Below, piece after piece: positions 1 to 64,000 of a stretch of 64,000 nt of DNA. Source of the stretch: Lantana camara. Taxonomy: Eukaryota; Streptophyta; Magnoliopsida; Lamiales; Verbenaceae. The notes under the pieces are model-generated. The model worked only from the letters and a program-made list of their open reading frames with translations. It had not been told where the DNA came from and searched no databases. Both the position numbers and the translations under genes were made by a program. How positions within the stretch are numbered: the first letter of the stretch is position 1; each line of letters begins with the position of its first letter. The stretch covers positions 29,568,001 through 29,632,000 of the forward strand of contig CM074864.1 in the NCBI GenBank assembly GCA_037501455.1. Reading direction: 5' to 3'.

Positions 1-203
1 CCTACTCGGAATTGCGAAGGAATAAAGGTGCTGAACTCCCAGTACAAGGTTGCGATCAGATCCATAGGTGGTACTGCGAATGAATTTTATCCTTAATTCG
101 GTTGGAAGAGTTGGAACATCGCGGTCATAAACTCCTTGGCATTGAAGGATGGACAAGGATGTGGTTGAGAAGGTCGATTGTAGTTTTACCGATGTGGTAG
201 CAT
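1..203 (-). pseudogene. gag: 5' end of decayed gag of element E
   Basis: On the minus strand an ATG at 203-201 lies one base after a good acceptor-like sequence (GATTTTCAG|G). Its first residues (Met-Leu-Pro-His-Arg) resemble the gag starts of G (Met-Ser-Pro-Arg-Arg) and A (Met-Pro-Pro-Arg). A TAA follows as codon 6, and further stops appear before the sequence leaves the window on the left. No capsid domain can be seen in the part present. The call rests mainly on its place downstream of the LTR and primer-binding site of E. It is almost certainly non-functional. Confidence 0.5.
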
Positions 204-475
204 CCTGAAAATCTCAACAACTACAATATAGATATGTGCATGCCGATTAGTAAGTGCATATGTCACATAATTAAGTCAATTAAGAGCAATCAAGAAATGC
301 GGTGAATAACGTAATATAAAATCAACAAAGTGATAGAATTTTCAAATGCATAACAGAGCAAACCGTGAAGCAAATGTACACATAACCAAATTGTCCTATG
401 TCATTCGACCTGGATAGACACGACACGACTCTGAACCCCGGTTTGGCAACCTGGGGATCTGATACCACATTAGGA
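204..475 (-). other. untranslated leader of element E between 5' LTR and gag
   Basis: Non-coding leader on the minus strand between the inner edge of the 5' LTR (476) and the gag start. It contains the primer-binding site and its hairpin, listed separately. The stretch around 395-435 (CGACCTGGATAGACACGACA on the plus strand) recurs at the same place in the leaders of B, C and G, so it is a conserved part of this element group. Confidence 0.75.
436..467 (-). promoter_or_regulatory. tRNA-iMet primer-binding site and adjacent hairpin, element E
   Basis: The reverse complement of 456-467 reads TGGTATCAGATC, an 11/12 match to the usual plant initiator-Met tRNA primer site. It starts 8 bases inside the LTR edge. 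Just downstream (436-456) CCCC.GGTT pairs with AACC.GGGG around a short loop. The LTR edge, spacing and primer match together make this the inner end of the 5' LTR of a minus-strand element. Confidence 0.85.
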
Positions 476-720
476 TGTAGCTCCCTGCACGGTGGGTCAC
501 CACATCCCCCGTACCTAAGCCCAATCCACGTACGAGATGGCAAACCTGTACATTAACCAAGGAGAGGCGAAGGGGAGATAGACAAACTCACTCCTAAGCT
601 AGGCGGGAAGTAGACCTTGACTTCACAAAACCAACAACCAAAACCAAGTGCGGGCGCATGAACGTATCATAAAATAATTCATACATAAATAGGTGATGGG
701 TTCAACTAGCATAGATACCT
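476..720 (-). repeat. element E 5' LTR, inner part
   Basis: Starts TGTAGCTCCC directly next to the primer-binding site. It is interrupted at 720 by the solo LTR D. The LTR resumes at 37692 after the TACCT target duplication (716-720 and 37687-37691) and ends at 39255, for a total of about 1.8 kb. It is much shorter than its relatives because a stretch covering the second intron and exon 2 is missing. Confidence 0.85.
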
Positions 721-866
721 TGTAACACCCTACACGGAGGGCCCCACATCCTCCGCACCGTGAGTCCGATCAACCCATGAAATGGAAAATCCATACATGA
801 ACTAAACTCACAGCGAACGGAGACTAAACAAAAGCAACCCTGTGTTAGGCTGGACTAGACCCTGTA
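721..866 (-). repeat. solo LTR D, first segment
   Basis: Begins TGTAACACCC after the target duplication TACCT (716-720). It is split by B and C and resumes at 35130. The assembled D is about 2.7 kb, begins TG, ends CA and has matching 5-bp duplications at its outer ends. No primer site, polypurine tract or coding sequence lies between, so D is a solo LTR left by LTR-LTR recombination. Orientation is inferred from its terminal resemblance to B and C. Confidence 0.88.
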
Positions 867-3800
867 TGTAACACCCGCGACGATAGGCGCCACATCCCCC
901 GCACTACAAGTCTAGTCCACACGTGAAATTGAAAATCCAGCATAAACCGGACTCATAGCGAACTGGTGACAAAAAAAAAAAAAAAAAAAAAAAATCCCTG
1001 GCTAGGCGGAATCTAACCCGGTACCAATTAATTCAACAACTTGACGAGTGCAATGCGAAAGCGATTAATAATAATTTATCACAACAAAAGCTCAACATAA
1101 ACAACACTGGCTTCAAGCCTTAAATCCAAAAACATAATTAACTTTAACATGCACCTAACGACGGGTTCAACTAGGCATGAAACCTGTCCCGAATCAATTT
1201 TTAACAGTAATTAATAATTGGCACACAGGCCCAAATACATAATAAGATACAAATAGTATGCAATGCGACTCAAGTGTACATGTGAGACTTGAACGAATAC
1301 TAAGAGTTGACTCCCGCCTAGCACAACCTGCAAGAAAACTGAGAAGAGTGGGAAAGAGGGGTCAGTCTCTAGAAGACTTAGTGAGCAGGAGCTGTACGTA
1401 TATAAAAACAAGCACATGCAAGTCATAAATCCGGAGCAAAGTTTTATTGAAATTAGTTCCCGAGAAGGGCAAGAAATAGATTAGCAACGCTCGGACTTTA
1501 TGACTAATTCATATTAAATTCATTAAGTTCATAATGCATGAATAATCATAATGGCTCAGCGAGTGAGCGTGCATAATCTCCAACCAAACTTCGACCGTGT
1601 ACAATGAACATGACATAATACTTTGAATACGTGATCATGTAATAATAAATTATACACGCGAGACATAAAACATGAGACTTAAGCGTTTGGGCAATCCGTG
1701 TCCCGGCCTTCCCACACGGTACATAACAATAATAACATGAACATAATCATAATCATGAAAATAAGTTCCATCCTTCTCCCTCTATAATGGTCGGGCCTGT
1801 AGACCCGAGCCATTCCATAATAATATCCAGATGGGGGCTTATGACTCCTACCCGCTCCTTCGATGGGTTAACCATCGGCTCAAGACTAACTCACCTTCCA
1901 CACTACACGGTCGCGTGACAGATTCTCAATGAGTACTTTGTGCAATGGCTTAGCTATACGTCGGCCTGATGCCGAACAGGTCTCCATTCACACATTTCCT
2001 CGGGGCCAATACGTGTGCATGATCAATGTGCATAATCTCGCCAAAACATTTCAAGTCATGACAATCATAATACGTTCCATTTCATAAATCATGAAAAAAG
2101 GTTTACTCGATAAAGAATTACTCGATGCCTTTACTTTGAAATCAATATATATGTATACTTTAGGTTTTTGGCCAAAACTTATCACATAAAGGCTGTAGGG
2201 TTTATTACTTATCTAGAACGAAAACACCCTCACCTGGAAGACGACAATACAAGAATACAAGCTAGGCCGTGTGCTTATTGGTCACGATATCTCCACCCCG
2301 GAGATGAACTGTACAAGAAAAGGAATATTGTGTACTCGTGAGATACGACTCAATATGACACCACATAAGACGCACGGCATGCTTATGAGATGGTGTAACG
2401 TGTCATGAGATGATTTAATATGAAATAAAGCATAAGTATGTCATGGAAGGGTGTGATCATGTTGATATGCTCAATTACTCACACGAATTCAATTCATATA
2501 TTAATCACGAATTCAAATAATCAAACTTAAGCAAATAAAAACCAAAGAGTGGAAAATAAGAGCATAATTATCAATTAAGCAAGCATATAATTCATATAAG
2601 TCACATACGGGAGCCAAGGAAGTGAAAGGAATGCAATAAGAGGGGTTTTGGTGAAGTTTGGCAAAAGTTGACAATTTTCGGAAATGTACAAGTTGTGGAA
2701 AAATAGGAATATCTTAAGTTCTAGAAGTGGAAACGGGGTTTTGTTTGTTGGATATGAAAATAGACACATAGAACTTTAAAATGATATATGGCCCGAATTC
2801 TAGTTCTAAACCAGGAGAAAATGGCATTAGCTTGAAGTTAGGTGAGTGCAGTTTGTTGGGAAAATGGCGACACCTAAAAGAATTGACTATATCTCAAAAA
2901 ATAGAAAAGATATTGAGGTTATTTCAATTGGAGATTGTTCTAGACTTCTAGAGGTTTCCAACGGGTTCAAAAATTAGGTCAATCGGAGTTTGTATGAGGG
3001 AGAAACACCCGTTTGAAAAATGGTCTGAAAACCCAAACGGGCGTTTGGGAGCTCTCGGGTCAAAATTTTGGGAAGTGAAACGGGCGTCTTGGAAATGAAC
3101 TGAAAAGCCAAACGGGAGTTTGGCATGCCGCTTGGCAAAAAAACCAGTGGAAAAATAGGGCTATGCATGGGAATTGGCTCCCAAGCCTTCCCAACACAAA
3201 ATCAATGCAAGAAATCAACTCAAAACTATCATATAACTCATATACTTCATTTTTACTTCAAGTGATCCAAGATAACATGCTTAAATCATGAAGAATTCGT
3301 CCATCAAACCCCATAAAAACCATGTTGTCCAATCTTCCATGTAAGCCAAGATTTCATGCAAGTCTTCATGTTTAATTGTTCTAAGCATGCTTCTAACCAC
3401 AAGTAACCAAGGAATAACATCAAGATTCACAAACCCTACTTCATACATAACCTAAGAGACTCATATAATTAATTCCTCTACCTTAAAATGAAGAGAGAAA
3501 GGATAAAATGATGAGATGATGATGATGCTCCAATTTATGCAACTTTCCTCCTTGAATTTAAGCTTAAGATGATGAAATCTTCCTCCCTTCTCTTCTTGGT
3601 GTTTCTCTAGTTTTTTAGTGTGTGTGTGTGTGTGACGGGAGTGAGAATGGGATGGGTGTGTGTTCTTGCAATTGTGATACAATGTATAATGTATGTAATG
3701 AAATATAAGTATAGATATATGATATATATGTATAAAGGTAATAAAGTAGAAATATCATATATATTATATGTATATAATCACTTAGTGCTCATTAATATAT

Positions 3801-4166
3801 ACAAATATAATGAATGTGAGTTTGAAAGTGTATAAAAGTTATATATGAATATATATATATTACATGCTAATGATCAATTACATGAATTGAATGAGAATAG
3901 AAATATAAATCTTCTGAAGTTTAGTTTAAGTATAAAGAGAGATAGATATATGTATATAAAATTACATGTCTCTTGCATGAGTGAATAATACAAATGAAAT
4001 GTTATGTAATGGAATTACAATTAACATGATCACATAAACAAATAGGCAATTAATCACATAATCACTTGGTCACATAATATAATTTAAGCACGCTTAATAA
4101 ATCTATCTCCCAAACCCACACGTGTGGCGCGCTTACCTGAATAATTTGAACATGCGGGGCGTTACA
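867..4166 (-). repeat. element B 3' LTR (left copy)
   Basis: TGTAACACCC...GTTACA. It aligns by eye over its whole length with 22198-26048, with only scattered substitutions. On the minus strand it holds, in order: a possible exon-1 end at 3482 (AAG|GTAGAG, a weak donor), a predicted intron 2309-3481 with the palindrome cluster, a 75-nt predicted exon 2234-2308 (TTGTACAG before it, CCAG|GTGAGG after), and an intron ending at TTGCAG (1328-1334). A poly-A run lies near 971-994. Confidence 0.92.
3007..3123 (-). repeat. palindrome cluster in predicted intron 1, B left LTR
   Basis: Near-palindromes built on CAAACGGGCGTTTG: 3034-3047, with variants at about 3007-3015, 3078-3090 and 3109-3123. The six-base arms CAAACG and CGTTTG are complementary. 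The right LTR has the same cluster at about 24348-24466 with several arm substitutions. Confidence 0.8.
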
Positions 4167-4182
4167 ACCTCTCCCCCTTAAA
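4167..4182 (-). promoter_or_regulatory. polypurine tract of element B
   Basis: The reverse complement reads TTTAAGGGGGAGAGGT directly before the 3' LTR. This is the plus-strand priming site expected at this place in an LTR retrotransposon. The same tract is seen in C, F, G and H. Confidence 0.9.
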
Positions 4183-4788
4183 ATGAACCTGTCATCAGGT
4201 CCACCGCCTCGAGTGCTGGACTCTTAAGCAACTCTCCCGTGTTCATCCCACGCGGGTTATCAACTCCCCGCCAGGAATTAGTTCGGAAAAGGTCTTGAAG
4301 CAACAAAGGGTCTTCAATTGTTGCGAAGTCACGACCCTTAACTCACCGGAACTTACCCACTCGAAAAACTAAACCAAGTGAGAGCAAGTTAAACAAGTAG
4401 CAAACAACAACAAGAGAGCCCCGTCTCTCAAACAAGCAACGAGAGAACCCCGTCTCTCAAACAAGCAAAGAGAGAACCTCGTCTCTCAAACAAGAAAAGA
4501 TCTCGTCTCCCGAACAAACAACGAGAGAGCCCCGTCTCTCAAACAAGCAAAGAGAGAGAAACTCTAAACACATCAGAAAAGGCTCAACACCCCAAGGCAC
4601 GAAGCAAGCACCAATACATACATACGGTCACGTTACACACAAGCACACAAGAAGCAATTAATACAATTAGTAATCAGGACAGATAGCATCACAAAATTGT
4701 TCAAATTACAGTTGCATGTATGTATATACCATGAATGCTTGATGTACCGTACATCGAAGAATTAAAATTGATGATGATCTTGTTGCTT
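4183..4788 (-). other. 3' part of the non-coding interior of element B
   Basis: No open reading frame with recognisable content. It contains the tandem hairpin repeat listed separately and ends at the GTGTG target site used by element A (4789-4793). The interior resumes at 19298. Confidence 0.75.
4411..4565 (-). repeat. tandem repeat with internal inverted arms in B interior
   Basis: About five imperfect copies of a unit near 29 bp on the plus strand, each containing GAGAGA(G/A)CCCCGTCTCTC followed by AAACAAGCAA. The arms GAGA and TCTC make every copy a small hairpin. The fourth copy is degraded. It resembles a CRISPR array only superficially: units are contiguous and there are no unique spacers. 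Confidence 0.75.
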
Positions 4789-5874
4789 GTGTGTGTAACA
4801 GCCCAAAACAGGGCCTGGATGAAAACAGTAAGTTAAGGGCATTGGTAAAGCGTTTATAGACCGTGATCCAACTTTTTGAATCATCATGCATTGCATTCTT
4901 ACATGAAATTTGTGCTCGTATATGATCTGACATGTTTTAAGGGGGAATTCTTGACCTTTGATACAGTTTACTATTCATAACCCGAGCCTACCTTGTTCAT
5001 ATTGCTACTCGAACCCTAGAGGTTCATCACACATGTTTCCCAATCATTTGAACTTGTTTCTCGAGCTCAGAAAGTCTTTCTTGAACCATAAGGGTATTTT
5101 TGGAACTTACCGACCAAAGTTACTATTCATCAGAAAATGAGCTTTTGATTCTGATACCTTTTCCTACCCAAGTTACAGTCGAATCGATCCTTGAGTCGAG
5201 ACGAGTCTTTTGAAATCATTCTTGGCTTGGAAATCCATTCTGGAACTTTGTTTTATTGAAAACGTTTTTGAAAACCCTAGTTTACTATTCCTTTTACGAA
5301 CGGTTTTCATTCGGAAAATGTTTTCTCTTCGGATTTGCACTACTTGAGCTATTTCAAGATTTTGAGATGTTTTACAACTCTTTATTCAAACCCTAGCTTG
5401 AAATTTTGAAGCGTACGTTCGTACGTGAGAATTCACTATTCATCCTACGTTTTTAACTTTTTAACGGCAAAACGTTTTATAGTCGATTTTGGACTCAAAA
5501 CGCTTCTCGATTTATTTCTTGAATTTTGGAAGCAATCCGGACTTGAAAATCATTCTAGAAAGTCATTTTTCACTCATGTTGAGTTTCGAGCTCAAAACTT
5601 TTATTCATTAAAACTAATGTATCTTTCAAACGGTAAATCTGATTTCGACGAATGAATATGCGTTTCGAAGCTAATTTTCTTGCCGTCGGAATGGTTATAC
5701 TTCCAGCCACTTACCCTCGAGTCTTGGGCAATGAAATTACAGAAATACCCCCAGCAGTCCCATTTTACCTTCATAATCCCTAAAGCTTCTAGAAGATACA
5801 AGTGGATGAACTCTTGGTTTGCTCTCCTACCCTTCTCCATATTTTATTTCCAAGGTGAAGGGCTTCTCTTCAAC

Positions 5875-5883
5875 TATAAATAG
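5875..5883 (+). promoter_or_regulatory. TATA box of the A 5' LTR
   Basis: TATAAATAG in a pyrimidine-rich setting, identical in the 3' LTR. Transcription would start about 30 bases downstream, near 5910, just before the first predicted splice donor at 5986. Position and consensus are good, but the start site is inferred. Confidence 0.7.
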
Positions 5884-6783
5884 AGGGCTCATGGCATTTC
5901 ATTCCTTGCTCAAAGTTGTGTTAACAACACCCTTTCTTCTCTCCCTCTCCCCCTCTTTGCCGTCGGCACCCCCCTTTGTAGCTAGGTTAGTTTGTTTTGT
6001 TTTTATGTTATGTTAGTTTAGTTTATGTTTTTATGTTATGATATGTTTATATTATGTTTAGGTTGGGTCTTAGGGTCTTCCCTAAGCCATATAGGATTTT
6101 ATTTTATGCAATTATTATATAGTTTTCATGATATGTTTGAATAGTTGTTTATATGTTTTAATTGTTTAGTATATGCTTGAATATGTTATGAATTGCTCTA
6201 GTATATGCTATGATCATGTGATATGGTTGTTATATTATAAGAATTGATGCATGATTATGGAATTTGAATTATGTTCATGCATGCTAGCTAATGGAATAGT
6301 GATTTACAATTTATTATGTCACAACTTGTTACATGTTGGTATTGAATTAAATTGTTACATGTTACATGCCTAAAGGTTTATGATATATGATATGATATGA
6401 TATGATATATGTTGTGACATGTTGTCACATTGTTATATGATTCTTGAATTATGAATTGAGCTTATGATATGATATGGATTAATGGAATAGTGCCTTGATC
6501 ATATGTTATACACTTTAATAGTGTCACATGTTATAACCTAAGATAGATTAGTGTTTCATAACTTGATCTTATGCCTTAATTGGATCTCTTAACCATAGGT
6601 TATACCTTTAACCTAGATCACACTTGATTATTATAACATGAACTTGAAACTATAGGTTATAATCAAGATCATAATTTAATTAGGGTGTGTGTGTGTGTGC
6701 ATGCCGTGTCTGTGTGTATGTGTTCGTGCATGGTGTGGGTGTGTGTGTATAGTAAGGGTTTGACCCGACCCTTTGACTCGACA

Positions 6784-6873
6784 TGTTAATAGTAACCTGT
6801 GAATAGTAACTGTGAATAGTAATCGTGAATAGTAATCTGGAATAGTACTTTTGAATAGTGCTTTTAAATAGTA
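6784..6873 (+). repeat. 12-bp minisatellite in A 5' LTR
   Basis: Seven or eight imperfect copies of GTGAATAGTAAY. The 3' LTR copy (about 17145-17223) has fewer units, so the array changed length after insertion. It lies in the predicted first intron. Confidence 0.8.
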
Positions 6874-7230
6874 AAAATGAAATAAAACTTGTGCTTTCCT
6901 AATAGACATTTGCACCTAGGGTTTCCATATCCAGGGTCTAAAATGTGTTTTCAAAATGTGTTTTCTTTCGTGGACTTGTTTTATAACTTAAGGTTTGCGA
7001 TAGGATTCATAATTTGACTAAAGCTTACTCGGTTATAGTAAGATCATAATCTCACGTTAAGAGTAACTCACTTTGACGTATTCCTTTGTGTGTTACCTTT
7101 CTTGAATACCTTAAATGGTATTACTCTCTTGTGTTACATGTTCCTTGTTCATTTGTTTCATGCATTTCATATGCATCTTGGTTAGTAGTAGGTCTTAGTT
7201 CTTAAGCTCACTCTAGTACACCACCTACAG

Positions 7231-7299
7231 GAGTTAAAGTTGAGCACTGGGATCCCCAGGGCACCGCATAATCTGTCTACCTACCTTTGTTACTGATAG
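7231..7299 (+). other. predicted 69-nt leader exon in A 5' LTR
   Basis: Flanked by an acceptor-like CACCTACAG (ends 7230) and a donor GATAG|GTGAGG (GT at 7300-7301). The 3' LTR has the same element at 17579-17647. Comparable 52-89 nt segments with the same flanks lie at the equivalent place in LTRs of B, C, D, F, G, H, I and J. The exon status is inferred from sequence. Confidence 0.55.
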
Positions 7300-7925
7300 G
7301 TGAGGTGAAGTTATAAATGTTTTCCAACTGGAACCACGATTATACTATCGTATCATATGTTTTGAAATTCAAAGCTAAACCTCGTTTTGAACTATCCCTT
7401 TTATCGGGACATTCTCTTGAAAGGATCATTCATACTTTAATAGTATACCTTGATCTACAGTACATGTTTTCCAAAGTTCTGCATTCTTGTTCAAAGACAG
7501 TTACATGTTCTGCATATGTTTTCAAAGTACAGTTTACAGACAGAATCACATGTTTTCAGACAGAATCATATGTTTTACAGACAGCATCATATGTTACAGT
7601 TACAGTTTCACATGTTATAGTTAGCATACTGGAGTGATACTCTTGTCACTGCTAATCTTAAATGCAAGCATACAGTTTACAGTTTGGGCCCGGCGGTTAT
7701 GCGTGGAGGTGATGCTCGGGAGGTGAGCGCCAACGACATCACCAATACCGGCCGCCACACTTAGACTATTGACACCGACTTTTAACAGGAGGTTTGTTAA
7801 GTCAGGACAATCTGTCTGGGAACGGACAGCAAATATATTCCCATTACATGTTTACAGGTCGCCTAGGGCTAGCTACCCGAAGTGACAACCGGTGGAGGAT
7901 GGTGCATGTTTGTATGTGTTGGTAA

Positions 7926-8078
7926 GAGTTGTTGTTGACCTTGGCCCAATGATCTACTGTGTGCGGAGTTATTGTTGATCTTGGTCCGATGCTCTACTTT
8001 ATGTGGGGTTATTGTTGATCTTGGTCCGATACTCTACTATACGTGGAATTATTGTTGATCCTGGTCCGATGCTCTACC
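7926..8078 (+). repeat. 40-bp tandem repeat in A 5' LTR
   Basis: Nearly four copies of a 40-bp unit containing TTGTTGATCTTGGTCCGAT and CTCTACT. The same array sits at about 18273-18426 in the 3' LTR. It falls in the predicted second intron. Confidence 0.85.
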
Positions 8079-8953
8079 AAATCATGTTTTCTGGAGTAAG
8101 GATGGAGGAGCCTAGCTTGCGGGCAAAATTCTATTTCATAAAGGATGGTTCATATCTAGAAAAGTTCACTTTACCCTTATCCCATTTTATGAAAGAACTA
8201 TGAACCATCAGCAGCATATGTGTGCGCGTGTGATAGCATTCATGAAAATGTTTTATAACGTGCATTCTTTTACAGCATCGCATTCAAAGAGTTTTATCAA
8301 CCGAACTTGTTTCAAGTTCTTCTTTAAAGCATTGCATTAACAGTTCCAAACTTTACTTCAAGTTCTTCATCACTCAGCACTTTCTTTTAAGTATTCCCTC
8401 ACTTAGTCCTTTTGACTAATATCTCTCCCGTTTTCTTGCCTCGTGGTTTCAGGTCTTGCAGCCGCAGTCTACAGGTATCTTGAAGCTCTAGATTGTCATT
8501 TTTGTTTCAGTCAGGACTTAGTATTACTTCCTTTTGTGTCCTGCATATGTTTTATGGCTGCATCACTTTATACTTCTGTATATGTTTTTGAATACTTGAG
8601 TATATTTGTTATACTTTTTCTGCTACTCTGTTACCGATACATTGAACTTTGTTATATCGGTACCTATATGTGAATCTGTTACATGTTCTGATATGCCGAG
8701 TCTCTCTTACACGATCAATATGTTCTTGCTTGTTACATGCCATCACGCACATGTTTTGAAAAGTTTTAAAATACTCTGATTTTCCGCTGCATAGCCACAT
8801 CGTTTACATGTATAGTTCTGAGATAGACAGCCGTTCGCTGGAGTATTTCTTGAGTGATGGCTCACACCATTACTTGAGAGGTGCTTCAGTGCGGGGGTTG
8901 AGACGCCGCTCTCCTCTTGTTCTAGTACGGGTAGGGGCGTTACAGCCCTGAGG

Positions 8954-8993
8954 TGGTATCAGAGCATCGGGTTAAGTAAGAAGAGACTTAACC
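8954..8993 (+). promoter_or_regulatory. primer-binding site and adjacent hairpin, element A
   Basis: TGGTATCAGAGC (8954-8965) matches the complement of plant initiator-Met tRNA 3' end. Four bases later GGTTAAGT (8970-8977) pairs perfectly with ACTTAACC (8986-8993) around an 8-nt loop. A hairpin of different sequence occupies this spot in the other elements. Confidence 0.9.
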
Positions 8994-9132
8994 TAGATTT
9001 CTCTCATGTTGAATCATGGATTGTTCACGCATTGCATCCAGGATCATTCTCATATTGCATCGAGACAGGATTATTGGGGATTGCATGGTTCTGTTATCTG
9101 GATTTCATATCTGTGGTATCTTCTGTATAGCT

Positions 9133-9813
9133 ATGGCAGTTCAGCCACACCAGGATCCTAATCAGCAGATGGATGAGGCTTTCTTTGAGCAGTTTGAGGC
9201 CCCGCGTACTGTGGCAGTTTCTCGCCGTGGAGGCACTCGTTTCTATACCTGGCGCAGGTCTAGGAATAGTGGCAGGCCTGGGTATTCCTATCCTAACAGA
9301 GTTGTGCACTATCTCGAGTCTGAGAGAGATGGTTACTTCCGGGAGTATCAGAGGACCCGTGAGGTCAGGTTGGAGTCTATGCGCCATCAGGATCAGTCAC
9401 TGCAGTACCAGATTGATAGGGACATCGCTCGTGAGCATGCTGCAGAGATGACTCATATTGCTGATCAGAGGGCTGCTCGTATTACTGAGCTGGAGGCAGA
9501 TCTTATGCAGATGACTATTGATCACGACACCTCTATGGAGCGTCACCAGCACTACCGTGCCCGCGTAAGAGCTCGCCTGTATGATACCTATCACTTATCC
9601 GATGAGCAGGCAGTTGAGGAGGTCGAGGGTCAGGATGTCAGTCAGGCTTCTCAGGAGCCCGAGCCTATGCAGGAGCAGTCTGATGGAGGCGATGGAGGAT
9701 CTGATGATGATGATGATGGCGGAGATGAGCCAGCAGGTCACGGACAGGGTGAGGTCGTTGCTGTTTCTGATGACACCACCAAGGGTTCTCTGGACCACAG
9801 TTATCAGGGTTGA
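9133..9813 (+). CDS. accessory ORF upstream of gag, unknown function
   Basis: Encodes 226 residues from the ATG at 9133. The frame is open from 9016, which would add 39 hydrophobic residues. I prefer 9133 because it has a good plant start context (GCTATGG) and lies two bases after an acceptor-like TCTTCTGTATAG. I recognise no known domain. Visible features are an Arg/Gly/Tyr-rich basic stretch at about residues 27-55, a long charged helical region with coiled-coil-like Glu/Arg/Leu spacing at about 60-170, and a very acidic tail with a run of five Asp near residue 195. It lies between primer site and gag, where most chromoviruses have no gene. The frame is fully intact although gag and pol are damaged. 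It could be an RNA- or protein-binding accessory protein or a captured host fragment. Confidence 0.65.
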   Translation: MAVQPHQDPNQQMDEAFFEQFEAPRTVAVSRRGGTRFYTWRRSRNSGRPGYSYPNRVVHYLESERDGYFREYQRTREVRLESMRHQDQSLQYQIDRDIAREHAAEMTHIADQRAARITELEADLMQMTIDHDTSMERHQHYRARVRARLYDTYHLSDEQAVEEVEGQDVSQASQEPEPMQEQSDGGDGGSDDDDDGGDEPAGHGQGEVVAVSDDTTKGSLDHSYQG

Positions 9814-10624
9814 TTGCTGATGGGAGGTTTTCTGTATATAGTACTGATGCATATATATCTATCTATGGATGGCGGACGTATAGCCGGGACAGTTCAGGAC
9901 TGACTTGTGGATGAGGGGATGTATAGCTATGGTAGATGATCCCCGACTTTTGGAAACACGGATGACGGTTCAGATGACTTGGTACCTACTAGGTTATTTT
10001 CAGCAGGGTTGGACGGATTGGTAAGGCCTGTAAGGGAGTCAACTCGATAGTATCGGGTCCTCCCCATTTTGAATTAATACTGTTAACATGTGGCCTGTAG
10101 TAAATTTTACCAAACCTTGCACAGTTATAACACTTTCGGCTTTATGTTGAATATCTATTTACTGCTTTCCATAACTGTCATTGCATGAGTCTTAGAGTTG
10201 CTTCAAGATACCATTAGGACCATTGATAGGATCATGCCATTTCATTTATTGATAGCATGCTGATATTCTTGTTGTTGGATATGTTGATCATACTTCTGAT
10301 CATGTTACAGTTCTTGTTGATATGATGGTACACGTTCTGTTCCCGTTTACATGTTGATCATGTTTTGGGATATGTTGTACATGTTTCTGAAATATTGATA
10401 TGTTACCCGAGCTTCTGTTCCTGTTTATATGTTGTCTGACAGTTGTTTCTGATTATATGATATGTTTGGAGATCTTGAATCTTTTATGTTGTTATGGGAA
10501 TGTGTTGTTCTCGTACTTATATGTGACTACAAGGGAATGTGAATACGTGGTTACGGATTCTGTGAATCATTATATGTCATGCATCGAATATATGTATCTG
10601 AATGCTTGTGAATTCAGTAACAAT
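9814..10624 (+). other. non-coding spacer between accessory ORF and gag in A
   Basis: TG- and AT-rich sequence with many ATGTTGATCATG-type repeats. The gag frame is open back to 10400, but those 75 residues are hydrophobic, Cys- and Tyr-rich and unlike gag, so I treat 10400-10624 as untranslated. An acceptor-like GAATTCAG ends at 10617, seven bases before the gag ATG. Confidence 0.65.
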
Positions 10625-11542
10625 ATGCCACCGAGAATAGCACCCCAGAATCGTGTACCACCACTGCCACCCCAAAGAGATGTCACGCCGCCCCAAAGAG
10701 ATGTAACGCCACCCCCTGAACGGGAAAGAACTCCTGAATTAAGGGATGTGCTACGACAATTTATGAGGGCTTGTGCACCGAGAGATAATCCTCCTAATGA
10801 AAGGTCACTGGAAAAATTTCTGAGGATGAATCCACCTAAGTTCTATGGAGAACCGAACGACATAAAGGTTGAGAATTGGATTACCAGTCTTGAGACGATT
10901 TTCGAGGCTATGGAGATCTACCCAGAGGATCGTGAACGAGTTCGGTATGCTACTTTTCTTATGGAAGGTGCTGCATACAATTGGTGGAAGCACGTTCAGC
11001 ATATATGGAATGAGAATAACGTTGAAGGAAGTTGGGATGAGTTTATCAGAGAGTTTCAGCAGAAGTACACGCCTCAAGTGACTCGTGATGCACGAGAGGC
11101 TGAGTTTATGAGCTTGGTTCAGGGAACAATGAATGTGATGGAGTATGAAGCTAGGTTTGTGAGGCTGATCAAGTATGCGCCTCATATTCTGATTGACGAG
11201 CGCCGCAAGACGAAAAGGTTTATCGATGGACTGAAGCCTGAACTTCGATTGGCACTTGCTTCTTTGGACATAGAAACCTACAATCGTGCTGTTGGTAGAG
11301 CGCTAAGGGTTGAAGCTGCACACAAGGAGATCAAGATAACTACTGCACGTCAAGGACCTTCTAACCCTAAGCCTTATCAAGGGAACAAGCGACCGTCCGG
11401 ATCTTTTCCCCAAGGAACTGGAAAGAGGCCAATGGTAACACCACAGCGTCAGCAGCAGAACGCTCCACCGAAACCGCAAGCACAGAAGCAGAAAGCGCCA
11501 CAGCAGTACCAGAGGGTACCACAACAGCAGAGAGCACCTTAG
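10625..11542 (+). CDS. gag: gag (capsid part) of element A
   Basis: 305 residues from the ATG at 10625 to a TAG at 11540-11542. The N-terminus is Pro/Arg-rich with repeated PPQRDVT. The retrotransposon capsid domain spans about residues 65-235 and includes PPKFYGEPND, the NWW motif and QKYTP. The C-terminal 70 residues are Gln/Pro/Lys-rich, as in a nucleocapsid linker. The two zinc knuckles expected next lie in the same frame after the TAG, so the stop cuts gag before its RNA-binding part. Context is glutamine-rich, so a CAG-to-TAG change is the simplest explanation. Programmed read-through cannot be excluded. The protein would assemble virus-like particles around genomic RNA. Confidence 0.88.
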   Translation: MPPRIAPQNRVPPLPPQRDVTPPQRDVTPPPERERTPELRDVLRQFMRACAPRDNPPNERSLEKFLRMNPPKFYGEPNDIKVENWITSLETIFEAMEIYPEDRERVRYATFLMEGAAYNWWKHVQHIWNENNVEGSWDEFIREFQQKYTPQVTRDAREAEFMSLVQGTMNVMEYEARFVRLIKYAPHILIDERRKTKRFIDGLKPELRLALASLDIETYNRAVGRALRVEAAHKEIKITTARQGPSNPKPYQGNKRPSGSFPQGTGKRPMVTPQRQQQNAPPKPQAQKQKAPQQYQRVPQQQRAP

Positions 11543-13255
11543 CCAGGTCCAGAGGAAATCGTTTGCAGATATTATCACCGAACGGGACACACTGAGGAGA
11601 ACTGTCGCAAGAAAGCTGGACAGTGTTTCGCGTGTGGTTCCCCTGAGCACCGGATGGATAGTTGCCCGCACAAGATCAGGAGATTTGGGGTCCAGGATAA
11701 AGGAAAAGCAGTGGTGGGAACGACGAACAAACCGGTGGTCAGAGGCAGAGCTTATGCTTTGGATGGTAAGGAGGAGGTTGATCCTTCGTCTGTTGTGGAA
11801 GGTATTGTGCACATTCTTAACACGCCAGTTAAGGTCTTGTATGACCCTGGTGCTACGCATTCATTTGTTGCTTCTGAATTATGTTCGCATTTACAGTTTC
11901 CACTTGAATACTTGCCATATAAATTTGAAGTGAGTTCTCCTTTGGGAACTTGCCTTGATACGGATCAAGTATATAAACGCTGCCCTATATGTATTGGTAC
12001 CCGTTGTTATCCGACGGATCTGATTGAGTTACCGATGACAAGATACGACGTTATACTTGGTATGGATTGGTTGTCTAAGTACCGAGCAAAGTTGGATTGT
12101 TACAAGAAAGAGATCATCTTGGAAGAAGATGAAAGTGGGACATCAGAAAGGAAAGTTGAGAAGTTATCAGTGATTTCTTCGATGGAAGCTAAGAAGTTGA
12201 TTCAGAAAGGAGCTAGCGGATTTGTTGCTTATCTTCTGAATAGACCGAAAGATCAACTTAAGATCAAAGAAGTGGAAGTGGTAAACGAGTTCCTAGATGT
12301 GTTTCCTGAGCGTTTGGATTCGTTACCTCCTGACCGAGAGTTGGAATTTACGATCGAGACGATATCAGGAGCTAAGCTGTACTCAAAGACACCTTACAGA
12401 ATGGCTCCAGCTGAATTGGAAGAACTAAGGAAGCAATTGGACGAACTGATTGAGTCTGGATATGTTCGACTGAGCACATCGCCGTGGGGAGCACCGGTGC
12501 TTTTCGTTAAGAAGAAGGATGGAGCATTGCGATTATGCATTGACTATCGAGAGCTGAACAGGATGACAATCAAGAATAAGTATCCTCTCCCTCATATCGA
12601 AGAGCTGTTCGATATACTTCAAGGATCGAAGGTCTACTCCAAGTTAGATCTTAAACAAGGGTATTATCAATTGAAGATCAGGGAAGCAGATATTCCGAAG
12701 ACTGCTTTCAATAGCCGATACGGACATTATGAGTTTGTAGTAATGCCGTTTGGTTTGACGAACGCACCAGCTGCATTCATGGATATGATGCACCGTATAT
12801 TCAAGCCGTTTCTCGACAAGTTTGTAGTGATCTTCATCGACGATATCTTGGTATTTTCAAAGACACCGGAGGAACATGCTGAGCATCTTCGAATCGTGTT
12901 ACGCACTTTGCTGGATCACAAGCTATATGCAAAGTTCAGCAAATGTGAGTTATGGCTTGAGAGAGTTACGTTTCTCGGACAAATCATATCAGGATCTGGA
13001 ATCGAAGTAGATGCCTCGAAGATCGAAATGATTATGGATTGGAAGTCACCGAAGAATCCTTCAGAAGTGAGGAGTTTTCTGGGATTAGCTGGTTACTACC
13101 GAAGGTTTGTCAAAGATTTCTCGAAGATAGCTACACCTCTCACTAAGTTGACAAAGAAAGAAGGAAAATTCGAACGGACTGAGAAGTGTGAGCAAAGTTA
13201 CCAGAAGGAAAAGAAGGATACACTGTTTACACCGATGCTTCGAAAGAAGGACTAG
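11543..13255 (+). pseudogene. pol: pol part 1 of A: zinc knuckles, protease, reverse transcriptase
   Basis: Same frame as gag, starting right after its TAG. Two CCHC knuckles come first: the first has Tyr in place of its second Cys, the second (CFAC...H...C, about 11621-11662) is intact. The aspartic protease has DPGATHSF near 11843. Reverse transcriptase covers about 12430-13080, with [19 protein letters not shown] and the catalytic FIDDIL near 12833-12850. At 13198-13201, just before RNase H, comparison with the same segment of G shows 46 bp missing. The frame shifts and runs to a stop at 13255. The catalytic Asp pair is preserved, so the damage looks recent. Confidence 0.92.
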
Positions 13256-15222
13256 GAGGAGTTTTGATGCAGAATGGAAAAGTGATTGCGTATGCATCAA
13301 GGAAACTCAAAACGCATGAAGTTAACTACCCGACACATGATTTGGAGTTAGCAGCGATAATCTTCGCTCTGGGAAAGTGGAGACATTACCTGTATGGAGT
13401 TACGTTTGAGATCTTTACTGATCATAAGAGCCTGCAATATCTATTCACTCAGAAGGAGTTGAATATGCGACAGAGGAGATGGATGGAATTTCTGGAGGAC
13501 TACGATTGCATTATTCAATACCATCCAGGAAAGGTGAATGTTGTAGCCGATGCACTAAGTAGGAAAGTTCATTTGGCACAGATTTCTACCAACCCCGAGG
13601 TTGATCAAAGAGAAAGAATGGAGGTGATAACTAAAGCTCGAATTGCGAACGTTGTGATGATATCACCATTGAAAGAACGAGTGTTGGAAGCTCAGAAGAA
13701 CGATGAGTGGATCAAGAAATGTCTCGAATCTAAGGAGAAAGATGATGAGACTAAGTTCAGGGTTGATGAACATGGAATATTGAGGCACAAAGGTCGAGTA
13801 TGCGTGCCAACTATTTTGAGGAAAGAGATTCTCGACGAAGCGCATAAGACTAAGTACACGATACATCCCGGAGGTACTAAGATGTATCAAGATGTTAAGA
13901 CGCAATTCTGGTGGAATGGAATGAAGAGAGACATAGCCAACTATGTCAAGAAGTGTTTAACTTGTCAGAAAGTTAAAGCTGAGCACCAGAAGCCGAGTGG
14001 GAAGTTGCAACCATTACCGATTCCGACTTGGAAGTGGGAGCAAATCACGATGGATTTTGTCACTGGATTACCCAAAGTCAGAGGAGGACAAGATAGTATC
14101 TGGGTGATCATTGATCGATTGACCAAGTCAGCGCACTTTTTGCCAGTGAAGACAACGGATAAGGTTAGCATGTTGGCAAAGCTGTATCAACAAGAGATTG
14201 TCAGACTACATGGAGTTCCAAACAGTATAGTGTCGGACAGAGATCCGAAATTCACGTCGCAATTGTGGAAAGAAATTCAGACTTTGATGGGGACGAAGTT
14301 GAACTTCAGTACTGCAGCGCATCCTCAGATGGATGGACAATCAGAAAGGATGATTAAGTACTTGGAAGATATGCTAAGAGCTTGCGCTTTGGACTTCCAG
14401 GAAAGTTGGAAAGAGTGTTTACCTCTTGTGGAGTTTGCATACAATAATAGTTATCAAGCTTCTATTAAAGCTGCTCCATATGAAGCTCTGTATGGAAGGA
14501 AATGTAGATCCCCGTTATACTGGGATTTGGATGAAGCAAGATGTACTGAGGAAGGACCGATCAGAGGGAATTCAGCTAAGTGGATAAGAGAAGCGACGGA
14601 AAAGATTCAGATCATTCGCCAGAGAATGAAAGCTGCCCAGGACAGGCAGAAGAGTTATGCTGATCGTCGAAGAAGGGATTTGGAATTCGCAGTGGGCGAA
14701 AAGGTATTTCTGAAGGCATCGCCAAGGAAAGGGTTTTTCCGAATTGGAAAAGGAGGAAAGTTAAACCCGAGATATGTTGGACCGTATGAGATACTGGAGA
14801 GAGTCGGACCGACTACTTATAGGTTGGATTTGCCTGTAGGGCTTACAGGAATCCACAACGTATTTTATGTATCTCAGCTTCGCAAGTGTTTCTCGGATGA
14901 GACAGAGGTTGTGCCGGTAGAGGAGATACCGTTGGAACCAGATTTGACTTATGTTTTGAAGCCCGCTAAGATTCTCGATATGAAGTTTCAAGAGCTGAGG
15001 AATAGGAAGATTCCTTTGGTTAAAGTCCTTTGGAAGGGACATGGGACAGAAGAGGCAACCTGGGAGACAGAAGAGAAAATGCAAAAGCATCACTCCGAGT
15101 TATTTGCGGTTACAGCGGAAGAATCTGAGGACAGATTCTCTTTAAGGAGGGGTGATTGTAACAGCCCAAAACAGGGCCTGGATGAAAATAGTAAGTTAAG
15201 GGCATTGGTAAAGCATTTATAG
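13201..15222 (+). pseudogene. pol: pol part 2 of A: RNase H, integrase, chromodomain
   Basis: Continues pol in the shifted frame after the deletion. RNase H starts with YTDAS near 13225 and includes [11 protein letters not shown]. The integrase zinc-binding domain (H-H-C-C, ending CLTCQ near 13970) is followed by the DDE core: Asp in TMDF (about 14050), Asp in VSDRD (about 14233), Glu in QSERM (about 14342). The GPY-type segment (YVGPYEIL near 14775) follows. A C-terminal chromodomain-like segment (LVKVLWKGH...EEATWE, about 15019-15064) is the hallmark of chromoviruses and would guide integration to chromatin. The frame has no stop until 15220-15222, so the last 22 codons lie inside the 3' LTR and the polypurine tract is translated. 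Confidence 0.92.
15141..15156 (+). promoter_or_regulatory. polypurine tract of element A
   Basis: TTTAAGGAGGGGTGAT immediately before the TG of the 3' LTR. It is less purely purine than the tracts of B, F, G and H because it also encodes the end of pol. Confidence 0.85.
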
Positions 15223-18200
15223 ACCGTGATCCAACTTTTTGAATCATCATGCATTGCATTCTTACATGAAATTTGTGCTCGTATATGATCTGACATGTTT
15301 TAAGGGGGAATTCTTGACCTTTGATACAGTTTACTATTCATAACCCGAGCCTACCTTGTTCATATTGCTACTCGAGCCCTAGAGGTTCGTCACACATGTT
15401 TTCCAATCGTTTGAACTTGTTTCCCGAGCTCAGAAAGTCTTTCTTGAACCATAAGGGTATTTTTGGAACTTACCGACCAAAGTTACTATTCATCAAAAAA
15501 TGAGCTTTTGATTCTGATATCTTTTCCTACCCAAGTTACAGTCGAATCGATCCTTGAGTCGAGACGAGTCTTTTGAAATCATTCTTGGCTTGGAAATCCA
15601 TTCTGGAACTTTGTTTTATTGAAAACGTTTTTGAAAACTCTAGTTTACTATTCCTTTTACGAACGGTTTTCATTCGGAAAATGTTTTCTCTTCGGATTTG
15701 CACTACTTGAGCTATTTTAAGATTTTTGAGATGTTTTACAACTCTTGATTCAAACCCTAGCTTGAAATTTTGAAGCGTACGTTCGTACGTGAGAATTCAC
15801 TATTCATCCTACGTTTTTAACTTTTTAACGGCAAAACGTTTTATAGTCGATTTTGGACTCAAAACGCTTCTCGATTTATTTCTTGAATTTTGGAAGCAAT
15901 CCGGACTTGAAAATCATTCTAGAAAGTCGTTTTTCACTCGTGTTGAGTTTCGAGCTCAAAACTTTTATTCACTAAAACTAATGTATCTTTCAAACGGTAA
16001 ATCCGATTTCGACGAATGAATATGCGTTTCGAAGCTAATTTTCTTGCCGTCGGAATGGTTATACTTCCAGCCACTTACCCTCGAGTCTTGGGCAATGAAA
16101 TTACAGAAATACCCCCAGCAGTCCCATTTTACCTTCATAATCCCTAAAGCTTCTAGAAGATACAAGTGGATGAACTCTTGTTTTGCTCTCCTACCCTTCT
16201 CCATATTTTATTTCCAAGGTGAGGGGCTTCTCTTCAACTATAAATAGAGGGCTCATGGCATTTCATTCCTTGCTCAAAGTTGTGTTAACAACACCCTTTC
16301 TTCTCTCCCTCTCCCCCTCTTTGCCGTCGGCACCCCCCTTTGTAGCTAGGTTAGTTTGTTTTGTTTTTATGTTATGTTAGTTTAGTTTATGTTTTTATGT
16401 TATGGTATGTTTATATTATGTTTAGGTTGGGTCTTAGGGTCTTCCTAAGCCATATAGGATTTTATTTTATGCAATTATTATATAGTTTTCATGATATGTT
16501 TGAATAGTTGTTTATATGTTTTAATTGTTTAGTATATGCTTGAATATGTTATGAATTGCTCTAGTATATGTTATGATCATGTGATATGGTTGTTATATTA
16601 TGAGAATTGATGCATGATTATGGAATTTGAATTATGTTCATGCATGCTAGCTAATGGAATAGTGATTTACAATTTATTATGTCACAACTTGTTACATGTT
16701 GGTATTGAATTAAATTGTTACATGTTACATGCCTAAAGGTTTATGATATATGATATGATATGATATGATATATGTTGTGACATGTTGTCACATTGTTATA
16801 TGATTCTTGAATTATGAATTGAGCTTATGATATGATATGGATTAATGGAATAGTGCCTTGATCATATGTTATACACTTTAATAGTGTCACATGTTATAAC
16901 CTAAGATAGATTAGTGTTTCATAACTTGATCTTATGCCTTAATTGGATCTCTTAACCATAGGTTATACCTTTAACCTAGATCACACTTGATTATTATAAC
17001 ATGAACTTGAAACTATAGGTTATAATCAAGATCATAATTTAATTAGGGTGTGTGTGTGTGCATGCCGTGTCTGTGTGTATGTGTTCGTGCATGGTGTGGG
17101 TGTGTGTGTATAGTAAGGGTTTGACCCGACCCTTTGACCCGACATGTGAATAGTAACCTGTGAATAGTAACTGTGAATAGTAATCTTCAATAGTAATCTG
17201 GAATAGTACTTTTGAATAGTAAAAATGAAATAAAACTTGTGCTTTCCTAATAGACATTTGCACCTAGGGTTTCCATATCCAGGGTCTAAAATGTGTTTTC
17301 AAAATGTGTTTTCTTTCGTGGACTTGTTTTATAACATAAGGTTTGCGATAGGATTCATAATTTGACTAAAGCTTACTCGGTTATAGTAAGATCGTAATCT
17401 CACGTTAAGAGTAACTCACTTTGACGTATTCCTTTGTGTGTTACCTTTCTTGAATACCTTAAATGGTATTACTCTCTTGTGTTACATGTTCCTTGTTCAT
17501 TTGTTTCATGCATTTCATATGCATCTTGGTTAGTAGTGGGTCTTAGTTCTTAAGCTCACTCTAGTACACCACCTACAGGAGTTAAAGTTGAGCACTGGGA
17601 TCCCCAGGGCACCGCATAATCTGTCTACCTACCTTTGTTACTGATAGGTGAGGTGAAGTTATAAATGTTTTCCAACTGGAACCACGATTATACTATCGTG
17701 TCATATGTTTTGAAATTCAAAGCTAAACCTCGTTTTGAACTATCCCTTTTATCGGGACATTCTCTTGAAAGGATCATTCATACTTTAATAGTATACCTTG
17801 ATCTACAGTACATGTTTTCGAAAGTTCTGCATTCTTGTTCAAAGACAGTTACATGTTCTGCATATGTTTTCAAAGTACAGTTTACAGACAGAATCACATG
17901 TTTTCAGACAGAATCATATGTTTTACAGACTGCATCATATGTTACAGTTACAGTTTCACATGTTATAGTTAGCATACTGGAGTGATACTCTGGTCACTGC
18001 TAATCTTAAATTCAAGCATACAGTTTACAGTTTGGGCCCGGCGGTTATGCGTGGAGGTGATGCTCGGGAGGTGAGCGCTAACGACATCACCAATACCGGC
18101 CGCCACACTTAGACTATTGACACCGACTTTTAACAGGAGGTTTGTTAAGTCAGGACAATCTGTCTGGGAACGGACAGCAAATCTGTTCCCATTACATGTT

Positions 18201-19292
18201 TACAGGTCACCTAGGGCTAGCTACCCGAAGTGACAACCGGTGGAGGATGGTGCATGTTTGTATGTGTTGGTAAGAGTTGTTGTTGACCTTGGTCCAATAG
18301 TCTACTGTGTGCGGAGTTGTTGTTGATCTTGGTCCGATGCTCTACTATATGTGGGGTTATTGTTGATCTTGGTCCGATACTCTACTATACGTGGAATTAT
18401 TGTTGATCCTGGTCCGATGCTCTACCAAATCATGTTTTCTGGAGTAAGGATGGAGGAGCCTAGCTTGCGGGCAAAATTCTGTTTCATAAAGGATGGTTCA
18501 TATCTAGAAAAGTTCACTTTACCCTTATCCCGTTTTATGAAAGAACTATGAACCATCAACAGCATATGTGTGCGCGTGTGATAGCATTCATGAAAATGTT
18601 TTATAACGTGCATTCTTTTACAGCATCGCATTCAAAGAGTTTTATCAACCGAACTTGTTTCAAGTTCTTCTTTAAAGCATTGCATTAACGGTTCCAAACT
18701 TTACTTCAAGTTCTTCATCACTCAGCACTTTCTTTTAAGTATTCCCTCACTTAGTCCTTTTGACTAATATCTCTCCCGTTTTCTTGCCTCGTGGTTTCAG
18801 GTCTTGCAGCCGCAGTCTAGAGGTATCTTGAAGCTCTAGATTGTCATTTTTGTTTCAGTCAGGACTTAGTATTACTTCCTTTTGTGTCCTGCATATGTTT
18901 TATGGCTGCATCACTTTATACTTCTGTATATGTTTTTGAATACTTGAGTATATTTGTTATATTCTTTCTGCTACTCTGTTACCGATACATTGAACTCTGC
19001 TATATCGGTACCTATATGTGAATCTGTTACATGTTCTGATATGCCGAGTCTCTCTTACACGATCAATATGTTCTTGCTTGTTACATGCCATCACGCACAT
19101 GTTTTGAAAAGTTTTAAAATACTCTGATTTTCCGCTGCATAGCCACATCGTTTACATGTATAGTTCTGAGATAGACAGTCGTTCGCTGGAGTATTTCTTG
19201 AGTGATGGCTCACACCATTACTTGAGAGGTGCTTCAGTGCGGGGGTTGAGACGCCGCTCTCCTCTTATTCTGGTACGGGTGGGGCCGTTACA
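15157..19292 (+). repeat. element A 3' LTR
   Basis: Co-linear with 4794-8944 throughout. The TATA box (about 16236), exon 17579-17647, minisatellites and ends are all conserved. Differences are scattered, mostly transitions, plus small unit-number changes. It is followed by the GTGTG duplication at 19293-19297. Confidence 0.95.
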
Positions 19293-19297
19293 GTGTG

Positions 19298-22197
19298 AAT
19301 GCTTTATCCTGTGATTAAGTCGTTTCTCGGCTTCTTTCTTATACCCCTGGCACGTACCCGATCCTCAATTAATTCCATCTTCCGAATGATTCGATTCTTT
19401 ATCACTTTTCTCAAGTAGGGTGCTATCGACTATAATCCAAACAACCCACTTTTCCTAATAAGTTATATTTGATGAACTCAGATGCTCGAGTTAACCCGCC
19501 ACTAGCTCGAATTATGGTTTCCAATCCTAGAGTTATCTCCAGCACTCCTTACTTTATTTTATCCTCATTCTTCCTCGTCCCAACATCTTTGGCATTCAAT
19601 AACCACTATTCCAATTCAATCCTTTTAAGTCTTGAGAGATTGAGTTCTTACTTCTTTTATTGAAAGGGTCAGCGTAAGCAACCATCTTTCATACCTTTCC
19701 CACTCGTAGATAAATCCTTAAACATCCTCGAGCTTGCATCTTCACTACTTGAGGTATCAATCCCTTCCAATGTGCCCCAAAGCTCTTATCATCTCAACTT
19801 TATATTTCATCATTTTCTAAGATTTTCCAACTTACTCCTTATTTCTTTCGTAAAGTCGTATTGCCTGCTAAAACTTGCACATTCGTTGCTTCCACTTGAA
19901 GTAACTCCCTTGGCATGACCTAGAATTTGAATTTATGCCAAGGTCGTGCTCTCCCCCTTAAGAATTTGCTGCACTTTTATTTGTTATCTTGATCTACTAC
20001 TTCTTTATCCGAACTCTTCGACTTCTTCAAGAATCATCTTACTTGGAATAAATGGTCCCGATTATGTGATGTTTTCGGTGTTCTTATCCCCATTCACTTG
20101 AGGTGATTAGTTAGGATAGCAATTACGTCCCTTTCAACCTAACTTCGATTCAATTCCTAACTTTTCAAAGTCTTCCATTATATCCTCGTCGCTACTTGGT
20201 AACCAAAACTCCTCCATCGACCCAAACTTACTTGTTTAATATAGCACGCGGAGTATGAGTTGAGGAAGACTTCCTATTAAGCAAACATCAAGCTATGCAT
20301 GCTGGGTAAGAATGCTTGATGCATGTAGCACCTTATCAACAATTAAAGTATGCATAACATTTAAGCAATTATATCAATCAAACACAATGTAAGGAAATTA
20401 AATAATTTAACGTAGTGAATGATACACGTGCCATGAATGCAAGTACGTTTCACCGTAAAGATAAGCTTTAGTCCAACCCTTGTCCTTTACTCTTGAATTT
20501 GTTGATCCTTGTTTGTTTAACCACGGTCTTCCAAGTTTCCTTAGCTTTCTTGTATAAGGTAGTGTGTTCCCACCGTCCAAGTTATTATTTCAACCCAAAT
20601 TCTATATCCACGGAACCAAACTCTTGATCTTTTTCAAATTCTAATTCCAATTTATTAAAGTCTTCTTCAGGGTCATTACCTTAATTGGAGTTATCTTATC
20701 CTATCCTTTGCGAATTCATACGGGGAAATGAACTCTCATCTTCCATGATTAAGTAGTCCGATTTCTTCCACTCCGATCCAAATACCGAACTTAAATGTCA
20801 ACCCTGGTGTCTTGACTTCCCATGGCCTCCCAAATCTTCAAAGTTCTTTATATCGACTTGTGTTTCTCCATTGTCCGAAATTTCGTGATTCTTGAATCTA
20901 AATTCTTCTTGATCAAAGTCCTCTTGATTTGTCTCTTGTAATTCAAGTTCGTTGAATGACTCGTATTCCAATTGTTTACACTTGGGCACATAATTTTCTT
21001 CCAAAACCTCTTTGCCTTTCTTTGTTGCTCCATATCTTCTAATTCGACCTCACAACTCAACAATTCAGCTTGGATCTGAAAAATAATTTCAATCCGACCG
21101 AAGGTAGATCTTTTAACATTAGTATCTCTCAAGGACTTAAAATCCCCACGTTGATTGGTTCTCTTTGATTCCTTCCCGATTCAATGACCATCTTATTCGA
21201 AACCCAAAGCATCCTAATCCAATTTCTTCCATTCCAATTCAAATGCTGAATTTGAAGGTCAATTTGGTTATCTTGGCTTCTCATGGTTTTCCTTAACTAT
21301 CCCATCGTTCCGTTCTACTACTTGTTATTTTCAGTAATTCAAAATGGTTTAGCCTCTAAATTCTTTTCAACCGATATAAACCTTATCTCTCAATTCGAAG
21401 TATCCCGATTCATGTCTTTCTTTCTGATCTCTTTCATTTCAAAATGCAATCTCCATACCTCGAACTTAATCTCTCGGTCTTCGATTCCAATTCAAATCAC
21501 TCCCCTTTAGCCCTCTAGAACCTTAACTCTAGAACCATGAAAATTCTCTTCTTTGATCTATTTCAATTCAAACATTAAATCCTGTACCTTCAAGTCTGCT
21601 CTTCACTTCTTTCTTGAATTAACGGGCCTCTTGAACCTGATCAATCAACTTCGTTTGTGGGGTAGGAGCGTGTGTTTGTTTGGGGTCATAAAATCACACC
21701 CTCGTACTCTTACCTCAACCATAACCATCTTCTTACATGATTTAATTCTCATCTCGGCTTGAACTCCTTAGCTATAATCCCATCATAAGAACCACCAATT
21801 ACCCGAATTCTTCTTAAGCTCCGGAGCCTACTTCAAATCACCCATGTCCATAATGAATACTTGTAGTATACGGTTGTTATTTAAGAATTTGGCCGTGGTT
21901 TGATATCGTGATAGCAACCTATAAATCACAACTCAACTCAAATATAAATGCATGCGAGTTATTGTATGCCTATGTCACATAATTATCATAAAAACACGTA
22001 TGGATGAAAAATGCAACACATAATTCAACAAAATTTAAATTTCAACATAAACTTCATCAAACTTTTCAATAATACATGCTCATGATCAAGGCGGTGCACA
22101 CATTGACACGTTGTTCCTAAGCCGTTCGACCTATACCTGACATGACACGACGCTAGAGACCCCGGTTTTGCAACCGGGCTCTGATACCACCTTAAGA
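19298..22197 (-). other. 5' part of the non-coding interior of element B
   Basis: About 2.9 kb, purine-rich on the minus strand. The longest minus frames (20798-21132) give Glu/Asn-rich peptides without any gag or pol similarity that I can recognise. A degenerate duplication is visible: the sequence around 20760-20830 recurs at about 21225-21295 (matching TTCTTCCA, then GTCAA...CTTG.CTTC.CATGG), suggesting units near 460 bp. The end next to the LTR carries the conserved leader segment and primer site. Confidence 0.6.
22160..22189 (-). promoter_or_regulatory. primer-binding site and adjacent hairpin, element B
   Basis: The reverse complement of 22178-22189 is TGGTATCAGAGC, a perfect 12-base match to the initiator-Met primer site. 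Directly after it CCCGGTT pairs with AACCGGG across 22160-22178. The site lies 8 bases from the right LTR. Confidence 0.92.
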
Positions 22198-25100
22198 TGT
22201 AACACCCGCGACGATAGGCGCCACATCCCCCGCACTACAAGTCTAGCCTACACGTGAAATTGAAAATCCAGCATGAACCGGACTCATAGCGAACTGTTGA
22301 CAAAAAAAAAAAAAATAAATAAACAACTCCCTGGCTAGGCGGAATCTAACCCTGTACCGATTAATTCAACAACTTGACGAGTGCAATGCGGAAGCGATTA
22401 ATAATAATTTATCACAATAAAAGCTCAAAAGCTCAACATAAACAAAACTGGCTTCAAGCCTTAAATCCAAAAACATAATTAACTTTAACATGCACCTAAC
22501 GACGAGTTCAACTAGGCATGAAACCTGCCCCGAATCAATTTTTAACAGTAATTAATAATTGGCACACAGACCCAAATACATAATAAGATACAAATAGTAT
22601 GCAATGCGACTCAAGTGTACATGTGAGACTTGAACGAATACTAAGACTTGACTCCCGCCTAGCACAACCTGCAAGAAAACTGAGAAAAGTGGGAAAGAGG
22701 GGTCAGTCTCTAAAAGACTGAGTGAGCAGGAGCTGTACGTATATAAAAACAAGCACATGCAAGTCATAAATCCGGAGCAAAGTTTTATTGAACTTAGTTC
22801 CCGGGAAGGGCAAGAAATAGATTAGCAACGCTCGGACTTTATGACTAATTCATATTAAATTCATTAAGTTCATAATGCATGAATAATCATAATGGCTCGG
22901 CGAGTGAGCGTGCATAATCTCCAACCAAACTCCGACCGTGTACAATGAACATGACATATTACTTTGAATACGTGATCATGTAATAATTAATTATACATGC
23001 GAGATATAAAACATGAGACTTAAGCGTTTGGGCAATCCGTGTCCCGGCCTTCCCGCACGGTGCATAACAATAATAACATGAACATAATCATAATCATGAA
23101 AATAAGTTACATCCTTCTCCCTCCATAATGGTTGGGCCTGCAGACCCGAGCCATTCCATAATAATATCGAGACGGGGGCTCATGATGCCTACCCGCTCCT
23201 TCGATGGGTTAACTATCAGCTCAAGAATAACTCACCTTCCACACTACACGGTTGCGTGAGAGATTCTCAATGAGTACTTTGTGCAATGGCTTTGCTATAC
23301 GTCGGCCCGATGCCGAACCGGTCTCCATTCACACATTTCCTCGGGGCCCAATACGTGTGCATGATCAATGTGCATAATCTCGCCAAAACATTTCAAGTCA
23401 TGACAATCATAATACGTTCCATTTCATAAATCATGAGAAAATGTTTACTCGATAAAGAATTACTCGATGGCTTTACTTTGAAATCAATATATATGTATAC
23501 TTTAGGTTTTTGGCCAAAACTTATCACCTAAAGGTTGTAGGGTTTATTGCTTATCTAGAACGAAAATATCCTCACCTGGAAGATGACAATACAAGAATAC
23601 AAGCTAGGCCGTGTGCTTATTGGTCACGTTATCTCCACCCTGGAGATAAACTGTACAAGAAAAGGAACAATGTGTACTCGTGAGATACGACTCAATGTGA
23701 CACCACATAAGATGCACGATATGCTTATGAGATGGTGTAACGTGTCATGAGATAATTTAATATGAAATAAAGCATAAATATGTTATAGAAGGGTGCAATC
23801 ATGTTCATATGCTCAATTAGTCACACGAATTTAATTCATATATTAAGCACGAATTCAAATAATCAAACTTAAGCAAATAAAAACCAAAGAGTGGAAAATA
23901 AGAGCATAATTATCAATTAATCAAGCATATAATTCATATAAGTCACATACGGGAGCCAAGGAAGTGAAAGGAATGCAATAAGAGGGGTTTTGGTGAAGTT
24001 TGGCAAAAGTTGACAATTTTCGGAAATGTACAAGTTGTGGAAAAACAGGAATATCTTAATTTCTAGAAGTTAAAACTGGGTTTTGTTTGTTGGATATGAA
24101 ATTAGACACATAGACCTTTAAAATGATATATGGCCCGTAATCTAGTTCCAAACGAGGACAAAATGGCATTAGCTTGAAGTTAGGTGAGTGCAGTTTGTTG
24201 GGAAAGTGGCGACACCTAAAAGAATTGACTATATCTCAAAAAATAGAAAAGATATTGAGGTTATTTCAATTGGAGATTGTTCTAGACTTCTATAGGTTTC
24301 CAACGGGTTCAAAAATTAGGTCAATCGGAGTTTGTATGAGGGAGAAACACCCATTTGAAAAATGGTCTGAAAACCCAAATGGGCGTTTGGGAGCTCTCGG
24401 GTCAAAATTTTGGGAAGTGAAACGGGCGTTTGCGAAATGAACTGAAAAGCCAAACGAGCATTTGGCATGCCACTGGGCGAAAAAAATAGGGCTATTCATG
24501 GGAATTGGCTCCCAAGCCTTCCCAACACAAAATCAATGCAAGAAATCAACTCAAAACTATCATATAACTCATATACTTCATTTTTACTTCAAGTGATCCA
24601 TGATAACATGCTTAAATCATGAAGAATTCATCCATCAAACCCCGTAAAAATCATGTTGTCCAATCTTCCATGTAAGCCAAGATTTCATGCAAGTCTTCAT
24701 GTTTAATTGTTCTAAGCATGCTTCTAACCACAAGTAACCAAGGAATAACATCAAGATTCATGAACCCTACTTCATACATAACCTAAGAGACTCACATAAT
24801 TAATTCCTCTACCTTAAAATGAAGAGAGAAAGGATGAAATGATGAGATGATGATGGGGAAAATTACACTTTTGGTCCCATTAGACTAACTCGATATCACA
24901 TTTGGTCCCATAGGATTTTTTGTTTACATATTGAGTCCCATAAGAAATAAGTTTGAACACATTGAGTCCCAACTATAAATTTTAACTCTAAAAATGGGAA
25001 AAATGTTATCTTAGTGTTAATTTTTAATGAGAGGGACTAAACTAATACGACATAGAGCTTAGGGTTTAGTCATTTAAAGGCTTGCTTATTTCTGTCTTCA

Positions 25101-26048
25101 ACGTTGTCGATGATGGAGAGCGAAAGAGTTTTGTTTGGGGAGTATTATTTATGAGTTTAAAAATCTGATTAAAGAATGTCATCTAAACTCCACGTCAGAT
25201 TAATTTAGTCTCTCTCAGCAAAATTAACATTAAAATAACGTTTCTCCCATTTTTAGAGTCAAAAGTTAACGATTGGGACTCAATGTGTTCAAAATTATTT
25301 CTTATGGGACTCAATGTGTAAACAAAAAATCCTATGGGACCAAATGTGATATCGAGTCAGTCTAGTGGGACCAAAAGTGTAATTTTCTCGATGATGATGA
25401 TGCTTCAATTTATGCAACTTTCCTCCTTGAATTTAAGCTTGAGATGATGAAATCTTCCTCCCTTCTCTTCTTGGTGTTTCTCCCGTTTTTTAGTGTGTGT
25501 GTGTGTGTGTGATGGGAGTGAGAATGGGATGAGTGTGTGTTCTTGCAATTGTGATACAATGTATAATATATGTAATGAAATATAAGTATAGATATATGAT
25601 ATATATGTATAAAGGTAATAAAGTAGAAATATCATATATATTATATGTATATAATCACTTAGTGCTCCTTAATATATACAAATATAATGAATGTGAGTGT
25701 GAAAGTGTATAAAAGTTATATATGAATATATATATATATATATTACATGCTAATGATCAATTACATGAATTGAATGAGAATAGAAATATAAATCTTATGA
25801 AGTTTAATTTAAGTATAAAGATAGATAGGTATATGTATATAAAATGACATGTCTCTTGCATGAGTGAATAATACAAATGAAATGTTATGTAATGGAATTA
25901 CAATTAACATGATCACATAAACAAATACGCAATTAATCACATAATCACTTGGTCACATAATATAATTTAAGCACGCTTAATAAATCTATCTCCCAAACTC
26001 ACACGTGTGGCGCGTGTACCTGAATAATTTGAACATGGGGGCGTTACA
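22198..26048 (-). repeat. element B 5' LTR (right copy)
   Basis: Co-linear with the left LTR and the same length (about 3307 bp) once the inserted DNA transposon at 24856-25389 and its target duplication are removed. Predicted leader exon 23576-23650, with TTGTACAG before and CCAG|GTGAGG after it on the minus strand. The transposon sits in the predicted first exon, so leader function of this copy is probably disturbed. Confidence 0.93.
24856..25389. mobile_element. short Mutator-like element with very long terminal inverted repeats
   Basis: 534-bp insertion absent from the sister LTR (empty site near 3507-3525). The ends, GGGAAAATTACACTTTTGG and the reverse complement of ...AGTGTAATTTTCTC, begin inverted repeats that remain alignable for about 180 bp each with mismatches, so more than half the element is inverted repeat. 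The flanks are GATGATGATG on the left and the same plus one repeat unit on the right. Against the empty site this gives a 9-10 bp target duplication, blurred by the GAT repeat. Duplication size and long inverted repeats point to the Mutator superfamily. No transposase is encoded. Confidence 0.85.
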
Positions 26049-26055
26049 CTGTACC

Positions 26056-29000
26056 TGTAGCACCCCGTAGCGCAAGGGCACCACATCCCCCTCACCATAG
26101 CCCGACATGTGTAACAAAATGGGGACTCCACACAAACACCATACCATGGCGAACGGGAGATAACCAAAAATCACATCCTAGGTAGGCAGTCTAGGCCCTA
26201 ATTTAGAGTGTGCAATGAACATAATTCCGTTGAAGCGAGAAATTTTAAAACAACACAACATGCTAGCAATTGTCATAAACAAATTATACAGCTTAAATAC
26301 AAGATATATACACAAATCTTATCCCAGGACAGAGTCTAATTACCAAATTTATACATATTTCAAAATGTACAAAATACATTAAAGTAAATGAAATACTATG
26401 AATGAGACTTGAGCTATCCTTAACAACGACTTAAGGACAACCGCCTAGCACAAACTTCCTAAAAGCACCTGCAACTTAAACAAAACGGGGAAAAAGAGGA
26501 ACAAAAACGAGGGTCCGTCCTATAGGCTGGTGAGGGGCTAACACACGCACATATACATATAAGTAAGAGCATAACATATTTAAAAGTTAAAGAGTTCATG
26601 AACCGGGGCGTGGTTTTTGCATTCTAAATCATTTTATCCCGTGATATTATATAGAAGGAAAAAGGTTTGAGGCCGAAGGACAAAATCAACCATTTTAAGT
26701 AATTTATATATAGTCCACTCCCGTTTCACAAACCGTATTCGTAATCAAAATGATAACCACTTGGCGAGAACGAGTTCAAACCCACTTAACCCCTTCATAA
26801 TCATAATCAAAACGAAACAAACAAACTCATAAACAATCATCCTTCTCCGGTTGGGGATGAGGCGGCTTTCGTCAACCCCGTTCTCCCATCAAAATGTGAG
26901 AGTCGGGGGATCTTACCCGCTCCCCGACGGGTGTTAACCGCCGGTGATTGAGAAACCGCCTTCCCTTTGAACTCCCGAGGATGGGAGAATTTCCCTACAT
27001 AAAAATTGGGCTTGTGTTGATGAGAGTGCTCGGCGACCCCTTGGCCGTCCCGAGAATCACATACCACTTCCCCGGGCCCATTTCTTAATTCATAATTCAT
27101 ATTCTTAATAATCTCAAAATTTCATAATTTTTCGACTTATATCCAAAGTCGTATTCTCGCTATTTCAAAACGTTCACACACACCAACCCTTTTCAAATCA
27201 AGCAATGTAAAATAGATTACGTATATATAAAAACGTTTTCAAATGATTTTATAGCAAACAGGACAAATCCCACAAAATACTAATCAAACATGTATTTACA
27301 TAATTATATATATACGTAAGTCGCATGTAAGCTTAAAATAAAATTAGGGTTGTAGGTCACTTAACTAAAAGGAAGAAAAACCTCATCTTCCGAATGTATC
27401 GGGGCAAAAAGGGAGCAATGAATTCCTACAAGACGACCACGTCACCCTCGGGAAGAACCTATGAACAAAAGAGACAACAACAAACGTACTCAAACTCAAA
27501 ATGAACCATATTGATGCTCGGTAAATGCATATGAATGTAAGTGATGCATATAACGTTTAACAAGTTAACATATAATGCATGCAAGTTCGTATTAAATCAT
27601 AAGTCCTTGAAAGCATCATAAACGAGTCCATAAACTTCATATAACAAGCATATCATATCATACAACATGTTATCAAAGCATTCAAATCATATAAGGAGCA
27701 AGGATTGATCATGCAAGGTATATAAGCGAGACATGAAGTCATACATGCACGTTAGAGTAGCATAACACACATAAGAGACCCGAATTCGAAAACGAGCACA
27801 TGAATCAAGCCATAAATTCATAATATGCAAGTTAACACATAATACATCAAGTTAAAAATGCATACAAGTCATAAATGGGTTGGGGGAAGGCAAAGAAAAG
27901 CAACAAAACAATGAAAGAAACTCCCCCGAGCGCCGCCTAGCGACATGACACGGCTATGTCCAAAATACATATGAAATGGACATGGCCGTATCCGATTTTT
28001 CAAAAATCAAGAGCCCAAGTCGTGCCTCTGACACGGCCATTTCATGATTTAGCTCATATAGGACACGGCCGTGTCAAGCTCAAATTTTCGAAAAGAGAGA
28101 CATAGCGCAGCTTTGGTTTTGGGAAAGCAAAACAGGGCATTTTCGTGCAGCAGCTTGGGGAGGTTTTCTTAGGCCATAAAGTACACATAACAAGCATGAA
28201 ATCAACATCAAAACATCACCAATTCATGCACAAAATCGTAGCAACCATCAGCTCCAAAACAGCAACACAAAACCGTTACAAGGGTGGTATCAATACAAAT
28301 TATGTTCTAACTCACATATGCAGCTGAAAATGGGCATGAAATCAGGTCAAAACATAGAATATTCATAGAGAAACATGTATATTACATAACCAAGCAATAT
28401 TACATGAAATTGGAGGTAAGAATTCATTGAACAAATCTCAAAAAGATGACAACAGTTCATACCGGGAAGAGCAGTTCAAAATTCCAGTTTTCATGTCCGA
28501 AAACTCAAGGTTTCATCGAAGCTATCAATGGTGAATCATTCCTAATGTATCTAGCATGAAGTATTAATCAAGAATGGAAGTAAAGAAGCTCATATAAACA
28601 ACAAACATGCATCAATTCAGTCCCAAGCTCAAGTTAAGACATGGAAGCAAGAAATGACCTCTAACCCTTCCTATTCATGCATAGCCCCAAACTCAAATCA
28701 AATCTGAATTAAAGCATGAAATTCATGGATCAAATTCATCATATAATGATGGAGAATTCGAAAATATACTTACCTTCAAGAGTTGATGAAGTATGGAAAA
28801 GTTTTGGCTCCAAAATACTAAGTCATGAAGAGGGCTTTTCTTTCTCCTTCTTTCTCCATGGTTCAGCAGGTTTTCCTCTCTTGTGTGGGGTGTGGTTCGA
28901 ATAGCAGCAGGTAAGGGACAGAGAGAGAGGTGAATCATGGTCATATAAACCAAAGGTTAAGGCTTGAGTATGGTTAGATTGGGCTCACAAGTACAAGACT

Positions 29001-29550
29001 AGTCAAAGGCGGTCACTTTGGTGCAAGCTGCTCATTTCGGGTGAAATACGGGGGTCCAAATGGGCTTAGAAAAATACCAAATCATGTTCAAAAGTTTCCT
29101 TTCATCATTATGAGTCTGACGATTCTTCCAGAATTCAAATCCGAATTCTTGAGGTCATGTTATGGCTCCCAAAACCCAAGGTGCGCTAAAGCTAGTTAGG
29201 CCCTCTTGTCCCTCATAAATCCCGTCTTTACAAAATGAGCCAAGAACCAAATAAAACAAACTTAAAAACATGTAACGAGCATATAAACACATTCACAACT
29301 TACATAAGTCACACATACCAAGATTTCACAAAAATCGAAATTAAATCCGGACACGTAGAAAGCAATTCCGAGGCTCGTAGTCAAATACGTTTAAAATTTT
29401 AGTTAGAAGTTAAACAAATGATTACAATTAATTTCAAATAATCACATAATCATTAAAATAACACATATTTGAATAATTAAAATAATTTAAATGCGCATAT
29501 AACACTCTCGATACGGCGTACCTGTACAGGCGGGCGAGCGGGATGTTACA
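26056..29550 (-). repeat. element C 3' LTR (left copy)
   Basis: TGTAGCACCC...GTTACA. On the minus strand: a consensus donor GAAG|GTAAGT (GT at 28773-28772), predicted intron 27459-28773, 72-nt predicted exon 27387-27458 (TTCATAG before it), and TTGCAG acceptor ending at 26469. The second donor reads GAAG|ATGAGG here but GAAG|GTGAGG in the sister LTR. Confidence 0.92.
27947..28075 (-). repeat. palindrome cluster in predicted intron 1, C left LTR
   Basis: Four related sites: GACACGGCTATGTC (27947), GGACATGGCCGTATCC (about 27978), GACACGGCCATTTC (about 28029) and the perfect 14-bp palindrome GACACGGCCGTGTC (28062-28075). The right LTR has the same cluster at 33526-33654. Confidence 0.88.
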
Positions 29551-29566
29551 ACTTCTCCCCCTTCAA
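29551..29566 (-). promoter_or_regulatory. polypurine tract of element C
   Basis: The reverse complement is TTGAAGGGGGAGAAGT directly before the 3' LTR. Confidence 0.88.
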
Positions 29567-30476
29567 AAGGACTTGTCCTCAGGTCCTAAGGGGTCTTGAA
29601 CGGTTCCGAAGATAACCCAAATCCACACTTCCACTGCGCCACTCTGATCTTAGACTTCTCGAGATCCTATCTCCTTAAATAGCAAACCGGACATAAAGTC
29701 CTAGTCGTTTGCCCCTATTTCCCAGATAAATTCGGGAGTGGTTGGAGAATCCTCAACCATTGGCATATAGACATTACTACACAAAGTCTATAACGTCTTT
29801 GTTATACCACTACATCCGGTCTCCCAAAACCCCGAATAACTGCAAACCATGAGCGGGATAAACTCGTGACCTTGTACTTCTCGAGGCGTAGGCTACCGTT
29901 CTTCTGCAAACAACACACAACAATGGCCTTCCTTGGTGCCTCGGTTGGAAACAAAGTAGCCTTTCGTACCTCCGGTTAGGTAAGAGCCGATACTAAGGCC
30001 AACTCTCTTCAACCGCCTCCTCCCACTCAAAACCGTACCTCTTACTCTGAGGTAATCCTCGGTTCTTCCACGAGGAATATCAACGGGTTAGTCTTCAATC
30101 TCATACCCGATGACACCGTTGAGCCCCGAACGGACTTCCTAAAAGTAAACACCAATCTTAGAGAGAGCAAAGCGCCTTCAAACAAGCCCACTTAAAGCAG
30201 CACGACCCTCACATGTCACCCAACACTCACGAACACTCAACAACACCAAACTCCCACCAAAAGAAAGTTAACACAAAAGGAAAAGAAAGCACACCACAAG
30301 CAACAATTAAGAAGTGAAGGAAGCGCATCAAAACATGAACCAAGAAGGGAAAGGAACACATAACAAACAAGAACTAAGAAAGAAAGGAAACACATAACAA
30401 ATAAAAGCCAAGAAGCACTTAAAGAACAAAGAAATAGGCAACAAACACATGGGTTTCCCCGAGATTAATATATACA
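29567..30476 (-). other. non-coding 3' interior of element C
   Basis: No usable frame in either direction. A short A-rich repeat with two copies of AAAGGAAACACATAACAAA lies at about 30350-30405. The part just after the gag stop (GGGGAAACCCATGTGTTTG on the minus strand, about 30445-30463) matches the sequence after the gag of F, so C and F share more than gag. If pol was ever present it is not recognisable. Confidence 0.6.
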
Positions 30477-31460
30477 TCATGAATGCTTTAGTGTACCTTT
30501 CACCGTGGCGGTAGTGTCGAACTTATGGTCGGATTCTTCACTTTCACTTGCGTTAACTCGAATTTGATTTGGAGTCTTGGAACTACGACTCTTCATAGGC
30601 TTCGGATTCTTGTCCTCCGGACAACCATTTGCTAAGTGTCCCGATCCTCCGCACTTGTAACATCTACCGAACTTCTTCCGACAAACTTCTTCTGTATGAT
30701 TCGGGCCTTGACAATACGAGCATTGAATTCTCTCCAATGGAGGAGGCATTAAATCCGTTTTTTATGATCGAATTTTCTTCTTCTTTTTGTCGTTGTTGAG
30801 TTCATGGAATTCTTGAGGCCTCTTTTGAAATACCGATCTCTTGCTTGAACTAGAACTCGAACCCGATTCTTGTTCCACATAAGAAGAGTGAGACTCCATC
30901 CTTTGATTATTAATTTCATCTTGGACCACTCTTCTAACTTCCTCGGACCATGTACGTACCGGTGAAGCTTGGAAAACTTGAAGAATATTATCCTTACGTT
31001 CTTGTAGATGACTCCGGATATTAGGACAATCCTTTCTGGCTCCCGAACATTCAAGCTCCAATATAAGATCGTCCATTTCCTTCGATTATTGCTCAAGATC
31101 TAGAAATTCTCGAAGTCTTCTAACCATTGCACTTGGAGGGATGTAAGTGTAGCAAATTTCTCGAATAAATCTTTCCCAAGTGAGCTCTTCCTCGGATCCT
31201 TCCACTCTTGATCTTAATTCCTTTATCCATTTCGAGGCTCGGCTTTGGAGTAAATGACAAGTACACTTCACTTTCTCTTACGAGGTTTCCGAACAATTTT
31301 CCCAAATCTCTAGTATCTCGGACAACCATTCTTCGGCCCTAACTTCATCACCTCCGAACCACTTCAGCGGAACTAACTTTTTAAATTTCTTATACACTGG
31401 AGATTCTTGTTCTTCTTGTCCTTCCTTCAAAAATGCATGTTGATATCTAGAAGTCACCCT
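30477..31460 (-). pseudogene. gag: decayed gag of element C with two zinc knuckles
   Basis: One continuous minus-strand frame with three internal TAA codons (near 31280, 31086 and 30762) and no frameshift until TGA at 30477. It starts beside an acceptor-like TTTCTTCTTTCAG (ends about 31459). The capsid region includes KWFGGDEVRAEEW, ERFIREICYTYIPPS and REFLDLEQ. A Ser-rich linker and a Lys-rich stretch follow, then two intact CCHC knuckles: CSYCQGPNHTEEVC and CYKCGGSGHLANGC. A short acidic tail ends the frame. The gag of F is clearly related across linker and knuckles. Zinc ligands are intact while the frame is broken, so decay probably followed functional use. Confidence 0.85.
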
Positions 31461-31626
31461 GAAAGAAGAAAAATGATTCCAAAATATCGATGCGTGCGGG
31501 GTTTAGTGCATGTTCATGTGAACTATTAACACAAATAATTTAACTAAATCACATAACTATGAGAGTGAATGTTAACAAGCACATAATCCTAAGCCGAACG
31601 ACCTAGACAGACCCGACACGACTCTA

Positions 31627-31661
31627 GAGCTCCGATCTTGCAACCAAGAGCTCTGATAGCA
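31627..31661 (-). promoter_or_regulatory. degraded primer-binding site and hairpin, element C
   Basis: The reverse complement of 31650-31661 is TGCTATCAGAGC, one base off the initiator-Met primer site. Its last bases form one arm of a stem: GAGCTC at 31648-31653 pairs with GAGCTC at 31627-31632. Element F has the same arrangement. Confidence 0.85.
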
Positions 31662-31669
31662 CTTTAGGA

Positions 31670-34600
31670 TATAACACCCCTGAGCGTAAGGGTACCATAT
31701 CCCCCGGACCATAGCCCGACACGTGTAACAAAATGGGGAATCCGCACACGCACCAAACCATGGCGAACAGGAGGCAACCAAAAATCACATCCAAGCTAGG
31801 CGGTCTAAACCCTAATTTAGAGTGCGCAATGAACATAATTCCACGGAAGCGAGAAATTTTAAAACAACACAACATGCTAGCAATTGTCATAAACAAATTA
31901 TACAGATTAAATACAAGATACATATATAAATCTTCTCCCAGGACAAAGTCTAATTGCCAAATTTATGCATATTTCAAAATGTACAAAATACATTAAATTA
32001 AATGAAATACTATGCATGAGACTCGAGCTATCCTTAACAACGATGTAAGGGCAACCGCCTACCACAAACTTCCTAAAAGCACCTGCAACTTAAACAAAAC
32101 GGGGAAAAAGAGGAACAAAAACAAGGGTCAGTCCTAAAGACTGGTGAGGGGCTAGCACACGCACACATACATATAAATAAGAGCATAACATATTCAAAAG
32201 TTAAAGAGTTCACGAACCGGGGTGGTTTTTTCATTCTAAATCATTTTATCCCGTGATATTATATATAAGGAAAAAAGTTTAAGGCCGAAGGCCCAAATCA
32301 ACCATTTTTAGTAATTTATAGTCCACTCCCGTTTCACAAACCGTATTTATAATCAAAATGATAACCACTCGGCGAGAACGAGTTCAAACCCACTTACTCC
32401 CTTCATAATCATAATCAAACGAAACAAACAAACTCATAAACAATCCTCCTTTTCCGGTAGGAGATGAGGAGGCCTTCCTCAACCCCGTTCTCCCGTCAAA
32501 ATGTGTTGGTCGGGGGATCGTACCCGCTCCCCGATGGGTGTTAACTGTCGGTGCTCGAGAAACCGCCTTCCCTTCGATCTCCCGAGGATGGGTGAATTTC
32601 CCTACATAAAAATTGGGGTTGTGTCGATAAGAGAGCTCGGTGACCCCTTGGCCGTCCCAACAATCATATACCACTTCCCCAGGCCCATTTGTTAATTCAT
32701 TATTCATAGTCTTAATAATCTCGAAATTTCATAATTTTTCGACTTATATCCAAAGCCGTAATCTCGCTATTTTCAATATGTTCACACACACCAACCCTTT
32801 TCAAATCAAGCAATGTAAAATAGATTACGTATATATAAAAACGTTTTCAAATGATTTCATAGCAAACAGGACAAATCCCAGAAAATACTAATCAAACATG
32901 TGTTTACATAATTATATATATAAGTAAGTCGCATGCAAGCTTAAAATACAATTAGGGTTGTAGGTCACGTAACTAAAAGGAAGAAAAACCTCACCTTCCG
33001 AACGTATCGGGGCAAAAAGGGAGCAATGAACTCCTAGAAGACGACCACGTCACCCTCGGGAAGAACCTATGAACAAAAGAGACAACAAGAAACGTACTTA
33101 AACTCAATATGAACCATATTGACGCTCGGTAAATGCATATGACGCTTAACAAGTTAACATATAATACATGCAAGTTCGTATTAAATCATAAGTCCTAGCA
33201 AGCATCATAAACGAGTCCATAAACTTCATATAACAAGCATATCATATCATACAACATGTTATCGAAGCATTCATATCATATAAGGAGCAAGGATTGATCA
33301 TGCAACGGATATAAGCAAGACATGAAGTCATACACGCACGTTAGAGTAGCATATCGCACGACTTTGAAAACGAGCACATAAATCAAGTCATAATTTCATA
33401 ATATAAAAGTTAACACATAATACATCAAGTTAACAAGGAATACAAGTCATAAACGAGGTGGGAAAAGGCAAAGAAAAGCGACGAAACGATGAAAGAAACT
33501 CCCCCCGGGCGCCACCGAGAGACATGACACGGCCATATCCAAAGTACACATGAAACGGACATGGCCGTGTCCGATTTTTCAAAAATCAAGAGTCCAATTC
33601 GAGCCTCTGAAATGGCCATGTCAAGATTCAGCTCATATAGGACACGGCCGTGTCAAGCTCAAATTTTTTAAAAGAGAGACATAGCGCAACTTTAGTTTTT
33701 GGAACGGAAAACAGGGCATTTTCGTGCAGCAGCTTGGGGAGATTTTCTTAGGACATAAAGTACACATAACAAGCATGAAATCAACATCAAAACATCACAA
33801 ATTCATTCACAAAATCGCAGCAACCATCAGCTCCAAAACAGCCACACAAAACTGTTACAATGGAGGTATCAATACAAGTTATGTTCTAACTCACATATGA
33901 AGCTGAAAATGGGAATGAAATCAGGGGTAAACAAAGCATATTCATAGAGAAACATGTATATTACATATCCAAGCATTAATACACAAAACTGGAGGCAAGA
34001 ATTCATCGAACAAATCTAAAAAACATGACAGGAGTTCATACGGGGAAGAGCAGTTCGAAATTCCAGTTTTCATGTCCAAAAACTCAAGATTTCATCCAAG
34101 CTATCAATGGTGAATCATTCCCAATATATCTAGCATGAAGTATGAATCAAGAATGGAAGAAGAGAAGCTCATATAAATAACAAACATGCATCAATTTAGT
34201 CCCAAACTCAACCTAAGGCATGGAAGCAAGAAATGACCTCTAATCCTTCCTGTTCAGGCATAGCCCTAGACTCAAATCAAATCTGAATTAAAGCATGAAA
34301 TTAATCGATCAAATTCATCTTATAATGACGGAGAATTCAAATTTATCTTCAAGAGCTGATTAAGTATGGAAGAGTTTTGGCTCCAAAATCACAATGTCAT
34401 GAAGAGGGCTTTTCATTCTCCTTCTTTATCCATGGTTCAACAACTTTTCCTCTCTTGTGTAGGGTGTGATTCGAATAGAAGTAGGTAAGGGAGAGAGAGA
34501 GGTGAATCATGGTCATATAAACCAAGGGTTAAAGATTGAGTATGGTTAGATTGGGCCCACAAGTACAAGACTTGTCAAAGGGGGTCACTTTGGTGCAAGC

Positions 34601-35124
34601 TGCTCATTCCGGGTGAAATATGGGGGGTCCAAATGGGCTTATAAAAATGCCAAATCAGGTTCAAAAGTTTCCTTTATTGGTTAAGAGTCCGTCTATTCTT
34701 CCGGAATTCAAATCCAAATTCCTGAGCTCAAGTTATGGCGCCCGGAACCCAAGGTGCGCTAAAGTTAGTTAGGCCCTCGAGTCCCTCATAAATCCCGTCT
34801 TTACAAACCGAGTGAAGAACCAAATAAAAGAAACTCAAAAACATGTAACGAGCATGTAAACACATTCATAACTCACATAAGTCACACATACCAAGATTTC
34901 ACAAAATTCATAATTAAATTCGGGTACGTAGAAAGCAAATTCAGAGGCACATAGTCAAATACGTTTAAAATTCAAGTTGGAAGTTAAACAAATAATTACA
35001 ATTAATTTCAAATAATTGCATAATCATTAAAATAACACATATTTTCATAATTAAAATAATTTAAATGTGCATATAACACTCTCGATACGGCGTACTTGTA
35101 CTGGCGGGCGAGCGGGATGTTATA
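31670..35124 (-). repeat. element C 5' LTR (right copy)
   Basis: Co-linear with the left LTR. Predicted exon 32995-33066 with intact donor GAAG|GTGAGG and acceptor TTCATAG; TTGCAG acceptor ends at 32083. The first donor region near 34345 has lost the GTAAGT present in the left copy. Both terminal dinucleotide regions carry transitions. Confidence 0.92.
33526..33654 (-). repeat. palindrome cluster in predicted intron 1, C right LTR
   Basis: Same four sites as in the left LTR, including GACACGGCCGTGTC at 33641-33654 and GGACATGGCCGTGTCC at 33557-33572. One site has changed on one arm relative to the left copy. Confidence 0.85.
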
Positions 35125-35129
35125 GTACC

Positions 35130-37686
35130 AACAAATCAATGAAGCAGGAGTGCGGAAGAAAAAAACAAACATTCACAATCAACAAGGTATTGTAATCTGA
35201 ACAGGAAAGTAAATATGGGTTCAACTAATTCAATAACCTGTCCTAACCTGTCCCGAAATGTTACAATCAAATATATACAAACGGGTTCAATTAGGGCCCT
35301 AGAATCATGTCCCGAGCTCAATAAACAACAAGGACACAAGATGGCCTACAAGGTCTAAATTAGTACAAGAAATGGAAGTGTAGTACGATACAGTGTAAAC
35401 AGGTCCAAAACCCGAAAGGACTAAAACACGAACAAGACCTTGAAAAACTCCCGCCTAATGATCAGAGAACCTGCAAGATAGACACTAAAAACAACGTGAG
35501 GGAGGGGTCAGCTAACTGACAGAGTGAAGGGGTTAACACACGTACATATATATAAATAGGTAGATAGGCAGGCGTAATCCCACTATACATGATTTGTTAT
35601 TAAAACAGGTAACAGGAATCAGGAGTCAAATAACACATACGGCTGGAATTACGTTAAACCACGTAATCAGGTATGTAGGATATACAATGCATGTGTCTAT
35701 ATCTGTATGCCCTCTATTGATGCCCATTTTACCTTAACCATCCACGAGCTCTAGCTACAGTACAGGGACTGGGGGCATGCCAGAGGTTACAGATATCTAT
35801 GCAAATTACATTTTAGGGGACCCGGAGAGAACGGGTAATTATTCCATCCTGAACTCCACTTTTCAGTTATTAAATGATAGGAACAAGCAGGTATACAGGA
35901 AACAAGCAGGAAACATAATTCATTTCAATTATCAATTACTCCTTTCTTCGAGTGCAATGGTCCTGGTAGCTTGCCCTCACATCCGCGACAAAAGTACTGG
36001 ATAGTGGGTACATGACTCCCAAGGTCCGAAATCCCATCAATCCGCCAAACCTCCTGACGGACATCTGGGTTGCTCCAATAGGAAGGGACATATGCAAGAG
36101 GTCACCGTCGGCCCGATGTGTCTCTGGTTCGCTCAATACACAAGCCCCTGGGCCCCATAATCGAGTACATGGTCCGCACCGGCTAGCTTAGCGCTAGGAA
36201 AGCCAGAGGCAATATCAATATCTCCCAAAACAAGCTCAGGGTTAACACTTACACAATTTATAAAGCATTTTTGGTATGTAGTCGGTATAAAAGAAATGAC
36301 AAGTTTTATACGAAACCATTCGGGTTTATTTAAAGCACACAAGGTCATAGGTCCTTTATAAAAGAAAATCCTCACCTCAAAGTGCAAGGAGGACCACGAA
36401 ACTAGAAAGTCTTTACTGAGGAGATCACTATACAAGAAAGGAAACACGGTGTACTCGTGAGACACGACTCCAAATGGAACCAATTAGAACGTACGGCAAA
36501 TGTTCATGAAGTGATGCAACGTGTGACGGAATAATTCAATATGATTTAAGTCTTAAAATGTTGTGGGTTGAAGTGATCGTGTTAATGTGCACAATTAATG
36601 TCCCACATAAATGAAAACAAGAATTATAATTAATTCATATTAATCAATGAAGATCACACAATTACAAGGCATGAAATCAAGATCACATTTTATGTTTCAT
36701 ATATTAAATTCATAACGTTTAATATAATACATTAAACTATAAATTATTATCACGTGGGGATCATATACATCATTATTAGCAAACAGTTACAAGGTATGAA
36801 TCGGGTTTTCATTTCAAATTGCATGAATTAGATTTAAGACATACAATATAACATATTATTTCATGAAATAAAAAACACGTTGAAATCATAAACGGAACGG
36901 AGAAACACGAAATAATTAAATTAACAAACAAAAGAAATATATTTACATATCATCAATTATATATATATATATTTCAACACACACAAAGCTCCTGAGACCC
37001 ATTTCTTCACATAAGTTCATATTAAGTCATGAGATGTAAGGAATCCGAAAACCCTAACATTTACTCAAGAACTCATCAAACCACTATGCATGATCTTACC
37101 TAGGATAAGCAAAGAGATGGAAGAGGTAAAGAGATAAATATGTATAACTTGAATTCTTGTTGAAAAGAGAAGAAAATCTTGGCCTCCTTGCTTCCTTGGT
37201 GGATCGGATGAAGAGAGGGCGAAATGGAAGAATTCTTGCCTTGTTCTTGGTTAAAGGATGATGAAAATGAGTGTATGTATATGTGTGTGTATAGTTTATG
37301 TCGATGAAAAAGGGGATAAAAGAGATGAAATTGCGACTTGGTCCTTGGGGAAATCAAATGAATGCAATTAGGTATCAAGTTTCATGAATGTTACAAATAA
37401 GTTCAAATAAACTATCGATTAGGTCCAAAGGTTTCTAAATGTGTTGAATTAAGGACAACTAATCTAGTATTCCCATAATTGAATTAATATATCACTTAGA
37501 CATACTCGGAGAATTAAACACGTAATCTACGAAAGGAATTTCACGAAAGAAGGAAATCAAAAGCATATAATTCACAAGTATTCAAATTAAAAGAAGTAAA
37601 TAGAAAAATTAAAGAACGAATAAGGATTAAATAAACCTTAAAATATCAGCGGGCGTACCTAACTTGCCGAAAAACGGGGTGTGACA
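35130..37686 (-). repeat. solo LTR D, second segment
   Basis: Continues D after the GTACC duplication of C and ends GTGTGACA, followed by TACCT (37687-37691), the partner of 716-720. On the minus strand: donor CTAG|GTAAGA at 37099, predicted intron 36428-37099, 52-nt predicted exon 36376-36427, donor TGAG|GTGAGG, and TTGCAG acceptor ending at 35471. Its first intron is the shortest (672 bp) and has no GC-rich palindrome cluster. Confidence 0.88.
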
Positions 37687-37691
37687 TACCT

Positions 37692-39255
37692 ACTCTCGAA
37701 TATCAACATAACATAAATCATATACCACAATTTCAAACGGGTTCATTCTATCCCTAGAATCCTATCCCGAATCATTACATAAGTTTGAGGTAACAACGTA
37801 AGAAATCAAGAACAAAGCAAACACTCAAGAATGGGGTAAGTGACACGGGGGTGTCACCTTTCAAGGTAAAGAGGTGACACGCCCGTGTTTGAGGTCAGGA
37901 GCAAAACCCCTCGGAAAAGACCCTCAGGCACAGGGATGTCACCTCCCTAGGCAAAAGTGTGACATGTCCGTGTTTAAGTTCAGTGGCACCAATGAAGGAT
38001 TACACGCCCGTGTCACAAAATCGACAGGCCCGTGTCACCTGTGCGGCAGCAGTTCGAACAAGGAAGAAAAGGCTGAAACAGGGCATAAATCAAAGTACGA
38101 CAAGCTAACATATTCAGGTAAGTTCATCTACCAAAAGTTCATGCAATTCATGCCAAGAAACAAGTTAAAATCAAGCTACAACATGAAACATATACAAGAG
38201 TCGTGAGCAAGTTCATATTCCTCCAAATCCCTTCCAATTCATTAATGGCAACTCATTCAATTCTCAACCACCTTGTAATATAAGTTAATATAAGTAAAAA
38301 ATCATTCTTTAGGATCAATTATCACTCATAAAACTCAAAGAATCCACAAGGAAGTAAGGTTGAATCATCAACAGTCATATACCCCTCACTATTCATCACT
38401 TATATCAAATCTTACAAATAACATGGTGAAATCATGCAATATATGACTTCAAATGACCACAAGGAGATGGAGAAATAATTATGGACTTACCTGCAAGAGA
38501 TGATGGAAGATGGTGGTGAGATGAGCTTAAATTCTCACAAGGTAAATAGTCTCTTCTTACTTTCTCTTTTCTTCTCTTATGGCTGAACTTTCTTCTACTT
38601 TTTCTTGCTTTGTGGATCATGTAGCTGAGGTAGGGGAGGAGAGAGAGATGTATCTAGTGTATATAAGTCAAGCGTTAAGGGTTTACGGTGATAGGTAGGG
38701 TCCACACTCAAGAATAGTCAAGGAAGGTCATTTTAGGTACGAGGTGCTCTTTTTGGTTGAAATTCAGAGGTTCAATTAGGCTTAGAAAAATATGAGGCTT
38801 ATTCCATTGGCTTTGAATCATCGATAGAAGGCCAACGGAGGTGACGAAACTCGAATCCGAGTTCCCAAGCTCAAGTTACGCCGCCCGTAACCCAAGGTGT
38901 GTTAAACGCTCTTCAGCACGCTTTTGGTTCCGATCAAACAAACGAACCAAAAACTCAAACATGCAAGATCAAAACCATGCAACAAGCATATAAACATTTA
39001 CATAAGACACATAATTCACACATACGAAGTTTCCACGAGAAACGAAAGTAAAAATGGATTCAAACAAGGCACGTTTATAATCATAAGCAATACGTTCAAA
39101 ATTCTTTAAAAAATTCATAACAATTATTTCATATAAATTAAATAAATAAAATAACAATATAATAAAGTGAATTAAAAACGTAATTAAATAATTACAAAGT
39201 GCAAATAATAAACACATACGTCATACCTGTACGAGCATAATGCCGGGGCGTTATA
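37692..39255 (-). repeat. element E 5' LTR, outer part
   Basis: Resumes after the TACCT copy and ends CGTTATA, a decayed CGTTACA. It contains a consensus donor GCAG|GTAAGT on the minus strand (GT at 38490-38489). The second exon and second intron found in other families are absent. E joins sequence just inside the 3' end of its LTR directly to the palindrome-bearing part of intron 1, suggesting an internal deletion of about 1 kb or more. Beyond 39255 the sequence is the LTR of F. Confidence 0.85.
37840..38039 (-). repeat. palindrome cluster in E LTR
   Basis: At least five sites related to GTGACACGGG.GTGTCAC: 37840-37857, about 37874-37890, 37959-37975, 38002-38016 and 38023-38039. The arms GTGACAC and GTGTCAC are complementary. 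The cluster lies about 450 nt downstream of the GTAAGT donor. Confidence 0.85.
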
Positions 39256-39809
39256 ATGAGCTTTTATGACTTTGAATATACTTTGCCCTTATATATATGT
39301 ACGTGTGAGTGTATTAGCCCCCTCACCAGTCTTTAGGACTAACCCCTCCTCGTTGTCTTCTTTTCCCCTTTATTTCTTGAGTTTGCAGGTGCAGGGTTCG
39401 GTTCGAGTTAGGCGTTGGTTTTCTTTTGAGTTGTTCGAGTCTGAGTTCGAATCCTTTGTATTCTACGTCTTTACCTTTCTGCTTTGGTATTATGTATAAG
39501 TATGAATATGTATAAGAACTTTGAATTCATGAACTTGTATGATTTATTTGGCCCGGGGTGGGCATGTTTGTATATCATGTAATTTAATTAGACTAGTTGG
39601 TTATTGTATGTATGCTTCATGATCCTGTTGCTTCCGCATGTGTTTTAATTTTGTTGCACGCTCTGAAAGGGTCTAGACCCCTTAGCTTAAGTGTGATTTT
39701 GCTTGTCACCCATTCACTATAGCTTGATGCGTGTGCGGAGTCTCTATTTCATTACACGTGTTGGATTATACTGCGAGGGATGTAGTGCTCTCCGCTCCAG
39801 GGTGCTACA
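39256..39809 (+). repeat. element F 5' LTR, inner end
   Basis: Ends GGTGCTACA eight bases before the primer site. It retains the intron-2 acceptor TTTGCAG (ends 39388), which is mutated to TTTACAA in the 3' LTR. Confidence 0.92.
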
Positions 39810-39816
39810 TCTTAAG

Positions 39817-39855
39817 TGGTATTAGAGCTCTTGGTTGGAAAATTGGAGCTCTAAT
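39817..39855 (+). promoter_or_regulatory. primer-binding site embedded in a 10-bp stem, element F
   Basis: TGGTATTAGAGC (39817-39828) is the initiator-Met primer site with one C-to-T change. ATTAGAGCTC (39821-39830) pairs perfectly with GAGCTCTAAT (39846-39855), so most of the primer site would be in a stem. The pairing survives the primer-site mutation. Confidence 0.88.
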
Positions 39856-40083
39856 GTCATGTCGAGTTTGTCTAGGTCGTTTGGCTTAGGATTATGTGTT
39901 TTTTGCATTCACCATCTCATTTATGTGACTTATTTGTTATTATTTGTGTTAATTGTGCACATGAACAAGCACACAACCCCCCGCATGCATCGATATTTTT
40001 GCAATTATATTTTTATTTCAGGATATCATCTCAATATCCACGAGTATCACCGGGAAAGGATAAGTAAGACAAGTATCTTTAAT

Positions 40084-40980
40084 CTACGAGGAGGTTAGAG
40101 AATTTAGCCCTCCGAATTTGTTTAATGGTGATGATGTCAAAGTCGAGAAGGGGATGTTCGAGATAGTATAGCTTTGGAAGAATTTTCGAGGATATTCCAA
40201 CAAAAGGAAGTTAAATTCAAGATTGAGCTTCAAAGTATTCCAAGAAAAGTGAAATATACTCGTCATTCAAATTCAAGGTCAATCTTTGAGGTGATTCAAG
40301 AAACAATATCCAAATTTAAAGAGTCCGGGGAAGAAGTTTATTCGAGATTTTACTACGAGTACATCCCTCTAAGTTTAATCATAAGAGACTTCAAGAAATT
40401 CCTAGATTTCGAGCAATGATTGAAGTGGGTGGATGATTTTAGATTGATGTTTGAGAGATCAAGTGCTGATGAAGATTGCTCTAAGGTTCGAAGTTATTTA
40501 TAAGGGCGTAGAGATGAATTCAACTAATTTTTTGAACTCCAAAGGTATATACATGGTCCGAGAAGATAAGAGAGGAGTAGAGATGGATGAACAACTGATG
40601 AAGTCCCATACTTCTTACGTGGAACAAGAGCCCGGTCCGAGTTCGAGTTCAAGCAAGAGATTCTATCTACAAAGGAATCTTCAAGAATTCCAAGTTATCA
40701 ACGACATCACGAAGAAAAAGAAGATGTAATTTTCAAAGAGGGATTCTATGTCTCCCCACCGGGACCAATTCAATACCTCTATTGCCGAAGTCTGAATCAC
40801 ATGGAAAAGATTTATAAGAAGAAAGATGGTGGATACTTCAAGTGCAGAGAATTAGGTTATAACTTGAGCCATTGTCCGAATAGCGAGAACCCGAAGACTT
40901 CAAAATTCCGCTACTTCAAGTACAAGATAACACTTTGGAAACCAAGCAAGTGGACACCGAACTCAACATTTTAACCATGG
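40084..40980 (+). pseudogene. gag: decayed gag of element F
   Basis: Several frames with stops. Readable pieces in order: an N-terminal PPNLFNGDD segment near 40105 (compare PPKFYGEPND of A), a capsid piece ending FKKFLDFEQ near 40418, a linker with SHTSYVEQEPG followed by a Ser run near 40600-40660, and zinc-knuckle remnants near 40775-40870 in which several Cys are lost. Linker and tail match the gag of C closely, so C and F belong to one gag lineage distinct from A and G. It opens after an acceptor-like TTTTTATTTCAG (ends about 40021). Confidence 0.75.
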
Positions 40981-41459
40981 TGAATGGTACAGTAAACATA
41001 CATAGCATCTCATATATGTATATTTAAACTTGGGGAAACCTATTTATTTGTTGCTTTTCTCTCTTTCTTATTTCTTGGTGTTTACTTGTTACTTGCATTC
41101 TTGGTTCCTTTCTTTGTGTTAGCCCTTTTCTTGGAGAGTTGGTGAGGACGAATGCTTGGGTGGTTTGTGGGTTGTGAGGGCCGAGTCGCCCGGTGGTCTT
41201 ATTTGAAGGCGCCTAGTGGAGTACAGAGCTACATTAGGCATGGGTTGGTAGCCCGAGCGTCGTGTTGAGCTAGTGGTTGCTTCTAGGAGGTCCGTTTGGG
41301 GCTCAATGATATTTTTGGGTAATAGATTGAAGGCGAGCCCATTTATATCCTTTGGAAAGCAGTTGGTTAATCCGGGATAGTGCGATGAGCTATGAGACTT
41401 ACCTTAGGTTCAACCGCAGGGTCGAGTCAAGCTCGAGGAGACAAAGATTATAGAAAGAT
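40981..41459 (+). other. no recognisable feature, F interior
   Basis: After the gag remnant comes GGGGAAACC...TTTGTTGC, shared with C, then roughly 400 bp in which I see no coding frame or repeat. Isolated pieces could be scrambled pol, but nothing is strong enough to call. Confidence 0.4.
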
Positions 41460-42480
41460 TTTCTTGATGTTTCATTGAAGGTTGGAATTCGTTACCACCT
41501 GATAGGGACATTGAGGTTGTCGTGATCTTTATCCCGGAGTTAAAACTTGTTCGAACACTCCCTACCAGATGGCTTTAGCTTGGTCATGGAGTTGAAGGCG
41601 TAATACGATGAGCTCCTATAAGGTGGTTTCATCCGTTCGAGTACTTCTCCATGGAGTGTTTTAGTCCTGTCTAAGATGAATGGGACTTTAGGGTGAATAT
41701 TGACTACCGTGAGCTACACAAATTGACTGTGGAAGTTTAATACCCTTTCTGCTCGCTTCGAAGAGTTGTTCGATCTTTTCCAGAGTTCCGCGGTTCGTGC
41801 CGAGATTGGTCTTGCAAGGCTATAACTGACTACGCATCTAAGTGGATGAACCGAGAATTACCTTAGAGTAAAAAGTCTCCTATGTCGCCGGGGTACACTA
41901 GGCGGATCTTCACTAAGAGTTGCCAACCCATTGACATGAATGACGAGAAAGAGGTATGGTTTTGAGTGGGAAGGGATGGTTTAAGAGAGTTTCTTTCGGC
42001 GACGACTTTTTCCGACGTAAAGGTACTCAAGGCTACTCGCTTTCGATCGAGGCACAAAGGAAGGCGTTGGTTGTATGTCGCTAGCAGGAGAGCGTGCTCT
42101 ACACCTCGAGAAGTGAAAGGTTACGAGACTTATTCCACTCTTGGTCCGACTTTGTTCGAAGACTTGAAGAACCGGTACTTATGTATTGGCATGAGAAAAG
42201 GATATTGCCAACTTAGTGTAGCGATATCTAACGTGCCATCGGTTGAAGACCGAGTATCAAGAATCGGTAAGTTTCTCCAACTACTTCCGAATTCTATTTG
42301 GAAGTGGGAGCAAATGGCTAAGGACTTTGTATCCGGTTTGCTAAGGTTAAGGAGTTTTCAATGAGATTTATGTGGTCACTCGTTTTAACGAGTTGATCCA
42401 TTTTCTCGTGGTTTCGTTGATCAATAAGGGTTTGAGAACTTTCTGGTTTGGGGACGAAGACTCCTAGAGACTAAGTGGGA
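41460..42480 (+). pseudogene. pol: scrambled pol fragments of element F
   Basis: Short pieces of pol separated by unrelated or inverted-looking sequence. LPPDRDIEVV near 41495 corresponds to the protease/RT linker. NIDYRELHKL near 41697-41725 corresponds to the [11 protein letters not shown] motif. NSIWKWEQMAKDFVSG near 42290-42345 corresponds to the integrase zinc-finger/core junction, and a decayed RLTKSAHFL follows near 42385. RT catalytic residues, RNase H and most of integrase are missing. This is a relic with no coding capacity. Confidence 0.65.
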
Positions 42481-42593
42481 GACTTCATGGAAGCGTCTCC
42501 TTCAAGGGGTTTATCGCTCGTGAGCTAGATTTTTGGGCTCGACAAAGTTTACCGTCGATGAAGACCCCGCTGTGGACCTGTGGACAAGTGCTT

Positions 42594-42609
42594 TTTAAGG
42601 GAGGGAGGT
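42594..42609 (+). promoter_or_regulatory. polypurine tract of element F
   Basis: TTTAAGGGAGGGAGGT directly before TGTAACGCCC of the 3' LTR. Confidence 0.88.
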
Positions 42610-42962
42610 TGTAACGCCCCGGTTTTTCGGCCTTATAGGTAAGTCCTTACGAGTGGGCTAAGTGTATTTTTAAATTATTTATTTTTGCAATTACGTGTTT
42701 ATTATAACATTTATATGCTAATTCTTGAACTATATGAATTAATACTTGAATTATTTGCTAAGTATGTGTTTAAATTTTGAAAGTTTTGCCCTTTTTAAAT
42801 CCGTTTTAAATCTGTTTGAACCCATTTTCGATTCTAAGTTTGTGAATATGTGAATTGCATGTTCATTTATCATTTTCGAGTTTGTTTGATACGGTTTTTA
42901 AAACCGCTTTGTTTGTTAAGGGACCCGAGGGCCTAATGCGTTTTAGCGCACCTTGTGTTTCG
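42610..42962 (+). repeat. element F 3' LTR, first segment
   Basis: Begins TGTAACGCCCCGG and runs to the TTTCG target site of G (42958-42962). It resumes at 53822. Confidence 0.9.
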
Positions 42963-45900
42963 TGTAGCACCCGAGCGCAAGGTACCACATCCCCCGAACC
43001 GAGACCCCACCCGAATATGAAATAGATAATCCATACTCAAGCTAGATCACGGCGAACGGGGACACACATACACTCTATGCTAGGCGGGACTAACCGTTAA
43101 ACCAAGAAATACAAGAATAGACAATAAAGCGGAATCATAAATAACATATAAGCTGTACATTGAGCATCACGCTCCAAAAGAATATATCATAAGTCACATG
43201 CCTAAAAGGCCCATAATATACAATTCCCAAGTCATGGATAAAATACTAAGACCATAAGTATGAGTATGCAAGTGTAAACAAAATATACAAGAGCTAGAAG
43301 CAAATACAAGACTCTAGACTCGAATTCCCGCCTAGCTCCCCTTACACCTGCACAACAAAAACTGAAAACAATCCGGGTTCAATCCAAAGGGGACTGGTGG
43401 GTATAAAACAGGGCATAAATATAGATAAAAAGATAATTAAACAAGTACATGCAAGCCATAATCCCAAATGAGGTTTTCAAAACATTTATCAAGTGAGTGA
43501 AATAAGGAAATCATCAATCGGGATTATAACACTCAAATTCATTAGGTCTTTAGTAGCCCGGCGACTGGGCGTGCATTATCTCCAACCAACACCTTGTGTA
43601 TTTGATTAAATCATTCATTCAATCATTCTTTTCATGCATACTATTCTTTTGTGCACATACATAACATATACTCCTTCTTCCTCCAGGTTGGTGGACGGGT
43701 TTGCAAGACCCAGCCACCCATGCATTGGCCAAAAGGGGTTACATGGCTCCCCAGATGGCACTCAACGTCCATTCCTCGCTAACTCCTAACGAGGTCCGGT
43801 TACGTCGTTAGATTGGTGGGACTAGTGAAAGGGATCACCGTCGGCCCATGCCTCCCCGGATAGCCTCTAGCACTAAGTCCCTGGGCCCCATTCTGTGCAT
43901 TCAGTCAATTCTCGCCAAAACATTTAGGTAGGGTTCATAAAAGAAGGGCTTTACGTTCAAAATCATAGACTCGATAAAAAGGACAGTATATATATATAAT
44001 TTTAGGCCGAAATCTTTACACATAAGAGGTATATAAGGTCATTTAACTAAGTAGAAGAGAAACCCACCTTCCAAGATAAAATAAAAGGAGTAGAAGCTTC
44101 AAGGATCGCCTTCACCTTCAACCGGACCCGGATCTGTGCGAACAAAGTGGTGTGAGACTCAAAACGACCAAATAAGATGCTCGGCAATAAAATGATCATG
44201 ATATGAATGCATAAAAGATGATATTATGTAATGGACACGTTCATGTGCACTATTAATGTCTTAAAGACATATAAACATTCATTCCATTCTTTTCATGAAG
44301 CGTTCAAATTTGTTAAAGTTCAACATCTCCATAAATCATACTAAATTAGTCCAAGAAATTCAAATAACGATCATAACATGTAGTATAACATGTATACGTA
44401 CCATACAAGTCATTAAATAAGGAATAAATAACAATTAGGGTTCAAACTTAAGAGCAAAGTCCATGCATGCGCACATTAGGAGCAAAGAAGACACATTGAA
44501 GCATAACTCGTAAAATATTCCACGAAAAATCATAAAATTTCATAACACTCAAGATAATACATGTTAGCATAGCATAAAAGTCATAAAAGAGGTGTAGAAA
44601 TATAAAACAAGCGAAGAAAAACAATAAAAAACGAAACCGGAGCAATAAAAAAAAACTGGACAAAATCCACCCCCATGTCCAGACCTACTGACTCAAATCC
44701 ACCCCCGCGGATTTTTCCAAAGGGAAAAATCCATCCCCATGGATTTGGTCCAGACCTACTGACTCAAATCCACCCCCGCGGATTTTTCCAAAGGGAAAAA
44801 TCCACCCCCGTGGATTTGAGTCTGAAGCCAAAAAAAATAAAGAACGTAGCAGAAAAACAGAGCAACACCATGCCAACTCCAACCAACATACTTAGGTAAG
44901 TTAAGATCATCAAAATTCAAGAAAACCACTCCACAACAACACACAAACATGCTCCCAAAGTGTTGAAACATGCTATGGAGGTAAGGATGATCATTTCATG
45001 TAAAAACTTCAAATATACATTAATGGTAACTCATGAATGCTTCAACTACCATCTAATACTTCACCATAAATGCAAGGAAGGTGTCATGGCAACCATATTC
45101 AAGCTCGGAATCAACCAAAACAACCAAGGAATGAAAGAGTTCAATAAATTGGCATATAACCTAACTATTCATCCATATATCCAAAACCCCATCAATACAT
45201 GATCAAAATTGGGGATGCAAAGCTTAAAATGACCCATATTGAATGTATAACATGATACTAAACTCACCTTGTGGATTGAATGGAGGAAAAATGGAGATTT
45301 GAGCTTGAATCTCCAAGGAGGGCAAGGGTTACGGGATTTCTGGAGAGCAGGGCAATTTTGGTTGATTTTGGCTTAGTTGCTGAGTTTGGTTTGGTATGGG
45401 GGTGTATGGGGAGATAGTGGGGTTAACTAGGGTCACATAGGTTCAAACCATGGTTAATTTGGTCAAGGTATGAGGGAGTTATGGCATTTTTGGCAATGTG
45501 TGGCAGATTTGGCTCCCGTTGCGAGTTTCGGTTGAATTTCGGGGGTTCAAATGATATTAGAAAAATATAAGGCTAAGTTCATTGAACTCAAATTTTCGAT
45601 ACGAGTTCAACGAAGTTGACGAAACTCGAATCCGAGTTTCCTAGCTCAAGATATCACGTACAGAACCAAAGGTGCGCTAATTTCTCGTTAGCCCCGTTTT
45701 GGTTCCAAATGCACAAAATAAATTCAAAACACAATCAAACAAGTCCGAAAACATAAAACGAGCATATATTCATATGAAAGACACACATAAATCCAACATA
45801 TTAAAATTCCACAAAGTTTCGAATTCATTAAATATGGAAACGACACATAAACATTTAACACATGCGCAAATATTCAAGAAATTCATATAATTTCAATTCA

Positions 45901-46034
45901 AATAGTTCAAATATTTAAAGAATTTCAAATAAGAATAAATATAAATCATATAATCAAGTAATTAAAATAATTTAAACACGCACTTAAAGAGCACACAAGT
46001 CATACCTGAAAATCCGAAATAGCGGGGCGTCACA
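42963..46034 (-). repeat. element G 3' LTR (left copy)
   Basis: TGTAGCACCC...CGTCACA. Minus strand: consensus donor CAAG|GTGAGT (GT at 45267-45266), predicted intron 44134-45267, 66-nt predicted exon 44068-44133 (GCACAG before, GAAG|GTGGGT after), acceptor TGTGCAG ending at 43348. Confidence 0.94.
44657..44825 (-). repeat. palindrome cluster, duplicated, in G left LTR
   Basis: Copies of AAATCCACCCCCGYGGATTT and AAATCCATCCCCATGGATTT, whose arms AAATCCA and TGGATTT are complementary. A 68-bp block starting CCAGACCTACTGACTC is present twice in tandem. The sister LTR has it once. It lies in predicted intron 1, about 450 nt after the donor. Confidence 0.9.
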
Positions 46035-46050
46035 ACCTCTCCCCCTTAAA
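46035..46050 (-). promoter_or_regulatory. polypurine tract of element G
   Basis: The reverse complement is TTTAAGGGGGAGAGGT, adjacent to the 3' LTR and identical to the tract of B. Confidence 0.92.
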
Positions 46051-46067
46051 AGAATCCGTCCTCGGAT

Positions 46068-49000
46068 TCACTGATTGTCCGGAAATAACTCGGGATGGAA
46101 TTTCCTCATCTTATCCTCCGTCTCCCATGTACCCTCTTCCGATTTATCACTTCTCCATAGGACCTTAACTAGTGAGATTTGCCGGTTTTGAAGTTCTTGA
46201 AATTTTCGATCCAAAATCTTAATCGGTTTCTGAACGAAGGTAAGGTTAGGCTCAATTTCCACTTCTTCCTCGGGTAGGATCTCTGAATCATCCGGATGAT
46301 ATTTTCTGAGTTGGGAAACATGGAACACATTGTGAATTCCCGTCAAACTCGGAGGTAGATCCAACCGATACGCCGTATCCCCGATTTTCTCCAAAATCTC
46401 ATAAGGTCCCAAGTACCTAGGGTTCAATTTCCCTCCTTTTCCAATTCTCGTGAACCCTTTTCTTGGTGAAGCTTTTAGGAATACCCTATCACCTACTTCA
46501 AACTCAAGATTCTTCCTTCGACGGTCCGCATAACTCTTTTGTCTATCTTGAGCTGCTTTCATTAGTTGTTGAATCAATTGAATCTTATCAATCGCCTCTT
46601 GAACGGCCTTAGAAGGCTTTTCCTTCTTTTCTCCCCGTTTCACTCCTTCTTGTTTACTCCATTTCCATTCCTCTAAATCGAAAAACAAGGGAGATCTACA
46701 CTTCCTTCCGTAGAGAGCTTCATAAGGTGCCATTCCTATCGAGGCTTGAAAGCTATTGTTGTAGGCAAATTCGATCAACAGTAGTTGTTCGTTCCACGAG
46801 CTCTGAAAGTCCAATGCACACGCCCTTAACATATCCTCTAAATACTTAATCAACCTTTCAAATTGTCCATCCGTTTGAGGATGAAAAGCGGTGCTGAAAT
46901 GAAGCCTTGTTCCCAAATTCCTTTGCAACTCTTGCCAAAATCCGGAGGTAAACCGTGGATCCCGATCTGACACTATACTTACGGGCACTCCATGTAACCG
47001 AACTATCTCATCCCGATATTTCTTAGCCAATTTCGACACTTTATCGGACATCCGAATAGCAAGAAAATGTGCCGACTTTGTCAATCGATCCACTATCACC
47101 CAAATTCCATCGAAACCACCTTTCACTCTTGGAAGACCCGAAACAAAATCCATAGCAATCTATTCCCATTTAGATTCGGGTATAGGTAACGGTTGCAATA
47201 ATCCCGACGGCTTCTGATGCTCAGCTTTCACTAACTGACAAGTCAGGCATTGTCTCACAAAGTTCACCACATCTCTCTTCAAACCATTCCACCAATAATA
47301 TTGCTTGAGATCCCGATACATCTTGTTTCCTCCCGGATGTACTGAATAAGCAGATTTATGAGCTTCATCCAAAATGAGCCTTCTCAAATCCTTAGGAATC
47401 ACAATTCTATTCTTGAACCTGAAAATTCCCGTATCATCAAATCCAAAAGGACACTCGGGATCCTCTCGAGCTTTCTCAACTAATTTCTGAACTTCGGGAT
47501 CACTTCTTTGAGTATCAAATATCCTTTCTCTTAAATCCGAGTGAATTAAAATATTAGAGATACGAGCTCTTATTCTAATAGGCTCTTCTATATCTCTACT
47601 CGTCCCTTCCAAGTGAGATACACTAGCCTTCCTGCTCAGTGCATCCGCGACCACATTAGCTTTGCCGGGATGGTATTTAATGACACAATCATAGTCTTCG
47701 AGAGATTCCATCCAACGCCTTTGTTTCATGTTTAGCTCCTTCTGAGAAAACAAGTATTGGAGACTCTTGTGGTCAGAAAAGATCTGAAATGAAATCCCGT
47801 AAAGATAATGCCTACATTTCCCTAGGGCAAATATCACGGCTGCAAGTTCGAGATCGTGCGTGGGATAATTCTTTTCGTGTTCCTTCAACTTCCTAGAGGC
47901 CTAGGCGATCACTTTCCCATTCTGCATCAATACACAACCCAAGCCTTCCTTAGAGGCATCCGTATAAACTGTGTAACCTTCATTACCTTCGGGAAGTGCT
48001 AACACAGGTGATGTTGTCAACTTCTCCTTCAACACTTGAAAACTCGCCTCACACGAAGATTCCCACTCAAATTTAGCCTCTTTCTTTGTCAATCGGGTCA
48101 AAGGAGCTGCAATCTTTGAGAAATCCTATACAAATCTCCGATAATAGCCCGCTGAACCCAAGAAACTTCTTATTTCTGAGACATTCTTCGGAGTTTGCCA
48201 CTGAATAACTGTCTCTATCTATGAAGGATCTACTTCCAAACCCTTCCTTGAAACAACGTGGCCTAGAAAAGAAACCCGATCAATCCAAAATTCGCACTTG
48301 CTGAACTTATCATACAATTGGTGTTCTCTCAACTGATCCAACACCAACTTAAGATGTCGGGCATGATCCTCTTCAGTTCTTGAATACACCAAAATGTCGT
48401 CAATGAAGATCACCACAAACTTGTCGAGGTAGGGACGGAAAATCCTATGCATCATATCCATAAATGCTGCAGGGGCATTCGTTAGACCAAATGGCATGAC
48501 TACGAACTCGTAATGCCCATACCGGGTGTTGAATCCCGTCTTTGGAATGTCTTCTTCCCGGATTTTTAATTGATAATATCCCTGCCTCAAATCCAGTTTC
48601 GAGTATACCCCTGAACCTTGCAACATATCAAACAAATCCTCGATGTGGGGTAAAGGATACTTATTCTTGATAGTCATTCTGTTTAACTCTCGGTAATCGA
48701 TGCACATCCTTAATGTTCCGTCCTTTTTCTTAACAAATAAAACCGGAGCACCCCACGGTGAAGAACTCGGCCGAATAAATCCATTCTTAAGAAGTTCTTC
48801 CAATTGAATCTTTAATTCCTTCAATTCAGCCGGTGCCATTCTGTAAGGGGTCTTGGAATATGGCGTTGATCCCGGATACAAATCTATAACAAATTCTATC
48901 TCTCGATCCGGTGGTAACGAATTCAAACTTTCCGGGAACACATCGGGATACTCCTTAACCACGGCCACATCTTCGAACTTAACTTGATCCTTAGGTTTAT

Positions 49001-50561
49001 TAAGAAGATAGGCAACATATCTCGTAGCTCCATCTCTAATCAACTTGTGAGCTTCGGTAAAAGACAAAAGCGACACTGATTTCGAACCAAACCCCACAAT
49101 TACTTCTTTACCCAAATGGACCTTTTTAGCAAAGCAATCAACCATGGCCCGGTGCTTGTACAACCAATCCATGCCCAATATCACCCCGTATCTCTTCATT
49201 GGCATAACGATAAAATTAGCTGAATAAACCCGGTCTTCCATCTTCACAACACAATTCTTCACCACCCTGTCTGTCACAAGATTTCCCCCGAGTGGGGAGT
49301 TAACTAGGAAGAAAATATCCACAGAAATAACAGGTAGGCAAAGAGTAGCACATAGATCACAAGAGATAAAGGAATGCGTAGCACCCGGATCGAATAATGC
49401 ATGTATGTTCATGTTGTGAATGCAAACGGTACCTTCCACCACGGCATTTGGGTCGGCCTCGATATTTTGTTCCTCGCCCTCAAGGGCATAAGCTCGTGCT
49501 CGAACTAGTGGCCTTTGAGCTCCTCCCTGAAAACCTGGAATTTTGTCGGGGCAAACATTGGCTATATGATCCGTCTTTCCACAAATCAGACACAATCCGA
49601 GTCTTCTCCTGCAAGTGTTATAAGAATGGGTTGGTCCTCCACAATGCATACACGGAGGATGATCTTTGCAAGGTCCTGTAGGAGCTTGGGGAACATGAGG
49701 TGCCCGTGGAGCTTGCTTTGGGACAAAGGGCTTCTTGAACGGTCCTTTTTGTTGAGGAGTTGAGAAAGTCATAGGCCTCTTTCCTTGATTATACCCCAAT
49801 CCGGAACCGGATCCTTGTCCATACCGGTAAGAAGACCTTCGGGCATTCACAGAATCTTCCACTTTTAAGGCTTTTACAGTCGCCTTCGCCCAAGTACTCA
49901 TGTTAACGGCTTCAAGAGATGTCTGAATATCAGGCCGAAGTCCTTGAACGAATTGCATGGCTTTATGAGAGTCATCACTCGCGATATTGGGGGCATACCG
50001 GGATAACCTCTCAAACTCTGAAATGTATTCACCAACCGACCTCGATCCCTGCTTCAACTCCGTAAATTCCTTCAATCTTCGCGTGCGGGATGCGGGAGGA
50101 ATAAACTTGTTCTTGAATTCCCGTGTGAAAACCTCCCAATTAACCTCTTCTCCCCTTGCAGCTAAAACAATCATAGTACTTTCCCACCATGAGTAGGCCT
50201 CACCTTGAATTAGAGTAATAGTACATCGGGCCTTCTCCCGAGACTCGCATGGAATAAGTTCCCAAATCCTCTCCACTTCCTTGAGCCACATCTCCGCTTG
50301 TATATCATTTCCCTTGAAGAATTTCGGGGGATGTTGGTTTTGAAAGTCCCTAAGGATAGCAGAAAGTGGACTCTCTTGTGGTACTGCGGGTGCAGGTGGT
50401 GCTGGAGGTGCAGGTGGCACATAGTCCCGAAACCTTTGATCAATAATATTTATGATTGAATTCACAAAAGCTTCAGCCGGTTGTGGTGGTGGTGGAGGAG
50501 GTGTACGAGAACGATTTTGGCGATGGCGTCGTTCCGGATATCGATATCTTCTAGGAGACAT
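46068..50561 (-). pseudogene. gag-pol: gag-pol of element G, one frame with four amber codons
   Basis: The ATG at 50561 lies one base after an acceptor-like TTTATTAATAG. The frame covers 1498 codons to 46068 without a single indel but has TAG at 48219-48221, 48126-48128, 47901-47903 and 47160-47162. Domains by codon from the start: Pro-rich N-terminus, capsid about 75-235, zinc knuckles [14 protein letters not shown] (304-317) and [14 protein letters not shown] (324-337), protease DPGATHSF (391), reverse transcriptase about 600-775 with FIDDIL (719-724). RNase H, integrase and a C-terminal chromodomain-like LVKVLW...EEGTWE segment follow. The integrase Asp-Asp-Glu residues are present (MDF near 47150, SDRD, QFERL). 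The first three ambers fall at the RT/RNase H boundary, the fourth at the start of the integrase core. As it stands only gag, protease and RT could be made. Confidence 0.95.
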
Positions 50562-50735
50562 CCTATTAATAAAACACGGAAAATGAATGCTATGTTTAGT
50601 TCAGGCATGAAAAGAGAAGATAATTCAATCAAAATGCGATAATTAAGCACATAGGCACATTAGAGATGCAAAAGAGACACGTTGACAAGTAATTCCTATA
50701 GCCGAACGACCTAGACCAACTCACACGACACTGGG

Positions 50736-50767
50736 GCCTGGTTTTGCAACCCGAGGCTCTGATACCA
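50736..50767 (-). promoter_or_regulatory. primer-binding site and adjacent hairpin, element G
   Basis: The reverse complement of 50756-50767 is TGGTATCAGAGC, a perfect match. It continues into GCCT..GGTT, which pairs with AACC-AGGC across 50736-50757. Confidence 0.92.
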
Positions 50768-50775
50768 CATTAGGA

Positions 50776-53700
50776 TGTAGCACCCGAGCGCAAGGTACCA
50801 CATCCCCCGCACCGAGACCCCACCCGAATATGAAATAGATAATCCATACTCAAGCTAGATCACGGCGAACGGGGACACACATACACTCTATGCTAGGCGG
50901 GACTAACCCTTAAACAAAGAAATACAAGAATAGACAATAAAGCGGAAGCATAAATAACATATAAGCTGTACATTGAGCATCACGCTCCACAAGAATATAT
51001 CATAAGTCACATGCCTAAAAGGCCCATAATATACAATTCCCAAGTCATGTATAAAATACTAAGACCATAAGTATGAGTATGCAAGTGTAAACAAAATATA
51101 CAAGAGCTAGAAGCAAATGCAAGACTCTAGACTCGAATTCCCGCCTAGCTCCCCTTACACCTGCACAACAAAAACTGAAAACAATCCGGGTTCAATCCAA
51201 AGGGGACTGGTGGGTATAAAGCAGGGCATAAATATAGATAAAACGATAATTAAACAAGTACATGCAAGCCATAATCCCAAATGAGGTTTTCAAAACATTT
51301 ATCAAGTGAGTGAAATAAGGAAATCATTAATCGGGATTATAACACTCAAATTCATTAGGTCTTTAGTGGCCCGGCGAGTGGGCGTGCATTATCTCCAACC
51401 AACACCTTGTGTATTTCATTAAATCATTCATTCAATCATTCTTTTCATGCATACTATTCTTTTGTGCACATATATAACATATACTCCTTCTTCCTCCGGG
51501 TTGGTGGACGGATTTGCAAGACCCGGCCACCCATGCATTGGCCAAAAGGGGTTACATGACTCCCCAGATGGCACTCAACGTCCATTCCTCGCTAACTCCT
51601 AACGAGGTCCGGTTACGTCGTTAGATTGGTGGGACTAGTGAAAGGGATCACCGTCGGCCCATGCCTCCCCGGATAGCCTCTAGCACTAAGTCCCTGGGCC
51701 CCATTCTGTGCATTCGATCAATTCTCGCCGAAACATTTAGGTAGGGTTCATAAAAGAAGGGCTTTACGTTCAAAATCATAGACTCGATAAAAAGGACTGT
51801 ATATATATATAATTTTAGGCCGAAATCTTTACACATAAGAGGTATATAAGGTCATTTAACTAAGTAGAAGGGAAACCCACCTTCCAAGATAAAATAAAAG
51901 GAGTAGAAGCTTCAAGGATCGCCTTCACCTTCAATCGGACCCGGATCTATGCGAACAAAGTGGTGTGAGACTCAAAACAACCAAATAAGACGCTCGGCAA
52001 TAAAATGATCATGATATAAATGCATAAAAGATGATATTATGTAATGGACATGTTCATGTGCACTATTAATGTCTTAAAGACATATAAACATTCATTCCAT
52101 TCTTTTCATGAAGCGTTCAAATTTGTTAAAGTTCAACATCTCCATAAATCATACTAAATTAGTCCAAGAAATTCAAATAACGATCATAACACGTAGTATA
52201 ACATGTATACGTACCATACAAGTCATTAAATAAGGAATAAATAACAATTAGGGTTCAAACTTAAGAGCAAAGTCCATGCATGCGCACATTAGGAGCAAAG
52301 AAGACACATTGAAGCATAACTCGTAAAATATTCCACGAAAAATCATAAAATTTCATAACACTCAAGATAATACATGTTAGCATAGCATAAAAGTCATAAA
52401 AGAGGTGGAGGAATACAAAACAAGCGAAGAAAAACAATAAAAAACGAAACCGGAGCAATAAAAAAAAACTGGACAAAATCCACCTGGGAAAAATCCACCC
52501 CCATGGATTTGGTCCAGACCTACTGACTCAAATCCACCCCCGCGAATTTTTCCAAAGGGAAAAATCCACCCCCGTGGATTTGAGTCTGAAGCCAAAAAAA
52601 AATAAAGAACGTAGTAGAAAAACAGAGCAACACCATGCCAACTCCAACCAACATACTTAGGTAAGTTAAGATCATCAAAATGCAAGAAAACCACTCCACA
52701 ACAACACACAAACATGCTCCCAAAGTGTTGAAGCATGGTATGGAGGTAAGGATGATCATTTCATGTAAAAACTTCAAATATACATTAATGGTAACTCATG
52801 AATGCTTCAACTACCATCTAATACTTCACCATAAATGCAAGGAAGGTGTCATGGCAACCATATTCAAGCTTGGAATCAACCAAAACAACCAAGGAATGAA
52901 AGAGTTCAACGAATGAAAGATTTCAACAAATTGGCATATAACCTAACTATTCATCCATATTTCCAAAACCCCATCAATACATGATCAAAATTGGGGATGC
53001 AAAGCTTAAAATGACCCATATTGAATGTATAACATGATACTAAACTCACCTTGGGGATTGAATGGAGGAAAAATGGAGATTTGAGCTTGAATCTCCAAGG
53101 AGGGCAAGGGTTACGGGATTTCTGGAGAGCAGGGCAAGTTTGGTTGATTTTGGCTTAGTTGCTGAGTTTGGTTCGGTATGGGGGTGTATGGGGAGATAGT
53201 GGGGTTAACTAGGGTCACATAGGTTCAAACCATGGTTAATTTGGTCAAGGTATGAGGGAGTTATGGCATTTTTGGCAATGTGTGGCAGATTTGACTCCCG
53301 TTGCGAGTTTCGGTTGAATTTCGGGGGTCCAAATGATATTAGAAAAATATAAGGCTAAGTTCATTGAACTCAAATTTTCGATACGAGTTCAACGAAGTTG
53401 ACGAAACTCGAATCCGAGTTTCCTAGCTCAAGATATCACGTACGGAACCAAAGGTACGCTAATTTCCCGTTAGCCCCGTTTTGGTTCCAAATGCACAAAA
53501 TAAATTCAAAACACAATCAAACAAGTCCGAAAACATAAAACGAGCATATATTCATATGAAAGACACACATAAATCCAACATATTAAAATTCCACAAAGTT
53601 TCGAATTCATTAAATATGGAAACGACACATAAACATTTAACACATGCGCAAATATTCAAGAAATTCATATAATTTCAATTCAAATAGTTCAAATATTTAA

Positions 53701-53816
53701 ATAATTTCAAATAAGAATAAATATAAATCATATAATCAAGTAATTAAAATAATTTAAACACGCACTTAAAGAGCACACAAGTCATACCTGAAAATCCGAA
53801 ATAGCGGGGCGTCACA
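50776..53816 (-). repeat. element G 5' LTR (right copy)
   Basis: Co-linear with 42963-46034. Donor CAAG|GTGAGT (GT 53049-53048), predicted exon 51881-51946, acceptor TGTGCAG ending at 51161. The palindrome cluster at 52470-52591 has one fewer 68-bp block than the left LTR. Confidence 0.94.
52470..52591 (-). repeat. palindrome cluster in G right LTR
   Basis: Contains AAATCCACCCCCATGGATTT near 52491 and AAATCCACCCCCGTGGATTT near 52562, and a single copy of the block duplicated in the left LTR. One GCGGATTT arm is changed to GCGAATTT. Confidence 0.88.
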
Positions 53817-53821
53817 TTTCG

Positions 53822-56654
53822 GAAGGCATAACTTGAGCTTGGGAATTCAGATTCAAATTCTGGAAGTGGTGCTGGGCTCAAAATGAGAATTGGGAGCTTT
53901 TGAACCTAGCTTTTTAATTTTCTAAGCCCCTTTGGCCCTCCGAATTTCACCCGAAACCTGAACCTCTTACAGATTTGCCACATTTTACGGTTTTGGCCAT
54001 AACTCCCTCGTTTCTTAACCAAATAACTTGATTCTTGAGCTCAATTAACCTTAGTTAAACCTATTTTCGTCCCCTTAACCCCTAATCTTTAAACCCAGCT
54101 TGAATAAAGTGAGCAAAGTAGCTGATTTGAGAGAGAGAAAGGGAACCCACCACTATTCACCTTTGCCGATTTCAAGCTCGTATCTTCTCTGATTCTTCTC
54201 CAATTCAAAAGGTTTGTATTCTTGTTCTCCATCTTCTTTCCTTTGTTTTAAGCCATGGTTTGTATGATTTCATTAGGTTTTGAGCATGTTACCATGAAGA
54301 ACATGAATAGTAAGGGTTTATGTGAAATCTTGTGAATCTTTAGAGTATCTCTTGATATGAAGCTGAATATGTGATCTAGATAGCTTATTTGTTTTATTTG
54401 TAAGCATGAAATTCATGTAATTTTGTTGCATCTTGATTCACCATGGCTGCCTTCTTGTTTTTCTTAACAATGAGATGAAATTTTGATCCCTTTCCTTCCC
54501 CTCTTTGCCGAGTTGTTTTGGTGAGTTTGTACATGTCTTTTCCTGCTTTTTGTTGCCTTGTTTGCTACCTTTGTGTTGCCTTCCTGGCCTGCTGTTGCTG
54601 CTTGAAGTTTGGAGAAGAAAACAGGGGCTGTTACTGAGTTTCCCACACTGCAACGCGAGGCAGCGGCCGCGACCGCGCCAAAGCCTCTTTTGGTCGCGGC
54701 AGCGGCTAATTTTTGGACATGTTTCGACCTGTTGCTACTTCAGAAGTTGGTGGAGGTTGTGGTAGTGGCCGCAATCCCATTTGTGCTGTGTTTTGGTCAC
54801 GGCCGCAACCCTTTTTGGGGGTATCTTCGAGTTGTTGCAGCTGCCCTTCTTCTTATGTGATTTCTTGTTGTTTTATCGACTTGCATGTGTCGTGCGTAGC
54901 TTTCTTAGCTCATATATGTTTAGTATATGTTATTAACTTGTTATATATCATGTTAAATGCTTTGATTATGAATTTATTATGTAATTTCGGTGCTCATTTA
55001 CATGATATATGACAAGATATATTTGTTATGCCCTCTTACGTACATGCATGCCTTCGTGCATCGTTTATTTACCGCGTATGTTATTTCTTTGCTCTTTTCA
55101 TGATATGTATGTATTGTTAGCTCATTATATGATATGTTATGTTCATTGCATGAGATTTATGAATCCGTTTGAGATAAGATATGTGATATAAGAATTGATA
55201 TGAATTTGTATGCGCTATATGCATCTTGTTGCATTTCATATGCATCATTTGCATTCATATGCATTTACCGAGCGTCTAATTAGTACATTTTGAGTCTAAG
55301 TACATCTTTTTTCCTTTGTTTTGAACAGAGGTTCATTCCGAGGGTAACGAGGTGGTCCTTTAGGTGTGCTTTGGTTTCCTTTATTCGGTTGGTTCGTCAA
55401 GGTGAGGTTTCTTTCTTTTAGTTAATATGACCTTCGTATATATATACGTGTTTGATATGTATTTTGTGGGAGTTGGACCATTTGTTATGAAACATTTAAA
55501 AACCATTTTTATGTATACGTAAGATATATTTTCTTTTGTTTGTTTTGAAAAATGGTTTCTGTGTATGTTTTTGAAACTAGCGAGTTATGACTTTGAGAGA
55601 TAAGTCTGATTTTGAAAATTTAGACGTTTGAACTTTGAATTTCGAACAATTTGAACTGGACCCTGGAGATTTGTGCAAAGGAGCCCCGGGACGACATTGG
55701 GCCTTTGGGTCACTTACCGAGTGCGATCTCCACTTAGAAAGGATCAACGCGGAACCCACTAGAAGGTTTGGTGGGGATGGAATACCTGGCCGTGAGCGTC
55801 ATGAAACTCACGACCCATAGTTATGTATGTTTGAATTACCCGGAGAAGAGTTATGTATGTTTGAATTATGTTTTTCGTTTGAATTTTGATTCCGATTTGA
55901 AATATGAATGGAGTTAGGTGGTTTGAAACTCGTACTCGCCGAGTTGTGTTATTTAGATTCTGAATTTAGTTTGTGAAACAGGGGTGGATTCCTAATTACT
56001 AAAATTTGGTGATTTTGGCCTTCGGCCATACCCCTTTTTCTATATATACTATCACGTGCTAAAATGATTTAGATTGCAAAAACTATGCCCCCGGTTCATG
56101 AGCTTTTATGACTTTGAATATGCTCTGCCCTTATGTATATGTACGTGTGAGTGTGTTAGCCCCCTCACCAGTCATTAGGACCGACCCCTTCTTGTTGTCT
56201 TCTTTTCCACTTTGTTTCTTGAGTTTACAAGTGCAGGGTTCGGTTTGAGCTAGGCGGTGGTTTTCATTTGAGTTTGTTCGAGTCTGAGTTCGAGTCCTTT
56301 ACATTCTACATCTTTACCTTTCCGCTTTGGTATTATGTATATGTATGAATATGTATAAGAACTTTGAATTTATGAACTTGTATGATTTATTTTGCCCAGG
56401 GTGGGCATGTTTGTGTATCATGTAATTTAATTAGACTAGTTGGTTATTGTATGTATGCTTAATGATCCTGTTGCTTCCGCATGTGTTTTGACTTTGTTGT
56501 GTGCTCTGAATTGGGGTCTAGACCGCCTAGCTTAAGTGTGATTTTGCTAGTCACCAGTTTGTTGTAGCTCGATGCGTGTGCGGAGTCTCTATTTCATTAC
56601 ACGTGTTGGGTTATGGTGCCGGGGATGTAGTGCTTTCTGCTCGGGGGTGCTACA
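53822..56654 (+). repeat. element F 3' LTR, second segment
   Basis: Continues after the TTTCG copy and ends GGTGCTACA. It contains donor AAAAG|GTTTGT at 54212, predicted intron 54212-55328, 73-nt predicted exon 55329-55401 (TTTTGAACAG before, TCAAG|GTGAGG after) and the mutated intron-2 acceptor near 56230. Confidence 0.92.
54654..54810 (+). repeat. palindrome cluster in F 3' LTR
   Basis: GC-rich inverted pieces in an otherwise AT-rich LTR: GCGGCCGC at 54663, GCCGCGACC at about 54667 inverted as GGTCGCGGC at about 54692, and GTGGCCGC and CACGGCCGC further on. It lies in predicted intron 1, about 440 nt after the donor. Confidence 0.75.
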
Positions 56655-58090
56655 TGATTGAAGTTCAATCCAATGATCCGAAAATTCAGAGATTGGCTAC
56701 AGAATCAAGGGTTGATCCAGAGATGAATCAGGTTTGACGATTTGTGGTTGTTTCGGTTCAAGACAAGAGTATGTGTCCCGAAAGAGCTCAAGCGGATTAT
56801 TCTTGAGGAGGCATGTAGGTTGGCATATTCGATACACCCCGGAGGCACGAAGATGTTCAAAGATTTGAGAACTTTATATTGGTGGAGTGGCATGAAGAGA
56901 GACGTTGCTAACATTGTAATGCGATGTTTAACATGATAACATGTGAATACCCAGCATAAAAAACCGGGAGGAACTATCCAACCACTTCTTATTCCCGAAT
57001 GGAAGTGGGAGCACGTGACAATGGACTTTGTGTCCGACTTGCTAAGGACTTAAGGAGGTCTCATTGGGATAATGGTTGTGATTGACCGATTGACTAAGTC
57101 GGCCCATTTTCTCAAATTCCGGATGTCCGACAAGGTACCAAAGCTGGCCGATTTGTATTATAAGGAGTTTGTGAGGTTACACAGAGTACCGGTTAGCATG
57201 GTTTCAAATTGAGATCCTCGATTTACGGTGAGCTTTTAGAAAGATCTTCAGAAGTGTTTGGTCACGAGACTTCACTTTAGTACTACTTCGGACCCACAAA
57301 AGGATAGCCAATCCAAGAGATTGATCAAGTATCTTGAGAACATGCTTCGTGCTTGTGCCATAGATTTTCAAGGAAAGTAGGATAGACATTTAGCTTTGGT
57401 CGAGTTCTCCTACAACAATAGCTTTCAAGCCTCAATTATCATGGCTCCGTACAAGGCACTATATGGAAGAAAGTGTCGGTCACTTCTCTTTTGGTTTATT
57501 GAAGATTGGAGGTGGACCAAAGAGGGTAAGCTCCAATGAGCTATTAAACCTGGGAAGATAGGTATAACCATTGCCAAAGTTCAGTTGATTCAACCAAGAA
57601 TGAAGGCGGCTCAGGACCGATAGAAAAGCTATGCGGATTAGAGAAGACGGCCCTTAGAGTTTGAAGTGGGAGATAAGGTCTTCTTGAAAGCATCTCCTAG
57701 AAAAGGGTTTACTCGGATTGGTAAAGGTGGGAAGCTTAACCTGCGCCACTATGGCCCCTTCGAGATTCTTGAAAGAGTTGGGAAAGTAGCTCACTGACTT
57801 GATCTACCACTGAGTTTGACTGGGATACACAATGTCTTCCATGTTTCTCAACTAAGGAGGTACTATCCCGATGAGTCTACCGTACTCCCTGTTAAAGAGG
57901 TATAACTTGAGCTGGATTTGAAGATTGTGAAGCAACCAGTTAAGATCTTAGACCGGAAAATGCAAGAGTTGAGGAACCGGCAAATCCCCTTGGTAAAGTC
58001 TTTAGGCGTGATCAAAAATCCAAAAAAGCCACTTGGGAGACTGAGACGAAGATGAAGCAGTTGTATCCGGAGTTGTTCGAGGCCCTGTAG
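56655..58090 (+). pseudogene. pol: decayed RNase H/integrase part of pol of element H
   Basis: Begins inside pol just before the integrase zinc finger, where F inserted. The zinc finger reads HPGGTKMFKDLRTLYWW...RCLT near 56836-56935. Core motifs follow in several frames: MDFVSDLL near 57021, RLTKSAHFL near 57088, NNSFQASI near 57416, [10 protein letters not shown] near 57443, and the GPF segment near 57750. A chromodomain-like tail near 57990-58085 ends at TAG 58088-58090. I count about ten stops or frameshifts. Many stops replace Trp, Gln or Arg codons by single transitions (TGG to TAG, CGA to TGA, CAA to TAA). H is the oldest coding relic in the window. Confidence 0.9.
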
Positions 58091-58112
58091 TAGGACCTGA
58101 GGATAGGTCCTC

Positions 58113-58128
58113 TTTAAGGGGGAGAGCT
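58113..58128 (+). promoter_or_regulatory. polypurine tract of element H
   Basis: TTTAAGGGGGAGAGCT directly before the TGTGACGCCC start of the 3' LTR. Confidence 0.9.
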
Positions 58129-60011
58129 TGTGACGCCCCGTCCATTCAGCCGTACAGATATGACGTCATGAGTGTGCTACTTATGCATTTAAATTATACA
58201 TTTATGTAATTATATGATGTTTAAATGATATTCATATGCTATATGTTTTATACTTTGAACTTACGTTAGAACTTTGAACGTTTTGCTGCTTTGATTTCGT
58301 TTCCAATCCGTTTGATTTCGAATTTGATTCTGATTTTTGTGAATACTTGATATGCACGAAGTATGTGAGTTATGAATGTGTTTATATGCTCATTATACAA
58401 TTTTGAACTCGCTTGATAAGGTCTTGGACCATTTTTGTGAAAACGGGACTTAAGGGCCTAAAGAGATTTTAGCGTACCTTAGGTTCCGGATAGAATAACT
58501 TGAGTTCGGGAATTTGGATTTGAATTTTGACACCACCATTGGACTCTTATTGATGCTTTGGATCCAACGGAACAAGCCTCATATTTTCTAAGCCTGTTTA
58601 GACCTCCATAACTTCGTCGAACGGAGCCCCTTGGTCCGGAATTGATACCTTTAACCATTTCGGCATATTTGACTCATTATAACACCATTTTTTACTCAAA
58701 CCTGGACCCACACAACCCCAGGTCACCCCTCTACTCCCTCTCTACCGCTCATTTTACCCACAACACAATAAAGAAAAAGAAATTAAACTTGAAGCAAGAA
58801 AGAAAGAGAAAACAAAAGTTCACTATTCACCACTTTGATATCTTGAGCTCATATCATCTCCATTCTTCAAGGTAAGTGTATTTCATGTTCTCCATCTCCT
58901 TGTGCTTCTTTTTATCCGTGATTCTTAGGTTTTGATCTTGAATTGATAGAGTTATGGCTTATGGCATGAATAGTAAGGGTTTTGAGTTCTTATGAGAATC
59001 ATGTGTTATTCCTTGTGATTTCTTTTGATTTGATGCATGTTTTATGACCAAAAGACCTCCATTATTACTTCTTTAATCATGTATTGAGTGGTAGTCGAGT
59101 TTTTATGGAGTTACTGTTAATGCATCTTATATGAAATGTAAGAACATGAAGATGTATGAACCTCCTACACTTGCTCTTTGTTGTACTTTGGTTTTAGGCC
59201 AGATTTAGGCCTGAAATTTATGGATTTTTGCTACCTTAACATGCCTTAATGTGTTTCCTAGATGTTGCTTTGGTTTGTTTGGTGTAACAGGGGCTGCCAT
59301 GGTGGGAGGTTAAGGATGAAGATGGCCGCAAGGAGATGCAAGGCAACCTTCTTGGTTGTTGTCACGAGCGTGTCCCTTTTCTTTGTCTTAAGACACGGGT
59401 GTGGTTTTTTGGAGACACACCCGTGTCTCCAAGCTGAGTTTTTGGGGCTGTGCGTCTGTATTGAGACACGGGGGTGGCACCTTTTTGCCTAGAAAGGAGG
59501 CACCCCCGTAGCTTACCTAGTTTACATGGATGTGTGTTTTTATTTTATTTCTTCTTCATTTATTTATTTTATATGATATTTTCTTGCTTGTTTTATGACT
59601 TATATGCATCCTTAACATGTTAAATTATGTGTTAAGCTTATTATATTACGTTTATGGATTGATTTGATATGATATATGCAAGATATGATCTTATATGCCT
59701 TAAGTTCTACCTCATCTCATTTCATTCGCATCACTTGCATTCATATGCATTTTCTGAGCCTCTAATTGGTTCATATTGAGTCTAAGAGTGTCTTTTGTTG
59801 TTTGTTTTGTTCAGAGGATCATCCCGTTGGCGTCGAGATGGTTCTATAGGTGTCTATTTGATCTCTTTTTGTTCCTGCTTCATCTCGAACGTGAGGTTTT
59901 GTTCTTTTAGTTCATACGACAAACAACCCTACGTATTTTGAAACCCCTCATGTGAATTATGTATATTTTATGATAGATATGTGTATAATATTTACTTTGA
60001 GGGCTTGTCCC
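58129..60011 (+). repeat. element H 3' LTR, visible part
   Basis: Starts TGTGACGCCCCG and is cut at 60011 by element I (target site GTCCC, 60007-60011). Leader signals: consensus donor TTCAAG|GTAAGT at 58872, predicted intron 58872-59814, 76-nt predicted exon 59815-59890 (TTTTGTTCAG before it), donor AAC|GTGAGG at 59891. Confidence 0.9.
59391..59482 (+). repeat. palindrome cluster in H LTR
   Basis: AGACACGGGTGTGG (59391), GAGACACACCCGTGTCTC (59412-59429) and GAGACACGGGGGTGGCACC (59463). Arms GAGACAC and GTGTCTC are complementary. The motif is of the same family as in E and I. Confidence 0.85.
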
Positions 60012-60845
60012 TGTAGCACCCCAAGTGGTGGGCACCACATCCCCCGCACTAGAGCTCGACATGTGTAATGAAATGCAGAATCCGCACACGCACCAAGCAC
60101 TAGCGAACCGGAGATAAACAAAAGTCACACCTAAGTTAGGCGGTCTAGACCCTCAAATAAAGCATGTTTAATCAAGTCATACAAGAGCGGAATCAATCAA
60201 ATAAACTATAAACAAGACCTGGAGCCAAGATTACAGGTCACATGAAACAGATTAGATATAAAATTGCCACAACTGGCCAAAAGTAACAAATACATATTCC
60301 ACGTCTCAAACTTCAAGCACCAAAGGTACAAGTACAAAATGAACTATGTTTGAAAATGCAGACTCAACTATACTAGAAAGACTCCAAAAGACCGCAAACT
60401 GCCTAGCTCGAACCAAAAGACCGGTACCTGCAAGCTAAAAACATAAAGAGGGCGGGGTCAATCACACTGGACTGACTGAGGGATTACACACGCACATATT
60501 CATACGGAGCACAACACATATCATAGTTGAGAATTCATGAACCGGGGCATGGTTTTCGCATTCGAAATTATTTTTTCACGTGATAATACATATAGGGAGA
60601 GAAGAGTTAAGGGCCGAAGGCCAAAACAAGCAAATTTTATTAATTGAGAATCTGCTCCCATTTCACGAACTATTACATAACATTCTAACATAACATACAC
60701 ACAAAACAAACCTTGAAGCAAGAGGGAAATGTGCACAGGGTTAATATCCGTCCCAAAGTCCTCTTACCCACATCCCAATGATCATGCACGAGAGTTATAC
60801 CTGGCGTCCCGAGTCTCCCTTACCTATAATCACCGAGCCCCAAAC

Positions 60846-61290
60846 ATATTCAGAATTAAAGTCATATCAAGAGCATAACAACGTCCAAGACCAAGTTCAT
60901 ATCCATGCCATATTCATATTCATAGCGGATTCGTATGGATATCATACCCATGTTCATAATCACATCAAGATTATACCCATAGCATATTCATATTCATGTT
61001 CGTAAGCGTACTCGTACTAATACATAATCGCATTCCTAACATATTCATACTCATAACCACATTTATAACCGTAGCATATTCATAACCCTAGCATATTCCT
61101 ATCCTAGCATATTCATGTCCTAGTATACTCATATCAGATTCTTAACATATTCATGTTCATAGTGGATTCATATCCCTAACGTATTCATATCATATTCGTA
61201 TTTACTAACAAGATCTAACATAGTACTTTAATACCTTGCATATCATATTCCATTACATGTAGCATATTCATACTATTCATAGCTCACACG
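60846..61290 (-). repeat. degenerate CATATTCAT repeat in I LTR
   Basis: A run of roughly twenty or more imperfect copies of CATATTCAT, separated by short spacers such as ATCC, AACC and TAGC. It lies in predicted intron 2. It looks like slippage-driven expansion of a short word. Confidence 0.75.
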
Positions 61291-61967
61291 TATTACGTAT
61301 ACATCGGGCACGTTTCATTAGGGTTTAACTATAACCTAACCTCACGTTACACCGACAAACCGGGTAAAAGAAAGCAAAACCAACGCCTACAGAGTAACCT
61401 CGTCACCAATAGGATACTCCTCTAAACAAAAAAACATTACAAGATAAACTTAGACTCAAAATGAACCATACAAACGCTCGGCAAATGCATATGGATGTGA
61501 ATGATGCGACGCATGTCACAAACGTTCAAACTTAAACACATCGAAGCAATTAACATGTTATCAAATTGGCAACACATAATTCAACCCATAACACATCAAA
61601 TAAACTCATAACACATCATATAATAACATATCATGAGTATACACAAAGTTAAATCACATAAGAAAAGCAAGAGATACAAAGGAGGCAACAACAGATAACA
61701 TTTAGAGCATATAAGTTCACACTCGTATACCAGGGTCGAAATCACATAACCGGCACATAAAATAACACATAACATATAACATATGCATTTTCAAGTTTAA
61801 ATTACATATACAACGCAAGACATGCAAGAATGTATCACACGTATCATTTAAATGTTTATGCATACTAGTCACATTTACACTTAGCAAATAAAGTCATAAC
61901 ATTAAAATAAATGACGAAAAACACTATTTTACAACATATTAACATTTTTAATGGCTGAGAATGGGGT

Positions 61968-62093
61968 GAGACACGGGGGTGTCTCATCCCCAATTATAAG
62001 GGTGACACGGGGGTGACGGAGGCCAGAAACTTCAGCCCAAGGTGACACCCCCCGTGTCTAAAAAGTAACACTCCCTTGTCACCTGCGCGATAA
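61968..62093 (-). repeat. palindrome cluster in I LTR
   Basis: GAGACACGGGGGTGTCTC (61968-61985), GTGACACGGGGGTGACG (about 62002), GTGACACCCCCCGTGTC (about 62042) and a decayed copy near 62073. It lies about 470 nt downstream of the predicted first donor. Confidence 0.85.
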
Positions 62094-62655
62094 CTTCGAC
62101 TTCTTCGACTTCTTCGATTTCAGCTATAAAACGAGAGGGAAAGCAAGCAAGGAATGGAACAAGAGTTGGGCAACAACATACAGAACAATCCCAAGCATTA
62201 AACCACAAAATTTAATTTTCCTCCCGAAACGGCCCAAAATTCTGTGACAACCGAACAACAACCAAGGTACAACATAAGAGTTTAATTTCTTCCAAAAACA
62301 TCAAAGTTCAACAATGGTGGATAACTCCACACTACATATTCATCAAATACAAGTTTAGGAAAATATTAAGCATGCTTCGAGGGTTAAATATCAGGTTTCG
62401 AATCAAGAAACAAAGCAAGAATTCACAAGTTCTTCACAAATTCATATCAAACCCTCACTATTCATGTTCCTGCTCATAACCAACTCAAAACTCAATGAAA
62501 ATCTTCAAATTATAGATTAAGAAAACCACAAGGATTTGGAGAATAACAATAGGTTCTTACCTCTTGAATTGGAGAAGAAATGAAGGAGATATGAGCTCAA
62601 ATCTCCAAGGGGTGAATAGTGATGAGATTTTCTCCTTTCTTCCTTGTTTTAGCAG

Positions 62656-64000
62656 TGTAGCGCCCCAAACGGAAGGCACCACATCCCCCGCACCCAGACC
62701 CGACCCGCATATGAAATGGGAAGTCCATACACGTGCCAAGTCACGGCGAACGGGGACCACTTAATCGTTATGCTATGCGGGAGCTAACTTTGAAACCAAA
62801 TAAATAAATTAAATCCCAAATGTGAATGCACATGCGAAAGCAGGACATAAAGTTAATCACAATATCAACAGCAAGTAACGGGTTCAACTAACATAGATAC
62901 CTAGTCCCGAAATTTAAAACATAAATCATAAATCATAAATCATAAAACATAAGTCACAGGTTCATTCTATCCCTAGAAGCCTGTCCTGAATCAATATAAT
63001 ATAATCATAACATTCATTAATTGTTCTATAACTTATTCAACTTACAAAAATGCGTTAAGTGACCCAAACTTGACCAAACGACTCGACCGACTCGAAACAC
63101 CGCCTAGCACTCCAACACCTACAAGAGAAAACTGAAAACAAAGCCGGGTTCAGACTATAGGAGACTGGTGAGTATAAAAACAGGGCATAAATATAATGTA
63201 CGACGGTATTTAAACATTCACATGCAAGCTATAATCCCAAGTGAGGTTTTTAAAGAATTTCCCAAGTGGATGAAATAGAGAAATCATCAAAAGGGATTAT
63301 AACGATTCATTTACATTAGGTCGTTCTTGGCTCACCGAGTGGGCGTGCATTATCTCCAACCAACACCTTGTGTAGTTCATTAAACATTCATTCATTCATT
63401 CTTACTTTCATGCATTACATTCTTTCGTGCACATTCATGAACATTTACACCTTCGTCCTCCGGGTTGGTGGTGGGTTTGCAAGGCCCGACCACACATTCA
63501 TTGACCAAAAGGGGAACATGACTCCCCAGATGGCACTCAGCGTCCATTCCTCGCTAACTCCTAACGAGGTCCAGTTACGCCATACATAGGTGGAACTAGT
63601 GTGAGGGATCACCGTCAGCCCATGCCTCCTCGGGTCACCACTCACACCAAGTCCCTGGGCCCCATTCTGTGCATTCATTCATTCATTCTCGCCAAAACAT
63701 TTGGTAGGTTCATAAAAGAAGGGTTTTACTTTAAAATCGTTGACCCTTGAAAACGACTCTATATACATATATACTTTTGGCTGAAATCCTTACACATTGG
63801 GAGCATATAAGTTATTTAACTAAATAGTAAAGAAACCCACCTGTCCTTAGCTTACAGACCAACACTAAGAAGAAACAAGAGGACTCGGAAGTGTCCTAAG
63901 AACCCGACAAGTCTCCGCCCTGGAGAAAACTGTACAAAGGACAATATAGTGTACACGTGAGACTCAAGACTCCAAATGTACCAAATACGACGCACGACAA
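62656..64000 (-). repeat. element J left LTR, partial
   Basis: Starts TGTAGCGCCC inside I, after the expected target site AGCAG (62651-62655), and runs off the window. Minus-strand signals: acceptor TTGTAG ending at 63119, second donor ACAG|GTGGGT (GT 63840-63839), 89-nt predicted exon 63841-63929, acceptor TTTGTACAG before it. The insertion point in I is within predicted exon 1 of I. Confidence 0.85.

Follow-up and report, generated by a model that had tools for sequence, protein, structure and literature searches.

Predicted introns in the LTR leader of Lantana camara chromovirus-type retrotransposons, and genomic copies that lack them

The window analyzed here is a 64,000-nt stretch of Lantana camara DNA (GCA_037501455.1, CM074864.1, 29,568,001–29,632,000, forward strand) occupied by LTR retrotransposons, as recognized from LTR pairs in the window and TGGTATCAGAGC-like primer-binding sites; the ATCTC target duplication comes from element C1 of the L010 family, described below. 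In family A, open-frame pieces match Pfam models for gag (73.8 bits), protease, reverse transcriptase, RNase H and the integrase zinc-binding domain, with the integrase core just below the cut-off (32.3 of 32.6). The Chromo domain of A scores 27.3 bits (cut-off 25.1), while that of G, at 19.5, is below the cut-off. The gag, protease, reverse transcriptase, RNase H, integrase order and the chromodomain identify Ty3/gypsy chromoviruses. The long LTRs and the LTR ends hint at the Tekay (Del) clade, and the name of that clade follows the accessible part of PMC6317226. A comparison of the protease–reverse transcriptase piece with viral contigs gave four pattern matches, none of which proved to be a relative by tblastn.

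A first-pass annotation had listed nine short segments, each between a pyrimidine-preceded AG and a GTGAGG or GTGGGT donor, as evidence of a two-intron leader in nine LTR families. All nine were found on the strands given. The AG lies at the listed edge in eight, but 10 nt inside it in I, for which the corrected segment is 61346–61421 (76 nt) rather than 61346–61431. The downstream edge is GTGAGG in A, B, C, D, F, H and I, and GTGGGT in G and J. The count of nine families stands, but E is not separate: its LTR remnant (39256–39810) has 90% identity to 56098–56655, making E and F two ends of one element. The segments, as predicted second exons, are:

7231–7299, forward strand: family A, AG and GTGAGG edges; second LTR copy at 17579–17647 with the same edges
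2234–2308, reverse strand: family B, AG and donor edges read; second LTR copy at 23576–23650
32995–33066, reverse strand: family C, AG and donor edges read
about 27387–27458: family C, other LTR (copy C1 of family C), second donor mutated to ATGAGG
36376–36427, reverse strand: family D, AG and donor edges read
55329–55401, forward strand: family F, in the 3' LTR; the 5' LTR remnant of the same element is E, 39256–39810
44068–44133, reverse strand: family G, AG and donor edges read; second LTR copy at 51881–51946
59815–59890, forward strand: family H, AG and donor edges read
61346–61421, reverse strand: family I, edge corrected from 61431
63841–63929, reverse strand: family J, AG and donor edges read

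A signature was defined as YAG with at least 65% pyrimidine in 20 nt, then 45–95 nt, then GTGAGG or GTGGGT. With one LTR taken per family, it occurs on the sense strand of 9/9 and the antisense strand of 2/9. Dinucleotide shuffles averaged 2.67/9, with a maximum of 7 in 300 shuffles. The signature was built on the first-pass motifs themselves, so copies across the genome are the cleaner control. In the 1.27-Gb host genome, the exon-2 pattern has 2,730 exact matches and a pattern for the exon-3 acceptor 16,750, with none for the reversed control of either. Among 30 distinct strings hand-picked from the 100 matches listed, a YAG following a pyrimidine-rich stretch, which the pattern does not fix, is present in all 30, and a CTAA-type branch-point-like motif in 24.

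The proposed leader of these chromovirus-type Ty3/gypsy LTRs would run from a promoter through exon 1, intron 1, exon 2 and intron 2 to exon 3, with predicted sizes of ~0.8–2.1 kb for intron 1, 52–89 nt for exon 2 (in the window) and ~0.56–1.0 kb for intron 2; exon 3 would begin just before a TAGGCGG block. Candidate first donors, scored with a plant donor matrix (maximum 8.4), are:

28768–28773, reverse strand: family C, AAG before GTAAGT, the region's top-scoring donor; 53 nt upstream ATG-free
38485–38490, reverse strand: family D, CAG before GTAAGT; 130 nt upstream ATG-free
45262–45267, reverse strand: family G, AAG before GTGAGT, second copy at 53044–53049; 171 nt upstream ATG-free
58872–58877, forward strand: family H, AAG before GTAAGT; 319 nt upstream ATG-free
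54212–54217, forward strand: family F, AAG before GTTTGT, score 5.2; 212 nt upstream ATG-free

Consensus first donors had been assigned to C, E, G and H and weaker ones to A, B, D, F and I. Those of C, G and H are strong, but the E remnant is too short to hold one; the D donor (CAG GTAAGT at 38490) proves strong rather than weak. Among the supposedly weaker sites that of F is moderate, but the matrix scan gave no convincing first donor in A, B or I (best scores 4.4, 3.2 and 1.8 of 8.4). In J its position would fall beyond the window. By the same matrix, the exon-2 donors GTGAGG and GTGGGT are mediocre, at 2.2–4.1 of 8.4 in the contexts met, and the context AACGTGAGG in H and I scores −0.7. The GT-AG intron features of donor, pyrimidine-tract acceptor and branch-point-like motif are present, with poorly scoring donors in H and I. 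The two LTR copies of family C each carry one broken donor, the second (ATGAGG) in copy C1 and the first in copy C2. Sites around the predicted start of exon 3 are:

1328–1333, reverse strand: family B acceptor TTGCAG, 7 nt before TAGGCGG (1314–1320)
32083–32087, reverse strand: family C acceptor TGCAG; TAGGCGG at 32055–32061
35471–35476, reverse strand: family D acceptor TTGCAG; TAGGCGG at 35451–35457
56232–56236, forward strand: family F acceptor TGCAG; TAGGCGG at 56251–56257
43348–43353, reverse strand: family G acceptor GTGCAG, second copy at 51161–51166; TAGGCGG at 43328–43334 and 51141–51147
60428–60433, reverse strand: family I acceptor TTGCAG, then a diverged TAGGCAG
63119–63124, reverse strand: family J acceptor TTGTAG; TAGGCGG at 63100–63106
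50894–50900, reverse strand: CCGCCTA in the G 5' LTR, second arm of an inverted repeat and long-range partner of TAGGCGG
1003–1009 (B), 31797–31803 (C), 43081–43087 (G), 56523–56529 (F) and 60137–60143 (I): CCGCCTA second arms in other copies
50756–50767, reverse strand: G primer-binding-site motif match, TGGTATCAGAGC, which we take to be of the initiator-Met type
50562–50564, reverse strand: G acceptor-like AG followed by G, abutting the gag ATG (50559–50561), a possible end of a third intron

The acceptor and TAGGCGG block said to occur in most families was recovered in B, C, D, F, G and J and partly in I, but A has no TAGGCGG; the H sequence stops before its position. A base flanking the TAGGCGG/CCGCCTA inverted repeat co-varies between the arms, and a GAGTCTA motif lies near several sites in the same LTRs.

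ATG content separates the predicted exons from the introns. Across 10 LTRs, observed/expected ATG is 1.91 in intron 1, 1.48 in intron 2, 0.22 in exon 2 and 0.31 in exon 1, the exon-1 figure being partly circular because donor 1 was chosen with the ATG-free stretch in view at F and the L loci; L016 exon 1 holds several ATGs. Across 19 exon-2 segments (1,359 nt) there are 3 ATGs against 19.2 in shuffles, and GC is above both 100-nt flanks in 18 of the 19. The seven exon-2 families from the genome, taken alone, show a weaker depletion (2 ATGs vs 6.4, 3.7% of shuffles; Fisher p = 0.001). The first 75 nt of exon 3 are likewise depleted (0.08, 10 LTRs). Beyond ~75 nt the exon is ATG-rich (1.99), a T-rich stretch (T 0.43, GC 0.31) follows the ATG-poor part, and a search for a shared donor in or at the end of exon 3 found none, which leaves an account by ribosome scanning incomplete. 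Ribosome shunting over a TAGGCGG/CCGCCTA stem was considered and dropped, the ATG-poor part of exon 3 lying inside the loop.

An acceptor-like site immediately before the gag ATG was not among the features of the first-pass annotation. AG, one nucleotide and the gag ATG follow one another in seven elements of five families (G, L009, L013, L014, L015, L029 and L034). Family A has no adjoining AG, its own being 7 nt before the gag ATG, and no gag start was recognizable within the part of L030–L033 fetched. This arrangement suggests that gag mRNA may require a third splice, for which the exon-2 donor is a possible partner.

LTRs without the predicted introns were found with joined-exon probes. 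Seven of the 40 scored places for the L010-family probe (4,172 first-look candidates) are contiguous across the exon 1–exon 2 joint and belong to three elements; none of the 40 has the exon 2–exon 3 joint. The joint reads CTCGAACTTAG or CTTGA followed by AGGAGG in the three LTRs read first and in the second LTR of two of these elements, and those first three keep donor 2 (GTGAGG) and TAGGCGG. Element C1 of this family (C1:59536522-59544622) is a bona fide SpIRE-like insertion that lacks the intron at the predicted splice edges. Its two 1,690-bp LTRs are 99.6% identical and both lack intron 1, the 5-bp target duplication ATCTC flanks both sides, and the 5' LTR is followed by a primer-binding site and the gag start. 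LTR spacing in the three intron-less elements is 6,411, 6,402 and 6,340, against 7,389 in intron-bearing L010. One polarized site joins C1 and C3, another C3 and C9, and no site groups all three; intron-bearing L010 has four exclusive derived sites in common with C1 and two with C3. Exon 1 also ends alike in elements C3 and C9, which may therefore go back to a single loss.

For the L019-family probe, 40 places were scored by range out of 2,156 candidates: seven span both edges, three only the exon 2–exon 3 edge, 26 only the exon 1–exon 2 edge and four neither. Twelve places were read, of which four lack both introns, two only intron 2 and six only intron 1; at L051, one of those lacking only intron 1, the joint is off by ~6 nt. 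Many of the intron-less places may stem from few events. No joined copy of the G family was seen among 40 scored of 1,403 candidates. The evidence for exact exon joining on intron removal is indirect and comes from genomic copies in two families, with none in G.

Splicing of the LTR-encoded leader, as first proposed, is strongly supported on sequence grounds, because the introns missing from genomic copies are precisely the predicted ones, because the exons are ATG-poor and the introns ATG-rich, and because thousands of copies repeat the branch-point-like, pyrimidine and AG signals. The accompanying proposal of unspliced RNA as the genome holds only for the bulk of copies: L010- and L019-family copies minus intron 1, intron 2 or both point strongly to spliced RNA being reverse transcribed at times. 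During reverse transcription both new LTRs take their R and U5 from the RNA 5' end, so a 5'-spliced template would give two intron-less LTRs. Most new copies would still derive from unspliced RNA. Splicing would aid translation by removing the ATG-rich introns and letting ribosomes scan an ATG-poor leader, and a third splice at the gag-ATG site would finish the gag mRNA and also drop the primer-binding site. We regard this explanation, with at least two introns in the LTR leader and occasional copying of spliced RNA at its core, as very probable.

It is unlikely, though compatible with splicing, that the LTR yields a short spliced RNA of its own (exons 1–2–3 with a T-rich end) besides or instead of gag mRNA. 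The ~75 ATG-poor nucleotides of exon 3, then a T-rich stretch and no shared donor, would suit such a product, but the scarcity of ATGs in exons 1 and 2 suggests that ribosomes scan to a start codon, an acceptor-like site adjoins the gag ATG itself, and intron-less element C1 keeps its primer-binding site and gag start, so its template ran past exon 3. That the intron-like segments are conserved, unspliced, as DNA regulatory motifs or LTR RNA structure is very improbable; the same LTRs do hold other conserved blocks (the TAGGCGG/CCGCCTA repeat with its co-varying base, GAGTCTA), but the predicted exons are ATG-depleted, and genome copies without exactly intron 1, 2 or both are a strong counter-argument. 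We give almost no credence to intron-less LTRs being ancestral, with introns inserted later, or to the gaps being ordinary deletions: one intron or more is missing from 36 of the 40 L019-family places scored, but the scoring favors joined copies, intron-bearing LTRs are found in nine window families that have diverged from one another and in thousands of copies genome-wide, no site unites the three L010-family intron-less elements while L010 has derived sites with C1 (four) and C3 (two), and some copies have lost only intron 1, others only intron 2 and others the two together.

If the leader is spliced, it is tempting, with somewhat less than even confidence, to see splicing as what switches the RNA from replication to making protein. 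The ATG-rich LTR introns, perhaps with an exon 3–U5 stem, would keep unspliced RNA from translation; the third splice would yield an mRNA without a primer-binding site, translatable and unfit for reverse transcription; and partly spliced RNA leaking into replication would found intron-less, often short, lineages.

Splice sites in an LTR-encoded leader have counterparts in the HIV-2/SIV leader intron in R-U5 and the HTLV-1 splice donor in R, although these are primate retroviruses. In human L1, according to the accessible part of PMC5860796, SpIREs make up 131 of 6,609 full-length L1s (~2%); there too the 5' leader is spliced and a junction-spanning probe reveals copies of spliced RNA, but L1 is a non-LTR element, whereas the introns considered here are in the LTR, both LTRs of checked copies lack the intron, and the L019 family has many intron-less places. 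BARE1 of barley (Ty1/copia) is a plant element whose spliced RNA is translated and unspliced RNA replicated, but the 104 nt removed lie near the gag end, not in the LTR, as far as the available text of PMC3735527 goes. Ogre (pea, Medicago), EVADE (Arabidopsis), CRR and Bagy-2 have introns or subgenomic RNAs, but in the portions seen of PMC12786077, PMC6317226 and PMC3735527 these introns separate or interrupt coding regions or serve env, and none is described in an LTR leader. A 2025 review, in its accessible part, calls plant LTR retrotransposons generally intron-less, with Ogre and EVADE as exceptions (PMC12786077). No report of introns inside plant LTRs turned up in searches of the open-access literature, as judged by title or abstract opening.

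Were LTR introns present in a large group of plant elements, annotation of the LTR promoter, the R region and solo LTRs would change, and ordinary cDNA would make it possible to test how a single RNA acts as both message and genome. The very long LTRs (3–4 kb here) would also be partly explained, since predicted intron makes up well over half of the D and G LTRs.

The window consists of nested plant Ty3/gypsy elements of the chromovirus type. Its self-comparison delimits four LTR pairs, as follows.

LTR pairs from self-comparison of the window
4794-8945 and 15157-19293: family A
866-4166 and 22197-26048: family B, second copy interrupted
26058-29548 and 31672-35122: family C
42963-46034 and 50776-53816: family G

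Because E (39256-39810) shares 90% identity with the end of F (to 56655) in the same comparison, the two are probably opposite ends of a single element. Primer-binding-site motifs follow several window LTRs, and Pfam searches on separate open-frame pieces returned gag, protease, RT, RNase H, integrase parts, and a chromodomain; the elements likely belong to the Tekay/Del clade.

The predicted LTR leader consists of exons 1, 2, and 3 separated by two introns, with donors 1 and 2 ending the first two exons and acceptor 3 preceding the TAGGCGG of exon 3. All nine exon-2 segments proposed in the first-pass annotation are present, with the edge in family I displaced by 10 nt. With one LTR per window family, the exon-2 signature occurs in 9/9 on the sense strand and 2/9 on the antisense strand; shuffled LTRs carry it in a mean of 2.67/9 (maximum 7). 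Since the signature motifs were derived from the very LTRs tested, LTRs outside the window were examined, drawn from the TAGGCGG places listed for contig C1 within its first 3 Mb. Twelve regions around TAGGCGG/CCGCCTA pairs and eight around lone TAGGCGG were fetched, and 16 LTRs with an acceptor-like stretch ahead of TAGGCGG were retained. An exon-2 segment ending in GTGAGG lies approximately 580-1,124 nt upstream in 10 of the 16. In L013, AAG followed by GTGAGG was seen in a later scan only, and no segment was seen in the remaining five: two of these had only 736 and 1,299 nt of upstream sequence, and three seem to be interrupted.

The splice signals recur across the 1.27-Gb genome, which contains the window. 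A pattern fixed by the block upstream of exon 2 and GTGAGG, leaving the acceptor free, gave 1,363 + 1,367 matches (reversed control, 0). In 30 distinct strings hand-picked from 100 matches listed, a YAG follows a pyrimidine-rich stretch at the expected position in all 30, and a CTAA motif lies about 30 nt ahead of it in 24. The acceptor-3 pattern AGACTGAC-N20..50-GCTAGGCGG, whose CTGAC resembles a plant branch point, gave 8,401 + 8,349 matches (control, 0); by eye, TTTCAG or TTGCAG together with a pyrimidine tract is present in most of 100 listed, and a few have a mutated AG.

Donors were scored with a plant donor matrix. The top-scoring donor upstream of exon 2 in one LTR copy of family C and in D, G, and H is AAG or CAG followed by GTAAGT or GTGAGT, and is preceded by ATG-free runs of 53, 130, 171, and 319 nt, respectively (median for all GTs of the same regions, 16-26). 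The same scan found nothing convincing in A, B, and I. Candidate donors were found in F and the L loci (LTR places elsewhere in the genome), and TATA-like motifs lie ahead of a CT-rich stretch in D and L015. The ATG ratios of the LTR segments are listed below; the exon-1 ratio is partly circular, as the F and L-locus donors were chosen with the ATG-free stretch in view.

Observed/expected ATG in 10 LTRs
U3 (part): 1.36
Exon 1, last 130 nt: 0.31 (partly circular)
Intron 1: 1.91
Exon 2: 0.22
Intron 2: 1.48
Exon 3, first 75 nt: 0.08
Exon 3, next 185 nt: 1.99
Beyond those 185 nt: 1.41

Nineteen exon-2 segments (1,359 nt) contain three ATG against 19.2 expected. Among A-T-G permutations, the share of ATG in exon 2 departs from that in its flanks at p = 2e-10 with related copies included, p = 4e-6 in the nine window families alone, and p = 0.001 in seven genome families taken once each (2 ATG vs 6.4 expected). 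This is the pattern that a scanned 5' leader would show. However, exon 3 becomes ATG-rich and T-rich past about 75 nt, which leaves the scanned-leader reading incomplete, and a search for a shared donor in exon 3 found none. Within both introns TGA is nearly as common as ATG, and the remaining permutations are rarer.

Splicing of these introns, combined with even occasional reverse transcription of the spliced RNA, should leave intron-less LTRs with exact edges. A 179-nt probe of joined L010 exons 1-2-3 runs through the exon 1-exon 2 edge at seven places in three elements on contigs C1, C3, and C9 among the best 40 of 4,172 candidates; the other 33 begin at probe base 32, as does intron-bearing L010. 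Scoring the best 40 only favors joined copies, so neither these fractions nor those below carry frequency information. In the first three read, exon 1 (...CTCGAACTTAG or ...CTTGA) is followed at once by AGGAGGTTCCAG, the exon-2 start; donor 2 and TAGGCGG are still present, and alignment to L010 breaks for about 1.0 kb, which matches the length of intron 1, before it resumes. The C1 element is bounded by a pair of LTRs of 1,690 bp (99.6% identity) with ATCTC on either side, its 5' LTR leading into a primer-binding site and gag start. C9 has the joint in both LTRs (99.3% identity over 1,626 bases compared), and one place of C3 was read. Relative to L010, the LTRs of the intron-less elements lie closer together by about 1.0 kb. 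No polarized site groups all three (C1+C3, one; C3+C9, one), and L010 shares exclusive sites with C1 (four) and C3 (two), so intron-1 loss probably occurred more than once, though the C3 and C9 losses, with a common exon-1 end, may trace to one event.

The L019-family probe, classed by reported range among the best 40 of 2,156 candidates, covered both edges at seven places, exon 2-exon 3 only at three, exon 1-exon 2 only at 26, and neither at four, three of them L019 itself. Twelve places were read in sequence (75-87% identity to the probe). All three exons are joined in L040, L042, L043, and L044; exons 2 and 3 are joined in L041 and L048, which retain the intron-1 3' end; and exons 1 and 2 are joined, with donor 2 kept, in L045, L046, L047, L049, L050, and, displaced by about 6 nt, L051. 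Several places are paired 2.7-3.6 kb apart (neighborhoods of L040, L042, L043, L045, and L047), which suggests short elements of non-autonomous lineages founded from spliced RNA. The G-family probe found no joined copy among the best 40 of 1,403 candidates.

In the most probable mechanism, transcription would begin inside the LTR ahead of exon 1, and the three exons would be joined by splicing. Reverse transcription of LTR elements takes R and U5 for each of the two new LTRs from the RNA 5' end; therefore, a splice in the 5' leader would by itself remove an intron from both LTRs, and it is missing from both in the C1 and C9 elements. The first-pass claim that unspliced RNA is the genome holds as the usual case, since intron-bearing LTRs dominate the counts, but not exclusively, given the intron-less L010- and L019-family copies. 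An acceptor-like AG also lies directly ahead of the gag ATG (AG then G ATG or A ATG) in G, L009, L013, L014, L015, L029, and L034, representing five families. In A the AG lies 7 nt ahead of the ATG (AG followed by TAACAATATG); no gag start was recognized within the part fetched for L030-L033. Splicing at this candidate acceptor, if used, would remove the primer-binding site.

According to excerpts of the literature, plant LTR elements are generally intron-free, the exceptions being Ogre and EVADE (PMC12786077); Bagy-2, Ogre, CRR, and BARE are named in PMC3735527, and spliced RNAs are reported for sunflower elements (PMC7730604). The excerpts of these three papers describe no intron located in an LTR. 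The closest logic is that of human L1, where junction probes detect copies from leader-spliced RNA (PMC5860796, excerpt).

Several further features were observed. Element A has an additional 266-aa open frame between primer-binding site and gag (9013-9813), with no match in Pfam; its probable start codon also has an acceptor-like TATAG ahead. The second B LTR is broken up by approximately 535 bp (24847-25398) whose termini form inverted repeats of about 217 bp with 87.6% identity, resembling a foldback or MITE-type insertion. A GAGTCTA/GTCTAG motif recurs before exon 2, within exon 3, close to the CCGCCTA arm, and past the primer-binding site; ahead of exon 2 it could be a branch point, and at the other sites it could have a different role, for example as an RNA-binding site. 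TAGGCGG at the exon-3 start stands opposite CCGCCTA 219-338 nt downstream in G (51141-51147/50894-50900), B, C, F, and L009-L020. The second arm is exact in 18 of 20 LTRs examined; in these 18, which include related copies and whose seven core bases were set by the search, the base next to the arms is Watson-Crick in 16 (A-U, G-C, C-G, and U-A all seen), G-U in one, and mismatched in one. Past this arm, LTR 3' ends (e.g., L009, L015, and L019) contain another conserved block around CGTTCGCTATAGGTT...ACCTATAGTGCGGGGG, which by eye resembles a hairpin, with compensatory changes from one family to another.
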